A program made the position numbers and the translations under genes. Below are positions 1 to 40,068 of a stretch of DNA of 40,068 bases, one piece after another. The notes beneath the pieces are model-generated. The model worked only from the letters and a program-made list of their open reading frames with translations, was not told the DNA's origin and did not search any database. This DNA comes from Rhodospirillaceae bacterium (GTDB taxonomy: Bacteria > Pseudomonadota > Alphaproteobacteria > Rhodospirillales > Rhodospirillaceae), in the NCBI GenBank assembly GCA_019752235.1, contig JAIEMI010000042.1, forward strand, positions 1 to 40,068, given 5' to 3'. Every line of letters begins with the position of its first letter. Position 1 is the first letter of the stretch.

Positions 1-673
1 TCACCATCGCGCCGATGACCCGTGCGGCTGCGGCGATGACCTCCGCCGCGTCGGGGTGTTGCGCCACCGACACGCACGGCACGCCGCGTTTCATAATGGC
101 CGCCTTCTCGCCCGCGATCAGCGCCAGGGTTTCGCCCAGGTATTGCATGTGATCCATGGAGATCGACGACAGCACCGTCACGGCGGGCTTGGCGATGACG
201 TTGGTGGCGTCGAAGCGCCCGCCGAGGCCGGTTTCCAGCAGCACCACATCGGCGGGGATTTGCGCGAAGGCGAGGAAGGCCACGGCGGTCGTCACCTCGA
301 AGAACGTGATCGGCTGCCCGGCGTTGGCCTTCTCGACGTGTTCCAGCATCTGCAGCAACAGCGCCTCGTCGATCAGCGCACCCACCAAGCGGATACGCTC
401 CGCGAAGCGCACCAGATGCGGCGAGGTATAGACATGCACCCGGTAGCCCGCCGCTTCCAGCACCGCGCGCATCATGGCGACGGTGGAGCCTTTGCCGTTG
501 GTGCCGGCCACATGAATGACCGGCGGCAGACGATGATGCGGATTGCCGAGATCGCCCAGCAGGCGATGGGTGCGGCCCAGGGATAAATCAATGAGCTTGG
601 GATAAAGCTGCGTCAGCCGCGCGAGGGCGGCGTCGACTTCATTGTGGATGTCAGTGGAGGGCAGGGCCGTCAT
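1..673 (-). CDS. folC: Folylpolyglutamate synthase / dihydrofolate synthase, 3' end outside window
   Basis: Cytoplasmic ATP-dependent ligase that adds glutamate to dihydropteroate or folates. I translated the minus strand from an ATG at 673. After about 50 residues it reads VAGTNGKGST, the FolC/Mur-ligase P-loop, followed by YTSPHLVRFAERI, the characteristic FolC folate-site segment. Further on come FFEVTTAVAF, LLETGLGGRFDATN and SISMDH, all in family order. About 224 codons are present; the C-terminal half lies beyond position 1, so the gene is cut by the window edge and not broken. It follows accD, as in many Alphaproteobacteria, with a 147-nt gap filled by palindromic repeats. Identification is firm; the start is the only ATG that fits the family N-terminus. 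Confidence 0.93.
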   Translation of the reverse strand, partial: MTALPSTDIHNEVDAALARLTQLYPKLIDLSLGRTHRLLGDLGNPHHRLPPVIHVAGTNGKGSTVAMMRAVLEAAGYRVHVYTSPHLVRFAERIRLVGALIDEALLLQMLEHVEKANAGQPITFFEVTTAVAFLAFAQIPADVVLLETGLGGRFDATNVIAKPAVTVLSSISMDHMQYLGETLALIAGEKAAIMKRGVPCVSVAQHPDAAEVIAAAARVIGAMV

Positions 674-820
674 CACGCTCTCAATGTCATCCTCGGGCTC
701 GACCCGAGGATCCAGGGTGGCGGAGGGATGCTGTATGCAGAGAAGTCGGTGTGCGCCGCAGCGGACATCACCAGGCAACCCTGGGCCCTCGGGTCAAACC
801 CGAGGGCGACGATTGCGTTG
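674..820. repeat. Intergenic palindromic repeat pair between accD and folC
   Basis: Two related inverted repeats sit in this gap. The first has arms CCTCGGG (691-697) and CCCGAGG (703-709) around a 5-nt loop. The second has arms CCCTCGGG (786-793) and CCCGAGGG (799-806). The surrounding bases (GTCATCCTCGGGCTCGACCC) match a dispersed alphaproteobacterial intergenic repeat whose accidental translation reads GSSPRMT. Either hairpin could act as a weak terminator or mRNA stabiliser between accD and folC, but neither has a T-tract. That it is a repeat rests on recalled family knowledge; the palindromes themselves are seen directly. Confidence 0.6.
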
Positions 821-1819
821 TTACTCCGCCGGCGCGCCGTCCGGGTCGTAGTCCATATCGGGCACCGTCGGGTCCGGCGGCACCAGGCGCGACGAGCTTT
901 CGCGTTCGTTGTTCTTGCGGCGGCGCTGGGCCGGCGTGATGTTGACCACGTCGGCGGCGGGGTTGGTATGCAGCAGCAGACCCAGCAACTGCACCAATTT
1001 CGCGCGCAGTTCGTGGCGCGGCACAACCATGTCCACCATGCCGTGCTGCATCAGGTATTCGGAGCGCTGGAAACCTTCCGGCAGTTTCTCGCGGATGGTC
1101 TGTTCGATCACGCGCGCACCGGCGAAGCCGATGATGGCGCCCGGCTCGGCGATGGACACGTCGCCGAGCATGGCGAAGGAGGCGGTGACGCCGCCCGTGG
1201 TCGGGTCGCTGAGCACGGTGATGTAGGGCAGGCCTTTTTCCTTGACCTTGTCGACGGCCACGGTGGTGCGCGCCATCTGCATCAGCGAGAGGATGCCTTC
1301 CTGCATGCGCGCGCCGCCGGATGAGGGGATCACGATCAGCGGCGCTTCCTGCAGCAGCGCCAGTTCGGCGGCGGCGATGATGGCCTCGCCCACGGCGGCG
1401 CCCATGGAGCCGCCCATGAAATCGAATTCGAACGCCGCGACGACGACACCCAGCCCGCCCATGGTGCCGTGGCCCACGACCACCGCATCCTTCAATCCGG
1501 TTTTCGCCTGGGCCTTCTTGAGACGGTCGGCATACTTTTCACGGTCGCGGAATCGCAACGGATCGGCGGTCACCGGCTGCAGCTCGATCTCCTGCCACTT
1601 GCCGTCGTCGAATAGCATCCTCAGGCGGTCGCGCACCGGCATGCGCAGATGGTGGCCGCAGTGGGTGCAGACGCGCAGGTTCTTTTCCAGCTCGCGATGG
1701 AAGACCATCTCATTGCATTTGGAGCATTGCAGCCAAAGATTATCGGGCACTTCCTTGGCGGGCGCGGCGGCGCGCAGGCGCTGAATCTTCGGTCGGACAA
1801 AATTGGTCAACCAGTTCAT
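821..1819 (-). CDS. accD: Acetyl-CoA carboxylase carboxyltransferase subunit beta
   Basis: Beta subunit of the carboxyltransferase that moves CO2 from carboxybiotin to acetyl-CoA, the first step of fatty-acid synthesis; it acts in the cytoplasm with AccA. At 332 aa it has the N-terminal four-cysteine zinc ribbon of the family (C32, C35, C51, C54). The crotonase-fold core follows, with [19 protein letters not shown] and [12 protein letters not shown], then [16 protein letters not shown] and [11 protein letters not shown]. Length and order are normal. A GAGGA ribosome site lies about 8 nt before the ATG. It follows trpA with a 53-nt gap and precedes folC, a common alphaproteobacterial arrangement. 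The C-terminus is a charged tail that varies between species. Confidence 0.97.
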
Positions 1820-1872
1820 GGTCTCGTCCTCACAAATGCGTCCCTAAAGTGTAACAGAACCCGCGGGCTGCG

Positions 1873-2730
1873 TTAAGGCCAAGTGCCGTGCACGCCGGTG
1901 GCGAGGGATTTGACGAATTCCAGCACTTTCACCGCCAGGCCCTTCTCCACCGTGCCGTCGGGCTTCACGCCCTGGGCGATGACATCGACGATGGCCGAGC
2001 CCACCACCGCGGCGTCGGCGTGCTTGCCGATGGCGTAGGCCTGCTGCGGCGTCCGGATGCCGAAGCCCACCGCGATCGGCAGCGTGGTGTGTCTGCGCAG
2101 GCGCGCGGTGGCCGCTTTCACGGCGTCTTCGCTGGCCGAGGCCGTGCCGGTGATGCCGGTGATCGCGACGTAGTACACAAAGCCCGAAGCCTTGCCGAGA
2201 ATCGTTGGCAGGCGCGCGTCGCTGGAGGTCGGCGCCGACAGGAATATCATGTGAATGTCGTTGGCGCGCAAATGCACGTGCAGCTCTTCGGATTCTTCCG
2301 GCGGCAGATCGACGACGATCACACCATCGACACCGGCTTTCGCGGCGGCTTCGGCGAATTCCTGGTCGCCGTAGTGATAGATCGGGTTGTAGTAGCCCAT
2401 GAGGATGATGGGCGTATCTATTTCGTCGCGGCGGAACTCGCGCACGGCTTCCAGCACGTCGTCTATCTTGGTGCCGTGTTTGAGCGCGCGCTGGCCCGAG
2501 AGCTGAATGGCCGGGCCGTCGGCGGCGGGATCGGAGAACGGAATACCGATCTCGATCAGGTCCGCGCCCGCGGCCGGCAGGCCCTCCAGGATGTCCATGA
2601 ACACGCCGGGCGTCGGATCGTTGGCGGTGATGAACGTGACGAGGCCGGGGCGTTTGTGCTTGGCCAGCAGTTCGAAGCGCGCGGCGATACGGTTGCCGGT
2701 ATTTTCGGGGTTCAATTTGGGGACACTCAT
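1873..2730 (-). CDS. trpA: Tryptophan synthase alpha chain
   Basis: Cleaves indole-3-glycerol phosphate to indole and glyceraldehyde 3-phosphate, passing indole to TrpB through the alpha2beta2 complex. The 285-aa product starts [10 protein letters not shown]. An in-frame extension 19 codons upstream lies inside trpB and is rejected, because this ATG overlaps the trpB TGA as ATGA, the usual translational-coupling junction. The two catalytic acids are seen: E60 in [10 protein letters not shown] and D71 in DPAADGP. Later TIM-barrel phosphate-binding segments are visible ([26 protein letters not shown]). The protein has a normal length and no odd features. Confidence 0.96.
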
Positions 2731-3962
2731 AACTTTGTTCCAAGCGCCTCGGCGACGGTGAACACGTCCTTGTCGCCGCGGCCGCACATGTTCATGACCA
2801 TGAGATGGTCTTTCGGCAGCGTCGGCGCGGCGCGCATGACGTAAGCCAGGGCGTGCGCGGGCTCCAGCGCCGGCAGGATACCTTCAAGCTTCGAGCACAG
2901 CTGGAACGCCTCCAGCGCTTCCTTGTCCGTGGCCGAGACGTAAGTGATGCGGCCCTGGAAATGCAGCCATGCATGTTCGGGTCCGATGCCTGGATAATCG
3001 AGCCCGGCGGAAATCGAATGCGCGTCTTTGATCTGCCCGCCCTCGTCCTGCAGCAAGTATGTGCGGTTGCCGTGGAGCACGCCGGGTGAACCGCCGGCGA
3101 TCGAGGCCGCGTGTTCGCCGCTGTGGATGCCATGGCCCGCCGCCTCGACGCCGAACATCTTCACGTCGCCATCGTCGAGGAACGGGAAAAACAAACCGAT
3201 GGCGTTGGAACCGCCGCCCACCGCCGCGACAAGACTGTCGGGCAGACGGCCTTCGGCGTCCTGCAACTGCGTGCGCACTTCTTCGCCGATGACCGACTGA
3301 AAATCGCGCACCATGGTCGGGTACGGGTGCGGACCGGCGGCCGTGCCAATGAGGTAATAGGTGTCGTCGACGTTGGCGACCCAGTCGCGCAACGCCTCGT
3401 TCATGGCGTCCTTCAAGGTTGCCGTGCCCTTATCGACGCCGCGCACTTCCGCGCCCAGCATGCGCATGCGGAACACATTGGGTTTCTGGCGCTCGATATC
3501 CTTGGCGCCCATGTAGATCACGCACTTGAGGCCGAAGCGCGCGCATACGGTCGCCGTCGCCACGCCATGCTGGCCCGCGCCGGTCTCGGCGATGATGCGC
3601 GTCTTGCCCATGCGCATGGCCACCAGAATCTGGCCCAGGCAGTTGTTGATCTTGTGCGAACCGGTGTGGTTCAGCTCGTCGCGCTTGAAATAGAGCTTCG
3701 CGCCGCCGAAGTGCTGGGTCAGGCGCTCGGCGAAATACAGCGCGCTGGGGCGCCCGGCATAATGGGTGCTGAGGTGCTTCAGTTCGGCGGCGAATTTCGG
3801 GTCGGCCTGGCAGGCCGCGTACGCCTTTTCGACTTCCAGGATCAGCGGCATCAGCGTCTCGGCCACGTAGCGCCCGCCGAAAATGCCGAAGTGGCCGTTC
3901 TCGTCGGCCCCGCCGCGATAGGTATTGAGGGTCTCAGCGCCTGCCATGTACCGGTCCACCAT
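2727..3962 (-). CDS. trpB: Tryptophan synthase beta chain
   Basis: PLP enzyme that condenses indole with serine to make tryptophan. The 411-aa protein carries the family start ([18 protein letters not shown]), the PLP lysine K104 within [10 protein letters not shown], and the phosphate-binding loop [11 protein letters not shown]. It also has GVEAAGHG and the C-terminal MCGRGDKD segment. An alternative start is M6 (MAGAETL); neither ATG has a strong ribosome site, so the exact N-terminus is uncertain by five residues. It sits 70 nt downstream of trpF and overlaps trpA by 4 nt, giving a trpF-trpB-trpA order. Confidence 0.96.
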
Positions 3963-4032
3963 TTATAGATGGCGTCTTATACCCCACCGTAAGCCGTTGT
4001 CTAAACGTGAAAATCAGCGTTTTGCCAAGGGC

Positions 4033-4692
4033 TTAGGCCTTGCCCCGCGCCCCGGCCGCCGCCGCGGCCTTCAAGAACGCGCGGATACGCCCCGGGCTTT
4101 TGACGCCGGGCTTGGTTTCCACGCCCGAGGACACATCGACGGCCCGTGCGCCGGAGGCCTTGATGGCGGCGCCGACGTTAGCGCGCACCAGCCCGCCCGC
4201 CAGCATCCACGGCGTCTTGCCGGTATAGGATTTCAGGATCGCCCAGTCGAAGGCGACGGCGTTGCCGCCGGGACGCGTCGCGCCCCGGGGCGGCTTGGCG
4301 TCGAACAGCAGCCAGTCGGCGTGGTTCTCATAGGCCTGGGCAGCCATGACGTCGCGCGCGGTCTCGACACCCACGGCCTTCATCACCGGCAAGCCCGTCA
4401 GCAGGCGCACCGCGTCGACGCGCGCGGGGGTTTCCTTGCCGTGCAGTTGGATCATGTCGAGCTGCACATGGGCGAGCACGGTTTTCAGCTCGGCATCGGT
4501 CGGATCGACGAACAGGCCGACGGCTTTGACCTCGCGCGTCACCAGCGCCGCCAACGCCGCCGCCTGCTCAAGCGTGACAAAACGCGGCGAGCGGCGAAAA
4601 AAATTAAGGCCGATAAAAGCCGCGCCCGCGTCCATAGCCGCTGTCAGGCCGCGTTCGTCGGTGATGCCGCAGATTTTGACTGATGTCGTCAT
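4033..4692 (-). CDS. trpF: Phosphoribosylanthranilate isomerase
   Basis: Amadori isomerase converting N-(5'-phosphoribosyl)anthranilate to CdRP in tryptophan synthesis. About 219 aa. The N-terminus VKICGIT holds the catalytic cysteine; GLFVDP, IQLHGKE, LFDA and LAGGL follow in barrel order, and the catalytic aspartate lies in AVDVSSGVE near the C-terminus. The ATG at 4692 overlaps the last base of the pyrF TGA (TGATG). A GTG one codon upstream (4695) is equally possible and would give 220 aa. The gene is coupled to pyrF upstream and followed by trpB. Confidence 0.94.
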   Translation of the reverse strand: MTTSVKICGITDERGLTAAMDAGAAFIGLNFFRRSPRFVTLEQAAALAALVTREVKAVGLFVDPTDAELKTVLAHVQLDMIQLHGKETPARVDAVRLLTGLPVMKAVGVETARDVMAAQAYENHADWLLFDAKPPRGATRPGGNAVAFDWAILKSYTGKTPWMLAGGLVRANVGAAIKASGARAVDVSSGVETKPGVKSPGRIRAFLKAAAAAGARGKA

Positions 4693-5432
4693 CACGCCGC
4701 GGGATTCAATTCCAGGGCGATGCGCGCAGCGGCGACCGCAGGATCTTGCGCGCCGGTAATGGGGCGTCCGATGACGAGATAACTGGCGCCCGCCGCGACG
4801 GCTTCCTGCGGCGTCATGATGCGCTTTTGATCATTCGCATCCGCCCACGTGGGGCGCACGCCCGGCGTGATCAGCTTGAAATCCGGACCTAAGTCGCGGC
4901 GCAGCATCTCGGCTTCCAGCGGGCTGCACACCACGCCGTCCAGGCCCGAGAGCTTGGCCAGTTCCGCCAACCGGCGCACCTGATCGGCGACACCGCCCGA
5001 CACGCCGGTTTCCAACAGGTCGTTCTGATCGAAGCTGGTGAGCACGGTCACGCCCAGCAGCAAGGGCCGCGGCACGATCAATTCATGGGCGACATCGGTC
5101 GCGGCTTTACACGCCGCTTCCATCATGGCGCGCCCGCCCGCGCACATCAGCGTCATCATGAACGGCTTCACCTGCGCCGCCGCCGCGCGCACCGCACCCG
5201 CGACGGTGTTCGGGATGTCGTGAAACTTGAGATCGAGGAATAGCGGCAGGTCGGAGGCCTTCTGCACCTGTTGCGCACCCTTGGGGCCGTTGGCGCTGAA
5301 AAATTCCAGGCCGAGCTTCAAACCGCCGGCCGCATCGGCCACCTGCGCGGCCATGGCGGTGGCTTTGCCGATGTCGGGCGTATCGACGGCGACGAAAACC
5401 GGATTGCGGAGCGCTTGGGCAGGGGCGGTCAT
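4692..5432 (-). CDS. pyrF: Orotidine 5'-phosphate decarboxylase
   Basis: Decarboxylates OMP to UMP, the last step of de novo pyrimidine synthesis. The 246-aa protein has the active-site signature LDLKFHDIPNTV, giving D67, K69 and D72 of the D-x-K-x4-D type catalytic array, and begins with the barrel strand PVFVAVDT. The C-terminal phosphate-gripper region reads TPGVRPTWADANDQKR and ends VIGRPIT. It starts 4 nt after the lapA stop and runs into trpF with a 1-nt overlap, so lapA-pyrF-trpF-trpB-trpA look co-transcribed. Pairing of pyrF with trpF is common in Alphaproteobacteria. Confidence 0.96.
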   Translation of the reverse strand: MTAPAQALRNPVFVAVDTPDIGKATAMAAQVADAAGGLKLGLEFFSANGPKGAQQVQKASDLPLFLDLKFHDIPNTVAGAVRAAAAQVKPFMMTLMCAGGRAMMEAACKAATDVAHELIVPRPLLLGVTVLTSFDQNDLLETGVSGGVADQVRRLAELAKLSGLDGVVCSPLEAEMLRRDLGPDFKLITPGVRPTWADANDQKRIMTPQEAVAAGASYLVIGRPITGAQDPAVAAARIALELNPAA

Positions 5433-5436
5433 TGAT

Positions 5437-5730
5437 TTACTTCGTCTGATTGACGGTCATTTGGTGTCGCGCGAGGCTGTGTTCCATATCGCGCACCTGA
5501 CGGCGCAGGCGGCGCAGCTCGCGGCGCTTGGCGCTGCCCACCAGCCACAGGCCGACGGCGCCGGCGATGAAGCCCAGCAGCACCGCCAGCAGGATCACGG
5601 CATAGAGCGACAGCGCCAACTGATACGGGAATGGCCACAGCTCCACCGTCACCGCCTGCCGGTTGGAGACGGCGAACAGGATGACCAGCAGCGCCACGAG
5701 GGCGCCAATGACGGTGTTGAGGTATTTCAC
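5437..5730 (-). CDS. LapA-domain (DUF1049) small inner-membrane protein
   Basis: A 97-aa protein with two membrane segments (about residues 4-22 and 40-66). SNRQAVTVELWPFPYQL, typical of the LapA/DUF1049 family, lies between them. A strongly basic, probably coiled-coil tail (SAKRRELRRLRRQVRD) follows on the cytoplasmic side. In E. coli, LapA works with LapB in control of lipopolysaccharide assembly, but small alphaproteobacterial relatives are mostly uncharacterised, so the role is inferred. It lies between ihfB and pyrF, as in other Alphaproteobacteria, with the downstream gene 4 nt away. Confidence 0.85.
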   Translation of the reverse strand: MKYLNTVIGALVALLVILFAVSNRQAVTVELWPFPYQLALSLYAVILLAVLLGFIAGAVGLWLVGSAKRRELRRLRRQVRDMEHSLARHQMTVNQTK

Positions 5731-5777
5731 GAAACTAGAGGATCAAACCGGGACGTTCAGGGCAAGCCCGGAGAACG

Positions 5778-6056
5778 TCACACGTTCAGCATGTCGCGGA
5801 GCTGCTTACCCGTCTTGAAGTAGGGCACGGCCTTCTCCGACACCGATACCGACGCGCCGGTGCGGGGGTTGCGGCCGACGCGGGAGTCGCGATGTTTGAC
5901 CGAGAACGCGCCGAAACCGCGCAGTTCGACGCGGTCGCCGCGGCCCAAGGCCTTTGAGATTTCTTCGAAAATCGAGGTAACGATACGCTCGACGTCGCGC
6001 TGGTACAGATGCGGATTGCGCGCGGCGATATGGGCGATCAGCTCCGACTTTGTCAT
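5778..6056 (-). CDS. ihfB: Integration host factor subunit beta
   Basis: DNA-bending histone-like protein, half of the IHF heterodimer. It is 92 aa, the usual length. It starts [10 protein letters not shown], has the conserved turn [10 protein letters not shown], and carries the beta-arm tip GRNPRTG with the intercalating proline P64. [17 protein letters not shown] ends the protein, matching IHF beta better than HU or IHF alpha. A ribosome site AAGGAA precedes the ATG by 7 nt. It is downstream of the rpsA terminator and so likely has its own promoter in 6057-6300. In many relatives sppA lies between rpsA and ihfB; here it is absent. Confidence 0.94.
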
Positions 6057-6305
6057 CTGAAGTTCCTTGCCCCGGTTCGCGTGCGGGCCCCCAAAATGCG
6101 GCGTTCAACCGGCGAGGCGCCTTTGACCGGCAAAAGGATGGGCATTGCGCCGTCCGAAGTCAAGGACAACTCAAAGGTAAGTCACTCAAAAGACAGACTT
6201 TTTGGGCGTTCACCCACCCCGCGCCGCCTATTTAATAAGTGGGCGGCCAACATCCGGAACCGGGCAAAAATGGCGGAAAACCGCCACTTTTGCGCACACG
6301 GTAAC
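6057..6305. other. Gap upstream of ihfB, no gene seen
   Basis: Together with the rpsA terminator this makes a gap of 324 nt between ihfB and rpsA. It should contain the ihfB promoter, since the terminator upstream separates ihfB from rpsA. An AT-rich patch (TATTTAATAAG, about 6229-6239) is the only -10-like stretch I see, and I find no -35 at proper spacing. No coding potential or RNA gene is supported. Confidence 0.5.
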
Positions 6306-6340
6306 AAAAAACGCCCGCCGGGATGGTCCCAACGGGCGTT
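6306..6340 (-). terminator. Rho-independent terminator of rpsA
   Basis: On the minus strand an 8-bp stem AACGCCCG / CGGGCGTT (6340-6333 with 6317-6310) encloses a smaller GGGA/TCCC stem and is followed by six T residues (6311-6306). It lies about 40 nt after the rpsA stop, in the right orientation. This is a classical intrinsic terminator. Confidence 0.88.
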
Positions 6341-6380
6341 AATCTGCGTTTTTGGAAGTCCTTGAAAGACTTGCGAGGTT

Positions 6381-8090
6381 TTAGACCTCGTCGTCGCCTT
6401 TTTTGGCTTTGGCTTTGATCGCCGCGCCCAGGATATCGCCCAGGGAGGCGCCGGAGTCGGCGGAGCCGAATTCGGCCATGGCCTGCTTCTCTTCTTCGAC
6501 TTCGCGCTGCTTGATGGACAGCGTGAGCTTGTGGGTCTTGGCGTCGATCATGATGATCCGCGCGTCGACTTTTTCACCCACGGCGAAGCGGTCGGGACGC
6601 TGTTCGGAACGTTCCTTGGCCAGTTCGTTGCGCTTGATGAAGCCCTGCAGGTTGTCGTTGACCGACACTTCGATGCCGTTCTCCTGCACCGCTTTCACGA
6701 CGCACGTGACAACCTGACCCTTCTTGAGGTCGCCGGCGGCAGCCGCATAGGGGTCTTCACCCAGCTGCTTGATGCCGAGCGAGACGCGCTCCTTCTCGAC
6801 GTCCACATCCAGAACCTTCGCCTTGACCATCTGGCCGCGCGTGAAGTTCTTCAGGGCCGCTTCGCCGTCGCCGTCGTAGGAGATGTCGGACAAGTGCACC
6901 ATGCCGTCGATTTCGCCGTCGAGGCCGACGAACAGACCGAACTCGGTGATGTTCTTGATCTCGCCTTCCACCTGCGTGCCGACCGGGAAGCGGTCCTTGA
7001 AGGTGGTCCAGGGGTTGCTGAGGCACTGCTTGAGGCCCAGCGAGATGCGGCGCTTCTCCTGGTCCACGTCCAGCACCATCACTTCCACTTCCTGCGAGGT
7101 GGAGACGATCTTGCCGGGGTGGATGTTCTTCTTGGTCCAGCTCATTTCCGAGACGTGCACCAGACCTTCGACACCGGGTTCCAGCTCCACGAAGGCGCCG
7201 TAGTCGGTGATGTTGGTGACGCGGCCGGTGAACTTGGTGCCAACCGGGTACTTGGCGGCGACGCCTTCCCACGGATCGGCTTCAAGCTGTTTCATGCCGA
7301 GCGAGATGCGCTGGGTTTCGGCGTTGAAGCGGATGACCTGCACTTTGAGCTGCTGGCCGACCGACAAGGCTTCGGACGGGTGATTCACGCGTTTCCACGA
7401 GATATCCGTGACGTGCAGCAGACCATCGACGCCGCCGAGATCGACGAACGCGCCGTAGTCGGTGATGTTCTTCACGACGCCGTCGAGCACCTGACCTTCT
7501 TTCAGGTCTTCCATCAGCTTGGAGCGTTCGTGCGCGCGGGTTTCTTCCATCACGGCGCGGCGCGAGACAACGATGTTGCCGCGGGCGCGATCCATTTTCA
7601 GAATCTGGAACTGCTGCGGGCCGCCCATCAGCGGGGTGATGTCGCGCACGGGACGGATATCGACCTGCGAACCGGGCAGGAAGGCCACGGCGCCGTTGAG
7701 ATCGACCGTGAAGCCGCCTTTAACGCGGCCGAAGATGATGCCTTCGACGCGGGTGTTCTTGGTGTGCTGTTCTTCGAGGACGTTCCAGGCTTCTTCGCGG
7801 CGCGCTTTGTCGCGCGAGAGGATGATGAGGCCGTCGCGGTCTTCGTAGCGTTCGACGAACACATCGATGCGGTCGCCGGACTTCAGTTCGGCTTCCTTGC
7901 CGCCGCGGGCGAATTCTTTGAGAGCAATACGGCCTTCGGATTTGAGGCCGACGTCGATCAGGACGAAGTCGTCATCCATGCGCACGATCGTACCCTTGAT
8001 CACGCTGCCTTCGATGCCTTGACGCTCGCTGAATGATTCTTCGAGCAGGGCGGCGAAATCTTCCTTCACCGCCAGATTGGATTGAGCCAT
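6381..8090 (-). CDS. rpsA: 30S ribosomal protein S1
   Basis: Largest ribosomal protein, binding mRNA and assisting initiation. About 569 aa with six consecutive S1/OB-fold repeats, each seen as a G-x-V...YGAFV-or-similar...GLVHVS unit (for example NITDYGAFVDLGGVDGLLHV, NITDYGAFVELEPGVEGLVH, NITEFGLFVGLDGEIDGMVH). The N-terminus MAQSNLAVKEDFAALLEES is typical of Alphaproteobacteria. An ATG 11 codons upstream is rejected: the chosen ATG has an AAAGGAC ribosome site at suitable spacing and the family begins here. The acidic/Lys tail ends AKAKKGDDEV. It lies downstream of cmk, the conserved pairing, and has its own terminator. Confidence 0.97.
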   Translation of the reverse strand: MAQSNLAVKEDFAALLEESFSERQGIEGSVIKGTIVRMDDDFVLIDVGLKSEGRIALKEFARGGKEAELKSGDRIDVFVERYEDRDGLIILSRDKARREEAWNVLEEQHTKNTRVEGIIFGRVKGGFTVDLNGAVAFLPGSQVDIRPVRDITPLMGGPQQFQILKMDRARGNIVVSRRAVMEETRAHERSKLMEDLKEGQVLDGVVKNITDYGAFVDLGGVDGLLHVTDISWKRVNHPSEALSVGQQLKVQVIRFNAETQRISLGMKQLEADPWEGVAAKYPVGTKFTGRVTNITDYGAFVELEPGVEGLVHVSEMSWTKKNIHPGKIVSTSQEVEVMVLDVDQEKRRISLGLKQCLSNPWTTFKDRFPVGTQVEGEIKNITEFGLFVGLDGEIDGMVHLSDISYDGDGEAALKNFTRGQMVKAKVLDVDVEKERVSLGIKQLGEDPYAAAAGDLKKGQVVTCVVKAVQENGIEVSVNDNLQGFIKRNELAKERSEQRPDRFAVGEKVDARIIMIDAKTHKLTLSIKQREVEEEKQAMAEFGSADSGASLGDILGAAIKAKAKKGDDEV

Positions 8091-8212
8091 GCGAAAAATA
8101 GTCCTTTCGGTTTTTTGATCCATGCCGCCGGTTGGGTCCGACAGTCTTGAACGTGAGACGGGACCGGACGATTCCGGTTTGCCGCATCGGCAGTACGCTT
8201 TTCTTTAGCGTT

Positions 8213-8270
8213 TTGACTTGGAGCGTTTTCAGGCGAAGTGGATACCGGTTCGCCGACCGAAAACGCGACC
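8213..8270. repeat. Dispersed palindromic repeat between cmk and rpsA
   Basis: Nested inverted repeat: outer arms GCGTTTTC (8223-8230) and GAAAACGC (8259-8266), inner arms GGCGAA (8232-8237) and TTCGCC (8249-8254), with GTGGATACCGG at the centre. This resembles the widespread alphaproteobacterial intergenic element containing GCGAAGTGGATACCGGTTCGC. It ends within 10 nt of the cmk stop and could also serve as a processing or termination hairpin for cmk. Repeat-family assignment is from memory; the palindrome is directly seen. Confidence 0.65.
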
Positions 8271-8273
8271 AAA

Positions 8274-8906
8274 TTAGATGTGTCGTTCGACGTGCGCCTT
8301 CGCCGTGGCGAAGACCTCATCGGCGTTCATTTTGGAGGTATCGAGGATGAACGCATCGTCGGCCGGTTTCAGAGGTGCGACGCTGCGATCTTTGTCGCGG
8401 GCATCGCGGGCTTCCATGTCGGCACGAACGCGGCTTTCTATAATGTTTTCGCCCTTTTCCCGCAACTCTTTAACCCGGCGAATCACGCGGGTTTCGAGGT
8501 CGGCCTCGATAAAGAATTTCACTGTGGCATTGGGGCAAACCACGGTGCCGATGTCGCGCCCGTCGAGCACCGCGCCCACGGCCCCGCCCGGCGGGTTCAG
8601 AGCGAAATTCCGTTGAAAATCAAGGAGCGCGGCCCGCACGGCCGGGATGAACGCGACTTGGGAGGCCGCGACGCCGGCCGCTTCCGTGCGCAAATCCGCA
8701 GGCGAAAACTGTGTGAGATCAAGGGTCTTGGCGGCTTTGACCGCATCGGCCTCAGCGGCTGGATCGCCCCCCGCCCGTAAGGCCGCGACCCCAGTCGCCC
8801 GGTACAGGGAGCCGGTATCCAGGTACGCAAGATGGAAGGCTTCGGCCAGACGCCGGGCCAAGGTGCCCTTGCCCGATGCGGCGGGGCCGTCGATGGCGAT
8901 GATCAT
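8274..8906 (-). CDS. cmk: Cytidylate kinase
   Basis: Phosphorylates CMP and dCMP with ATP, supplying CDP and dCDP. The 210-aa protein starts MIIAIDGPAASGKGT, with the P-loop at residues 7-15, then YLDTGSLYRA and GRDIGTVVCPNATVKFF, the CMP-binding and lid regions of the family. Longer in-frame starts upstream run through a repeat-rich intergenic stretch and are rejected. The aroA-cmk-rpsA order is conserved in many proteobacteria and all three are on the minus strand here. Confidence 0.95.
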   Translation of the reverse strand: MIIAIDGPAASGKGTLARRLAEAFHLAYLDTGSLYRATGVAALRAGGDPAAEADAVKAAKTLDLTQFSPADLRTEAAGVAASQVAFIPAVRAALLDFQRNFALNPPGGAVGAVLDGRDIGTVVCPNATVKFFIEADLETRVIRRVKELREKGENIIESRVRADMEARDARDKDRSVAPLKPADDAFILDTSKMNADEVFATAKAHVERHI

Positions 8907-8922
8907 GACCAATACACCACGC

Positions 8923-9030
8923 TCTCCACCTCCCCCTCGTGGGGAGGCCGGCGCGTGAAACGCGCCGGGTGGGGGGCTGTTGGAAACACCCCCACCCCAA
9001 CCCCTCCCCACAGGCGGGAGGGGCTATGGT
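8923..9030. repeat. Composite hairpin repeat between aroA and cmk
   Basis: Three stem-loops lie in tandem: CCTCCCC/GGGGAGG (8929-8935 with 8941-8947), GGCGCG/CGCGCC (8950-8955 with 8961-8966) and CCCCTCCC/GGGAGGGG (9001-9008 with 9016-9023). C- and G-tracts join them. The pattern of a CTCCCC hairpin followed by a GGCGCGTGAAACGCGCC hairpin is a familiar alphaproteobacterial intergenic mosaic repeat. It fills most of the aroA-cmk gap and is not coding. It may have inserted between aroA and cmk; effects on their co-transcription are unknown. Confidence 0.65.
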
Positions 9031-9039
9031 GACCAAGCA

Positions 9040-10428
9040 TCACGCCACATCCTTCGTAGCCACGGTCCGCATATCGGCCCCCAGGCCGTTCATGAGCCCC
9101 ATGAAATCGGGGAAACTGGTGGCGATGGCGGTGGCGTCGTCTACGGCGATGGGCTTATCGCTGACCATGCCCAGCACCAGGAAGGACATGGCGATGCGAT
9201 GATCGAGATTGACCGCGATCGTCACCCCGCCCGCCGTACGCCCGCCTTTGACGGTCAAACTGTCCGCAGCGGCTTCCGCTGTGACACCGCAGGCCTCCAG
9301 GCCCACGGCCATCGCCGTCAGGCGGTCGCTTTCCTTCACCTTCAGCTCTTCCAGACCCAGCATCGTGGTGACGCCGTCGGCGCAAGCCGCCGCCACCGCC
9401 AGGATGGGGTACTCGTCGATCATGGAGGGCGCGCGTTCCGCCGGAACGGGGATGCCCTTCAGCTTGGAGTATTTGACTTCAAGATCGGCCACGGGCTCGC
9501 CCGCTTCCAGGCGGCGGTTGGTATAGGCGATATCCCCGCCCATTTCCTGCAATGTGTCAAACAGGCCTGTGCGGAGCGGATTGATCCCGATATTGGGCAA
9601 AATCAGGTGCGATCCGGGCACCAGGAGGGCCGAAACCACCAAAAAAGCCGCCGAAGAGGGGTCCGCGGGCACATTTATGGGCCTGCCGGTCAGTTCCGGC
9701 TGGCCCTGGACCTGGACTTTGTACCGTCCGGACCACGTCTCACCCCCTAAAGGACCATTCTCGACCCGCACATCCACCCCGAAATGACGGAACATGCGCT
9801 CCGTATGGTCACGGCTGGGCACGGGTTCGGTGACGGTAGTGACCCCGCCCGCGTGCAGTCCCGCCAGCAGGACGGCGGACTTCACCTGGGCCGAGGCGAT
9901 GGGGCTGTCGTAGGTCAGCGGCATGGCCAGCGGCGTGCCCGTCACGGCCATGGGCAGGCGGCCCCCGGCGCGGGTGGTGAAACGGGCGCCGCTCTGGCTC
10001 AAGGGTTTGATGATCCGGTCCATGGGCCGGCGGCGCAGCGAGGCGTCGCCGGTCATGAAGGACGTGAAGGGATAAGCGGATACCAGGCCCGCGATCAGCC
10101 GCGCGCCGGTGCCGGAGTTGCCCATATCCAGCACATCCGCGGGCTCCGACAGCCCGCCGATGCCCCGGCCCCAGACCTTCCAAAGCGGTGAACCATCCGT
10201 GCCCTTGGTTTCCTCGACCTTGGCCCCCAAGGCAGCCATGACGGCGGCGGTGCGCAGGACGTCCTCGCCCATCAGCAGGCCCGTGACGGTGGTTTCACCC
10301 ACGGCCAGCCCGCCCATGATGAGGGCGCGGTGCGAGATCGATTTGTCGCCCGGCACGCGCGCCCGGCCCGACAGGGCCTTGGCCTTACCGGAGACAGCGG
10401 CGCGCGAAGTTTGAACACTGTGAGACAT
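9040..10428 (-). CDS. aroA: 3-phosphoshikimate 1-carboxyvinyltransferase (EPSP synthase)
   Basis: Transfers enolpyruvate from PEP to shikimate 3-phosphate in the shikimate pathway. About 462 aa starting MSHSVQTSRA. The PGDKSISHRALI substrate loop (27-37), RRPMDRI, SAQVKSAVLLAGL, RDHTERMF, DPSSAAFL, APSMIDEYP, VKESDR and LDHRIAMSF all follow in family order. The RDHTE and SAQVKSAVLLAG forms place it nearer the class II branch that includes CP4-type enzymes. The residue at the glyphosate-determining position is glycine (G106 in GNSGTG), not the alanine of CP4, so insensitivity is not predicted from that site. A start six codons upstream is possible but less likely. Divergent from the FYDLN gene. 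Confidence 0.96.
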   Translation of the reverse strand: MSHSVQTSRAAVSGKAKALSGRARVPGDKSISHRALIMGGLAVGETTVTGLLMGEDVLRTAAVMAALGAKVEETKGTDGSPLWKVWGRGIGGLSEPADVLDMGNSGTGARLIAGLVSAYPFTSFMTGDASLRRRPMDRIIKPLSQSGARFTTRAGGRLPMAVTGTPLAMPLTYDSPIASAQVKSAVLLAGLHAGGVTTVTEPVPSRDHTERMFRHFGVDVRVENGPLGGETWSGRYKVQVQGQPELTGRPINVPADPSSAAFLVVSALLVPGSHLILPNIGINPLRTGLFDTLQEMGGDIAYTNRRLEAGEPVADLEVKYSKLKGIPVPAERAPSMIDEYPILAVAAACADGVTTMLGLEELKVKESDRLTAMAVGLEACGVTAEAAADSLTVKGGRTAGGVTIAVNLDHRIAMSFLVLGMVSDKPIAVDDATAIATSFPDFMGLMNGLGADMRTVATKDVA

Positions 10429-10585
10429 GGGCCGGGCTGATAGCACGTCCGCCGTGCGTTCGTCACGCGGTAGGCCCTTGGGGATTTAAGTGAAAGCGCC
10501 CTTTTGGAGGGGTTTTTTTGGTTTTGCCAGCGCCTGCAAAAACTGGCAAATGCCGGGGCCCTAACCTTTGATCGGAGATACGCCC

Positions 10586-10918
10586 GTGGCCAAAGCCGAA
10601 CTCGGCATGAAGTTGACCTGCGACAGCTGCGGGGCGCGTTTTTACGATTTGAACAAAACGCCCGGCATCTGCCCGAAATGCGGCACCGCCAACGCCCGCC
10701 CCGTGATTTTCAAAGCCTCGCGCCGCCCCGCCGAAGACCGTGAAAAGGCCGCCGCCGCCGCGGCCGCCGCCGCCAAAGCCGCCAAACCCGTCGTCGATGT
10801 CGATGACGTGGAAGTCCCCGCCGACGACGACGAGGACGAAGCCGTCATCGAGGACACCTCCGACCTCGGCGAAGACGACGACGACGTGGATGTGCCCGTC
10901 GAAAAAGACGAGGCCTAG
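10586..10918 (+). CDS. FYDLN-acid-domain protein (TIGR02300 family)
   Basis: A 110-aa cytoplasmic protein of unknown function. The N-terminal half is a zinc ribbon with two Cys pairs (CDSCGARFYDLN and ICPKCGT), the FYDLN motif that names the family. The second half is an alanine run followed by a long Asp/Glu-rich tail (DDDEDEA, EDDDDVDV). The GTG start at 10586 is chosen because CGGAGA lies 8 nt upstream and VAKAELG is the family N-terminus. A TTG six codons earlier is less likely. It is divergent from aroA. Its stop codon TAG lies inside the left arm of a large hairpin. Confidence 0.88.
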   Translation: MAKAELGMKLTCDSCGARFYDLNKTPGICPKCGTANARPVIFKASRRPAEDREKAAAAAAAAAKAAKPVVDVDDVEVPADDDEDEAVIEDTSDLGEDDDDVDVPVEKDEA

Positions 10919-10958
10919 CTTTCGTTGGCGCGCCGATTGGCGCGCTTAAGAAAGCTAG
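10915..10958 (+). terminator. Long two-part hairpin at the end of the FYDLN gene, stop codon in its left arm
   Basis: Outer arms CTAGCTTTC (10915-10923) and GAAAGCTAG (10950-10958) pair perfectly. Inner arms GCGCGCC (10928-10934) and GGCGCGC (10939-10945) pair over a 4-nt loop. The TAG stop (10916-10918) is part of the outer arm. There is no T-tract, so intrinsic termination is uncertain. The sequence CTTAAGAAAGCT recurs in a related element near 11,365, so this appears to be one copy of a dispersed palindromic family. Confidence 0.6.
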
Positions 10959-11072
10959 GCCCGACGAAGCCGCGCAGCGGCTGAGGCGGTGGTTGCAAAA
11001 GCCCCCGCTCGTCAAATACTTACGAAGTAACAGGGTTATATTTAGCGGACCACATTTCCGCTTGAAGGCCCG

Positions 11073-11095
11073 GCGGGAAAACCCTACTTTCCCGC
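11073..11095. other. Hairpin between the FYDLN gene and tRNA-Ala
   Basis: Perfect 8-bp arms GCGGGAAA (11073-11080) and TTTCCCGC (11088-11095) with a 7-nt loop. No T-tract follows on the plus strand; on the minus strand the next bases (CGGGCCTTC) are also not T-rich. Function unknown; it may belong to the leader or promoter region of the tRNA. Confidence 0.35.
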
Positions 11096-11197
11096 ACCTT
11101 CACCGACTTGGCGAAGACGACGTTCGAGACCTCGCGCTGCGACCCAACACATGCAGCGCGCGCCGCACTCAAAAGCGGCATGCCGTTTGATGGGCAC

Positions 11198-11273
<76 letters not shown>

Positions 11274-11282
11274 TCGCTTCGC

Positions 11283-11410
11283 TTAGCGTTCGTTAGTGAA
11301 CGAAGTGAACTTTCGAACGCTTGCGCCCGGCGCAGCCGGGGTTTTCATTAGCGAACGCAGTGAGCTTAAGAAAGCTGGGGCCGAGGAGCGGCGCAACCGC
11401 GAGGCTGGTG
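11283..11410. repeat. Dispersed palindromic repeat copies after tRNA-Ala
   Basis: Two copies of one core are present: TAGTGAACGAAGTGAAC (11293-11309) and TAGCGAACGCAGTGAGC (about 11349-11365). The first is bracketed by arms AGCGTTCG (11285-11292) and CGAACGCT (11314-11321). The second runs into TTAAGAAAGCT, shared with the element at 10,945-10,956. Accidental translation gives SERSELKK. Other relatives lie at 13,618-13,662 and 15,686-15,723. No gene is supported in 11,274-11,506. Confidence 0.65.
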
Positions 11411-11506
11411 ACGCGCTAGAGCGCGCATTCGATGTCTCAGTGAATATGCGCCGAGCCTTTTTCTTTGAGAAGTCGATGCGGAAAATTTCTTGCGTCTATC
11501 AAGACT

Positions 11507-12985
11507 TCACTCTTCTTCGTCCTTTGTACTTTCGTCTGGGGTCGCGACGGGCAAGGGCACGTCTAACCTCGATGTAATATTGCGTCCAACTAAATAGCAG
11601 TACGCTGCGCTGGGATAAATTGTCAGCCTTCGCCCCTCTAGAGTACTTTCAGCTTCGATAGTTTTGGTGGTGAAAAATGCGCTAGTAATTGACTTGTGAC
11701 GCTTGAGCATACTGGACAAGCCTTTTGTCTCCTCGCCCCAATGCGATTGAATTCGGTCAGACCACTTTATCTCCCCCAGCCATCTCGGTTTTTGATCTCC
11801 CGTGAGATGTACGATGTCTACCTCACCATCGTTTTTCCAACGAGCGTACTTCAGACTGCGAAATGCGGAAGAATGCTGCCATTGAGAAAATATGGCGCAC
11901 TCAGCTAACTGGCCGATTCTTTGGCCATCATCCGCCCTAACGGGTGCAAAAAGCGCCGCCCTCATCGAGGGGTTATTCAAGTAAATTTTGAAATTTCGCT
12001 CACGCTTCATTGTCTTGCAGGTATCATCAACCGTGGAGACCTTGATTATAAGAAATGCGCTTTCCAGATATTCGATGTAACGTTTTATGGTGGGCTTCGA
12101 CAGACCAGATTCCTGACAGATGTTCTCTAGACTCGCTTCATTACCGGCATTGTATGCCAGGAATGAAAATAGCTTATTAAGTTCCTGAATACCTGTGATG
12201 CCATAAAGGCTCGGCAAATCCTTCAAGAGCACTTTATCGATGATATCATTTTTGATGAACTGTTCGGGATTTCGACGAACCTCTTCATTTACAACTGCTT
12301 CCGGAAATCCACCGTAATTTAGGTAATCCACGAACCTAGTGTTTAAGCTCTCGATGTTCGTTACCTCGTACTTGTATCGCGGTCGAGTGCCAGGCCCCGC
12401 GTCTATACGTCGGATGTGCTTTTCCCCTTCTCCGAGAAATAAAAGAAATTCATAGAAGGTGAGGGGCGGTAACATGAAATCCGAAAATCTGCCCGCGCCC
12501 GATTCTTTGCTTTTCAATTGAAGGGCAGCGGCGGCCGAACCGCTTGCGACGAACTTTATATTCGTAGTGCTATCCACCAAGTCTTTAAGATGAATCTCCC
12601 AATCTCGAAGATATTGTATCTCATCGAATATAACGACACGCTTAGCATTGCCGTTCGACGAAGGCATGAAGCTCAGGAATTTCTCTAGTGAGATCCCCGA
12701 ATAAATCGGTGTATCAACGCTTACATACAAAATATTAGATGGCGCTATGCCTGACGCGACTGCGTCATGCATCAGCTGTTTGATCATTACGGTTTTACCG
12801 ACACGTCGGGGCCCGAGCAAAACAGTGGCCCGCTTTACATCGAAATTGAGCGCGAGCCTCTTGAACGGCTCGAAGTAAACTCTTCGCGCAAAGTTAGCTT
12901 CCGGAGCCTCATAATCGGGGTTTTCCCACCCCCGATTGTCGCTCGCGATGCGAACCCGAATATCCGCGTCTGAAATAGGCTGCAT
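11507..12985 (-). CDS. AAA-family ATPase with DUF4143 C-terminus
   Basis: A 492-aa cytoplasmic P-loop protein. The Walker A motif GPRRVGKT spans residues 58-65, Walker B RVVIFDEIQYL 116-126 (D121, E122), and the sensor-like FVASGSAAAAL 145-155. TFYEFLLFLGE and YLNYGGFPEAV then lead into the DUF4143 region, which ends with a nuclease-like segment (DGEVDIVHL, WLGEIKW). This is the AAA_14/DUF4143 arrangement, patchily distributed in bacteria and archaea and of uncertain function; links to toxin-antitoxin or mobile DNA have been suggested but are not proven. A GGAG ribosome site lies 8 nt before the ATG. The DNA is visibly AT-richer than its neighbours, with more A/T third positions, and it lies next to a tRNA, suggesting horizontal gain. 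No integrase is nearby. Confidence 0.85.
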   Translation of the reverse strand: MQPISDADIRVRIASDNRGWENPDYEAPEANFARRVYFEPFKRLALNFDVKRATVLLGPRRVGKTVMIKQLMHDAVASGIAPSNILYVSVDTPIYSGISLEKFLSFMPSSNGNAKRVVIFDEIQYLRDWEIHLKDLVDSTTNIKFVASGSAAAALQLKSKESGAGRFSDFMLPPLTFYEFLLFLGEGEKHIRRIDAGPGTRPRYKYEVTNIESLNTRFVDYLNYGGFPEAVVNEEVRRNPEQFIKNDIIDKVLLKDLPSLYGITGIQELNKLFSFLAYNAGNEASLENICQESGLSKPTIKRYIEYLESAFLIIKVSTVDDTCKTMKRERNFKIYLNNPSMRAALFAPVRADDGQRIGQLAECAIFSQWQHSSAFRSLKYARWKNDGEVDIVHLTGDQKPRWLGEIKWSDRIQSHWGEETKGLSSMLKRHKSITSAFFTTKTIEAESTLEGRRLTIYPSAAYCYLVGRNITSRLDVPLPVATPDESTKDEEE

Positions 12986-13379
12986 TACCGAATCTCCATT
13001 AGATAAAGGAGTCTTTCTCTAACCGGACCCCATGAGTCAACCTATTGTTTTTAAAGGATTTCTTGCCGACAGTTAGTGATGGGCACTCACGCATATATTT
13101 TTGTGGAATATCAATAAGTTAGGACTGCCTATTTCGCACAACGTCGGGTAAGCCTTCCAGGCCTCTTTAACCGCTCCAGCAGCTAGGTAGGCATAACAAG
13201 GGCGTAAACCGCACCCACGCGGCACTACGGCCGATTTAGAAGTATGTCTGAAGAATGTTTGAGCAGTGTAAAACGAACATTCTTAGGCATCACGACGGCT
13301 GTGGTGAGACCCGTGTTGCGCTGCGTCACATAGATCGCTTACTAGCGTCGAGACGATGAATCATCTTGTGGACAGGCAA
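12986..13379. other. AT-richer gap, no gene found
   Basis: About 394 nt upstream of the ATPase without a convincing reading frame. It contains a hairpin with arms AAGAATGTT (13251-13259) and AACATTCTT (13276-13284) that extends by a G-T and a G-C pair. A TTGACT at about 13,033-13,038 on the minus strand has no suitably spaced -10. It probably belongs to the same acquired segment as the ATPase. I searched by eye for a copy of the tRNA-Ala 3' end and did not find one. Confidence 0.5.
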
Positions 13380-13592
13380 TCAATTTATCACCGCTCTCCT
13401 CTCCCGCAAAAACGCCAGAAAATCATCCCAGTCCCCATCCAGCTTCTCAGCCACAAACGGCTCATTGGCTTGCACATAACTGAAATACACAAACGCATCC
13501 TCCGCCGTCGGCGCGGCCTTATTGTTCGCCACACACCACGCGCGGAAGCTGGCGACGATGTAGTAGATTTCGTCTGAGGTGACTGTTTGCAT
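13380..13592 (-). CDS. Small hypothetical protein
   Basis: A 70-aa reading frame starting MQTVTSDEIYYIVASFRAW and ending LRERRAVIN, acidic and rich in aromatics (DGDWDDFLAFLR), with no signal peptide or membrane segment. I do not recognise a family. The in-frame extension to 13,649 would translate a dispersed repeat (SEANLRTLAPG), so the later ATG is preferred, although its ribosome site is weak. It lies downstream of the dioxygenase gene with 66 nt between, filled by that repeat. Composition resembles genuine protein rather than a shadow frame, but support is modest. Confidence 0.5.
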   Translation of the reverse strand: MQTVTSDEIYYIVASFRAWCVANNKAAPTAEDAFVYFSYVQANEPFVAEKLDGDWDDFLAFLRERRAVIN

Positions 13593-13617
13593 GCGGCGGA
13601 ATATATCACCCCGCCCG

Positions 13618-13662
13618 GGCGCGAGTGTTCTTAAGTTCGCTTCGCTCACTAACGAGAACTAG
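13618..13662. repeat. Dispersed palindromic repeat at the 3' end of the dioxygenase gene
   Basis: On the minus strand this reads CCTAGTTCTCG, then the core TAGTGAGCGAAGCGAAC, then TTAAGAAC. It shares its core with the copies after tRNA-Ala. GTTCT and AGAAC form short arms. The TAG stop codon of the dioxygenase (13661-13659) is the TAG of the repeat's left end, as at the end of the FYDLN gene. Confidence 0.6.
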
Positions 13663-14483
13663 GCGCCCACAATACTCGGCACATCCAACACCTGCGTCGG
13701 CGGCGCCGTGCGTGCGGCCTTGAACTCCTGCCTTGGTTTCGCCACCGGCAGGGGGCGGTTGGTATGGGCGTTGTAGACGATGTAGAGGATCCAGCGGCTG
13801 TGGATGGACATGTTGTGGCCGCTGCCGTGGATCATGTCGCCGTGGAAGAACGCCACGGTGCCGGGCTCGCCCAGGATCGCCACGGGCTCGCCGCACGTCT
13901 CCACCACGTCCTTCATTTTGGTTTTCGGCACCGACATGGGTTCGGCATGGAAGCGCACGGCGTCCATGGCCTTGTCCTCGTCCAGCCCGTTGAGTTCCGG
14001 CTTCACCATGCCGAGCTTGTGCGAGCCGGGCACGAAATAGAGGCAGCCGCCCAGTTCGGTGGATTTGTCGAGCATCACCATGGCCGTCAGGATGCGCGGT
14101 TCCGGCGGGCCGTCCATCATCTTCCAATTGATGTAGTCCTGGTGCCATTCGTAAATCGCGCCGTCGAGCGCCATCTTGGTGTTGGCCTTGGTGTGATAGA
14201 CGTAGACGTCGTCGCGCAGCAGGGCTTTCGCCGGCTCCAGAATGCGCGGCGAGCGCACCAGCGCCTCATAGGCGCGGCTGGCCGTGGGGCCGTCCTGCTC
14301 GTGCAGGCCGTAGACGATGCGCGGGCCGCCGCTGCGCTCGCGCACCACGCGTTCATCGTGAATATCGCCGACGCGCGCCAGCTCGCTCTTCAACAGCGCC
14401 ACCTCGTCGAGGTTCAGCATGTTGGGAAACACGAGGAACCCGTCGCGGTCGTAGGCGGCCACTTGGTCGGCGGAAAGTTTCAT
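13659..14483 (-). CDS. Phytanoyl-CoA dioxygenase (PhyH) family Fe(II)/2-oxoglutarate oxygenase
   Basis: A 274-aa non-haem iron oxygenase expected to hydroxylate a small substrate using O2 and 2-oxoglutarate. Iron ligands are visible: H114 and D116 in YEWHQDYINW and the distal H219 in GDMIHGSGHN. R230 in SIHSRW is placed to bind 2-oxoglutarate. The spacing and the FVPGSHK segment resemble the ectoine-hydroxylase (EctD) branch of PhyH proteins, but no ectoine genes are near, so the substrate is unknown. The start at 14,483 fits the family opening (LSADQVAAYDRDGFLVFPN) and follows GGGAG; longer starts are rejected. Divergent from the Tat-exported SDR. No signal peptide, so cytoplasmic. Confidence 0.85.
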   Translation of the reverse strand: MKLSADQVAAYDRDGFLVFPNMLNLDEVALLKSELARVGDIHDERVVRERSGGPRIVYGLHEQDGPTASRAYEALVRSPRILEPAKALLRDDVYVYHTKANTKMALDGAIYEWHQDYINWKMMDGPPEPRILTAMVMLDKSTELGGCLYFVPGSHKLGMVKPELNGLDEDKAMDAVRFHAEPMSVPKTKMKDVVETCGEPVAILGEPGTVAFFHGDMIHGSGHNMSIHSRWILYIVYNAHTNRPLPVAKPRQEFKAARTAPPTQVLDVPSIVGA

Positions 14484-14689
14484 CGGCGCACGCTCTCCCC
14501 TGCAAAACCATAATGACTTTCGCATATTCCGGAGCGATTCAAAAGTCCGGACAAATCCGCAAATCACCCTGTTACGGGAGACTTAAGACGCCCGATTTCA
14601 AGTCCCCCGAATTCAAGCCCGCCGCAAGCAATGAGGCGATGCAGAGTCTGCCTGATGCGCAGCGGCGCGCATCTGTCACACAGGCTTTA

Positions 14690-14718
14690 TTGACAGGTGT
14701 GAGACGGAGGCGTCGAAT
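14690..14718 (+). promoter_or_regulatory. Sigma70-like promoter of the SDR gene
   Basis: A perfect -35 TTGACA (14690-14695) is followed by a 17-nt spacer and TCGAAT (14713-14718) as a -10 with four of six matches. Transcription would start near 14,725, leaving a leader of about 25 nt with a strong GGAGGAGGA ribosome site. Confidence 0.45.
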
Positions 14719-14731
14719 ACCTCTCGTATTC
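14715..14731. promoter_or_regulatory. Possible operator palindrome over the SDR promoter start region
   Basis: Perfect 6-bp arms GAATAC (14715-14720) and GTATTC (14726-14731) with a 5-nt centre. It overlaps the proposed -10 and start of transcription, the expected place for a repressor site, and lies just before the ribosome site, so it could also be an RNA hairpin. No regulator is assigned. Confidence 0.3.
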
Positions 14732-14749
14732 CTGGGGAGGAGGACACTC

Positions 14750-15697
14750 ATGAGCGACACGACATTTGATCGACGCCGTGTTTTGAAAACCGGCGGCGTC
14801 TTGGCCGCGGCCGCGGCGCTGGACAGCGTGCTGCCCGGCGCAAGCTCCGCCGCCGCCGCCGGCGCGCTGAACGGCAAGATGGTGATGGTCACCGGCGCCA
14901 GCCGCGGCATCGGCGAAGGTATCGCGCGGCGCTTCGCCGCCGAAGGTGCAACTGTCGCGTGTCTTGCCCGCACGCTGGACCCCGGCACAGGCGAAAACAC
15001 CGGCTCTTTGAAGGAAGTCGTCGCCGCTATCGAGAAAGGCGGCGGCAAGGCTTACGCCATCAAATGCGACGTCGCGAACCCGGAGTCGCGCAAAGCCGCC
15101 GTCGAGGACGTGCTCGCCAAGCTGGGCCGCGTGGACATTCTGGTGAACAACGCCGCCGCCGGCACCATCGGCACGCACTTCGACGCGCTGACGCCGCAAC
15201 AGTACTACGGCCTGTGGGAACTGAACGTGCACGGCCCCTTCGACTTCATGCAGCGCCTCGCGCCCGCCATGCGCACACGCGGCTCGGGCTGGATTTTGAA
15301 CATCTCGTCCAGCGGCGCGGAGTTGTCGAAGGGCCCGCCCTTCAATCCGCTGGAACGCAACGGCCTCATGCTTTACGGCGTGACCAAAGCGGCGCTGAAC
15401 CGCATGACCGTCGGCATGGCCGCCGAACTGCAAGACACCGGCGTCGCCGTCAACGGACTCGCCCCCACGTCAGCCGTGTGGACGCCGGGTTTCGTGTCGT
15501 CGGGTGTCGCGAAAATGTCCGGCCGCAGCGGCCCCGGCGATCAGGACGAACCGGTGGAGAGCATGGCCGAAGCCGCCCTGGCGCTGTGCACCGTGGATGC
15601 GAAGGAGATGTCGGGCCGCACCCACTACAGCCTCAAGTACCTGAAAGAGATCAACCGCACCGTGATGACGCTGGATGGGCGACGTAGCTTTCGGTAG
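14750..15697 (+). CDS. Tat-exported short-chain dehydrogenase/reductase
   Basis: A 315-aa SDR-family oxidoreductase. Residues 8-40 form a twin-arginine signal (RRRVLKTGG followed by an alanine-rich stretch), predicting export of the folded, cofactor-loaded enzyme. The Rossmann motif TGASRGIG is at 48-55, the NNAAAG motif at 133-138, catalytic serine within ISSSG (186-188), and the YxxxK pair is Y209/K213. A long insertion between strands 2 and 3 (LDPGTGENTG) is typical of the family branch that includes hydroxysteroid-dehydrogenase-like proteins. GGAGGAGGA precedes the ATG, fixing the start. The stop codon lies inside a palindrome. Substrate unknown; divergent from the dioxygenase. An exported SDR is unusual because NAD(P)H is cytoplasmic. 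Confidence 0.85.
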   Translation: MSDTTFDRRRVLKTGGVLAAAAALDSVLPGASSAAAAGALNGKMVMVTGASRGIGEGIARRFAAEGATVACLARTLDPGTGENTGSLKEVVAAIEKGGGKAYAIKCDVANPESRKAAVEDVLAKLGRVDILVNNAAAGTIGTHFDALTPQQYYGLWELNVHGPFDFMQRLAPAMRTRGSGWILNISSSGAELSKGPPFNPLERNGLMLYGVTKAALNRMTVGMAAELQDTGVAVNGLAPTSAVWTPGFVSSGVAKMSGRSGPGDQDEPVESMAEAALALCTVDAKEMSGRTHYSLKYLKEINRTVMTLDGRRSFR

Positions 15698-15723
15698 CGA
15701 ACGATCGTGAGCTACCGAAAGCT
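15686..15723 (+). terminator. Perfect hairpin over the SDR stop codon (dispersed repeat family)
   Basis: Perfect 13-bp arms AGCTTTCGGTAGC (15686-15698) and GCTACCGAAAGCT (15711-15723) with a 12-nt loop. The TAG stop (15695-15697) is inside the left arm. The loop and right arm (TAGCGAACGATCGTGAGC) match the core of the repeats at 11,283 and 13,618. It separates the convergent SDR and hydrolase genes and may terminate both transcripts, though it lacks a T-tract. Confidence 0.6.
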
Positions 15724-15768
15724 CATCCCCGTAGGGAAAAACCGCGCGGGATCATCACCACCGCGAAA

Positions 15769-17253
15769 TCACCACGTCATCGCCTCGATCTGTTTCATCT
15801 GATGCACCTTGCCGCCCGGCAGCAGATAGCGCTGCGCCACCAGCGCCGTCAGGTGACGCTCCACCTGCGCCAGATAGTCGGCGCGGTCCTTGTACAGTTT
15901 GGCACGCTGTTCGGCGGTGAACGGCTTCTCCGTCGCGAACATGCCGCACAGGCCGCCGGTGGCCGGAATCTGAGCCGAGCCTTCGGCCTCCGCGCTGACG
16001 GGCATAATCGTGCTGGCCGGCACCGCCACCCAATGGGGCCGCACGCCGCCCAGGGCATTGCCGTTGGCATCGCGTTTGAGGCTGCCGTCGGCATTGAGCT
16101 CCAGCACGCGGCCCGGCGGCGGCGGCGTGCCCTCGCGCAGCCAGACTTGCAGGTTGGACAAAGCGGCCGTGGTGAAATCCACCTTCGCGGCCACTTCCGA
16201 CACCGGCACCTGACAGCGCACGGTGGATTTCTCTTTCGCGCCGATCAGCTGAAAGGCGGGCGTGAACTGCGACTGGTCTTCCCAATTGGCGTGGCCCGTG
16301 CCCGCCAGTTCGTACCAGCGGAAGCGCGTCGGCCCGTCGGCGTCCGCCGCGCGTTGCATGACCATGCGCTGCGCATTGCGCGCCATGTCGCCTTCGGCCA
16401 CCAGTGCGATCACCGGGGCATCGGGCGGCAATACCTTGGGCCGGCTGCTGACGAGAATCAGAAACCCGTCCATGACCGGTCCACCATCGCGGCGCAGGGC
16501 GCGGGCGTGATGGCCGTTGTCGATGAACGCCGATTGCATGCCGCCGGTCAGCGACGTGCCCGTGGAGATAATCCTGAAACCGCCTTTCTTGGACGAAGCC
16601 GAGACGAAGAAGCCAAGCTGCGCCAGCGGTCCGGTCGGGCTGCGCATCAGCCCCGCCGTCTGCGCCATGATGTCCCAGCGCAGACCTTCATCGGGAATGC
16701 TGAGCGATGCATATCTCTCTTTGTCATAACCGTGGAAAAACGTCGGCAAGTTTGCTTTCGCCATGGTGAAGGCGACGAAAATATCGCCGTGGCTCAGCAT
16801 GTAGGGCGCGGCGGAGGGCCAGGTCGTCGTCCACTCGTTGACATCGCGCGACGGCTCTATGATCACGTTGCCGCTGAAGTTGCTGGGATCCTTAGGGCGG
16901 CGCATCAGAATGCGCGTGATGTAAGGCACATTGGCTTCGGCGACACCCTTCCCGCCGGTGGTGTAGACATTGCCCGTACCGGCCAGAAAGTATTCTTCCT
17001 CCACATATCCGCGCGGCGCGAGGTCATGGACATTCGGGCCATCGAGCCCCGGACCCGCGTTCACCGCGCCCATGACGGGCTTCTTGCCCGGCGGCACCAG
17101 TTTCCATTGCGGCAGCGGTGGAATGCCGGGGTCCGGCAACGGCGCGACACGGGGCGCCTCGCGGTAATAGGGTGAAGGTTGGGATTGCGCCCACCCCGGC
17201 GTTTCCGCCATTCCGAGCACGCAAAGTCCGGCCAACACGAACCTGAACCGCAT
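15769..17253 (-). CDS. Secreted alpha/beta-hydrolase-domain protein
   Basis: A 494-aa exported protein with a Sec signal peptide (MRFRFVLAGLCVLGMAETPGWAQS). It resembles the 'alpha/beta hydrolase domain' family (Abhydrolase_10 type), with the likely nucleophile S234 in STGTSLTGGMQ and a histidine candidate H321 in GTGHANW. The substrate is probably an ester or lactone, but nothing in the sequence specifies it. GGGAGG lies 7 nt before the ATG at 17,253; a longer start is rejected because it would add residues ahead of the signal. It is divergent from an IclR regulator 120 nt away, which is the obvious candidate for its control. Confidence 0.75.
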   Translation of the reverse strand: MRFRFVLAGLCVLGMAETPGWAQSQPSPYYREAPRVAPLPDPGIPPLPQWKLVPPGKKPVMGAVNAGPGLDGPNVHDLAPRGYVEEEYFLAGTGNVYTTGGKGVAEANVPYITRILMRRPKDPSNFSGNVIIEPSRDVNEWTTTWPSAAPYMLSHGDIFVAFTMAKANLPTFFHGYDKERYASLSIPDEGLRWDIMAQTAGLMRSPTGPLAQLGFFVSASSKKGGFRIISTGTSLTGGMQSAFIDNGHHARALRRDGGPVMDGFLILVSSRPKVLPPDAPVIALVAEGDMARNAQRMVMQRAADADGPTRFRWYELAGTGHANWEDQSQFTPAFQLIGAKEKSTVRCQVPVSEVAAKVDFTTAALSNLQVWLREGTPPPPGRVLELNADGSLKRDANGNALGGVRPHWVAVPASTIMPVSAEAEGSAQIPATGGLCGMFATEKPFTAEQRAKLYKDRADYLAQVERHLTALVAQRYLLPGGKVHQMKQIEAMTW

Positions 17254-17373
17254 AACGAACCTCCCTCTCCCAAGGTCGCTCAGCATAGCAGAGCCGCCGG
17301 GCGCCAGGCAGGCAATAAGAGCTTGTTTCAGTGCGGGATTCAGCGCAGTTTGTGGCCTTCAACGGATACCAAG

Positions 17374-18120
17374 ATGCTCGTCAAACAGGCCGCCAACGTT
17401 CTCGATCTGATGGAATTTTTCGCCCGGCGTAAACAGCCGGCGACGCTGTCGGAAATTTCCCAGGAATTCGGCTGGCCGCGCTCCAGCACTTTCAACATTG
17501 TCGGCACGCTGGTGGAACGCGGTTTCCTCTACGAGCCCGTGCCGCGCGACGGCTATTACCCGACGCCGCGCTGGCTGGTGCTGGCCCAAGAGATTGCCGC
17601 CGCCGAGCCCTTGCCCGCCGATGTCCACGGCCTGCTGCAGGATCTCATGTCTTCCACCGGCGAAACCGTTTTTATCGCGGCGCCCGCCGGCACGTCGGCG
17701 GTGCTGCTGGACGTGGTGGAAACCAGCGCCGATGTCCGTTACTTCGCGCGTATCGGCCAGCGGTTGCCGATTCAGGTCAGCGCGGCTGGTCGCGCCATTC
17801 TCGCGCAATACGGCGCCAGCGAACGCGCTTCGGTGCTGAAAAAAGTAAAGTTCGAGCGTTACGCCGCGGGCTCGCTGATGAGCATCAAGGCGGTGGAAGA
17901 CGACATTGTCCAAAGCCTCGCCCGCGGCTGGTTCGAAAGCATCGACGCCTTCACCAAGGACGTGGCCGGCATCGCCATGCCGCTGCCGGTGAAAGGCCGC
18001 AGATTATCCCTGGTGGTGGGCGGCCCCACCTTCCGCGTCTTGCCGCGCATGCAGACGTTAGGGCGCTCCGTGCGCGACACCATCAAGAAATATCTGGCGG
18101 CGAAGGGAGCGCATCCGTAA
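17374..18120 (+). CDS. IclR-family transcriptional regulator
   Basis: A 248-aa DNA-binding regulator. The N-terminal winged helix-turn-helix is at about residues 5-60 (LDLMEFFARRKQPATLSEIS, then WPRSSTFNIVGTLVERGFL). The C-terminal effector domain contains GQRLPIQVSAAGRAILA, the family's conserved segment, and ends with a helix (LGRSVRDTIKKYL). IclR proteins usually sense small aromatic or carboxylic metabolites and control adjacent catabolic genes. Here the divergent hydrolase and the downstream acyl-CoA dehydrogenase/CoA-transferase set are candidates. The ribosome site is weak (GGAT), and the start rests on the family N-terminus. The TAA stop lies in a perfect palindrome. Confidence 0.88.
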   Translation: MLVKQAANVLDLMEFFARRKQPATLSEISQEFGWPRSSTFNIVGTLVERGFLYEPVPRDGYYPTPRWLVLAQEIAAAEPLPADVHGLLQDLMSSTGETVFIAAPAGTSAVLLDVVETSADVRYFARIGQRLPIQVSAAGRAILAQYGASERASVLKKVKFERYAAGSLMSIKAVEDDIVQSLARGWFESIDAFTKDVAGIAMPLPVKGRRLSLVVGGPTFRVLPRMQTLGRSVRDTIKKYLAAKGAHP

Positions 18121-18140
18121 TTAGTACCGGGTACTAATTA
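18118..18140. terminator. Perfect 23-nt palindrome over the IclR stop codon
   Basis: Arms TAATTAGTACC (18118-18128) and GGTACTAATTA (18130-18140) around one G. It begins at the TAA stop of the IclR gene and lies 14 nt beyond the end of the convergent acyl-CoA dehydrogenase gene. It could be a bidirectional terminator or a protein-binding site. There is no T-tract, and the 1-nt centre would need to open to form an RNA loop. Confidence 0.5.
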
Positions 18141-18153
18141 TGAGCGCGGTCGA

Positions 18154-19323
18154 TTAATAGGACTTCGGCTGGCCCAGCACTTTCTCGGCGATGTAGCACA
18201 AAATCATGTTGGGGCTCACCGGTGCTATCCATGGGATCATGGCTTCGCGCGCGTAGCGCTCCACCTGGAATTCCTTGGCATAACCGAAACCGCCGTGCGT
18301 CATCATCGCGACCTGCGTGGCTTCGCGGCCGGCTTCGGCGGCCAGATACTTGGCGCTGTTGGCGGCCACGCCGCAATCCAGACCGTTATCGTACTGCCAT
18401 GCCGCCTGGTAGGTGATCAGGCGCGCGGCCTCCAACTGCATCCAGCACTTCGCCAGCGGATGCTGCACGCCCTGGTTCTTGCCGATGGGGCGGTTGAAGA
18501 CGATACGCTCGCGCGCATATTTCGCGGCGCGTTCGATGGCGACCAAGCCGAGGCCCACGGCTTCCGACGCCAGCAGCGCGCGCTCCGGGTTCAACCCATG
18601 CAGGATGTAGCGGAAACCCTTGCCTTCTTCGCCGATGCGGTCTTCGACCGGAATTTCCAGGCCGTCGATGAAGAGTTCATTTGAGTCGATGCACTTGCGG
18701 CCCATCTTATGGATTTCACGCACCTGCACTTTTCCGCCGCGATCGAGGTTGGTGTAGAACAGGCTGAGGCCATCGGTGGGGTTCTTCACGTCCTCCAGCG
18801 GCGTGGTGCGCGCCAGCAGCAGGATCTTCTCGGCCACCTGCGCGGTGGAGATCCACACCTTCTGACCATGCACAACGTACTTATCGCCATGCCGCACGGC
18901 GCGGGTTTTGAGCTGCGTGGTGTTGAGGCCGGTGTTGGGTTCGGTCACGCCGAAGCATGCCTTCACTTCGCCCCTGGCGACCGGCGGCAGCATGCGCTTG
19001 CGTTGCTCTTCGGTGCCGAATACCAGCACCGGGTTCAGGCCGAAGATGTTGATGTGAATGCCGCTGGCGCCCGACAGGCCCGCGCCCGACTGCGCCACGG
19101 CCTGCATCATGATGCAGCCTTCGGTGATGCCGAGTCCCGAACCGCCGTAGGCTTCCGGGATACAAATGCCGAGATAGCCTTCCTTGGCGAAGGCGTCATA
19201 GAAGTCGTGAGGAAAGCCGCCCTCATCGTCCTTCTTCAGCCAATAAGCGTCGTCAAATTTCGAGCAGATGCCCGCGACGTTTTCGCGAATGGCTTCCTGT
19301 TCCGGCGTGAATTTGAAATCCAT
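18154..19323 (-). CDS. Acyl-CoA dehydrogenase
   Basis: A 389-aa FAD-dependent dehydrogenase introducing an alpha-beta double bond in an acyl-CoA. The FAD/substrate segment CFGVTEPNTGLNTTQLKT, then GQKVWIST, the linker IHKMGRKCIDSNEL, and the C-terminal THGGFGYAKEFQVERYARE are in family order. The usual catalytic glutamate of the YEGT motif is replaced (WIAPVSPN). E247 in GLNPERALL is placed like the helix-G catalytic glutamate of isovaleryl-/long-chain acyl-CoA dehydrogenases. Start at 19,323 is preferred because GGAGG precedes it; an upstream start 8 codons earlier overlaps the CoA-transferase gene. It follows that gene by 4 nt, so the two are co-transcribed. Confidence 0.93.
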   Translation of the reverse strand: MDFKFTPEQEAIRENVAGICSKFDDAYWLKKDDEGGFPHDFYDAFAKEGYLGICIPEAYGGSGLGITEGCIMMQAVAQSGAGLSGASGIHINIFGLNPVLVFGTEEQRKRMLPPVARGEVKACFGVTEPNTGLNTTQLKTRAVRHGDKYVVHGQKVWISTAQVAEKILLLARTTPLEDVKNPTDGLSLFYTNLDRGGKVQVREIHKMGRKCIDSNELFIDGLEIPVEDRIGEEGKGFRYILHGLNPERALLASEAVGLGLVAIERAAKYARERIVFNRPIGKNQGVQHPLAKCWMQLEAARLITYQAAWQYDNGLDCGVAANSAKYLAAEAGREATQVAMMTHGGFGYAKEFQVERYAREAMIPWIAPVSPNMILCYIAEKVLGQPKSY

Positions 19324-19327
19324 GAGC

Positions 19328-20557
19328 TTAAACCTCCACTTTCGCATCCGGCGTCTCGGCCGGTGTACTGGTGATTTTCTTGGCCAGCATGGCGTTGATC
19401 TCGGCCTCGCTGTAACCGGCTTCCGTCAAAATCTCGACACTTTGCTCGCCAAGACGCGGCGCGTGGCGCGTGGAGGCGGGCTGGGTTTCCGACCAGTGGC
19501 CCGCCACCGGCATACGCATCAGCTTGCCTTCGGTGGGATGCTGCTCCTCGTGGAAGAACCCCACCGCCTTCAGGTGCGGGTCTTCGAAAATCGTCTGCAA
19601 GGTGTGCATCGGCGTCACGGGAATATCGGCCTTATCGAGAATGTCCATCCATTCCGCCGTCGTGCGGCTCATGAACAGGTCCGAGATTTTGCCCAGCACT
19701 TCGTCGGAATGTTTGATGCGGTTACCGAAGGTGGCGAAGCGCGGATCGGCGGTGAACGGCGCTTCCGCGCCCATGGCCTTGGAGAAGTTGGCCCAGTGCT
19801 TGTCGTTGTAGATCATGGCGCAGACGAAACCGTCCTTGGTCTTGTACGGGCGGCGTTCTTTCGACAAAAGGCGCACATAGCCGGCTTTGCCTACGGGCGG
19901 ATCGAAGGTCTGGCCGCCGAGGTGATCGTTCATCACGAAGGTCGCCATGGTTTCGAACATCGGCATGTCGATGCGCTGACCTTTGCCGGTGTTCTTCACA
20001 TGGATAATGGCGGCGAGGATGGCGTTGACGGCGATGAGGCCGGTGATGCGGTCGGAAATTGCGCACGGCACGTAGCGCGGGATCGTCGCGCCGGCATCGA
20101 AGGCCAAACTCGGCAGGCCCACCGCGCCTTGGATCAAATCGTCATAGGCCGGGCGGCCGGCATAGGGCCCGTTCTCGCCATACCCGAAGACGCCCATGTA
20201 GACGATCTTGGGATTGGTCTTCGAAACCTCTTCGTAGGTCAGGCCCAAACGCGCCATGGCCTGCGGGCGCATGTTGTAGAGAAACACGTCGGCTTTCGAG
20301 ATCAGTTTCAACACCGCGTCCTTGCCCTCTTTGGACTTGAGGTCGAGCGCGATGGAACGCTTCGAGCGGTTGGCGTTCAGGAAAACGTGGCCCATGCCGG
20401 GGTTACGCGCCGGGCCGATCTGGCGCACAAGGTCGCCTTCCAGCGATTCAACCTTGATGACATCGGCACCGAGGTCACCCAGGGTTTGCGTGGTGTAAGG
20501 GCCCATCAGGACCGACGACAGATCGACAATGCGGAGGCCGTGTAGAGGACCGGTCAC
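19328..20557 (-). CDS. CaiB/BaiF-type (class III) CoA-transferase
   Basis: A 409-aa cytoplasmic enzyme that moves CoA between carboxylic acids. It opens LHGLRIVDLSSVLMGPYTTQTL and continues DLGADVIKVE, NANRSKRSIALDLKS, YGENGPYAGRPAYDDLIQ with the likely nucleophilic Asp (D139 or D140), then GKGQRIDMPMFE and the C-terminal APRLGEQSVEIL. All are family hallmarks. The start is a GTG at 20,557. With the acyl-CoA dehydrogenase directly downstream it forms an acid-activation plus beta-oxidation pair, as in many carboxylic-acid degradation clusters. Substrate not determined. Confidence 0.93.
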   Translation of the reverse strand: MTGPLHGLRIVDLSSVLMGPYTTQTLGDLGADVIKVESLEGDLVRQIGPARNPGMGHVFLNANRSKRSIALDLKSKEGKDAVLKLISKADVFLYNMRPQAMARLGLTYEEVSKTNPKIVYMGVFGYGENGPYAGRPAYDDLIQGAVGLPSLAFDAGATIPRYVPCAISDRITGLIAVNAILAAIIHVKNTGKGQRIDMPMFETMATFVMNDHLGGQTFDPPVGKAGYVRLLSKERRPYKTKDGFVCAMIYNDKHWANFSKAMGAEAPFTADPRFATFGNRIKHSDEVLGKISDLFMSRTTAEWMDILDKADIPVTPMHTLQTIFEDPHLKAVGFFHEEQHPTEGKLMRMPVAGHWSETQPASTRHAPRLGEQSVEILTEAGYSEAEINAMLAKKITSTPAETPDAKVEV

Positions 20558-20624
20558 GTGTGCGTTTCCCAGTATGTATGCGGGCGTTTTTTCCCGCGGT
20601 TTTCAGCGTGCGTCAGGTAGCACA

Positions 20625-20642
20625 GGCCTCGAAGGCGAGGCC
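20625..20642. other. Small hairpin between the propionyl-CoA synthetase and CoA-transferase genes
   Basis: Arms GGCCTCG (20625-20631) and CGAGGCC (20636-20642) with loop AAGG. It lies 47 nt after the synthetase stop in the transcribed direction. No T-tract, so it is at best a weak terminator or a repeat remnant. Confidence 0.35.
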
Positions 20643-20688
20643 ATACAATTCCTGCCGATGGGCGTGTTTGTTCATATAGATGAATAAA

Positions 20689-22608
20689 TCAGGCGCCCTC
20701 GCCCGCCCCGTCCTTCACCCTGCCAATCTTCGCGGTGCGTAAGGACGCAGCGACTTCCGCCAGCGCCACCGGATCCTCAATGGTGGCCGGCGGCACGTAA
20801 TCCTGGCCGTTGGCGATCTTGGCGACGGTGCCGCGCAGGATTTTGCCCGAGCGGGTTTTCGGCAGGCGCGTCACGACCACGGCGGTCTTGAAGGCAACCA
20901 CGGCGCCCATGGCGGCGCGCACGTGCGCCACGACTTCGTCGATCACCGCCGGATGCGCGCGATTGATGCCGGACTTCAGCACCAAGAGACCCAGCGGCAC
21001 CTGACCTTTCAGCGCATCGTCCAAACCTACGACGGCGCATTCGGCGATATCGGGGTGACCGGCGAGCACTTCTTCAATGGCCCCGGTAGACAGGCGATGA
21101 CCCGCGACGTTGATGACGTCGTCGGTGCGCGTCATGACGTTGAGATAGCCGTCCATGTCGAAGAAGCCCGCGTCTCCCGACAGATAATAGCCGGGATAGC
21201 GCGTGAGGTACGCCTGACGGTAGCGCTCCTGGGCGTTCCACAAGGTCGTCGCCATGCCGGGCGGTAAAGGCAGTTTGCAGACGATGGCGCCAGTCTCGCC
21301 GCGCGCGATTTGCTTTCCATCGTTATCGAGGATCTGCACGTCCCAGCCCGGCAGCGGTTTGGTGACCGCGCCGTGCTTGATGGGGAATGTTTCAAGGCCC
21401 AGCGGATTGCCCGAAATCGGCCAGCCGGTTTCTGTCTGCCACCAGTGATCGACAATCGGCAGCTTCAACATGTCCTCGGCCCATTGCGACGTCGGCGGAT
21501 CGCAACGTTCGCCCGCCAGGAACAGCGCCCGCAAGGACGAGATATCGTATTGCTTCAGATATTTTCCCTCCGGATCCTCGCGCTTGATGGCGCGGATCGC
21601 CGTCGGCGCGGTGAACATGGTGGAGACCTTGTGATCGCGGATCACGCGCCAGAATGCTCCCGGGTCCGGCGTGCCGACGGGTTTGCCTTCGTACAGCACC
21701 GTGGTATTGCCGTTAATCAGCGGGCCGTAGGTGATGTAGGAATGCCCCACCACCCAGCCGATATCCGACGCCGCCCAGAAGGTCTCACCCGGTTTGGAAT
21801 CGTAGAAGTGGCGCATGGTCCAGGCCATGGCGACGAGATGGCCGCCCGAGGGACGCACAATGCCTTTGGGCGCACCCGTAGTGCCAGATGTGTAGATGAT
21901 ATAGAGCGGGTCGGTGGCCGCCACCGGTACGCAATCGGCGGGCTTCGCATCCGCCATGGCGTCGTTCCAGTCGTGATCGCGGCCCGGCTTCAGCACGGCG
22001 GGCATCTGCGGACGCTGGAAAACAATGCAGTGCTTCACGCTGTCGTCAGCCATTTCGATGGCGGCGTCTACGGCGGGTTTATAGGGCACCACGCGCGTCG
22101 GCTCGATCCCGCAGGAGGCGGCGAGAATGATTTTCGGCTGCGCGTCCTTGATGCGCGACGCCACTTCGCGCGCGGCAAATCCGCCGAAGACAACCGAATG
22201 CACCGCACCGATGCGCGCGCAAGCCAGCATGGCCGCGATAGCCTCGGGGATTACCGGCATATAGATCAGCACACGGTCGCCCTTGCCGACGCCGAATTTC
22301 GTCAGCATGCCCGCCACGCGCGCGGTGAGGTCGGTGAATTCGCTGTAGGTGAACTTGCGGACGGTGTTGGTGACGGGACTGTCGTAGACCAGCGCCGGCT
22401 GATCGCCGCGTCCCGCCTTCACATGGCGGTCGAGCGCATTCCAGCAGGTGTTGGCTTCGCCGCCCGCGAACCATTGCGCCGTGCCGTCGGCGTCATAAGA
22501 CAGCACCGTGTTCCACGGCTTGACCCAGTCCACGGCCCGCGCGGCATCGCCCCAGAAACCTTCGGGGTCTTTCAGCGACCGCTCATAAATCTCCTGATAA
22601 CCGGGCAC
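20689..22608 (-). CDS. prpE: Propionyl-CoA synthetase-like acyl-CoA synthetase
   Basis: AMP-forming ligase of the acetyl-/propionyl-CoA synthetase group, 639 aa, close to the length of PrpE. Domains: N-terminal ACAS segment (YQEIYERSLKDPEGFW), AMP-binding motif YTSGTTGAPKG, the substrate-site HWWQTETGWP, YLSGDAGFFDMDGY, DDVINVAGHRLSTGAIEE hinge, and the catalytic lysine K589 in KTRSGKILRG. The ETGWP/W-pocket layout and the overall alignment in memory fit PrpE or its ACSS3 relatives better than acetate-specific Acs. Expected to activate propionate or another short acid in the cytoplasm. It stands upstream of the CoA-transferase/dehydrogenase pair, 131 nt away, and directly follows the terminator of the cytochrome gene. 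Confidence 0.85.
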   Translation of the reverse strand: MPGYQEIYERSLKDPEGFWGDAARAVDWVKPWNTVLSYDADGTAQWFAGGEANTCWNALDRHVKAGRGDQPALVYDSPVTNTVRKFTYSEFTDLTARVAGMLTKFGVGKGDRVLIYMPVIPEAIAAMLACARIGAVHSVVFGGFAAREVASRIKDAQPKIILAASCGIEPTRVVPYKPAVDAAIEMADDSVKHCIVFQRPQMPAVLKPGRDHDWNDAMADAKPADCVPVAATDPLYIIYTSGTTGAPKGIVRPSGGHLVAMAWTMRHFYDSKPGETFWAASDIGWVVGHSYITYGPLINGNTTVLYEGKPVGTPDPGAFWRVIRDHKVSTMFTAPTAIRAIKREDPEGKYLKQYDISSLRALFLAGERCDPPTSQWAEDMLKLPIVDHWWQTETGWPISGNPLGLETFPIKHGAVTKPLPGWDVQILDNDGKQIARGETGAIVCKLPLPPGMATTLWNAQERYRQAYLTRYPGYYLSGDAGFFDMDGYLNVMTRTDDVINVAGHRLSTGAIEEVLAGHPDIAECAVVGLDDALKGQVPLGLLVLKSGINRAHPAVIDEVVAHVRAAMGAVVAFKTAVVVTRLPKTRSGKILRGTVAKIANGQDYVPPATIEDPVALAEVAASLRTAKIGRVKDGAGEGA

Positions 22609-22651
22609 GCCCGTCCTCCCCTGCTGGCACCTTCAAAGTATAGGGCGGGCG

Positions 22652-22697
22652 TCCATAAAAAGAAAACGGCCGCAGAGCATTTCGCATCTGCGGCCGT
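22652..22697 (-). terminator. Rho-independent terminator after the last cytochrome gene
   Basis: On the minus strand an 11-bp stem ACGGCCGCAGA / TCTGCGGCCGT (22697-22687 with 22676-22666) is followed by TTTCTTTTT. It lies 25 nt after the cytochrome stop and marks the end of the dehydrogenase cluster, separating it from prpE. Confidence 0.88.
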
Positions 22698-22721
22698 AAA
22701 CTGTGTCGCTGAAAGCGGGCG

Positions 22722-23099
22722 TTATTTCGTCGCTTCTTTCAGGTAGGCGATGATGTTGGCGCGAACTTCTTCCTTGGCAACGCCCATGTAGGCCATCTTG
22801 TTGCCCGGGATCAGCGCGCTCGGCTTGGTGATGTATTCGTCGATCTTCTTTTCATCCCAGGTGATGCCGCTTTTCTTGAGCGCATCGGAATAGGTGAAGT
22901 CGGCTTTATTGGTACCGGCCTTCTTGCCTATGATGCCGTGCAGGTTCGGGCCGACTTTGTTCGGGCCGTCCTTTTCGACGGTGTGGCACGCCGTGCACGG
23001 AGCAAACTGCTTCTTGCCCATGGCCGCGTCGCCCGCGGCGTGCGCCGCTGCGAAAGTGAAGGGAACCAGGGCGATCGCCGCCAGAATAGCCGTACGCAT
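22722..23099 (-). CDS. Class I cytochrome c (c2/c550-like)
   Basis: A 125-aa exported monohaem cytochrome. The signal peptide (MRTAILAAIALVPFTFAAAHA) is followed by the haem site C35-T-A-C38-H39 and the axial methionine M102 in PGNKMAYMG, with VGPNLHGIIGKKAG between, typical of soluble cytochrome c2. Probable periplasmic electron carrier to a terminal oxidase. As the last gene before a strong terminator in the dehydrogenase cluster, it is a natural final acceptor for the cupredoxin domains upstream; that partnership is inferred from position only. Confidence 0.9.
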   Translation of the reverse strand: MRTAILAAIALVPFTFAAAHAAGDAAMGKKQFAPCTACHTVEKDGPNKVGPNLHGIIGKKAGTNKADFTYSDALKKSGITWDEKKIDEYITKPSALIPGNKMAYMGVAKEEVRANIIAYLKEATK

Positions 23100-23181
23100 T
23101 AGATGTCCTCGCTGTTGCTGTGAGTGCCGTGAGACTATACGCCGGGTTTACGCGGCGTACCTTATACGTAGATTAAATCCG

Positions 23182-23742
23182 CTAAGTGCCCTTCTTCTTG
23201 ATCATGACCTTTTTCAAGGCCGCTTCGTCGGGCTTCATTTCGACTTGTCCGCCTTTGAAATTGTTGGCCTGTAACAACAGAGCAACAACGTCGGCGACTT
23301 CATTAGGCTTCAGGATACCGGGATTTCCGGCGGGCATCGTAGTCGCGACGCGGGTATAGAGCTCACCGAGGTCGTGGCCGAGCCACTTGGAAAGGAAATT
23401 GTCGCCGGCGAGTTCCGGCGCGGGCTCTTTGCCGCCCATGTCGACCATGTGGCACATGGCGCAGTGTTGCGCATAGAGCACGTCACCGCGTTTGGCCTGC
23501 GCGTTGGTGTAAACGCCGCTCCAGATGTCGGTCGGCATCGCACCGCCGGCGGCAGGGGCGGCAGCGGGTTTCGCGGCGGTCGGAGCGGCAGCGGGTTTCG
23601 CGACCGCTGGAGCGGCAGCGGGTTTCGCGGCGGGCGCAGCAGGCTTCGCGGCATCGGCGGCGGAGACAGCCGCGAGCGGCGCCGCGCAGACCATCGCGGT
23701 CGAGATACAAAATGTTACAAAACGCGCGGCAACACGACTCAT
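23182..23742 (-). CDS. Exported cytochrome c with Ala/Pro/Lys linker
   Basis: A 186-aa protein with a signal peptide (MSRVAARFVTFCISTAMVCAAPLAAVSA) and a flexible linker of AAKPAAAP-type repeats (about 30-68). A monohaem cytochrome domain follows: C94-A-M-C97-H98, with methionine ligand candidate M136 in ATTMPAGNPG. The tail is lysine-rich (KKVMIKKKGT). The linker suggests a tethered or extended shuttle. GAGGGAA precedes the ATG at 23,742; the 16-codon upstream extension is rejected because the signal peptide starts here. Neighbours suggest it accepts electrons from P1 or the PQQ enzymes; its partner is not proven. Confidence 0.88.
   Translation of the reverse strand: MSRVAARFVTFCISTAMVCAAPLAAVSAADAAKPAAPAAKPAAAPAVAKPAAAPTAAKPAAAPAAGGAMPTDIWSGVYTNAQAKRGDVLYAQHCAMCHMVDMGGKEPAPELAGDNFLSKWLGHDLGELYTRVATTMPAGNPGILKPNEVADVVALLLQANNFKGGQVEMKPDEAALKKVMIKKKGT
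23558..23655. repeat. 27-bp tandem repeat coding the cytochrome linker
   Basis: Units beginning GCGGCAGCGGGTTTCGCG start at 23,558, 23,585 and 23,612, with a degenerate fourth near 23,639. They encode the Ala/Pro/Lys linker, so linker length could vary between strains by slippage. Confidence 0.7.
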
Positions 23743-23802
23743 ATAGCGTTCCCTCTTGAAGTAACTCGCCAGGCTGATTCTACCCAACATGATGTCAAAG
23801 CT

Positions 23803-23840
23803 ATGGCCGCCCCGGCCTTATTTGGGTCCGGGGCGGCCAT
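23803..23840 (-). terminator. Strong hairpin after P1
   Basis: Perfect 13-bp arms ATGGCCGCCCCGG (23803-23815) and CCGGGGCGGCCAT (23828-23840), 12-nt loop, about 20 nt after the P1 stop. On the minus strand the sequence after it is AGCTTTGAC, only weakly T-rich, so it may be a partial terminator or an mRNA-stabilising end between P1 and the cytochrome gene. Confidence 0.6.
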
Positions 23841-23859
23841 GCTTCAAAGGCCCATACGT

Positions 23860-25995
23860 TTAGTGCGCCAGCGGATCGGGACGCAACTGAAACTTTACCA
23901 TGTTGGTATGGCCGCCTTCGGTGTGCAGATGGGCATTCTGGGCGGGCGAATAGTCGGCCCATAACCCCCTGCCTTTCCAGCCGGCTTTTGGATCGTCAAT
24001 ACGACCGTCCAGTCCGCGGGTATAAAAACCTAACGGATAGGGGACGCGCAGCACGGTCCACTTGTTTGTCGCCGGATCGATGGCCAGCAGCGAATCCGAA
24101 TTGGTGCCGGGCACGATGGGCACGTCCTTCCCCAGGCCCAACGTATCGTGCAGATCGACCCAGGTGAGATAATGCCAGTCGGCACTCCCGTCTTTGAGGC
24201 CGGCCATTTTCGGGCCGGGGCTGTCGATGAAGCTCCAGCCTTCGGGGCACTGTTGACCGATGGCCGTGGGGCCGGTCTTCACTTTGCACTTGCCGCGGTC
24301 GAAGCGGCCGACCTGTCCGGAACCGAAGGCGACCCAGGCGATGCCCTTTGAGTCCATGTCGACGCCGCGGCCGTTGAACGCGGCGTAGGAGCCGTCGGGC
24401 TTCTTCGGCGGCTCGTAGTATTCGACCTTGCAGGTTTCCGGCGGATTGGCGCCGCGCTCCATGCGGATCACGCCGCTCGGCACAGCCGGCGAGAACTTCG
24501 CCGACCAGACGCTGTCGTCGGCGGAATTGACGTTGAGGCCGTACATGAAGCCGGTGAGCTTGGTGTCCTTCTTCGGATCGAGTTCCTTTTCGGACTTGTT
24601 CCAGTTGTCCTTGTTGGGGTCGATCTTGCCGTCGCCGTTGGTGTCGAGCACCAGCGGGCACCAGCCTTGAGCTTTTTCCGCGTCCTTGGTGGCGTCGTAG
24701 ACGCCGGTTTTAAACCATCCGATGACGTTGGTGTCGCCGCTGAAGTAGAGCGAGTTATCCTTGTCATACCCGAAGTTCAGGTGATGCTGACCGAAGCAGG
24801 TGGGGATCATCTCGATCTTCTTGGTGGCGGGATCGTAATAGCCCATCACGCGCCCGGTGGGCTGGCCGTTGGGATAGAGCTTGGCGAAGGGGTTCTTGGG
24901 ATCGCTGCAGTAGGTGGGGCCCGCGCCCTGGCGGCTGATGCTGCTGAACCACAGGCGGCCCTTCTGATCGAGCATCGGGTTGTGCGGCACGTATTCGATG
25001 TCGTGTTTGCCATCCGGTCCCGGGATATTGACCTCGTAGGCCTTCGCGGTCTTGGGATCGAGGAACGTCAGGTTGCCGTAGTGCGTACCCACGCCGTAAA
25101 CCTCGCCGTTGGCGTTGACGGTGGGATTGCGTTTATCGGTGGTGATTTCATCGTGCACGGAAATGCTGACGCCATCCTTGCCCATGGCCCAGCCCCACTG
25201 GGTCAGCACGATGTTGCGCTCAACGCCGCTGGGGCGCGGCGGCGCTTCCGGCACGGCGCCTTTGCTGATGCCGTCGGTCCAGTCGGCGAACATCTTCAGG
25301 CCGACGGTGCGGCCGAAGCGCGTCATGTTGTTGACCATCATGCCACGGTAGCTTTCGGCCAGCTTATTCATGCGCGGATCGGCGACCGGACCCGTGCCAT
25401 GCGCGATGCGCTCGGCCCAGGCTTCGGAGCTGTTGGCGCTGGGCGCCAGTGTACGCGTCGGGAAGTTGCCGATCTGGTGGCAGAACAGGCATTGCTCCTT
25501 CAGGTGCGCGTGCCAATCCTGTTGTTGCACCATGCCCGGCGAAATACCGTTGCCGTTGGGGCCCGTGCCGGGGAACTGGCTGGCGTCAGGCGCCTTCAGC
25601 ATCGAATACCAGTAGTTGGCGGGATAGATCTCGGCGGCGGCCTGCGCGGTCGGCGCCACGACGGCGGTGAGGTTGACGTTCTTGCCCGGCTGCGCGTCCA
25701 CCTGCTTGGAGTCCGTCAGGCCATAGCCGCGCACCCAAACTTTGTATTTCGCGGGCGGCAGATCGGGCAGCACATAGCGGCCCTGGTCGTCAGTGACCAC
25801 TATTTTGATGAAGCTGGTGGGCAACTCGCCGGTTTCCGCGATCACCCAAACGCCGGCTTCGGGCCCTTTGGAACTGGTGACGACGCCGCCGATATCATCG
25901 CCGTCGATGGCGACGGCTTGGGCGGCATGAGCGGCGGGCGTGACGGCCCAAACCGCCGCACCAGCCAACAGTGTTGAAAGCAGATGCTTTTTCAT
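23860..25995 (-). CDS. P1: carboxypeptidase-regulatory-like domain / CxxCH haem site / Vgb-like propeller protein
   Basis: A 711-aa exported protein with a Sec signal (MKKHLLSTLLAGAAVWAVTPAAHAA). Residues 30-115 form a carboxypeptidase-regulatory-like beta domain (GGVVTSSKGPEAGVWVIAE, TDDQGRYVLPDLPPAKYKVWVRG). A single covalent haem motif C169-L-F-C172-H173 follows. The remaining 500 residues look like a streptogramin-lyase (Vgb)-type beta-propeller (GRLWFSS, GIAWVAFGSGQVGRFDRG). A calcium-loop-like D451-x-N-x-D-G-x-I is present. It is a paralogue of P2. Not a peptidase: no catalytic domain is present. Role unknown; a haem-bearing scaffold or electron-transfer partner is inferred. The gap to gene A is 13 nt and contains a GGAGGG ribosome site, so they are co-transcribed. 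Confidence 0.75.
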   Translation of the reverse strand: MKKHLLSTLLAGAAVWAVTPAAHAAQAVAIDGDDIGGVVTSSKGPEAGVWVIAETGELPTSFIKIVVTDDQGRYVLPDLPPAKYKVWVRGYGLTDSKQVDAQPGKNVNLTAVVAPTAQAAAEIYPANYWYSMLKAPDASQFPGTGPNGNGISPGMVQQQDWHAHLKEQCLFCHQIGNFPTRTLAPSANSSEAWAERIAHGTGPVADPRMNKLAESYRGMMVNNMTRFGRTVGLKMFADWTDGISKGAVPEAPPRPSGVERNIVLTQWGWAMGKDGVSISVHDEITTDKRNPTVNANGEVYGVGTHYGNLTFLDPKTAKAYEVNIPGPDGKHDIEYVPHNPMLDQKGRLWFSSISRQGAGPTYCSDPKNPFAKLYPNGQPTGRVMGYYDPATKKIEMIPTCFGQHHLNFGYDKDNSLYFSGDTNVIGWFKTGVYDATKDAEKAQGWCPLVLDTNGDGKIDPNKDNWNKSEKELDPKKDTKLTGFMYGLNVNSADDSVWSAKFSPAVPSGVIRMERGANPPETCKVEYYEPPKKPDGSYAAFNGRGVDMDSKGIAWVAFGSGQVGRFDRGKCKVKTGPTAIGQQCPEGWSFIDSPGPKMAGLKDGSADWHYLTWVDLHDTLGLGKDVPIVPGTNSDSLLAIDPATNKWTVLRVPYPLGFYTRGLDGRIDDPKAGWKGRGLWADYSPAQNAHLHTEGGHTNMVKFQLRPDPLAH

Positions 25996-26008
25996 ACCCT
26001 ACCCTCCT

Positions 26009-28009
26009 CTATTCGCCGACAATCAGTTGCGCGTAGGTCCAAGGATGGTCCTTGCAGATATACGTGTAAGTGCCGGCTTTATCGAATTTGAGTTTCACGG
26101 ATTGGCCGGGGGCGATGGGCCCCGTGGTCCAGGTGCCGTCCGCCGCCATGGCGGTGTGGGTTTCCTTGCCGCCGTTGACGAAGGTGATGGCTTCCCCCAC
26201 GGCGACCCTATTGCGCAAAGGCCGCACGGCGAACTCGTCGTGGGCCTCACGCACGAACTCCAGCCCGCTGTCGGCTATGGTGACGCCCATCTTCACAGTG
26301 GCGGCGGACTCGATACGCCCCGCGAATGTCGTCACGGTCGGCGGCGGCTCCGGCGCCGGTTGCGGTGCCACGCTGCCGCCCAGCTTGAAGGCCCAGAGAT
26401 TGCCGCCCGCGAACGTCGCGACATACTGCTCACCGTCCGCCTCGTAGATGCCGGGTGTACCGGACGCATTGGCGCCGGTCTGGAATTCCCACAGCTTCTC
26501 GCCGTTCTTGGCGTCGAAGGCTTGGAAATGTCCGTCAGGATCGCCGTGAAACAACAGGCCGCTCTTGGTGGCGGTGAAACCACTGCCGTTTTCTATGCGG
26601 TACTTAGTGCGATGCTCCCAGGCGACTTTGCCGTTGTGCGCATTGACCGCCGCAATCAAGCCTTCGCTCTTCATGCCGGGAATGCTGTAGCTGGCGCTAA
26701 AGAACTTCGGTTCCTGATAACGATTGTACCAACGCCCGGCGACCGCGGCCGTCGCGTAGATATGTCCCGTTTCAGGATTGACGGCCATGGGCGCCGCGCG
26801 CGTGCGCACGATGGGGTACATAATGTTCGGCATGTCGTAGTCGATGGGATCATACAGGCACGCGGGCTTGTATCCGTTGGGCACCATGTCCAGGGGCACG
26901 CAACGCGGGCCGAGCTGGTCCACGCCCACCGGGAACGGCTGCGTCGGCGACGTATGCAAGCGCTTGTTCTGGGGCACCGGGCGCTCTTCAATCGGAATGA
27001 GCGGCTCGCCTGTGGCGCGGTCGAAAGTGAAGGTGAAGCCCGCGGCGCTGATGATACTCAAGGCTTTGCGCTTCTTGCCGTTGAAGGTGCCGTCGAACAG
27101 CACCGGCGGGGTGCCGAGGTCGGCCTCCCAGATGTCGTGATGCACGACCTGGTAGTGCCATTTCAACTCGCCGGTTTTAATATCGAGCGCGAGAATAGAA
27201 TCGGAATAGAGATTGTCGCCTTTGCGCAATTCGCCGCCCCATTGGGGCACCGGATTGCCGACGCCGAAGTAAATGAGCCCGAGCGCGGAATCGACGACAC
27301 CGTTCATCCACACACCGCCGCCGCCGCGCTTCCATTCGTCGTTGTCGGATGGCCAGGTTTCAAAACCCTTGTCGCCGGGTCCGGGGATCGCGTGGAAGCG
27401 CCAGGCCTCCTTGCCGGTCTTGGCGTCAAGCGCCACGACGCGGCCGCGCAAGCCATAGTCGCCGTTGGCGACGCCCGCGATGACAAGGCCGTTTGCATAC
27501 GTCGGCCCGGCGGGAATAGCCTGGCCTTTCAGCGCGGGATCATCGCCCGCAATGCCTTCCCAGACTTTTTCGCCGGTTTTCTGGCGCAAGGCGATGATGT
27601 GCGCATTCCCGAGGCCGATGAACACTAAGTCCTCGCCGGTCGCGACGCCCTTGTACATGCCCGACGTCGGCGTCGGGAGTTTTACCGACCATACCGTCTC
27701 GCCGGTTTTGGGGTTAAGGCCATAGGCATTCGCGCCGGCGGTCACGAACATCAATCCGCCCGCGACGACCGGATTGGCGCGCGACGCCGCGCCTTCAAAT
27801 TTACGCAGCCATGCCCCGCCAAGCTGCTTGACGTTGGCGGGCGTGACTTGAGTCAAAGTTGAAAAACGGGTGCCCGCCAAGTCGCCGTTGGGTGCGGGCC
27901 ATTCCTTGCCCGCGGGTTTGTTGAGATCGGCGGCGAGTGCCGGCATCGCGGCGAACGCCGCAGCCATCAGCACACAGGTATTCCCAATAGAACGCAAAGT
28001 GTACTTCAT
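26009..28009 (-). CDS. A: PQQ-type dehydrogenase fused to a C-terminal cupredoxin
   Basis: A 666-aa periplasmic protein. The signal peptide ends PALAADL, so it is soluble. Residues 30-550 are an eight-bladed PQQ dehydrogenase propeller: repeated blade motifs (LDAKTGKEAWRF, LDIKTGELKWHY, AFDAKNGEKLWEFQTG), GGGGVW with W234, N252 in GNPVPQW (Ca-ligand position) and D265 in GDNLY (catalytic-base position). Residues about 575-666 are a cupredoxin with H618, C652 and H655, ending CKDHPWTYAQL; the amicyanin axial Met position is T658. The vicinal Cys-Cys of methanol and alcohol dehydrogenases is absent. The ATG at 28,009 has GGGAGGG 6 nt upstream; a longer start is rejected. Coupled to P1. Substrate unknown. 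Confidence 0.85.
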   Translation of the reverse strand: MKYTLRSIGNTCVLMAAAFAAMPALAADLNKPAGKEWPAPNGDLAGTRFSTLTQVTPANVKQLGGAWLRKFEGAASRANPVVAGGLMFVTAGANAYGLNPKTGETVWSVKLPTPTSGMYKGVATGEDLVFIGLGNAHIIALRQKTGEKVWEGIAGDDPALKGQAIPAGPTYANGLVIAGVANGDYGLRGRVVALDAKTGKEAWRFHAIPGPGDKGFETWPSDNDEWKRGGGGVWMNGVVDSALGLIYFGVGNPVPQWGGELRKGDNLYSDSILALDIKTGELKWHYQVVHHDIWEADLGTPPVLFDGTFNGKKRKALSIISAAGFTFTFDRATGEPLIPIEERPVPQNKRLHTSPTQPFPVGVDQLGPRCVPLDMVPNGYKPACLYDPIDYDMPNIMYPIVRTRAAPMAVNPETGHIYATAAVAGRWYNRYQEPKFFSASYSIPGMKSEGLIAAVNAHNGKVAWEHRTKYRIENGSGFTATKSGLLFHGDPDGHFQAFDAKNGEKLWEFQTGANASGTPGIYEADGEQYVATFAGGNLWAFKLGGSVAPQPAPEPPPTVTTFAGRIESAATVKMGVTIADSGLEFVREAHDEFAVRPLRNRVAVGEAITFVNGGKETHTAMAADGTWTTGPIAPGQSVKLKFDKAGTYTYICKDHPWTYAQLIVGE

Positions 28010-28043
28010 CGAAACCCTCCCCTGAGTCGATAACGCGACCGTT

Positions 28044-28071
28044 ACGCTAGCATGGGCCATGGCTCTGTAAA
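28044..28071 (-). promoter_or_regulatory. Weak promoter candidate for A-P1
   Basis: On the minus strand TTTACA (28071-28066), a 16-nt spacer and TAGCGT (28049-28044) could form a sigma70-like promoter, placed just after the hairpin that ends gene B. Match quality is modest; read-through from B is the alternative. Confidence 0.25.
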
Positions 28072-28107
28072 ACGAATTGGGCTTCAAACCGGAATGGCGA
28101 AACGAAG

Positions 28108-28133
28108 ATGGGCGGACCCGAGGGTCCGCCCAT
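28108..28133 (-). terminator. Hairpin terminator candidate after B
   Basis: Perfect 12-bp arms ATGGGCGGACCC (28108-28119) and GGGTCCGCCCAT (28122-28133), closing a tight CGAG-type loop, about 40 nt after the B stop. On the minus strand it is followed by CTTCGTTTCG, a weak T-tract. Likely terminates part of the transcription between B and A. Confidence 0.65.
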
Positions 28134-28174
28134 TCCGTGAGAGTTCAATACCGTGAACTTACAATCCGTTACCG

Positions 28175-30250
28175 TTATTCTTCGATGGTCAACTCGGCGT
28201 AGGACCACGGATGGTCCTTACAGATATACGTGTAAACGCCGGGCTTATCGAAGGTCATGGTCATGGACTTGCCGGGCGCGATGGGGCCCGTGGTCCAGGA
28301 GCCGTCCATCGCCGTGGCGGTATGGGTTTCCTTGCCCTTGTTCACCCATGTGACCTTCTCGCCCACCGAACTTTTCGCGCGGGTCGGCTGCACGGCATAT
28401 TCGTCGATGGCTTCACGCATTTTGCCCAAGCCGGTGTCCTTCACTGTCGGGCTCATGGTGATTTCATCCGTCGCCATGATGCGGCCGCTCCACGACGTCA
28501 CCGTCGCGGGCGGTTCCGGCGCGGGCAGCGGCTGCACCGTGCCGCCGAGCTTGAAGGACCATAGCGTATGGGTGTTGTTCAGCGCCACATACTGCTCGCC
28601 GTCGATCTCGTAGGTCATCACGGCGCCCGACGCATAAGCGCCGGTCTGGAAGGTCCAAAGCGTTTCGCCGGTTTTCTGATCGTAGGCTTGCACCGTGCCG
28701 TCGGGCTCGCCGTGGAACAGCAGGCCGCCCGCCGTCGCCATCATGCCGCTGCCGTTCTGAATTTCGTAGGGCATCGGTTTCTGCCACACGATCTTATTGG
28801 TGCGGCTGTCGATGGCGGCGATGATGCCGGTGGTCTTGATGCCCGGCACGCCGGTTCCCATGGCGCTGAAGAACTTCGGATCCTCGAAACGGCGGATCCA
28901 GAAGGGCCACGCGGGCGACCCCGACAGATAGAAGTGCTTGGTCTGCGGGCTGTAGGCCATGCGCGCGGCGCGCGTCGTGTTGATGGGATACATGGCGTTG
29001 GGCGTGTCGTAGTCCACCGGATCGTAGTGGCACAAAGCCTTGAAGCCCGCCGGAATGTTTTCCGGCACCACGCAGTTCGGGCCCACCTGATCGGCGCCCA
29101 CGGGGAACGGCTGCGTCGGCGCGGTTTTCACGCGCGCGTTTTGCGGCACCGGGCGTTCTTCCACGGGATGGATCGGCGCGCCGGTGACACGGTCGAGCAA
29201 GAACAGATACCCGTCGGTGCGCATGACGGCGATGCCCTTACGCGCCTTGCCGTCAACCGAAGCATCGTAGAGCACCGGCGGCGTGCCGAGATCGGATTCC
29301 CAGATGTCGTGATGCACCAGCTGGAAGTGCCACTTGCGCTGGCCGGTCTTGATATCGAGTGCGACGAGCGACGTCGTATACAGGTTGTCACCCGCACGCG
29401 CTTCGCCGCCCCACTGCGGCACGGGATTGCCGGTGCCGAAGTAAACCAGGCCCAGGTCCGTATCGATGGCGGGCGTCGTCCAGATCCCGCCGCCGCCCTT
29501 GATCCATTCGTCGTTGTCGGCGGGCCATGAGCTATGGCCCGGATCGCCGGGGCCCGCGGTGGCGTCCCAACGCCAGAGTTGGTTGCCGGTCTTGGCGTCG
29601 AGGCCGACGACACGGCCGCGCACGCCGTAGTCACCGTTGACCATCGGCACGATGACAATGCCGTTGGCGTACGCCGGCGCGGTGGAGATGAACTGACCCG
29701 TGGGCGACTGCGCCTTCACGACGCTCTCTTCGGCTTCCTTGTCGCCGATGTTGGTGGACCACACCAACTCGCCGGTGGCTTCCTTGAGGCCGATGACGCC
29801 GGCGTCGGACAAGCCGACGAAGACCATGCCCTCGCCCATCGTCACGCCTTTATAGAGGCCGGTGGGAGCGATGGACGGTTTGTACTGCCAGATTTTTTCG
29901 CCGGTCTTGGGATTGAACGCGTACACGTGATTGCCGGCGGTGACGTACATCACGCCGTTGGACACCACCGGCGTCGCGCGCGTGCTTTCGCCCTCGAATT
30001 TGTGGGACCAGGCGCCGCCCAGTGTTTTGACGTTGCCGGCGTTGATCTTGTCGAGGGTGGAGAAACGCTGGTTCCCCCAGTTGCCTTCGATCATCGGCCA
30101 GTTGTTGCCGGCGGGCGCGGCGTTGGACTGTTTGCCGCCCTGGTCGGAACACCCGGCGACGGTTACAGCGGCAAGGCCCATCAAAGCCACGACGCTGACA
30201 CCAAGTTTTTTGGCACCAAGTTTTTTGGCGCCAAATTTATGGACACGCAT
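28175..30250 (-). CDS. B: PQQ-type dehydrogenase lipoprotein fused to a C-terminal cupredoxin
   Basis: A 691-aa paralogue of A. The N-terminus contains a repeated GAKKL stretch, a hydrophobic segment and a lipobox ending VAGC34, so it should be a lipoprotein. The propeller keeps GGGGIW, N275 in GNPVPQW, D288 in GDNLY and H313-H314-D315-I-W317. The cupredoxin ligands are H643, C677 and H680, with S683 at the amicyanin Met position and the ending CKDHPWSYAEL. It has the pair C-x13-C shared by all five paralogues and lacks the vicinal Cys-Cys. A strong GGGGAGG site precedes the ATG. There is no room for a promoter between it and the P2 hairpin, so it is probably read through from P2. Confidence 0.85.
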   Translation of the reverse strand: MRVHKFGAKKLGAKKLGVSVVALMGLAAVTVAGCSDQGGKQSNAAPAGNNWPMIEGNWGNQRFSTLDKINAGNVKTLGGAWSHKFEGESTRATPVVSNGVMYVTAGNHVYAFNPKTGEKIWQYKPSIAPTGLYKGVTMGEGMVFVGLSDAGVIGLKEATGELVWSTNIGDKEAEESVVKAQSPTGQFISTAPAYANGIVIVPMVNGDYGVRGRVVGLDAKTGNQLWRWDATAGPGDPGHSSWPADNDEWIKGGGGIWTTPAIDTDLGLVYFGTGNPVPQWGGEARAGDNLYTTSLVALDIKTGQRKWHFQLVHHDIWESDLGTPPVLYDASVDGKARKGIAVMRTDGYLFLLDRVTGAPIHPVEERPVPQNARVKTAPTQPFPVGADQVGPNCVVPENIPAGFKALCHYDPVDYDTPNAMYPINTTRAARMAYSPQTKHFYLSGSPAWPFWIRRFEDPKFFSAMGTGVPGIKTTGIIAAIDSRTNKIVWQKPMPYEIQNGSGMMATAGGLLFHGEPDGTVQAYDQKTGETLWTFQTGAYASGAVMTYEIDGEQYVALNNTHTLWSFKLGGTVQPLPAPEPPATVTSWSGRIMATDEITMSPTVKDTGLGKMREAIDEYAVQPTRAKSSVGEKVTWVNKGKETHTATAMDGSWTTGPIAPGKSMTMTFDKPGVYTYICKDHPWSYAELTIEE
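30201..30239. repeat. 15-bp direct repeat in the leader of gene B
   Basis: CCAAGTTTTTTGGCA (30201-30215) is followed by CCAAGTTTTTTGGCG (30216-30230) and a partial third unit. It encodes GAKKLGAKKLG ahead of the lipoprotein signal. Looks like slippage duplication; each unit is itself a small palindrome around a T-run. Confidence 0.6.
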
Positions 30251-30287
30251 CCTTATACGCCCTCCCCGGCGGCGAAGAATAAATTCA

Positions 30288-30329
30288 GAAATGAAAACAG
30301 CGGCAGGCCAGTTTTCCTGACCTGCCGCT
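30288..30329 (-). terminator. Rho-independent-like terminator after P2
   Basis: On the minus strand arms AGCGGCAGG (30329-30321) and CCTGCCGCT (30307-30299), extended by CAG/CTG after one mismatch, are followed by GTTTTCATTTC. It lies about 31 nt after the P2 stop, in the right orientation. Confidence 0.7.
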
Positions 30330-30360
30330 GCTTTGCAACGACGTTATCTACCCTGATCGC

Positions 30361-32487
30361 TTAGTGCGCGAGCGGATCGGGGCGGATTTGGAACGAAGCG
30401 ATCTTCGAGAACGCACCTTCGCCCTCTTCCATGTGCCAGTGAGTCGGCAGGGAGTAGGTGGCGTGGATCGCACGGCCTTTCCAACCGGTCTTGGGATCGT
30501 CCACGCGGAAGTGCATATCGCGCGTGTAGAAGCCGATCGGGTACGGAACGCGGAATTCCATGAACTTTTCGGTCTTACGATCGAACGTGATGATGGAGTC
30601 CGAGTTGGTGCCCGGGAAGAACAGCGTGTTCTCGCCCAGGCCCATGGCGTTCGCGAAGTCGGTGTTGCCGCCGTAGACGAAGTTCGGCGTCACATCGGTA
30701 CCCACGAAGGTCGGGCCAGGCAGACGATAGATCGTCCAACCTTCGGGGCATTGCTGACCCGTGGCCGTCGGACCGTTCGTCACTTTGCACTTCGAGCGGT
30801 CGAACTTGCCGACGTGACCCGAGGAGAACGCGGCCCAGGCGACGCCGTCGGCGTCGACTTCGATACCGCGCACGCCGTAAGCCAGGTACTTACCGTCCTT
30901 CATCGGCGGTTCGTAGACTTCCGTCTTGCAGGTTTCCGGGGCGTTGGCGCCCTGTTCGAAGCGCACGATGCGGCTCGGAACATACGGCACGTAGTTCGCC
31001 GCGTAGACGACATCGTCCTTGCCGACGTTGATGCCGTAGAGGAACCCGGTGAACTGGGTGTCCTTCTTCGGATCCATCGGCTTGGTGATGTCTTCGTTCC
31101 ACTTGGTGCGGTCCGGCTCGATCTTGCCGTCGGCATTGGTGTCAATGACCATCGGGCACCAACCATGAGACTTCTCGACGCTCCTGGTTTCTGCCCACAC
31201 CTTGCTCTTCACCCACGAAACCGTCTTGGTTTCGCTGCTGAGGTAAACCGTGCTGTCCTTGTCGAAACCGAAGGACGCGTGGTTACCGCCGCCGCACAGG
31301 TGCAGCATGTGCACTTTTTTGTCCGCCGGATCGTACACCGGCAGCGGCGTGCCGAGTTTGCCTGGGGCCGGGAAGTACTTGGCGTACTTGTTGCTTTCGC
31401 TCGTGCAGAAGTCGGGCATCTTGCCTTGCTTGTACACGCCCGCCATCCAGACACGGCCTTTTTCATCCATTTCGTTGTGATGGATGCGCGCGGTCTCGTC
31501 GTGCGGCACGGGCGGATCGATGCCCGGGATCGGCACAGCGGTGTTCTTGTTGGTCTTGCTGTCCAGGATCTCCATGTAACCCTTCAGCATGCCGAGGCCG
31601 TACATCGGGCCGCCGGCATTGACGTTCGGGTTACGGCGATCGCTGGCCACCATGTCGTGGGTGAAGCGGCCCTCGGCGTAGTCACGCACGGTGACGACGA
31701 CGTTGCGCTCGATGCCCGCCGGACGCGGCGGAGCTTCGGGCACGGCGCCCTTGGCGATCTTGTCGGTCCAGTCGGCATAGACCTTCAGGCCGCGCTGACG
31801 GCCGAAGCGCGTCATGTTGTTGTTCATCGTGGTGGCGAGCGCCGCGCCTTCGTTATGAATGGTCACGTCGCCGGCGGCGCGCGCCTTCTGCAGGCGCTGG
31901 TCCCACGCCTCGATCGGGTTGCCGACGTCAGGCAGCTCGCGGGTCGCCTTGGTGCCGAGCTGGTGGCAGAACATGCAGTTTTCCTGCATGTGATGCAGCC
32001 AGTTCTGTTGCGTGCCCATGCCGGGCGAGATGCCGTTACCGGACGGGCCGGTGCCGGGGAACTCGCTCGCCTTCGGCGGCTCGATCAGGGCGTACCAGTA
32101 CTGCGCCGGATAAATCTGCGCGGCGGCCTGAGGCGACGGCGCCAGGGTCGCGGTGATGTTGATCTGTTTGCCGGTTTCGGAATCGACCGCCTTGGAGTCC
32201 GACAGGCCGTAGCCGCGGACCCACACCTTGTATTTCGCCTTCGGCAAATCGGGGATCACGTAGCGGCCTTGATCGTCGGTGATCGCGATCTTGATGTATT
32301 GCGTGCCGACGTCTTTGGTTTCAGCAACCACCCACACGCCCGCTTCCGGACCTTTCGAGCTGGTAACCACGCCACCGATATCGTCGTTGTCGATCGGCAC
32401 CGGCGCGGCGGCGAACGCCGGGCTCATGCCCGCGGCCGCCATCAAGCCCGACGACGCCATGAGCGCCGCCATAAGTTGTTTCTTCAT
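30361..32487 (-). CDS. P2: carboxypeptidase-regulatory-like domain / CxxCH haem site / Vgb-like propeller protein
   Basis: A 708-aa paralogue of P1 with the same layout. It has a signal peptide (MKKQLMAALMASSGLMAAAG...AFAA) and a regulatory-like beta domain at 30-115 (GGVVTSSKGPEAGVWVVAE, KYKVWVRGYGLSDSK). The haem motif is C171-M-F-C174-H175, and a propeller follows with conserved NMTRFGR, ADWTDKIAKGAVPEAPPRP, HGWCPMVIDTNADGKI and PGTNSDSI segments, ending IRPDPLAH exactly as in P1. Start at 32,487 is set by GGGAGGAGA and the signal peptide. Two copies, each beside PQQ-cupredoxin genes, suggest each pairs with a subset of the dehydrogenases. Function unknown. Confidence 0.75.
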   Translation of the reverse strand: MKKQLMAALMASSGLMAAAGMSPAFAAAPVPIDNDDIGGVVTSSKGPEAGVWVVAETKDVGTQYIKIAITDDQGRYVIPDLPKAKYKVWVRGYGLSDSKAVDSETGKQINITATLAPSPQAAAQIYPAQYWYALIEPPKASEFPGTGPSGNGISPGMGTQQNWLHHMQENCMFCHQLGTKATRELPDVGNPIEAWDQRLQKARAAGDVTIHNEGAALATTMNNNMTRFGRQRGLKVYADWTDKIAKGAVPEAPPRPAGIERNVVVTVRDYAEGRFTHDMVASDRRNPNVNAGGPMYGLGMLKGYMEILDSKTNKNTAVPIPGIDPPVPHDETARIHHNEMDEKGRVWMAGVYKQGKMPDFCTSESNKYAKYFPAPGKLGTPLPVYDPADKKVHMLHLCGGGNHASFGFDKDSTVYLSSETKTVSWVKSKVWAETRSVEKSHGWCPMVIDTNADGKIEPDRTKWNEDITKPMDPKKDTQFTGFLYGINVGKDDVVYAANYVPYVPSRIVRFEQGANAPETCKTEVYEPPMKDGKYLAYGVRGIEVDADGVAWAAFSSGHVGKFDRSKCKVTNGPTATGQQCPEGWTIYRLPGPTFVGTDVTPNFVYGGNTDFANAMGLGENTLFFPGTNSDSIITFDRKTEKFMEFRVPYPIGFYTRDMHFRVDDPKTGWKGRAIHATYSLPTHWHMEEGEGAFSKIASFQIRPDPLAH

Positions 32488-32602
32488 CGGGTTCTCCTCC
32501 CACACGGATTGCGCGGACACCATTCCACGCACGAAAGCAGAGGACATGCACAGCGCTTATGCGCCGTTCGACCTCCGCAAACTGATGCCAAAATGTGCCT
32601 CC

Positions 32603-34675
32603 TTACTCCTCAACAATCAACTGTCCATAGGACCAAGGATGCTCATTACAAATATATGTGAACGTTCCAGGTGATTTGAAACTGAGTGTAACAGATTTGC
32701 CCGGCGCGATTTCGCCGGTGCGCCACGAACCATCTTGCGCTGCAATAGAATGAGGCGTTTTGCCGGTGTTGGTCCATGTGACTTTGGCATCCCTGCCTTC
32801 GCGCCTGACCTTCGCCCGCACCGGTTGAAACGCATACTCGTCGAAGGATTCGCGGACCTTCTCGACCCACCCTGCGTCACGGACCGTCGCGCCAACGACA
32901 ATTTGGCTCGTTTCGACAACTCGGCCGCCAAAGGCGGATTCCGCCGGCGGCGCATGTTCTTTGAAGGCTGGCGGCGCTTCCAACGGCGGCACGGTTCCGC
33001 CGAGTTTGAAGGCCCAAACGCCGCCCTTGGTCACGAGACCTACATATTGTTCGCCGTCGGCTTCATAGATCGCGACCGGTTGATTGGCGTCGAAGCCGGT
33101 CTGGAATTGCCACAACAGATCGCCGCTCTTGGCGTCGTAAGCATCCAACAGGCCGTCGGTATTGCCGTGGAACAAGAGGCCGCCCTTGGTGGTGGTGAAA
33201 CCGCTGCCGTTATGTTGCGTGCGGTAGGGCACCTTCTTCTGCCAGACGAGTTTGTTGGTGCGGCTGTCGAAGGCCGCCAGGAGACCCTCGAACTTCATGC
33301 CCGGCACCTGCGGCAGCACCATATAGAACTTCGGATCTTCGGTGCGTTTGATCCACGAGAACCAGTTGGCGCCCGCGGCGTAGAAATATTTGGTCTCCGG
33401 GTTGAAGGCCAAGGGCGCGGCGCGCGTCGTCATCATCGGATACATGGCGTTGGGCATGTCGTAGTCGATGGGATCGAACTGACACATGGCCTTGAAGCCT
33501 GCGGGGATCAATTCCTCCGGCGTGCAGCGTGAACCCATATGATCGGCGCCCGCGGGGAACGGCTGCGTGGCCGCCGTGAACAGGCGCGGATTCTGCGGCA
33601 CCGGGCGGTCTTCGACGGGATACACCGGCTTGCCGGTCTCACGGTCGAGCACGAACATGTAGCCGTAGGTGTGCATCACCGCGACCGCTTTGTGTTTTTT
33701 GCCTTCGAACTCCGGCTCGAACAAAATCAGCGGCGCGCCCAGCTCGGCTTCCCACAGGTCGTGACGCGTCACCTGGAAGTGCCAGCGCAGCTTTCCGGTC
33801 TTGATGTCGAGCGCGACGACGGAACTGGTGTAGAGGTTGTCGCCCTTACGCGCTTCGCCGCCCCACTGCGGCACCGGATTGCCAACGCCGAAATAGATCA
33901 AACCCAGGTCCGGATCGACCGCGCCATTCATCCATACGCCGCCGCCGCCGCCCGGCTGCCAGGTAGAACGGTCGGCGGGCCAGGTTTCCGATCCCGGTTC
34001 GCCTTCATTGGGCACGGCGTTGAAACGCCACACCTGTTTGCCGGTCTTGGCGTCGAGCGCGACGATACGCCCCTGCACGCCGTAATCGCCGATGGCCAGC
34101 CCGCTGATGACAAGGCCATCCACATACGTGGGCCCGGCGGAAATCAGCTGGCCCGCCGTCATGGTGCCGCCGCCCATGGAGGCGGCGGCCGTGACCGGTC
34201 CGCGCGCGTCGCCAATCAGCCCCTGCCACACCTGCTCGCCGGTCTCCTGTCTGACGGCAACGATGTGCGCGTTCGACAGGCCGACGAACACCAGGCCTTC
34301 GCCGAGCGCGACACCTTTATAGAGGCCATGCGCGGGCGCGGACGGTTTGTGAATCCAGACCGTGGCGCCGGTCTTCGGATCAAGCGCGTACACCTTCGCG
34401 CCCGCCGTGATGTACATCAACCCGTTGCCGATCACGGGATTGACGTAGGAACTTTCACCTTCAAACTCGTGGAACCACGCGCCGCCGAGATTTTTGATGG
34501 TGGCGGTGTTGATCTGATCCAGTGTCGAATAGCGCGTGTTGGCCCAATCACCATGGACCGTCACCCACTCCTTGCCCGCGTGCGTGATCTTGCGGGCGGG
34601 ACTTTGCCACGCGTTATAGGCAAATCCGGCGATGCCCAGCACCACCGCCGCGCCGCCGATCAGCAGCTTGTTCAT
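32603..34675 (-). CDS. C: membrane-anchored PQQ-type dehydrogenase fused to a C-terminal cupredoxin
   Basis: A 690-aa paralogue of A. The N-terminus (MNKLLIGGAAVVLGIAGFAYNAW) is an uncleaved-looking membrane anchor without a lipobox cysteine. The propeller keeps N266 in GNPVPQW and D279 in GDNLY, but the HHDIW motif of its relatives reads RHDLW (304-308), and the following DLGTP is ELGAP. There is a glycine/methionine-rich insertion (AAASMGGGTM, about 164-173). Cupredoxin ligands H642, C676 and H679, with S682 at the Met position; the ending is CNEHPWSYGQL. It starts 9 nt after the vWA gene, so the two are co-transcribed. The motif changes suggest a different substrate or a non-catalytic role. 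Confidence 0.83.
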   Translation of the reverse strand: MNKLLIGGAAVVLGIAGFAYNAWQSPARKITHAGKEWVTVHGDWANTRYSTLDQINTATIKNLGGAWFHEFEGESSYVNPVIGNGLMYITAGAKVYALDPKTGATVWIHKPSAPAHGLYKGVALGEGLVFVGLSNAHIVAVRQETGEQVWQGLIGDARGPVTAAASMGGGTMTAGQLISAGPTYVDGLVISGLAIGDYGVQGRIVALDAKTGKQVWRFNAVPNEGEPGSETWPADRSTWQPGGGGGVWMNGAVDPDLGLIYFGVGNPVPQWGGEARKGDNLYTSSVVALDIKTGKLRWHFQVTRHDLWEAELGAPLILFEPEFEGKKHKAVAVMHTYGYMFVLDRETGKPVYPVEDRPVPQNPRLFTAATQPFPAGADHMGSRCTPEELIPAGFKAMCQFDPIDYDMPNAMYPMMTTRAAPLAFNPETKYFYAAGANWFSWIKRTEDPKFYMVLPQVPGMKFEGLLAAFDSRTNKLVWQKKVPYRTQHNGSGFTTTKGGLLFHGNTDGLLDAYDAKSGDLLWQFQTGFDANQPVAIYEADGEQYVGLVTKGGVWAFKLGGTVPPLEAPPAFKEHAPPAESAFGGRVVETSQIVVGATVRDAGWVEKVRESFDEYAFQPVRAKVRREGRDAKVTWTNTGKTPHSIAAQDGSWRTGEIAPGKSVTLSFKSPGTFTYICNEHPWSYGQLIVEE

Positions 34676-34684
34676 CGCGACGAT

Positions 34685-35431
34685 CTATCCTTGGGGCCTG
34701 AGACTGCCGGCAATTTCCAGGCTGAGTTTGCGGATCAGGGCCTCGCTGAAATCCTCCGGCTTGCGCACGGTAAAGGCAAAAGACCCTGGTCCGCCCACGA
34801 CCTGTTTTTGAAAATAGTCGGTGATATGTTTGTGAACTGTTTTCCCCGGACGCGGCGGGAAGATGATCTGAAGACCGTTCACGGTGATGCCCGCTTTCAC
34901 GGCGTCATCACGCGCGGCGGTCACCGACCGTCCGGCCATGGTATCGCAATCGTCGCAGCGCTCGCCGGAAATATCGATGATCCTGCGCGCCGCGCGATAA
35001 CCGTTGTCCTTCAGCAGTTGGGCGGAAAAATCGATGCCGCCGCTGATCGACGTCGGGCCGAGGGAGCGCACAGGATGTATTTCCAGCTCGGCGGCAAAGG
35101 ATTCGGCGCTCGCCGCATCGGAGATAACGCGCCACGGCACCAACTGCTTCTGCTCGGCGGGGCCCGACCACTCGACATAGGTAACCGCTATGCGGCCGAT
35201 GGGGCCGGCGCGCACGGAGTCGATGAACTCCTTGCTTCGCAGGGCGGTGAGATAGCCGTTACGCTGAACTTTCCCATCGACCACCTCGATACTTTCGGAA
35301 ATATCCACCGCCAAGACCAGGGCGACATCGACCGACGTCTCGGCGCTCACGGATGGCGTCGAAATAAACACAGCCGCGATAACGCATAGAACAAGGCGCT
35401 GCAGAGAGGTCCGCCGTGCTGCTGCTCTCAT
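34685..35431 (-). CDS. Exported DUF1194 von Willebrand factor A-like protein
   Basis: About 248 aa with a signal peptide (LQRLVLCVIAAVFISTPSVSA). The VWA-type fold shows the metal-site motif D-I-S-E-S in LVLAVDISESIE, then VQRNGYLTALRSKEF, GRIAVTYVEWSG, TSISGGIDFSAQLL and RIIDISGERCDD, all typical of DUF1194. The family has no assigned function. VWA proteins often act in metal-dependent assembly or maturation, and placement among copper/PQQ enzymes suggests such a role here (inference). The start at 35,431 is preferred because a terminator lies immediately upstream in the extended frame; its ribosome site is weak. Only 9 nt from gene C. Confidence 0.8.
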   Translation of the reverse strand: MRAAARRTSLQRLVLCVIAAVFISTPSVSAETSVDVALVLAVDISESIEVVDGKVQRNGYLTALRSKEFIDSVRAGPIGRIAVTYVEWSGPAEQKQLVPWRVISDAASAESFAAELEIHPVRSLGPTSISGGIDFSAQLLKDNGYRAARRIIDISGERCDDCDTMAGRSVTAARDDAVKAGITVNGLQIIFPPRPGKTVHKHITDYFQKQVVGGPGSFAFTVRKPEDFSEALIRKLSLEIAGSLRPQG

Positions 35432-35452
35432 CGATTCACCAGAGGAATCTTC

Positions 35453-35490
35453 AAAAAAATGGGGCTGGGGACACAGATCCCGCAGCCCCA
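35453..35490 (-). terminator. Rho-independent terminator after D
   Basis: On the minus strand GGGGCTG-C-GGGA pairs with TCCC-CAGCCCC (35489-35478 with 35471-35461, one bulge) and is followed by A and seven T residues (35459-35453). It lies about 20 nt after the D stop. Because the vWA gene starts 22 nt later with no room for a promoter, it probably attenuates rather than fully stops transcription. Confidence 0.82.
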
Positions 35491-35510
35491 CTGATTTTAG
35501 CCTGACCGCT

Positions 35511-37526
35511 TTATTCTTCCACGGTCAGTTCGCCGTAGGACCACTCGTGTTCTTTGCAATTGTAAGTGAACACGCCGGGGTGATCGAACGTGAGGCTGGC
35601 CGACTTGCCGGGCGCGATGGGCCCTGTCGTCCACGAACCGTCAACGGCGGCGACTTCGTGGGTTTCCTTGCCCCGGTTGGTCCACGTCACTTTCTGGCCG
35701 ACCGTCACCTTCGCGCGTTGCGGCGCGATGCCGTACTCGTCGACCGCTTCACGCACGAACTCCAGCCCACTGTCCTTCTTGGTCGGGCTGAGGATAATCT
35801 CTTCGGCCGGGACGATCCGTCCCGTGAACGTGGTTTCGGTCGGCGGCGCGGGCGGCGCGGGCAGCGGCTCGACCTTGCCGCCGAGCTTGAAAGTCCAAAG
35901 GCCCGTCGTGGACGCGATGGCGAAGTATTGCTCGCCATCCACTTCATAAGTGGAAGGAGGCTGGTTGGCGCTGCCGCCGGTCTGGAACTGCCAGATCTGG
36001 TCACCGGACTTGGCGTCGATGATTTCGACCGTGCCGCCGGCATTGCCGCGGAACAGCACGCCGGAAGCGGTGGAGATGAATCCGCTGCCGTTCTGCTGCG
36101 TCTGGAAAGGCACTTCCTTCTGCCACAGCAGCTTGTTGGTCTTGGCGTCCATCGCCGCGTGCAGGCCCTTGTACTTGATGCCCGGCGCCGACGAACCGGC
36201 GTCGAAGAACTTGCCGTCTTCGAAACGGTGCATCCAATAGGGCCAGATGGCGCCCGAGGCGTAGAACGCCTTGGTGACGGGGTTGTAGCTGATGGGGGCC
36301 GCGCGCGTGGTCAGAATCGGATACATCGCGTTCGGGGTGTCGTAGTCGACCGGGTCGAACTGACACAGCGCCTTGAAGCCCTTCGGTATCATCGCCTGAT
36401 CCACGCAGCGCGGACCGATCTGATCAGCGCCCACCAGGAACGGCTGCGTCGGCGATGTCTTCTGGCGCGCGTTCTGCGGCACGGGGCGCTCTTCCACCGG
36501 CCAGATCGGCTTGCCGGTCTTGCGGTCCAGCATGAAGATCTGTCCATAGGTCGTGGTGATGGCGATCGCCTTCGCCTTTTTGCCGTCTACTTCCGACTCA
36601 AAAAGGATCGGCGGGGTGCCAAGATCGGCTTCCCAGATGTCGTGGTGCACCACCTGAAAGTGCCACGCCAACTTGCCCGTCTTCACGTCTAGCGCAACGA
36701 CGGAACCGCTGAACAGGTTGTCGCCCGCGCGCAGCTCGCCGCCCCACTGCGGAATCGGATTGCCGATGCCGTAGTAAATCAAGCCGAGTTCCGGGTCGTA
36801 GGCGCCATGGATCCACACGCCCCCGCCGCCCGGTTGCCAATCCTGGTGATCCTGCGGCCAGGTGTCCCAGCCCGGTTCATCCTTGTTGGCGGGGGTGGTG
36901 TTGAAGCGCCAAAGCTGTTCGCCCGTCTTCGCGTCGAAGCCCATGATGCGGCCGCGGATACCGAAATCGCCGTTGGCCATGGGCACAACCACGACGCCAT
37001 CCGTATAGGTCGGGCCGGAGGCGACGAACTGGCCTTTCGTGGCGCCTTCGTCGGCAAGGCGGGAATCCCAGACAATTTCGCCGGTCTTTTGTGTCAGGCC
37101 CATGATGCGGCCGTTACCCGTGCCGACAAACAGCATGTCGCCGCCAACGGCGGAGCCCTTATACGTACCGTGCATCGCGTGCGGCGATTTCACGCTCCAG
37201 ATCTTCTCACCGGTCTTCGGATTCAACGCGTAGACGTCCGACGTGGTCGTCACAAACATCACGCCGTTGGCAACGATCGGCGTGCCGACGGGCCTGCTGT
37301 CCTCGAACTTCGTCACCCAGGCCGCGCCCACATCCTTGGCGTTGGCCGGCGTCACCTGTTTCAACGTCGAGAAGCGCGTGTTGCCCCAATCGCCGCCGAC
37401 CGTGGGCCAGTCCTTGCCCGCGGGCTTGGTCAAATTACCGCTACTATCTTGGCCGCAGCCCGTCAGAGCGATGGCCGAAACACTGAGCGCCAATGCGACG
37501 CTCCTCCAAAGTTTACGTGAACGCAT
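35511..37526 (-). CDS. D: PQQ-type dehydrogenase lipoprotein fused to a C-terminal cupredoxin
   Basis: A 671-aa paralogue of A. The signal ends in a lipobox LTGC24, so it is a lipoprotein. The propeller keeps GGGGVW, N256 in GNPIPQW, D269 in GDNLF and H294-H295-D296-I-W298, with blade motifs such as FDAKTGEQLWRF and LDVKTGKLAWHF. The cupredoxin has H623, C657 and H660, and S663 at the amicyanin Met position; its ending CKEHEWSYGEL differs from the others at the Pro (Glu). GGGGAGG precedes the ATG. It lies 32 nt downstream of E without a terminator, so E and D are co-transcribed, and a terminator follows. Confidence 0.85.
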   Translation of the reverse strand: MRSRKLWRSVALALSVSAIALTGCGQDSSGNLTKPAGKDWPTVGGDWGNTRFSTLKQVTPANAKDVGAAWVTKFEDSRPVGTPIVANGVMFVTTTSDVYALNPKTGEKIWSVKSPHAMHGTYKGSAVGGDMLFVGTGNGRIMGLTQKTGEIVWDSRLADEGATKGQFVASGPTYTDGVVVVPMANGDFGIRGRIMGFDAKTGEQLWRFNTTPANKDEPGWDTWPQDHQDWQPGGGGVWIHGAYDPELGLIYYGIGNPIPQWGGELRAGDNLFSGSVVALDVKTGKLAWHFQVVHHDIWEADLGTPPILFESEVDGKKAKAIAITTTYGQIFMLDRKTGKPIWPVEERPVPQNARQKTSPTQPFLVGADQIGPRCVDQAMIPKGFKALCQFDPVDYDTPNAMYPILTTRAAPISYNPVTKAFYASGAIWPYWMHRFEDGKFFDAGSSAPGIKYKGLHAAMDAKTNKLLWQKEVPFQTQQNGSGFISTASGVLFRGNAGGTVEIIDAKSGDQIWQFQTGGSANQPPSTYEVDGEQYFAIASTTGLWTFKLGGKVEPLPAPPAPPTETTFTGRIVPAEEIILSPTKKDSGLEFVREAVDEYGIAPQRAKVTVGQKVTWTNRGKETHEVAAVDGSWTTGPIAPGKSASLTFDHPGVFTYNCKEHEWSYGELTVEE

Positions 37527-37558
37527 GCAATCCTCCCCGGATTAAATGGTGATGGTGA

Positions 37559-39571
37559 TTATTCCTCGACGATGAGCTGCGCTTGCGAGAACGGATGTTC
37601 GCTGCAGCTGTAGGCATAGGTGCCCGGTTTGTTGAACGTCACCGTGGCGGACTTTCCGGGCGCGATGGGCCCCGTGGTCCAGGAGCCGTCGAGCGCATTG
37701 GCCGTGTGGGTTTCCTTACCGGCGTTGGTGAACTTCACCTTCGTGCCGAGGGTCACCTTGGCGCGCGCCGGCATGAAGGCGTACTCGTCGTAGGCCTCGC
37801 GGACCTTATCGACCAGGCCGGTGTCCTGGATGTGCGCCGACATGGTGATCTCTTCGGTGGCGACAATGCGGCCGGCGAAGCGGCTTTCCGGAACCGGCGG
37901 CGTCGGGGCCGGCAGCGGCTGTACGGTGCCGCCGAGCTTGAAGGCCCAGATGCCGACCGGCGTCGCCAGCGAGACGTACTGCTCGCCTTTCACTTCATAG
38001 GTAGCCACGGGATTGTTGGCGTTGGCGCCGGTCTGGAACTGCCAGAGCCGTTCGCCGGTCTTGGCGTTGTAGGCCTGCAGGTTGCCGTCGGGCTCGCCGT
38101 GGAAAATCAGGCCGCCGGCGGTCGCGGTGACGCCGCCGCCGTTCTGAATTTCGTACGGCAGATCCTTCTGCCAGGCGATCTTGTTGGTTTTGGCATCCAG
38201 CGCCGTCAGCTGGCCGGAGTACTTGATGCCCGCACCCGTCGGCACGGCCACGAAGTACCAGGGATCTTCGAAGCGCTTCATCCAGAACGGCCACTCGGAA
38301 GACGTGGCATAGAACATTTCCGTCTGCGGGCTGTAGGCCATGGGGGCCTGGCGCGTGTGCAGGATCGGATACATGAAGTTCGGCGTGTCGTAGTTGTGCG
38401 GATCGAACTGGCACGCGGCCTTGAAACCTTCCGGCACGCGGTCCTCGCGCACGCACCGCGAACCGATTTGATCGGCGCCCACCAGATGCGGCTGCGTCGC
38501 CGCGGTCTTCTGATGCGCGTTTTGCGGCACGGCGCGTTCTTCCACCGGCCAAATCGGCTTGCCGGTTTCACGGTTGAGCATGAACAGCTCGCCGTAGGTC
38601 GACATCACGCCGACGGCTTTTTCTTTCTTGCCGCCGACGTTGGAGACAAACAGCACGAGCGGGGTGCCGAGATCGGCTTCCCAGATGTCATGGTGCACAA
38701 TCTGGTAGTGCCACTTTACTTTGCCGGTCTTGAGATCGAGCGCCACGGCGCTGTCGGTATAGAGGTTGTCGCCGCCGCGCGTTTCGCCGGCGAACTGCGG
38801 AACCGGATTGCCGGTGCCGAAGTAGACCATATCGAGATCGGGATCGACCGCGGGCGTCGTCCAGACGCCGCCGCCGCCGCGCTTCCAGTCTTCGTTGGTC
38901 TGGTCCCAGGTTTCATGGCCCGGCTCGCCGGGGCCCGGCACGGCATAGAAACGCCAAACTTCCTTGCCGGTCTTGGCGTCCAGACCCACGACACGCCCGC
39001 GGAAACCGTAGTCGCCGTTGGCCATGCCGCTGACGACGATGCCTTTCGCATAAGCCGGCGGGCTCGAAATCGCCTGGCCGCGCAGCGGCGGATCGTCACC
39101 TACGCGTCCGACCCAAAGCTCCTTGCCGGTGGCGAGGTCGACGGCGGCGATGCGCGCGCCCGACAGACCGACAAACACCTTGCCTTCGCCCAAGGTCACG
39201 CCGCGCGTGGTCGCGCCTTCGGCGGGCTTATAAGTCCAGATGTCCTCGCCGGTGACGGGGTCGAGCGCGATCATTTGCGCGCCGCCCGAGATGAACATTT
39301 TTCCGTCGGCGACAACGGGTGTGCCGCGTCCGCCAAAGCCGCTGCTGGCCGCGTCCACTTTGCGCAGCCATGCGCCGCCGAGCGTCTTCACGTTGGTGGT
39401 GTTGATTTTGTCGAGGGCGGAGTAGCGCGTATTGCCCCAATCGCCGCCGCCCATGGGCCATTCGGACTTCGCGGGCTTGCTCCAATCGACTTTTTGATCG
39501 CAAGCGGTCAGCGCAATGGCAGAAACACCGACGGCTGCGGCAATGCCCAGCCCTAGCGTAAACCCACGCAT
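37559..39571 (-). CDS. E: PQQ-type dehydrogenase lipoprotein fused to a C-terminal cupredoxin
   Basis: A 670-aa paralogue of A and first gene of the cluster. The signal ends in a lipobox LTAC24. The propeller keeps GGGGVW, N255 in GNPVPQF, D268 in GDNLY and H293-H294-D295-I-W297. It alone has TTRG in the early loop where the others have YKG; an arginine here contacts PQQ in methanol dehydrogenase. Cupredoxin ligands H622, C656 and H659, with S662 at the Met position; ending CSEHPFSQAQL. GGGAGG precedes the ATG, and a sigma70-like promoter lies about 40 nt upstream. Confidence 0.85.
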   Translation of the reverse strand: MRGFTLGLGIAAAVGVSAIALTACDQKVDWSKPAKSEWPMGGGDWGNTRYSALDKINTTNVKTLGGAWLRKVDAASSGFGGRGTPVVADGKMFISGGAQMIALDPVTGEDIWTYKPAEGATTRGVTLGEGKVFVGLSGARIAAVDLATGKELWVGRVGDDPPLRGQAISSPPAYAKGIVVSGMANGDYGFRGRVVGLDAKTGKEVWRFYAVPGPGEPGHETWDQTNEDWKRGGGGVWTTPAVDPDLDMVYFGTGNPVPQFAGETRGGDNLYTDSAVALDLKTGKVKWHYQIVHHDIWEADLGTPLVLFVSNVGGKKEKAVGVMSTYGELFMLNRETGKPIWPVEERAVPQNAHQKTAATQPHLVGADQIGSRCVREDRVPEGFKAACQFDPHNYDTPNFMYPILHTRQAPMAYSPQTEMFYATSSEWPFWMKRFEDPWYFVAVPTGAGIKYSGQLTALDAKTNKIAWQKDLPYEIQNGGGVTATAGGLIFHGEPDGNLQAYNAKTGERLWQFQTGANANNPVATYEVKGEQYVSLATPVGIWAFKLGGTVQPLPAPTPPVPESRFAGRIVATEEITMSAHIQDTGLVDKVREAYDEYAFMPARAKVTLGTKVKFTNAGKETHTANALDGSWTTGPIAPGKSATVTFNKPGTYAYSCSEHPFSQAQLIVEE

Positions 39572-39613
39572 GGAAATCCTCCCGAAACCCGTGCTGACTT
39601 TCCCTCGGGCGCC

Positions 39614-39642
39614 AGTCTAGGGCAGCCCCTTGGCCGCGACAA
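39614..39642 (-). promoter_or_regulatory. Sigma70-like promoter of the dehydrogenase cluster
   Basis: On the minus strand TTGTCG (39642-39637), a 17-nt spacer and TAGACT (39619-39614). Transcription would begin near 39,607, giving a leader of about 36 nt before the E start. No operator palindrome is obvious. Found by eye, not by scoring. Confidence 0.45.
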
Positions 39643-39741
39643 CCAGCTATGGTCTTGATAACACACCCGCTTGATAAAACGGGGCGCGCGGGTTACCGCT
39701 GATGCGAAGGTGATCACATATATATACGCGAGGGATTGCTC

Positions 39742-40068
39742 ATGAATGTCAGCGAAGCTGTTACACGCCGCATGGCGATCCGCGCCTTCCGTCCCGATCC
39801 GGTCCCGGGCGATGTCATACGCGACATTTTAGACCTCGCCCGCCGCGCGCCGTCCGGCGGCAATCTCCAGCCTTGGAAGGTCTACGCCCTCGGCGGCCAG
39901 GATCTCGCGGACTTCAAGGCGGTGATCGCCGCCAAGCTCAAAGCCGGGATTAAAGAGACGCCCGAATATAACGTGTATCCACCAAGCCTGTGGGAGCCTT
40001 TGCGCACACGCCGCCGCCAAACCGGCGCGCTGCGCTACGCGGCTTTGGGCGTGAGCGAAAAAGACACC
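39742..40068 (+). CDS. Nitroreductase-family protein, 3' end outside window
   Basis: The first 109 codons of an FMN-dependent nitroreductase-fold oxidoreductase. It starts MNVSEAVTRRMAIRAFRPDP, the family's FMN-binding arginine segment, and continues LARRAPSGGNLQPWKVY, the second conserved FMN motif. The remainder (KAGIKETPEYNVYPPSLWEPLRTRR) fits the branch often annotated as nitrobenzoate reductase or NADH dehydrogenase-like. AGGGA lies 7 nt before the ATG. A TATATATA patch at 39,718-39,725 could be part of its promoter. Divergent from gene E across about 170 nt. It is cut by the window end, so substrate branch cannot be settled. Confidence 0.88.
   Translation, partial: MNVSEAVTRRMAIRAFRPDPVPGDVIRDILDLARRAPSGGNLQPWKVYALGGQDLADFKAVIAAKLKAGIKETPEYNVYPPSLWEPLRTRRRQTGALRYAALGVSEKDT

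Follow-up and report, generated by a model that had tools for sequence, protein, structure and literature searches.

A cytochrome-linked periplasmic gene cluster encoding five quinoprotein-like propeller–cupredoxin fusions with a rebuilt cofactor pocket

What do five related quinoprotein-like proteins do side by side in one bacterial locus, and do they still depend on PQQ? The locus lies in a stretch of 40,068 nucleotides from an uncultured Rhodospirillaceae bacterium, hereafter the window. Ten open reading frames occupy positions 22722–39571, all on the minus strand and separated by gaps of 9–110 bp, and each of the ten products begins with a hydrophobic segment; both the single-strand arrangement and the export signals claimed in the earlier note are thus confirmed. 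According to Pfam, five genes encode a PQQ propeller fused to a cupredoxin (PQc), two a CarboxypepD_reg-like domain with a CxxCH motif, one a DUF1194 protein and two cytochromes c, with scores for both CarboxypepD_reg domains and for several of the cupredoxins falling below Pfam’s own cut-off. The earlier note had omitted the continuation of the same-strand run into three downstream genes of CoA metabolism (18154–22608), as well as a nitroreductase-family gene that starts near 39736 and diverges from the PQc genes at a distance of 165 bp. The features are as follows.

39736–40068, plus strand: divergent nitroreductase-family gene, truncated by the contig end
37559–39571, minus strand: PQc_e, quinoprotein-like propeller and cupredoxin, lipobox signal
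35511–37526, minus strand: PQc_d, quinoprotein-like propeller and cupredoxin, lipobox signal
34685–35491, minus strand: exported vWA-type protein, DUF1194 (PF06707, 213 bits)
32603–34675, minus strand: PQc_c, quinoprotein-like propeller and cupredoxin, N-terminal hydrophobic anchor
30361–32547, minus strand: P1, CarboxypepD_reg-like domain, single CxxCH and 7-bladed virginiamycin-B-lyase-like propeller
28175–30250, minus strand: PQc_b, quinoprotein-like propeller and cupredoxin, lipobox signal
28108–28133, minus strand: terminator-like hairpin in the gap between PQc_b and PQc_a (consensus scan)
26009–28087, minus strand: PQc_a, quinoprotein-like propeller and cupredoxin, Sec-type signal, true start probably internal
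23860–25995, minus strand: P2, second haem/Vgb-like propeller protein, 52% identical to P1
23182–23790, minus strand: cyt2, exported c-type cytochrome (Cytochrome_CBB3)
22722–23099, minus strand: cyt1, exported cytochrome c, best NCBIfam match c-550 CycA (110 bits, below the cut-off of 240)
20689–22608, minus strand: acyl-CoA synthetase, acetate/propionate-CoA ligase-like (708 bits, below the cut-off of 955)
19328–20557, minus strand: CoA-transferase family III (CaiB/BaiF)
18154–19347, minus strand: acyl-CoA dehydrogenase

Three of the five fusions carry a lipobox, and the product of 32603–34675 looks anchored, not cleaved. For 23182–23790, 26009–28087, 30361–32547 and 34685–35491 the called start is probably set too far upstream, because an internal Met lies ahead of the signal peptide in each. 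The 11-bp hairpin at 28108–28133, which has a weak T-tract and separates two fusions, may split the transcript; the consensus scan of the region returned 25 such sites, compared with 19.7 (sd 4.5) in shuffled sequence.

The model of PQc (pLDDT 81.2) superposes on 1kv9 with a Z score of 35.4 and an rmsd of 2.7 over 480 aligned residues, and BamB and designed propellers match the same fold with Z of about 30–31. All five window copies match PF01011 (287–317 bits), and together with the G011 homologue they score 302–339 bits against TIGR03075, below the NCBIfam cut-off of 480. In a tree with 20 PQc rows, PQc forms a separate clade with a branch support of 100/97. The five window fusions share 53–59% pairwise identity and are scattered within this clade with no single group of their own, several forks being weakly supported, which makes a recent tandem duplication unlikely. 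A search of plasmids matched 375 records, all below 60% identity, and the three examined (Variovorax, Nonomuraea and Streptomyces) keep Asp303 and Lys331, unlike PQc. Viral contigs gave a single 30% match, in which Asp303 is also kept.

The cofactor pocket was compared across 21 PQc members from five genomes in two families. Two of the genomes, G305 and G385, belong to the same genus, G000 is 79.5% complete, candidate scoring took at most three per genome, and row G030_C35 was excluded from the counts. Partial rows and distant proteins are among the 16 comparison rows, as is 1kb0 itself. Glu replaces the catalytic Asp at position 303 in all 21 PQc members, compared with Asp in 16 of 16 comparison rows. 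Position 331, canonically Lys or Arg, is Thr, Ala, Met or Ser throughout PQc, and Lys in all 15 comparison rows with a letter there. Arg likewise replaces Asn394 in 21 of 21, and Asp replaces the metal ligand Glu177 in 21 of 21, the latter exchange being found in 5 of the 16 comparison rows as well. Trp243 and Asn261 are retained in every member and Asp305 in all but one, so that the 303–305 motif reads ExD, and once ExE; the remainder of the pocket is mostly Arg55, Lys109 and Thr331. In PQc_e the pocket comprises, in its own numbering, D187, W237, N255, E298, D300 and R407. None of the 21 has a vicinal Cys-Cys pair, a weak criterion given that only G020_C11 and 1kb0 among the 16 comparison rows have one in place. 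Over 12 preselected pocket positions the mean majority frequency is 0.92, compared with 0.67 over 522 columns, a value matched by 1 of 20,000 random draws. PQc is best explained as a descendant of quinohaemoprotein-type alcohol dehydrogenases, a clade of its own in which the cofactor pocket has been rebuilt in one consistent way.

The supply of PQQ bears on the same question. Neither pqqC nor above-cut-off pqqE was found in four of the five PQc genomes; the first pqqC search had no positive control, and the later searches for both genes include positives. At genus level pqqC is absent from 19 of 19 genomes, and it is absent from G026 and G385, while G305 carries both pqqC and pqqE. Import by a PqqU-type receptor was considered and set aside, as the full set of three signature residues is missing from each of the best 12 matches, which are 11 proteins in five genomes; the check spanned six genomes (G020 gave none) and is weak owing to poor alignments with many gaps at those residues. 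The earlier note had taken the fusions for PQQ dehydrogenases. With Asp303 and Lys/Arg331 replaced in all 21 members, and with neither pqqC nor pqqE above cut-off in four of five genomes, the sequences do not support PQQ dependence of PQc, although it may yet hold.

Given a pocket rebuilt so uniformly, PQc would either hold PQQ in a new way or use a different cofactor or metal centre. It is quite possible, and we suggest it tentatively, that PQc has replaced PQQ with a different cofactor, or with a bare metal centre formed by Asp177, Asn261, Glu303, Asp305 and Arg394, working in a cytochrome-linked oxidation system with the haem–Vgb propeller family described below. We are somewhat doubtful of a conventional role for PQc as PQQ-dependent alcohol dehydrogenases in which a shifted pocket still binds PQQ and Ca or a lanthanide, with Lys109, Arg55 and Arg394 holding the PQQ carboxylates, Asp177, Asn261, Glu303 and Asp305 the metal, and PQQ either made, as in G305, or diffusing from neighbours. 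The fold match, the invariant Trp243 and Asn261, and Asp305 at the lanthanide position would all fit such an enzyme, but substitutions, for the most part to one and the same residue across the family, affect the catalytic Asp, Lys331, Glu55, Asn394, Trp476 and the CC loop. A D303E methanol dehydrogenase (1h4j) is reportedly active, and its structure, going by the title of the entry, has been solved. As for supply, the absence of pqqC from the genus, G026 and G385 and of a full PqqU signature speaks against PQQ use. On the other side, besides the genes of G305, many Gram-negative bacteria are described in part of PMC12124388 as using PQQ that they do not synthesise, and Asp303 and Lys331 are intact in further quinoprotein-like proteins of G000, so PQQ may reach G000.

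The cupredoxin domain varies far more across the family. The His/Cys/His set of a type 1 copper site (PF00127/PF13473) is kept in all five window copies. Of the 19 members whose C-terminus is complete, 8 retain the Cys and 11 have lost it, and the Cys-less group includes exactly those PQc that elsewhere adjoin cyt2 or form one chain with it (L044, L093 and G011); Pfam finds no cupredoxin in the G011 protein. A copper step is therefore not a family trait, and we rejected the cupredoxin as an obligate copper carrier. At what we take to be the position of the amicyanin axial Met, all five window copies have Thr or Ser, and Met occupies the axial place in G026_C127 and G305_C274, both of which are without the Cys. 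Some type 1 copper sites have no Met.

The link to cytochromes c is conserved beyond the window. In three genera (the window, L044 and L093) the genes for cyt2 and cyt1 form a cluster with the fusion gene. L044, from another genus, has the order PQc–cyt2–cyt1–acyl-CoA synthetase–CaiB–acyl-CoA dehydrogenase, the last three being 72, 65 and 81% identical to the window genes, respectively, with a divergent nitroreductase gene upstream at 1.4 kb and one uncalled ORF before PQc, compared with 165 bp in the window. In L093, from another family, cyt2, cyt1 and PQc are adjacent, and in G011 the PQc chain itself ends in a cyt2-like domain (44% identity, E 5e-27). Co-occurrence is given as plain counts because the genomes are related to each other, and neighbour families are single-linkage clusters of which one member each was named by Pfam: of the 17 fusion loci, some of them on short contigs, 3 have separate cyt2/cyt1 genes and 2 have the CoA genes. 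At L025 and L045, PQc adjoins cytochrome b561 and HiPIP. BLAST found a match to DUF1194 at no fusion locus other than the window (1 of 17), and we rejected this protein as a constant partner. P1-like genes are present in all five genomes with the fusion and lie within the stretch analysed at 3 of the 17 loci (the window, L092 and L095). The periplasmic, cytochrome-linked redox unit proposed in the earlier note is thus supported, as is co-occurrence with P1-like genes at the level of whole genomes; DUF1194 as a partner and the reading of the fusions as ordinary PQQ dehydrogenases are not supported. On present sequence evidence, a respiratory role of the PQc cluster is better supported than PQQ dependence.

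P1 and P2 are virginiamycin-lyase-like propellers with one c-type haem. The fold nearest to the P1 propeller is Vgb (2z2n; Z 25.7, rmsd 2.4, 287 aligned residues), with the next propellers at about 21–22; at 12% identity there is no sequence-level match, and the P1 profile retrieved nothing significant from PDB sequences. With this fold, missed by the earlier note, and no Pfam PQQ match, we rejected P1 and P2 as PQQ propellers. Virginiamycin B lyase has catalytic His and Glu residues and a Mg site. The CxxCH (C191 in P1) and M241 are present in 51 of 51 family members, and H297, H356, H423, H705 and E707 are kept in 50–51 of 51. A single 2.8-Mb genome carries at least 18 genes of this haem–Vgb family, and plasmids gave one record, from Microvirga ossetica (37.7%). 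Elsewhere, P1-type genes lie near genes for acyl-CoA dehydrogenase, CaiB, tannase/feruloyl esterase, MmgE/PrpD and TonB receptors. P1 and P2 belong to a family that expanded separately and was drawn into this locus, probably to serve as additional haem-linked oxidoreductases.

With moderate confidence, we propose that the locus encodes a module for periplasmic oxidation that feeds cytochromes c and is built from a re-tooled quinoprotein variant. In this scheme a small organic substrate would be oxidised by one or more exported PQc. The electrons would go to cyt2 and cyt1, either without an intermediary or, for the window copies, perhaps via the cupredoxin, and the cytochromes would deliver them to the respiratory chain. 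The oxidation product, probably an acid, would be activated by the adjacent acyl-CoA synthetase and then handled by the CaiB transferase and the acyl-CoA dehydrogenase. As the active site is rebuilt alike in every relative examined, PQc may feed respiration by a different chemistry.

Two further explanations deserve consideration. Loss of the canonical catalytic residues, the matches to BamB and designed propellers, and a cupredoxin Cys gone in 11 of 19 members could all indicate that PQc are catalytically dead, BamB-like binding or scaffold propellers whose cupredoxin acts as an electron carrier or metal store; this is unlikely, since the new pocket is nearly invariant, unlike a decaying site, and both the fusion and the gene order tie PQc to cytochromes c. 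We give very little credence to a locus devoted mainly to lithotrophy or metal handling, such as metal-ion or sulfur oxidation, rather than to organic substrates. The order acyl-CoA synthetase, CaiB, acyl-CoA dehydrogenase recurs in two genera and the neighbours of P1-type genes argue the same way, against the cytochrome b561 and HiPIP of L025 and L045 and FoxY, a protein encoded in the Fe(II)-oxidation operon foxEYZ, for which part of PMC10654088 presents a model with an 8-bladed propeller.

A quinoprotein fold alone is often read as a PQQ enzyme, and PQc cautions against annotating such genes as alcohol dehydrogenases. Its conserved, different pocket, in genomes that mostly show no sign of PQQ synthesis, offers a direct test of other redox chemistry on this fold. 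The haem–Vgb family, for its part, looks like a large and as yet unassigned part of the periplasmic metabolism of these bacteria.

Among known systems, PQc most resembles the PQQ methanol/ethanol dehydrogenases and quinohaemoprotein alcohol dehydrogenases (TIGR03075; 1kb0, 1kv9, PedH 6zcv/6zcw). It is likewise 8-bladed and exported, is 31–34% identical to the quinohaemoprotein alcohol dehydrogenases and PedH over 460–480 aligned residues, and shares Trp243, Asn261 and cytochrome c partners with TIGR03075-type enzymes. It differs in its sub-cut-off score, Glu303, Thr/Ala/Met/Ser331, Arg394, Asp177, the lack of CC and the C-terminal cupredoxin. Acido-empty-quinoprotein group A (TIGR04528), a family set apart from PQQ enzymes by the name of its model, gives a similar score, in a comparison by profile score alone in which PQc reaches 294–323 bits, below the cut-off of 650. 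As in what we take to be the layout of the mxa methanol-oxidation operon, an exported quinoprotein here stands beside cytochrome c and vWA-type accessory genes; unlike in mxa, none of the ten genes has a Pfam match to the methanol dehydrogenase small subunit, and the DUF1194 link is not conserved. A literature search of titles and abstract openings found no paper on a cluster of PQQ-propeller/cupredoxin fusions. A precedent for large expansion is provided by marine heterotrophic Thaumarchaeota, for which part of PMC7300363 describes 21 quinoprotein variants, none with Cys-Cys and 9 with a DYD or DXD motif, an encoded PQQ synthase, and proposed electron transfer to the quinone pool or copper proteins. 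As far as that part of the paper goes, PQc shares the many paralogues and the lack of Cys-Cys and differs in its ExD motif (ExE once). P1 shares the 7-bladed propeller of Vgb (2z2n) and, unlike it, adds a CarboxypepD_reg-like domain and one CxxCH.

The ten genes lie on one strand, as the earlier note had described, with intergenic gaps of 9–110 bp. Pfam assigns a PQQ propeller with a C-terminal cupredoxin to five of them, a CarboxypepD_reg-like N-terminus to two, DUF1194 to one and cytochrome c to two, several of the cupredoxin matches and the CarboxypepD_reg matches being below the cut-off. The same-strand run extends past 22722 into three CoA-metabolism genes. The window is an entire contig of a 3.82-Mb assembly (completeness 79.5%), and its main features are as follows:

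22722–39571, minus strand, ten-gene cluster
20689–22608, minus strand, acyl-CoA synthetase
19328–20557, minus strand, family III CoA-transferase
18154–19347, minus strand, acyl-CoA dehydrogenase
39736–40068, divergent from the cluster and running into the contig end, nitroreductase-family gene

Elsewhere in the window, a phytanoyl-CoA dioxygenase-family gene (13659-14567, minus strand) adjoins a lower-GC stretch (51% GC, 12001-14000).

The five propeller–cupredoxin fusions (PQc) had been taken for ordinary PQQ enzymes, a reading that their cofactor pocket does not bear out. PQc matches at E ≤ 1e-120 occur in 3 of 61 relatives (the source genome G000, G011 and G026) and in 3 of 385 genomes of the class sample (G000, G305 and G385), where scoring covered no more than three candidates from each genome. 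We aligned 21 PQc sequences (nine from G000, five from G026, one from G011 and three each from G305 and G385) with 16 comparison rows, comprising 1kb0 and 15 other quinoprotein-like proteins. All 21 PQc sequences carry Glu177 to Asp, Thr241 to Gly, Asp303 to Glu and Asn394 to Arg, have Thr, Ala, Met or Ser at 331, contain no Cys-Cys, and retain Trp243 and Asn261. Asp303 is present in 16/16 comparison rows and Lys331 in all 15 with a letter there; Asp at 177 also appears in 5/16 and is hence no PQc-only trait. At other pocket positions most sequences have Arg at 55 (17/21), Lys at 109 (18/21), Asp at 305 (20/21) and Asn at 476 (19/21, plus one gap and one Phe). Positions 55, 109, 243, 394 and 476 are the other PQQ contacts. 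According to PMC8028316, Glu177, Asn261 and Asp303 are ligands and Arg331, Thr159 and Ser174 form the second shell; the lanthanide Asp is described in PMC11845868.

Mean majority frequency reaches 0.92 over 12 pocket positions versus 0.67 over 522 columns, a pocket mean matched by 1 in 20,000 random draws. The PQc branch has support of 100/97 in a tree with 20 PQc rows, in which two long outgroup branches meet. Judged by sequence, PQc is thus a separate quinoprotein clade with a pocket that is rebuilt rather than decayed. This uniform rebuilt pocket is new here and makes cofactor use directly testable.

The supply of PQQ bears on the same question. At E ≤ 0.001, pqqC was absent from all 19 genomes of the genus, from G026 and from G385, and was found in G305. 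No pqqE scored above the cut-off in G000, G011, G026, G385 or G020; such matches occur in G305, G030 and G025. In six genomes, the 12 top-scoring matches to E. coli PqqU include none with all three signature residues given in PMC12124388, but the alignments are poor at these positions. PQc genomes may still scavenge PQQ, since, according to PMC12124388, the small size of PQQ allows it through the outer membrane, and Alphaproteobacteria almost entirely lack PqqU. G020 (99% complete), in which neither pqqC nor pqqE scored above the cut-off, is a likely scavenger: its quinoprotein (L052:8371-10449) has a near-canonical PQQ site (Glu55, Cys-Cys, Arg109, Glu177, Asn261, Asp303 and Lys331), departing from it at 394 and 476. 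Missing biosynthesis alone therefore cannot disprove PQQ use.

The cupredoxin domain is less uniform. His, Cys and His are retained in the five window copies and in C43, C47 and G026_C266, so that the Cys is present in 8 of 19 PQc with complete C-termini; it is missing from C10, C127, C7, C307, the G011 protein and all six G305 and G385 rows. Since the losers include the PQc adjoining cyt2, one of the two exported cytochromes c, in G026 and G305 (loci L044 and L093) and the cyt2-like-fused G011 protein, only in the window copies is electron transfer through copper plausible, and electrons may go straight from propeller to haem.

Gene order and fusion support the cytochrome link. G026, which belongs to another genus, shares with the window the gene order PQc–cyt2–cyt1–acyl-CoA synthetase–CoA-transferase (CaiB)–acyl-CoA dehydrogenase (identities 57–81%), with a divergent nitroreductase gene also upstream, at 1.4 kb; this 14-kb contig has a single PQc and no P1, P2 (the window's haem–propeller proteins) or vWA gene. 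The two cytochromes and PQc also adjoin in G305, from another family, where a P1-type gene also lies about 90 bp downstream of another PQc, on the same strand. In G011 the PQc chain is extended by a haem domain resembling cyt2 (44% identity, E 5e-27), and a different propeller protein of the source genome (L035) likewise ends in such a domain. Among 17 PQc loci (five each in G000 and G026, one in G011, three each in G305 and G385), several on contigs below 15 kb so that all counts are lower bounds, separate cyt2/cyt1 occur at at least three, P1-type genes at at least three (one, in G385, apparently frame-broken), CoA genes at at least two, cytochrome b561 with HiPIP and DUF1592/DUF1552 at at least two, and DUF1194 at at least one. 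P1-type genes are present in 5/5 PQc genomes; DUF1194 as a conserved vWA partner is not supported. In Alphaproteobacteria, PQc genes and P1-type genes alike repeatedly have as neighbour a DUF1552 and DUF1592/1588 module with an unassigned protein of 360–390 aa (L025:4658-7866 and L045:4850-7953; also L038, L067, L069, L073 and L075).

P1-type genes occur in 14/61 relatives and, at E ≤ 1e-60, in 10/385 class members; 11 of these 14 and 7 of these 10 lack a PQc match at E ≤ 1e-120. G009, a 2.8-Mb genome, holds at least 18, and the family also occurs in other genus members (e.g. loci L058, L070 and L072). The P1 model (pLDDT 90.6) includes a seven-bladed propeller whose best structural match is virginiamycin B lyase (Z 25.7, next about 22). 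We infer a His/Met c-type haem, because a single CxxCH and Met241 are kept in 51/51 aligned relatives; His297, His356, His423, His705 and Glu707, conserved in 50–51 of 51, may line the funnel. Recurrent neighbours are acyl-CoA dehydrogenase, CaiB, DUF1552, DUF1592, TonB receptors and tannase/feruloyl esterase, the last type at four loci (L057, L065, L069 and L070) and hinting at plant-phenolic substrates.

Overall, half of the earlier interpretation stands: the evidence gives good support to a module for respiratory oxidation, but does not support PQQ enzymes of the ordinary kind or a vWA partner that is conserved. The most likely mechanism is that PQc and P1 carry out putative reactions on small organic compounds in the periplasm. 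Electrons would pass to cyt2 and cyt1 and on to an oxidase, and the linked genes would channel the product into CoA metabolism. In methanol dehydrogenase operons, vWA proteins aid metal insertion, and by analogy the DUF1194 protein could possibly be such a helper here.
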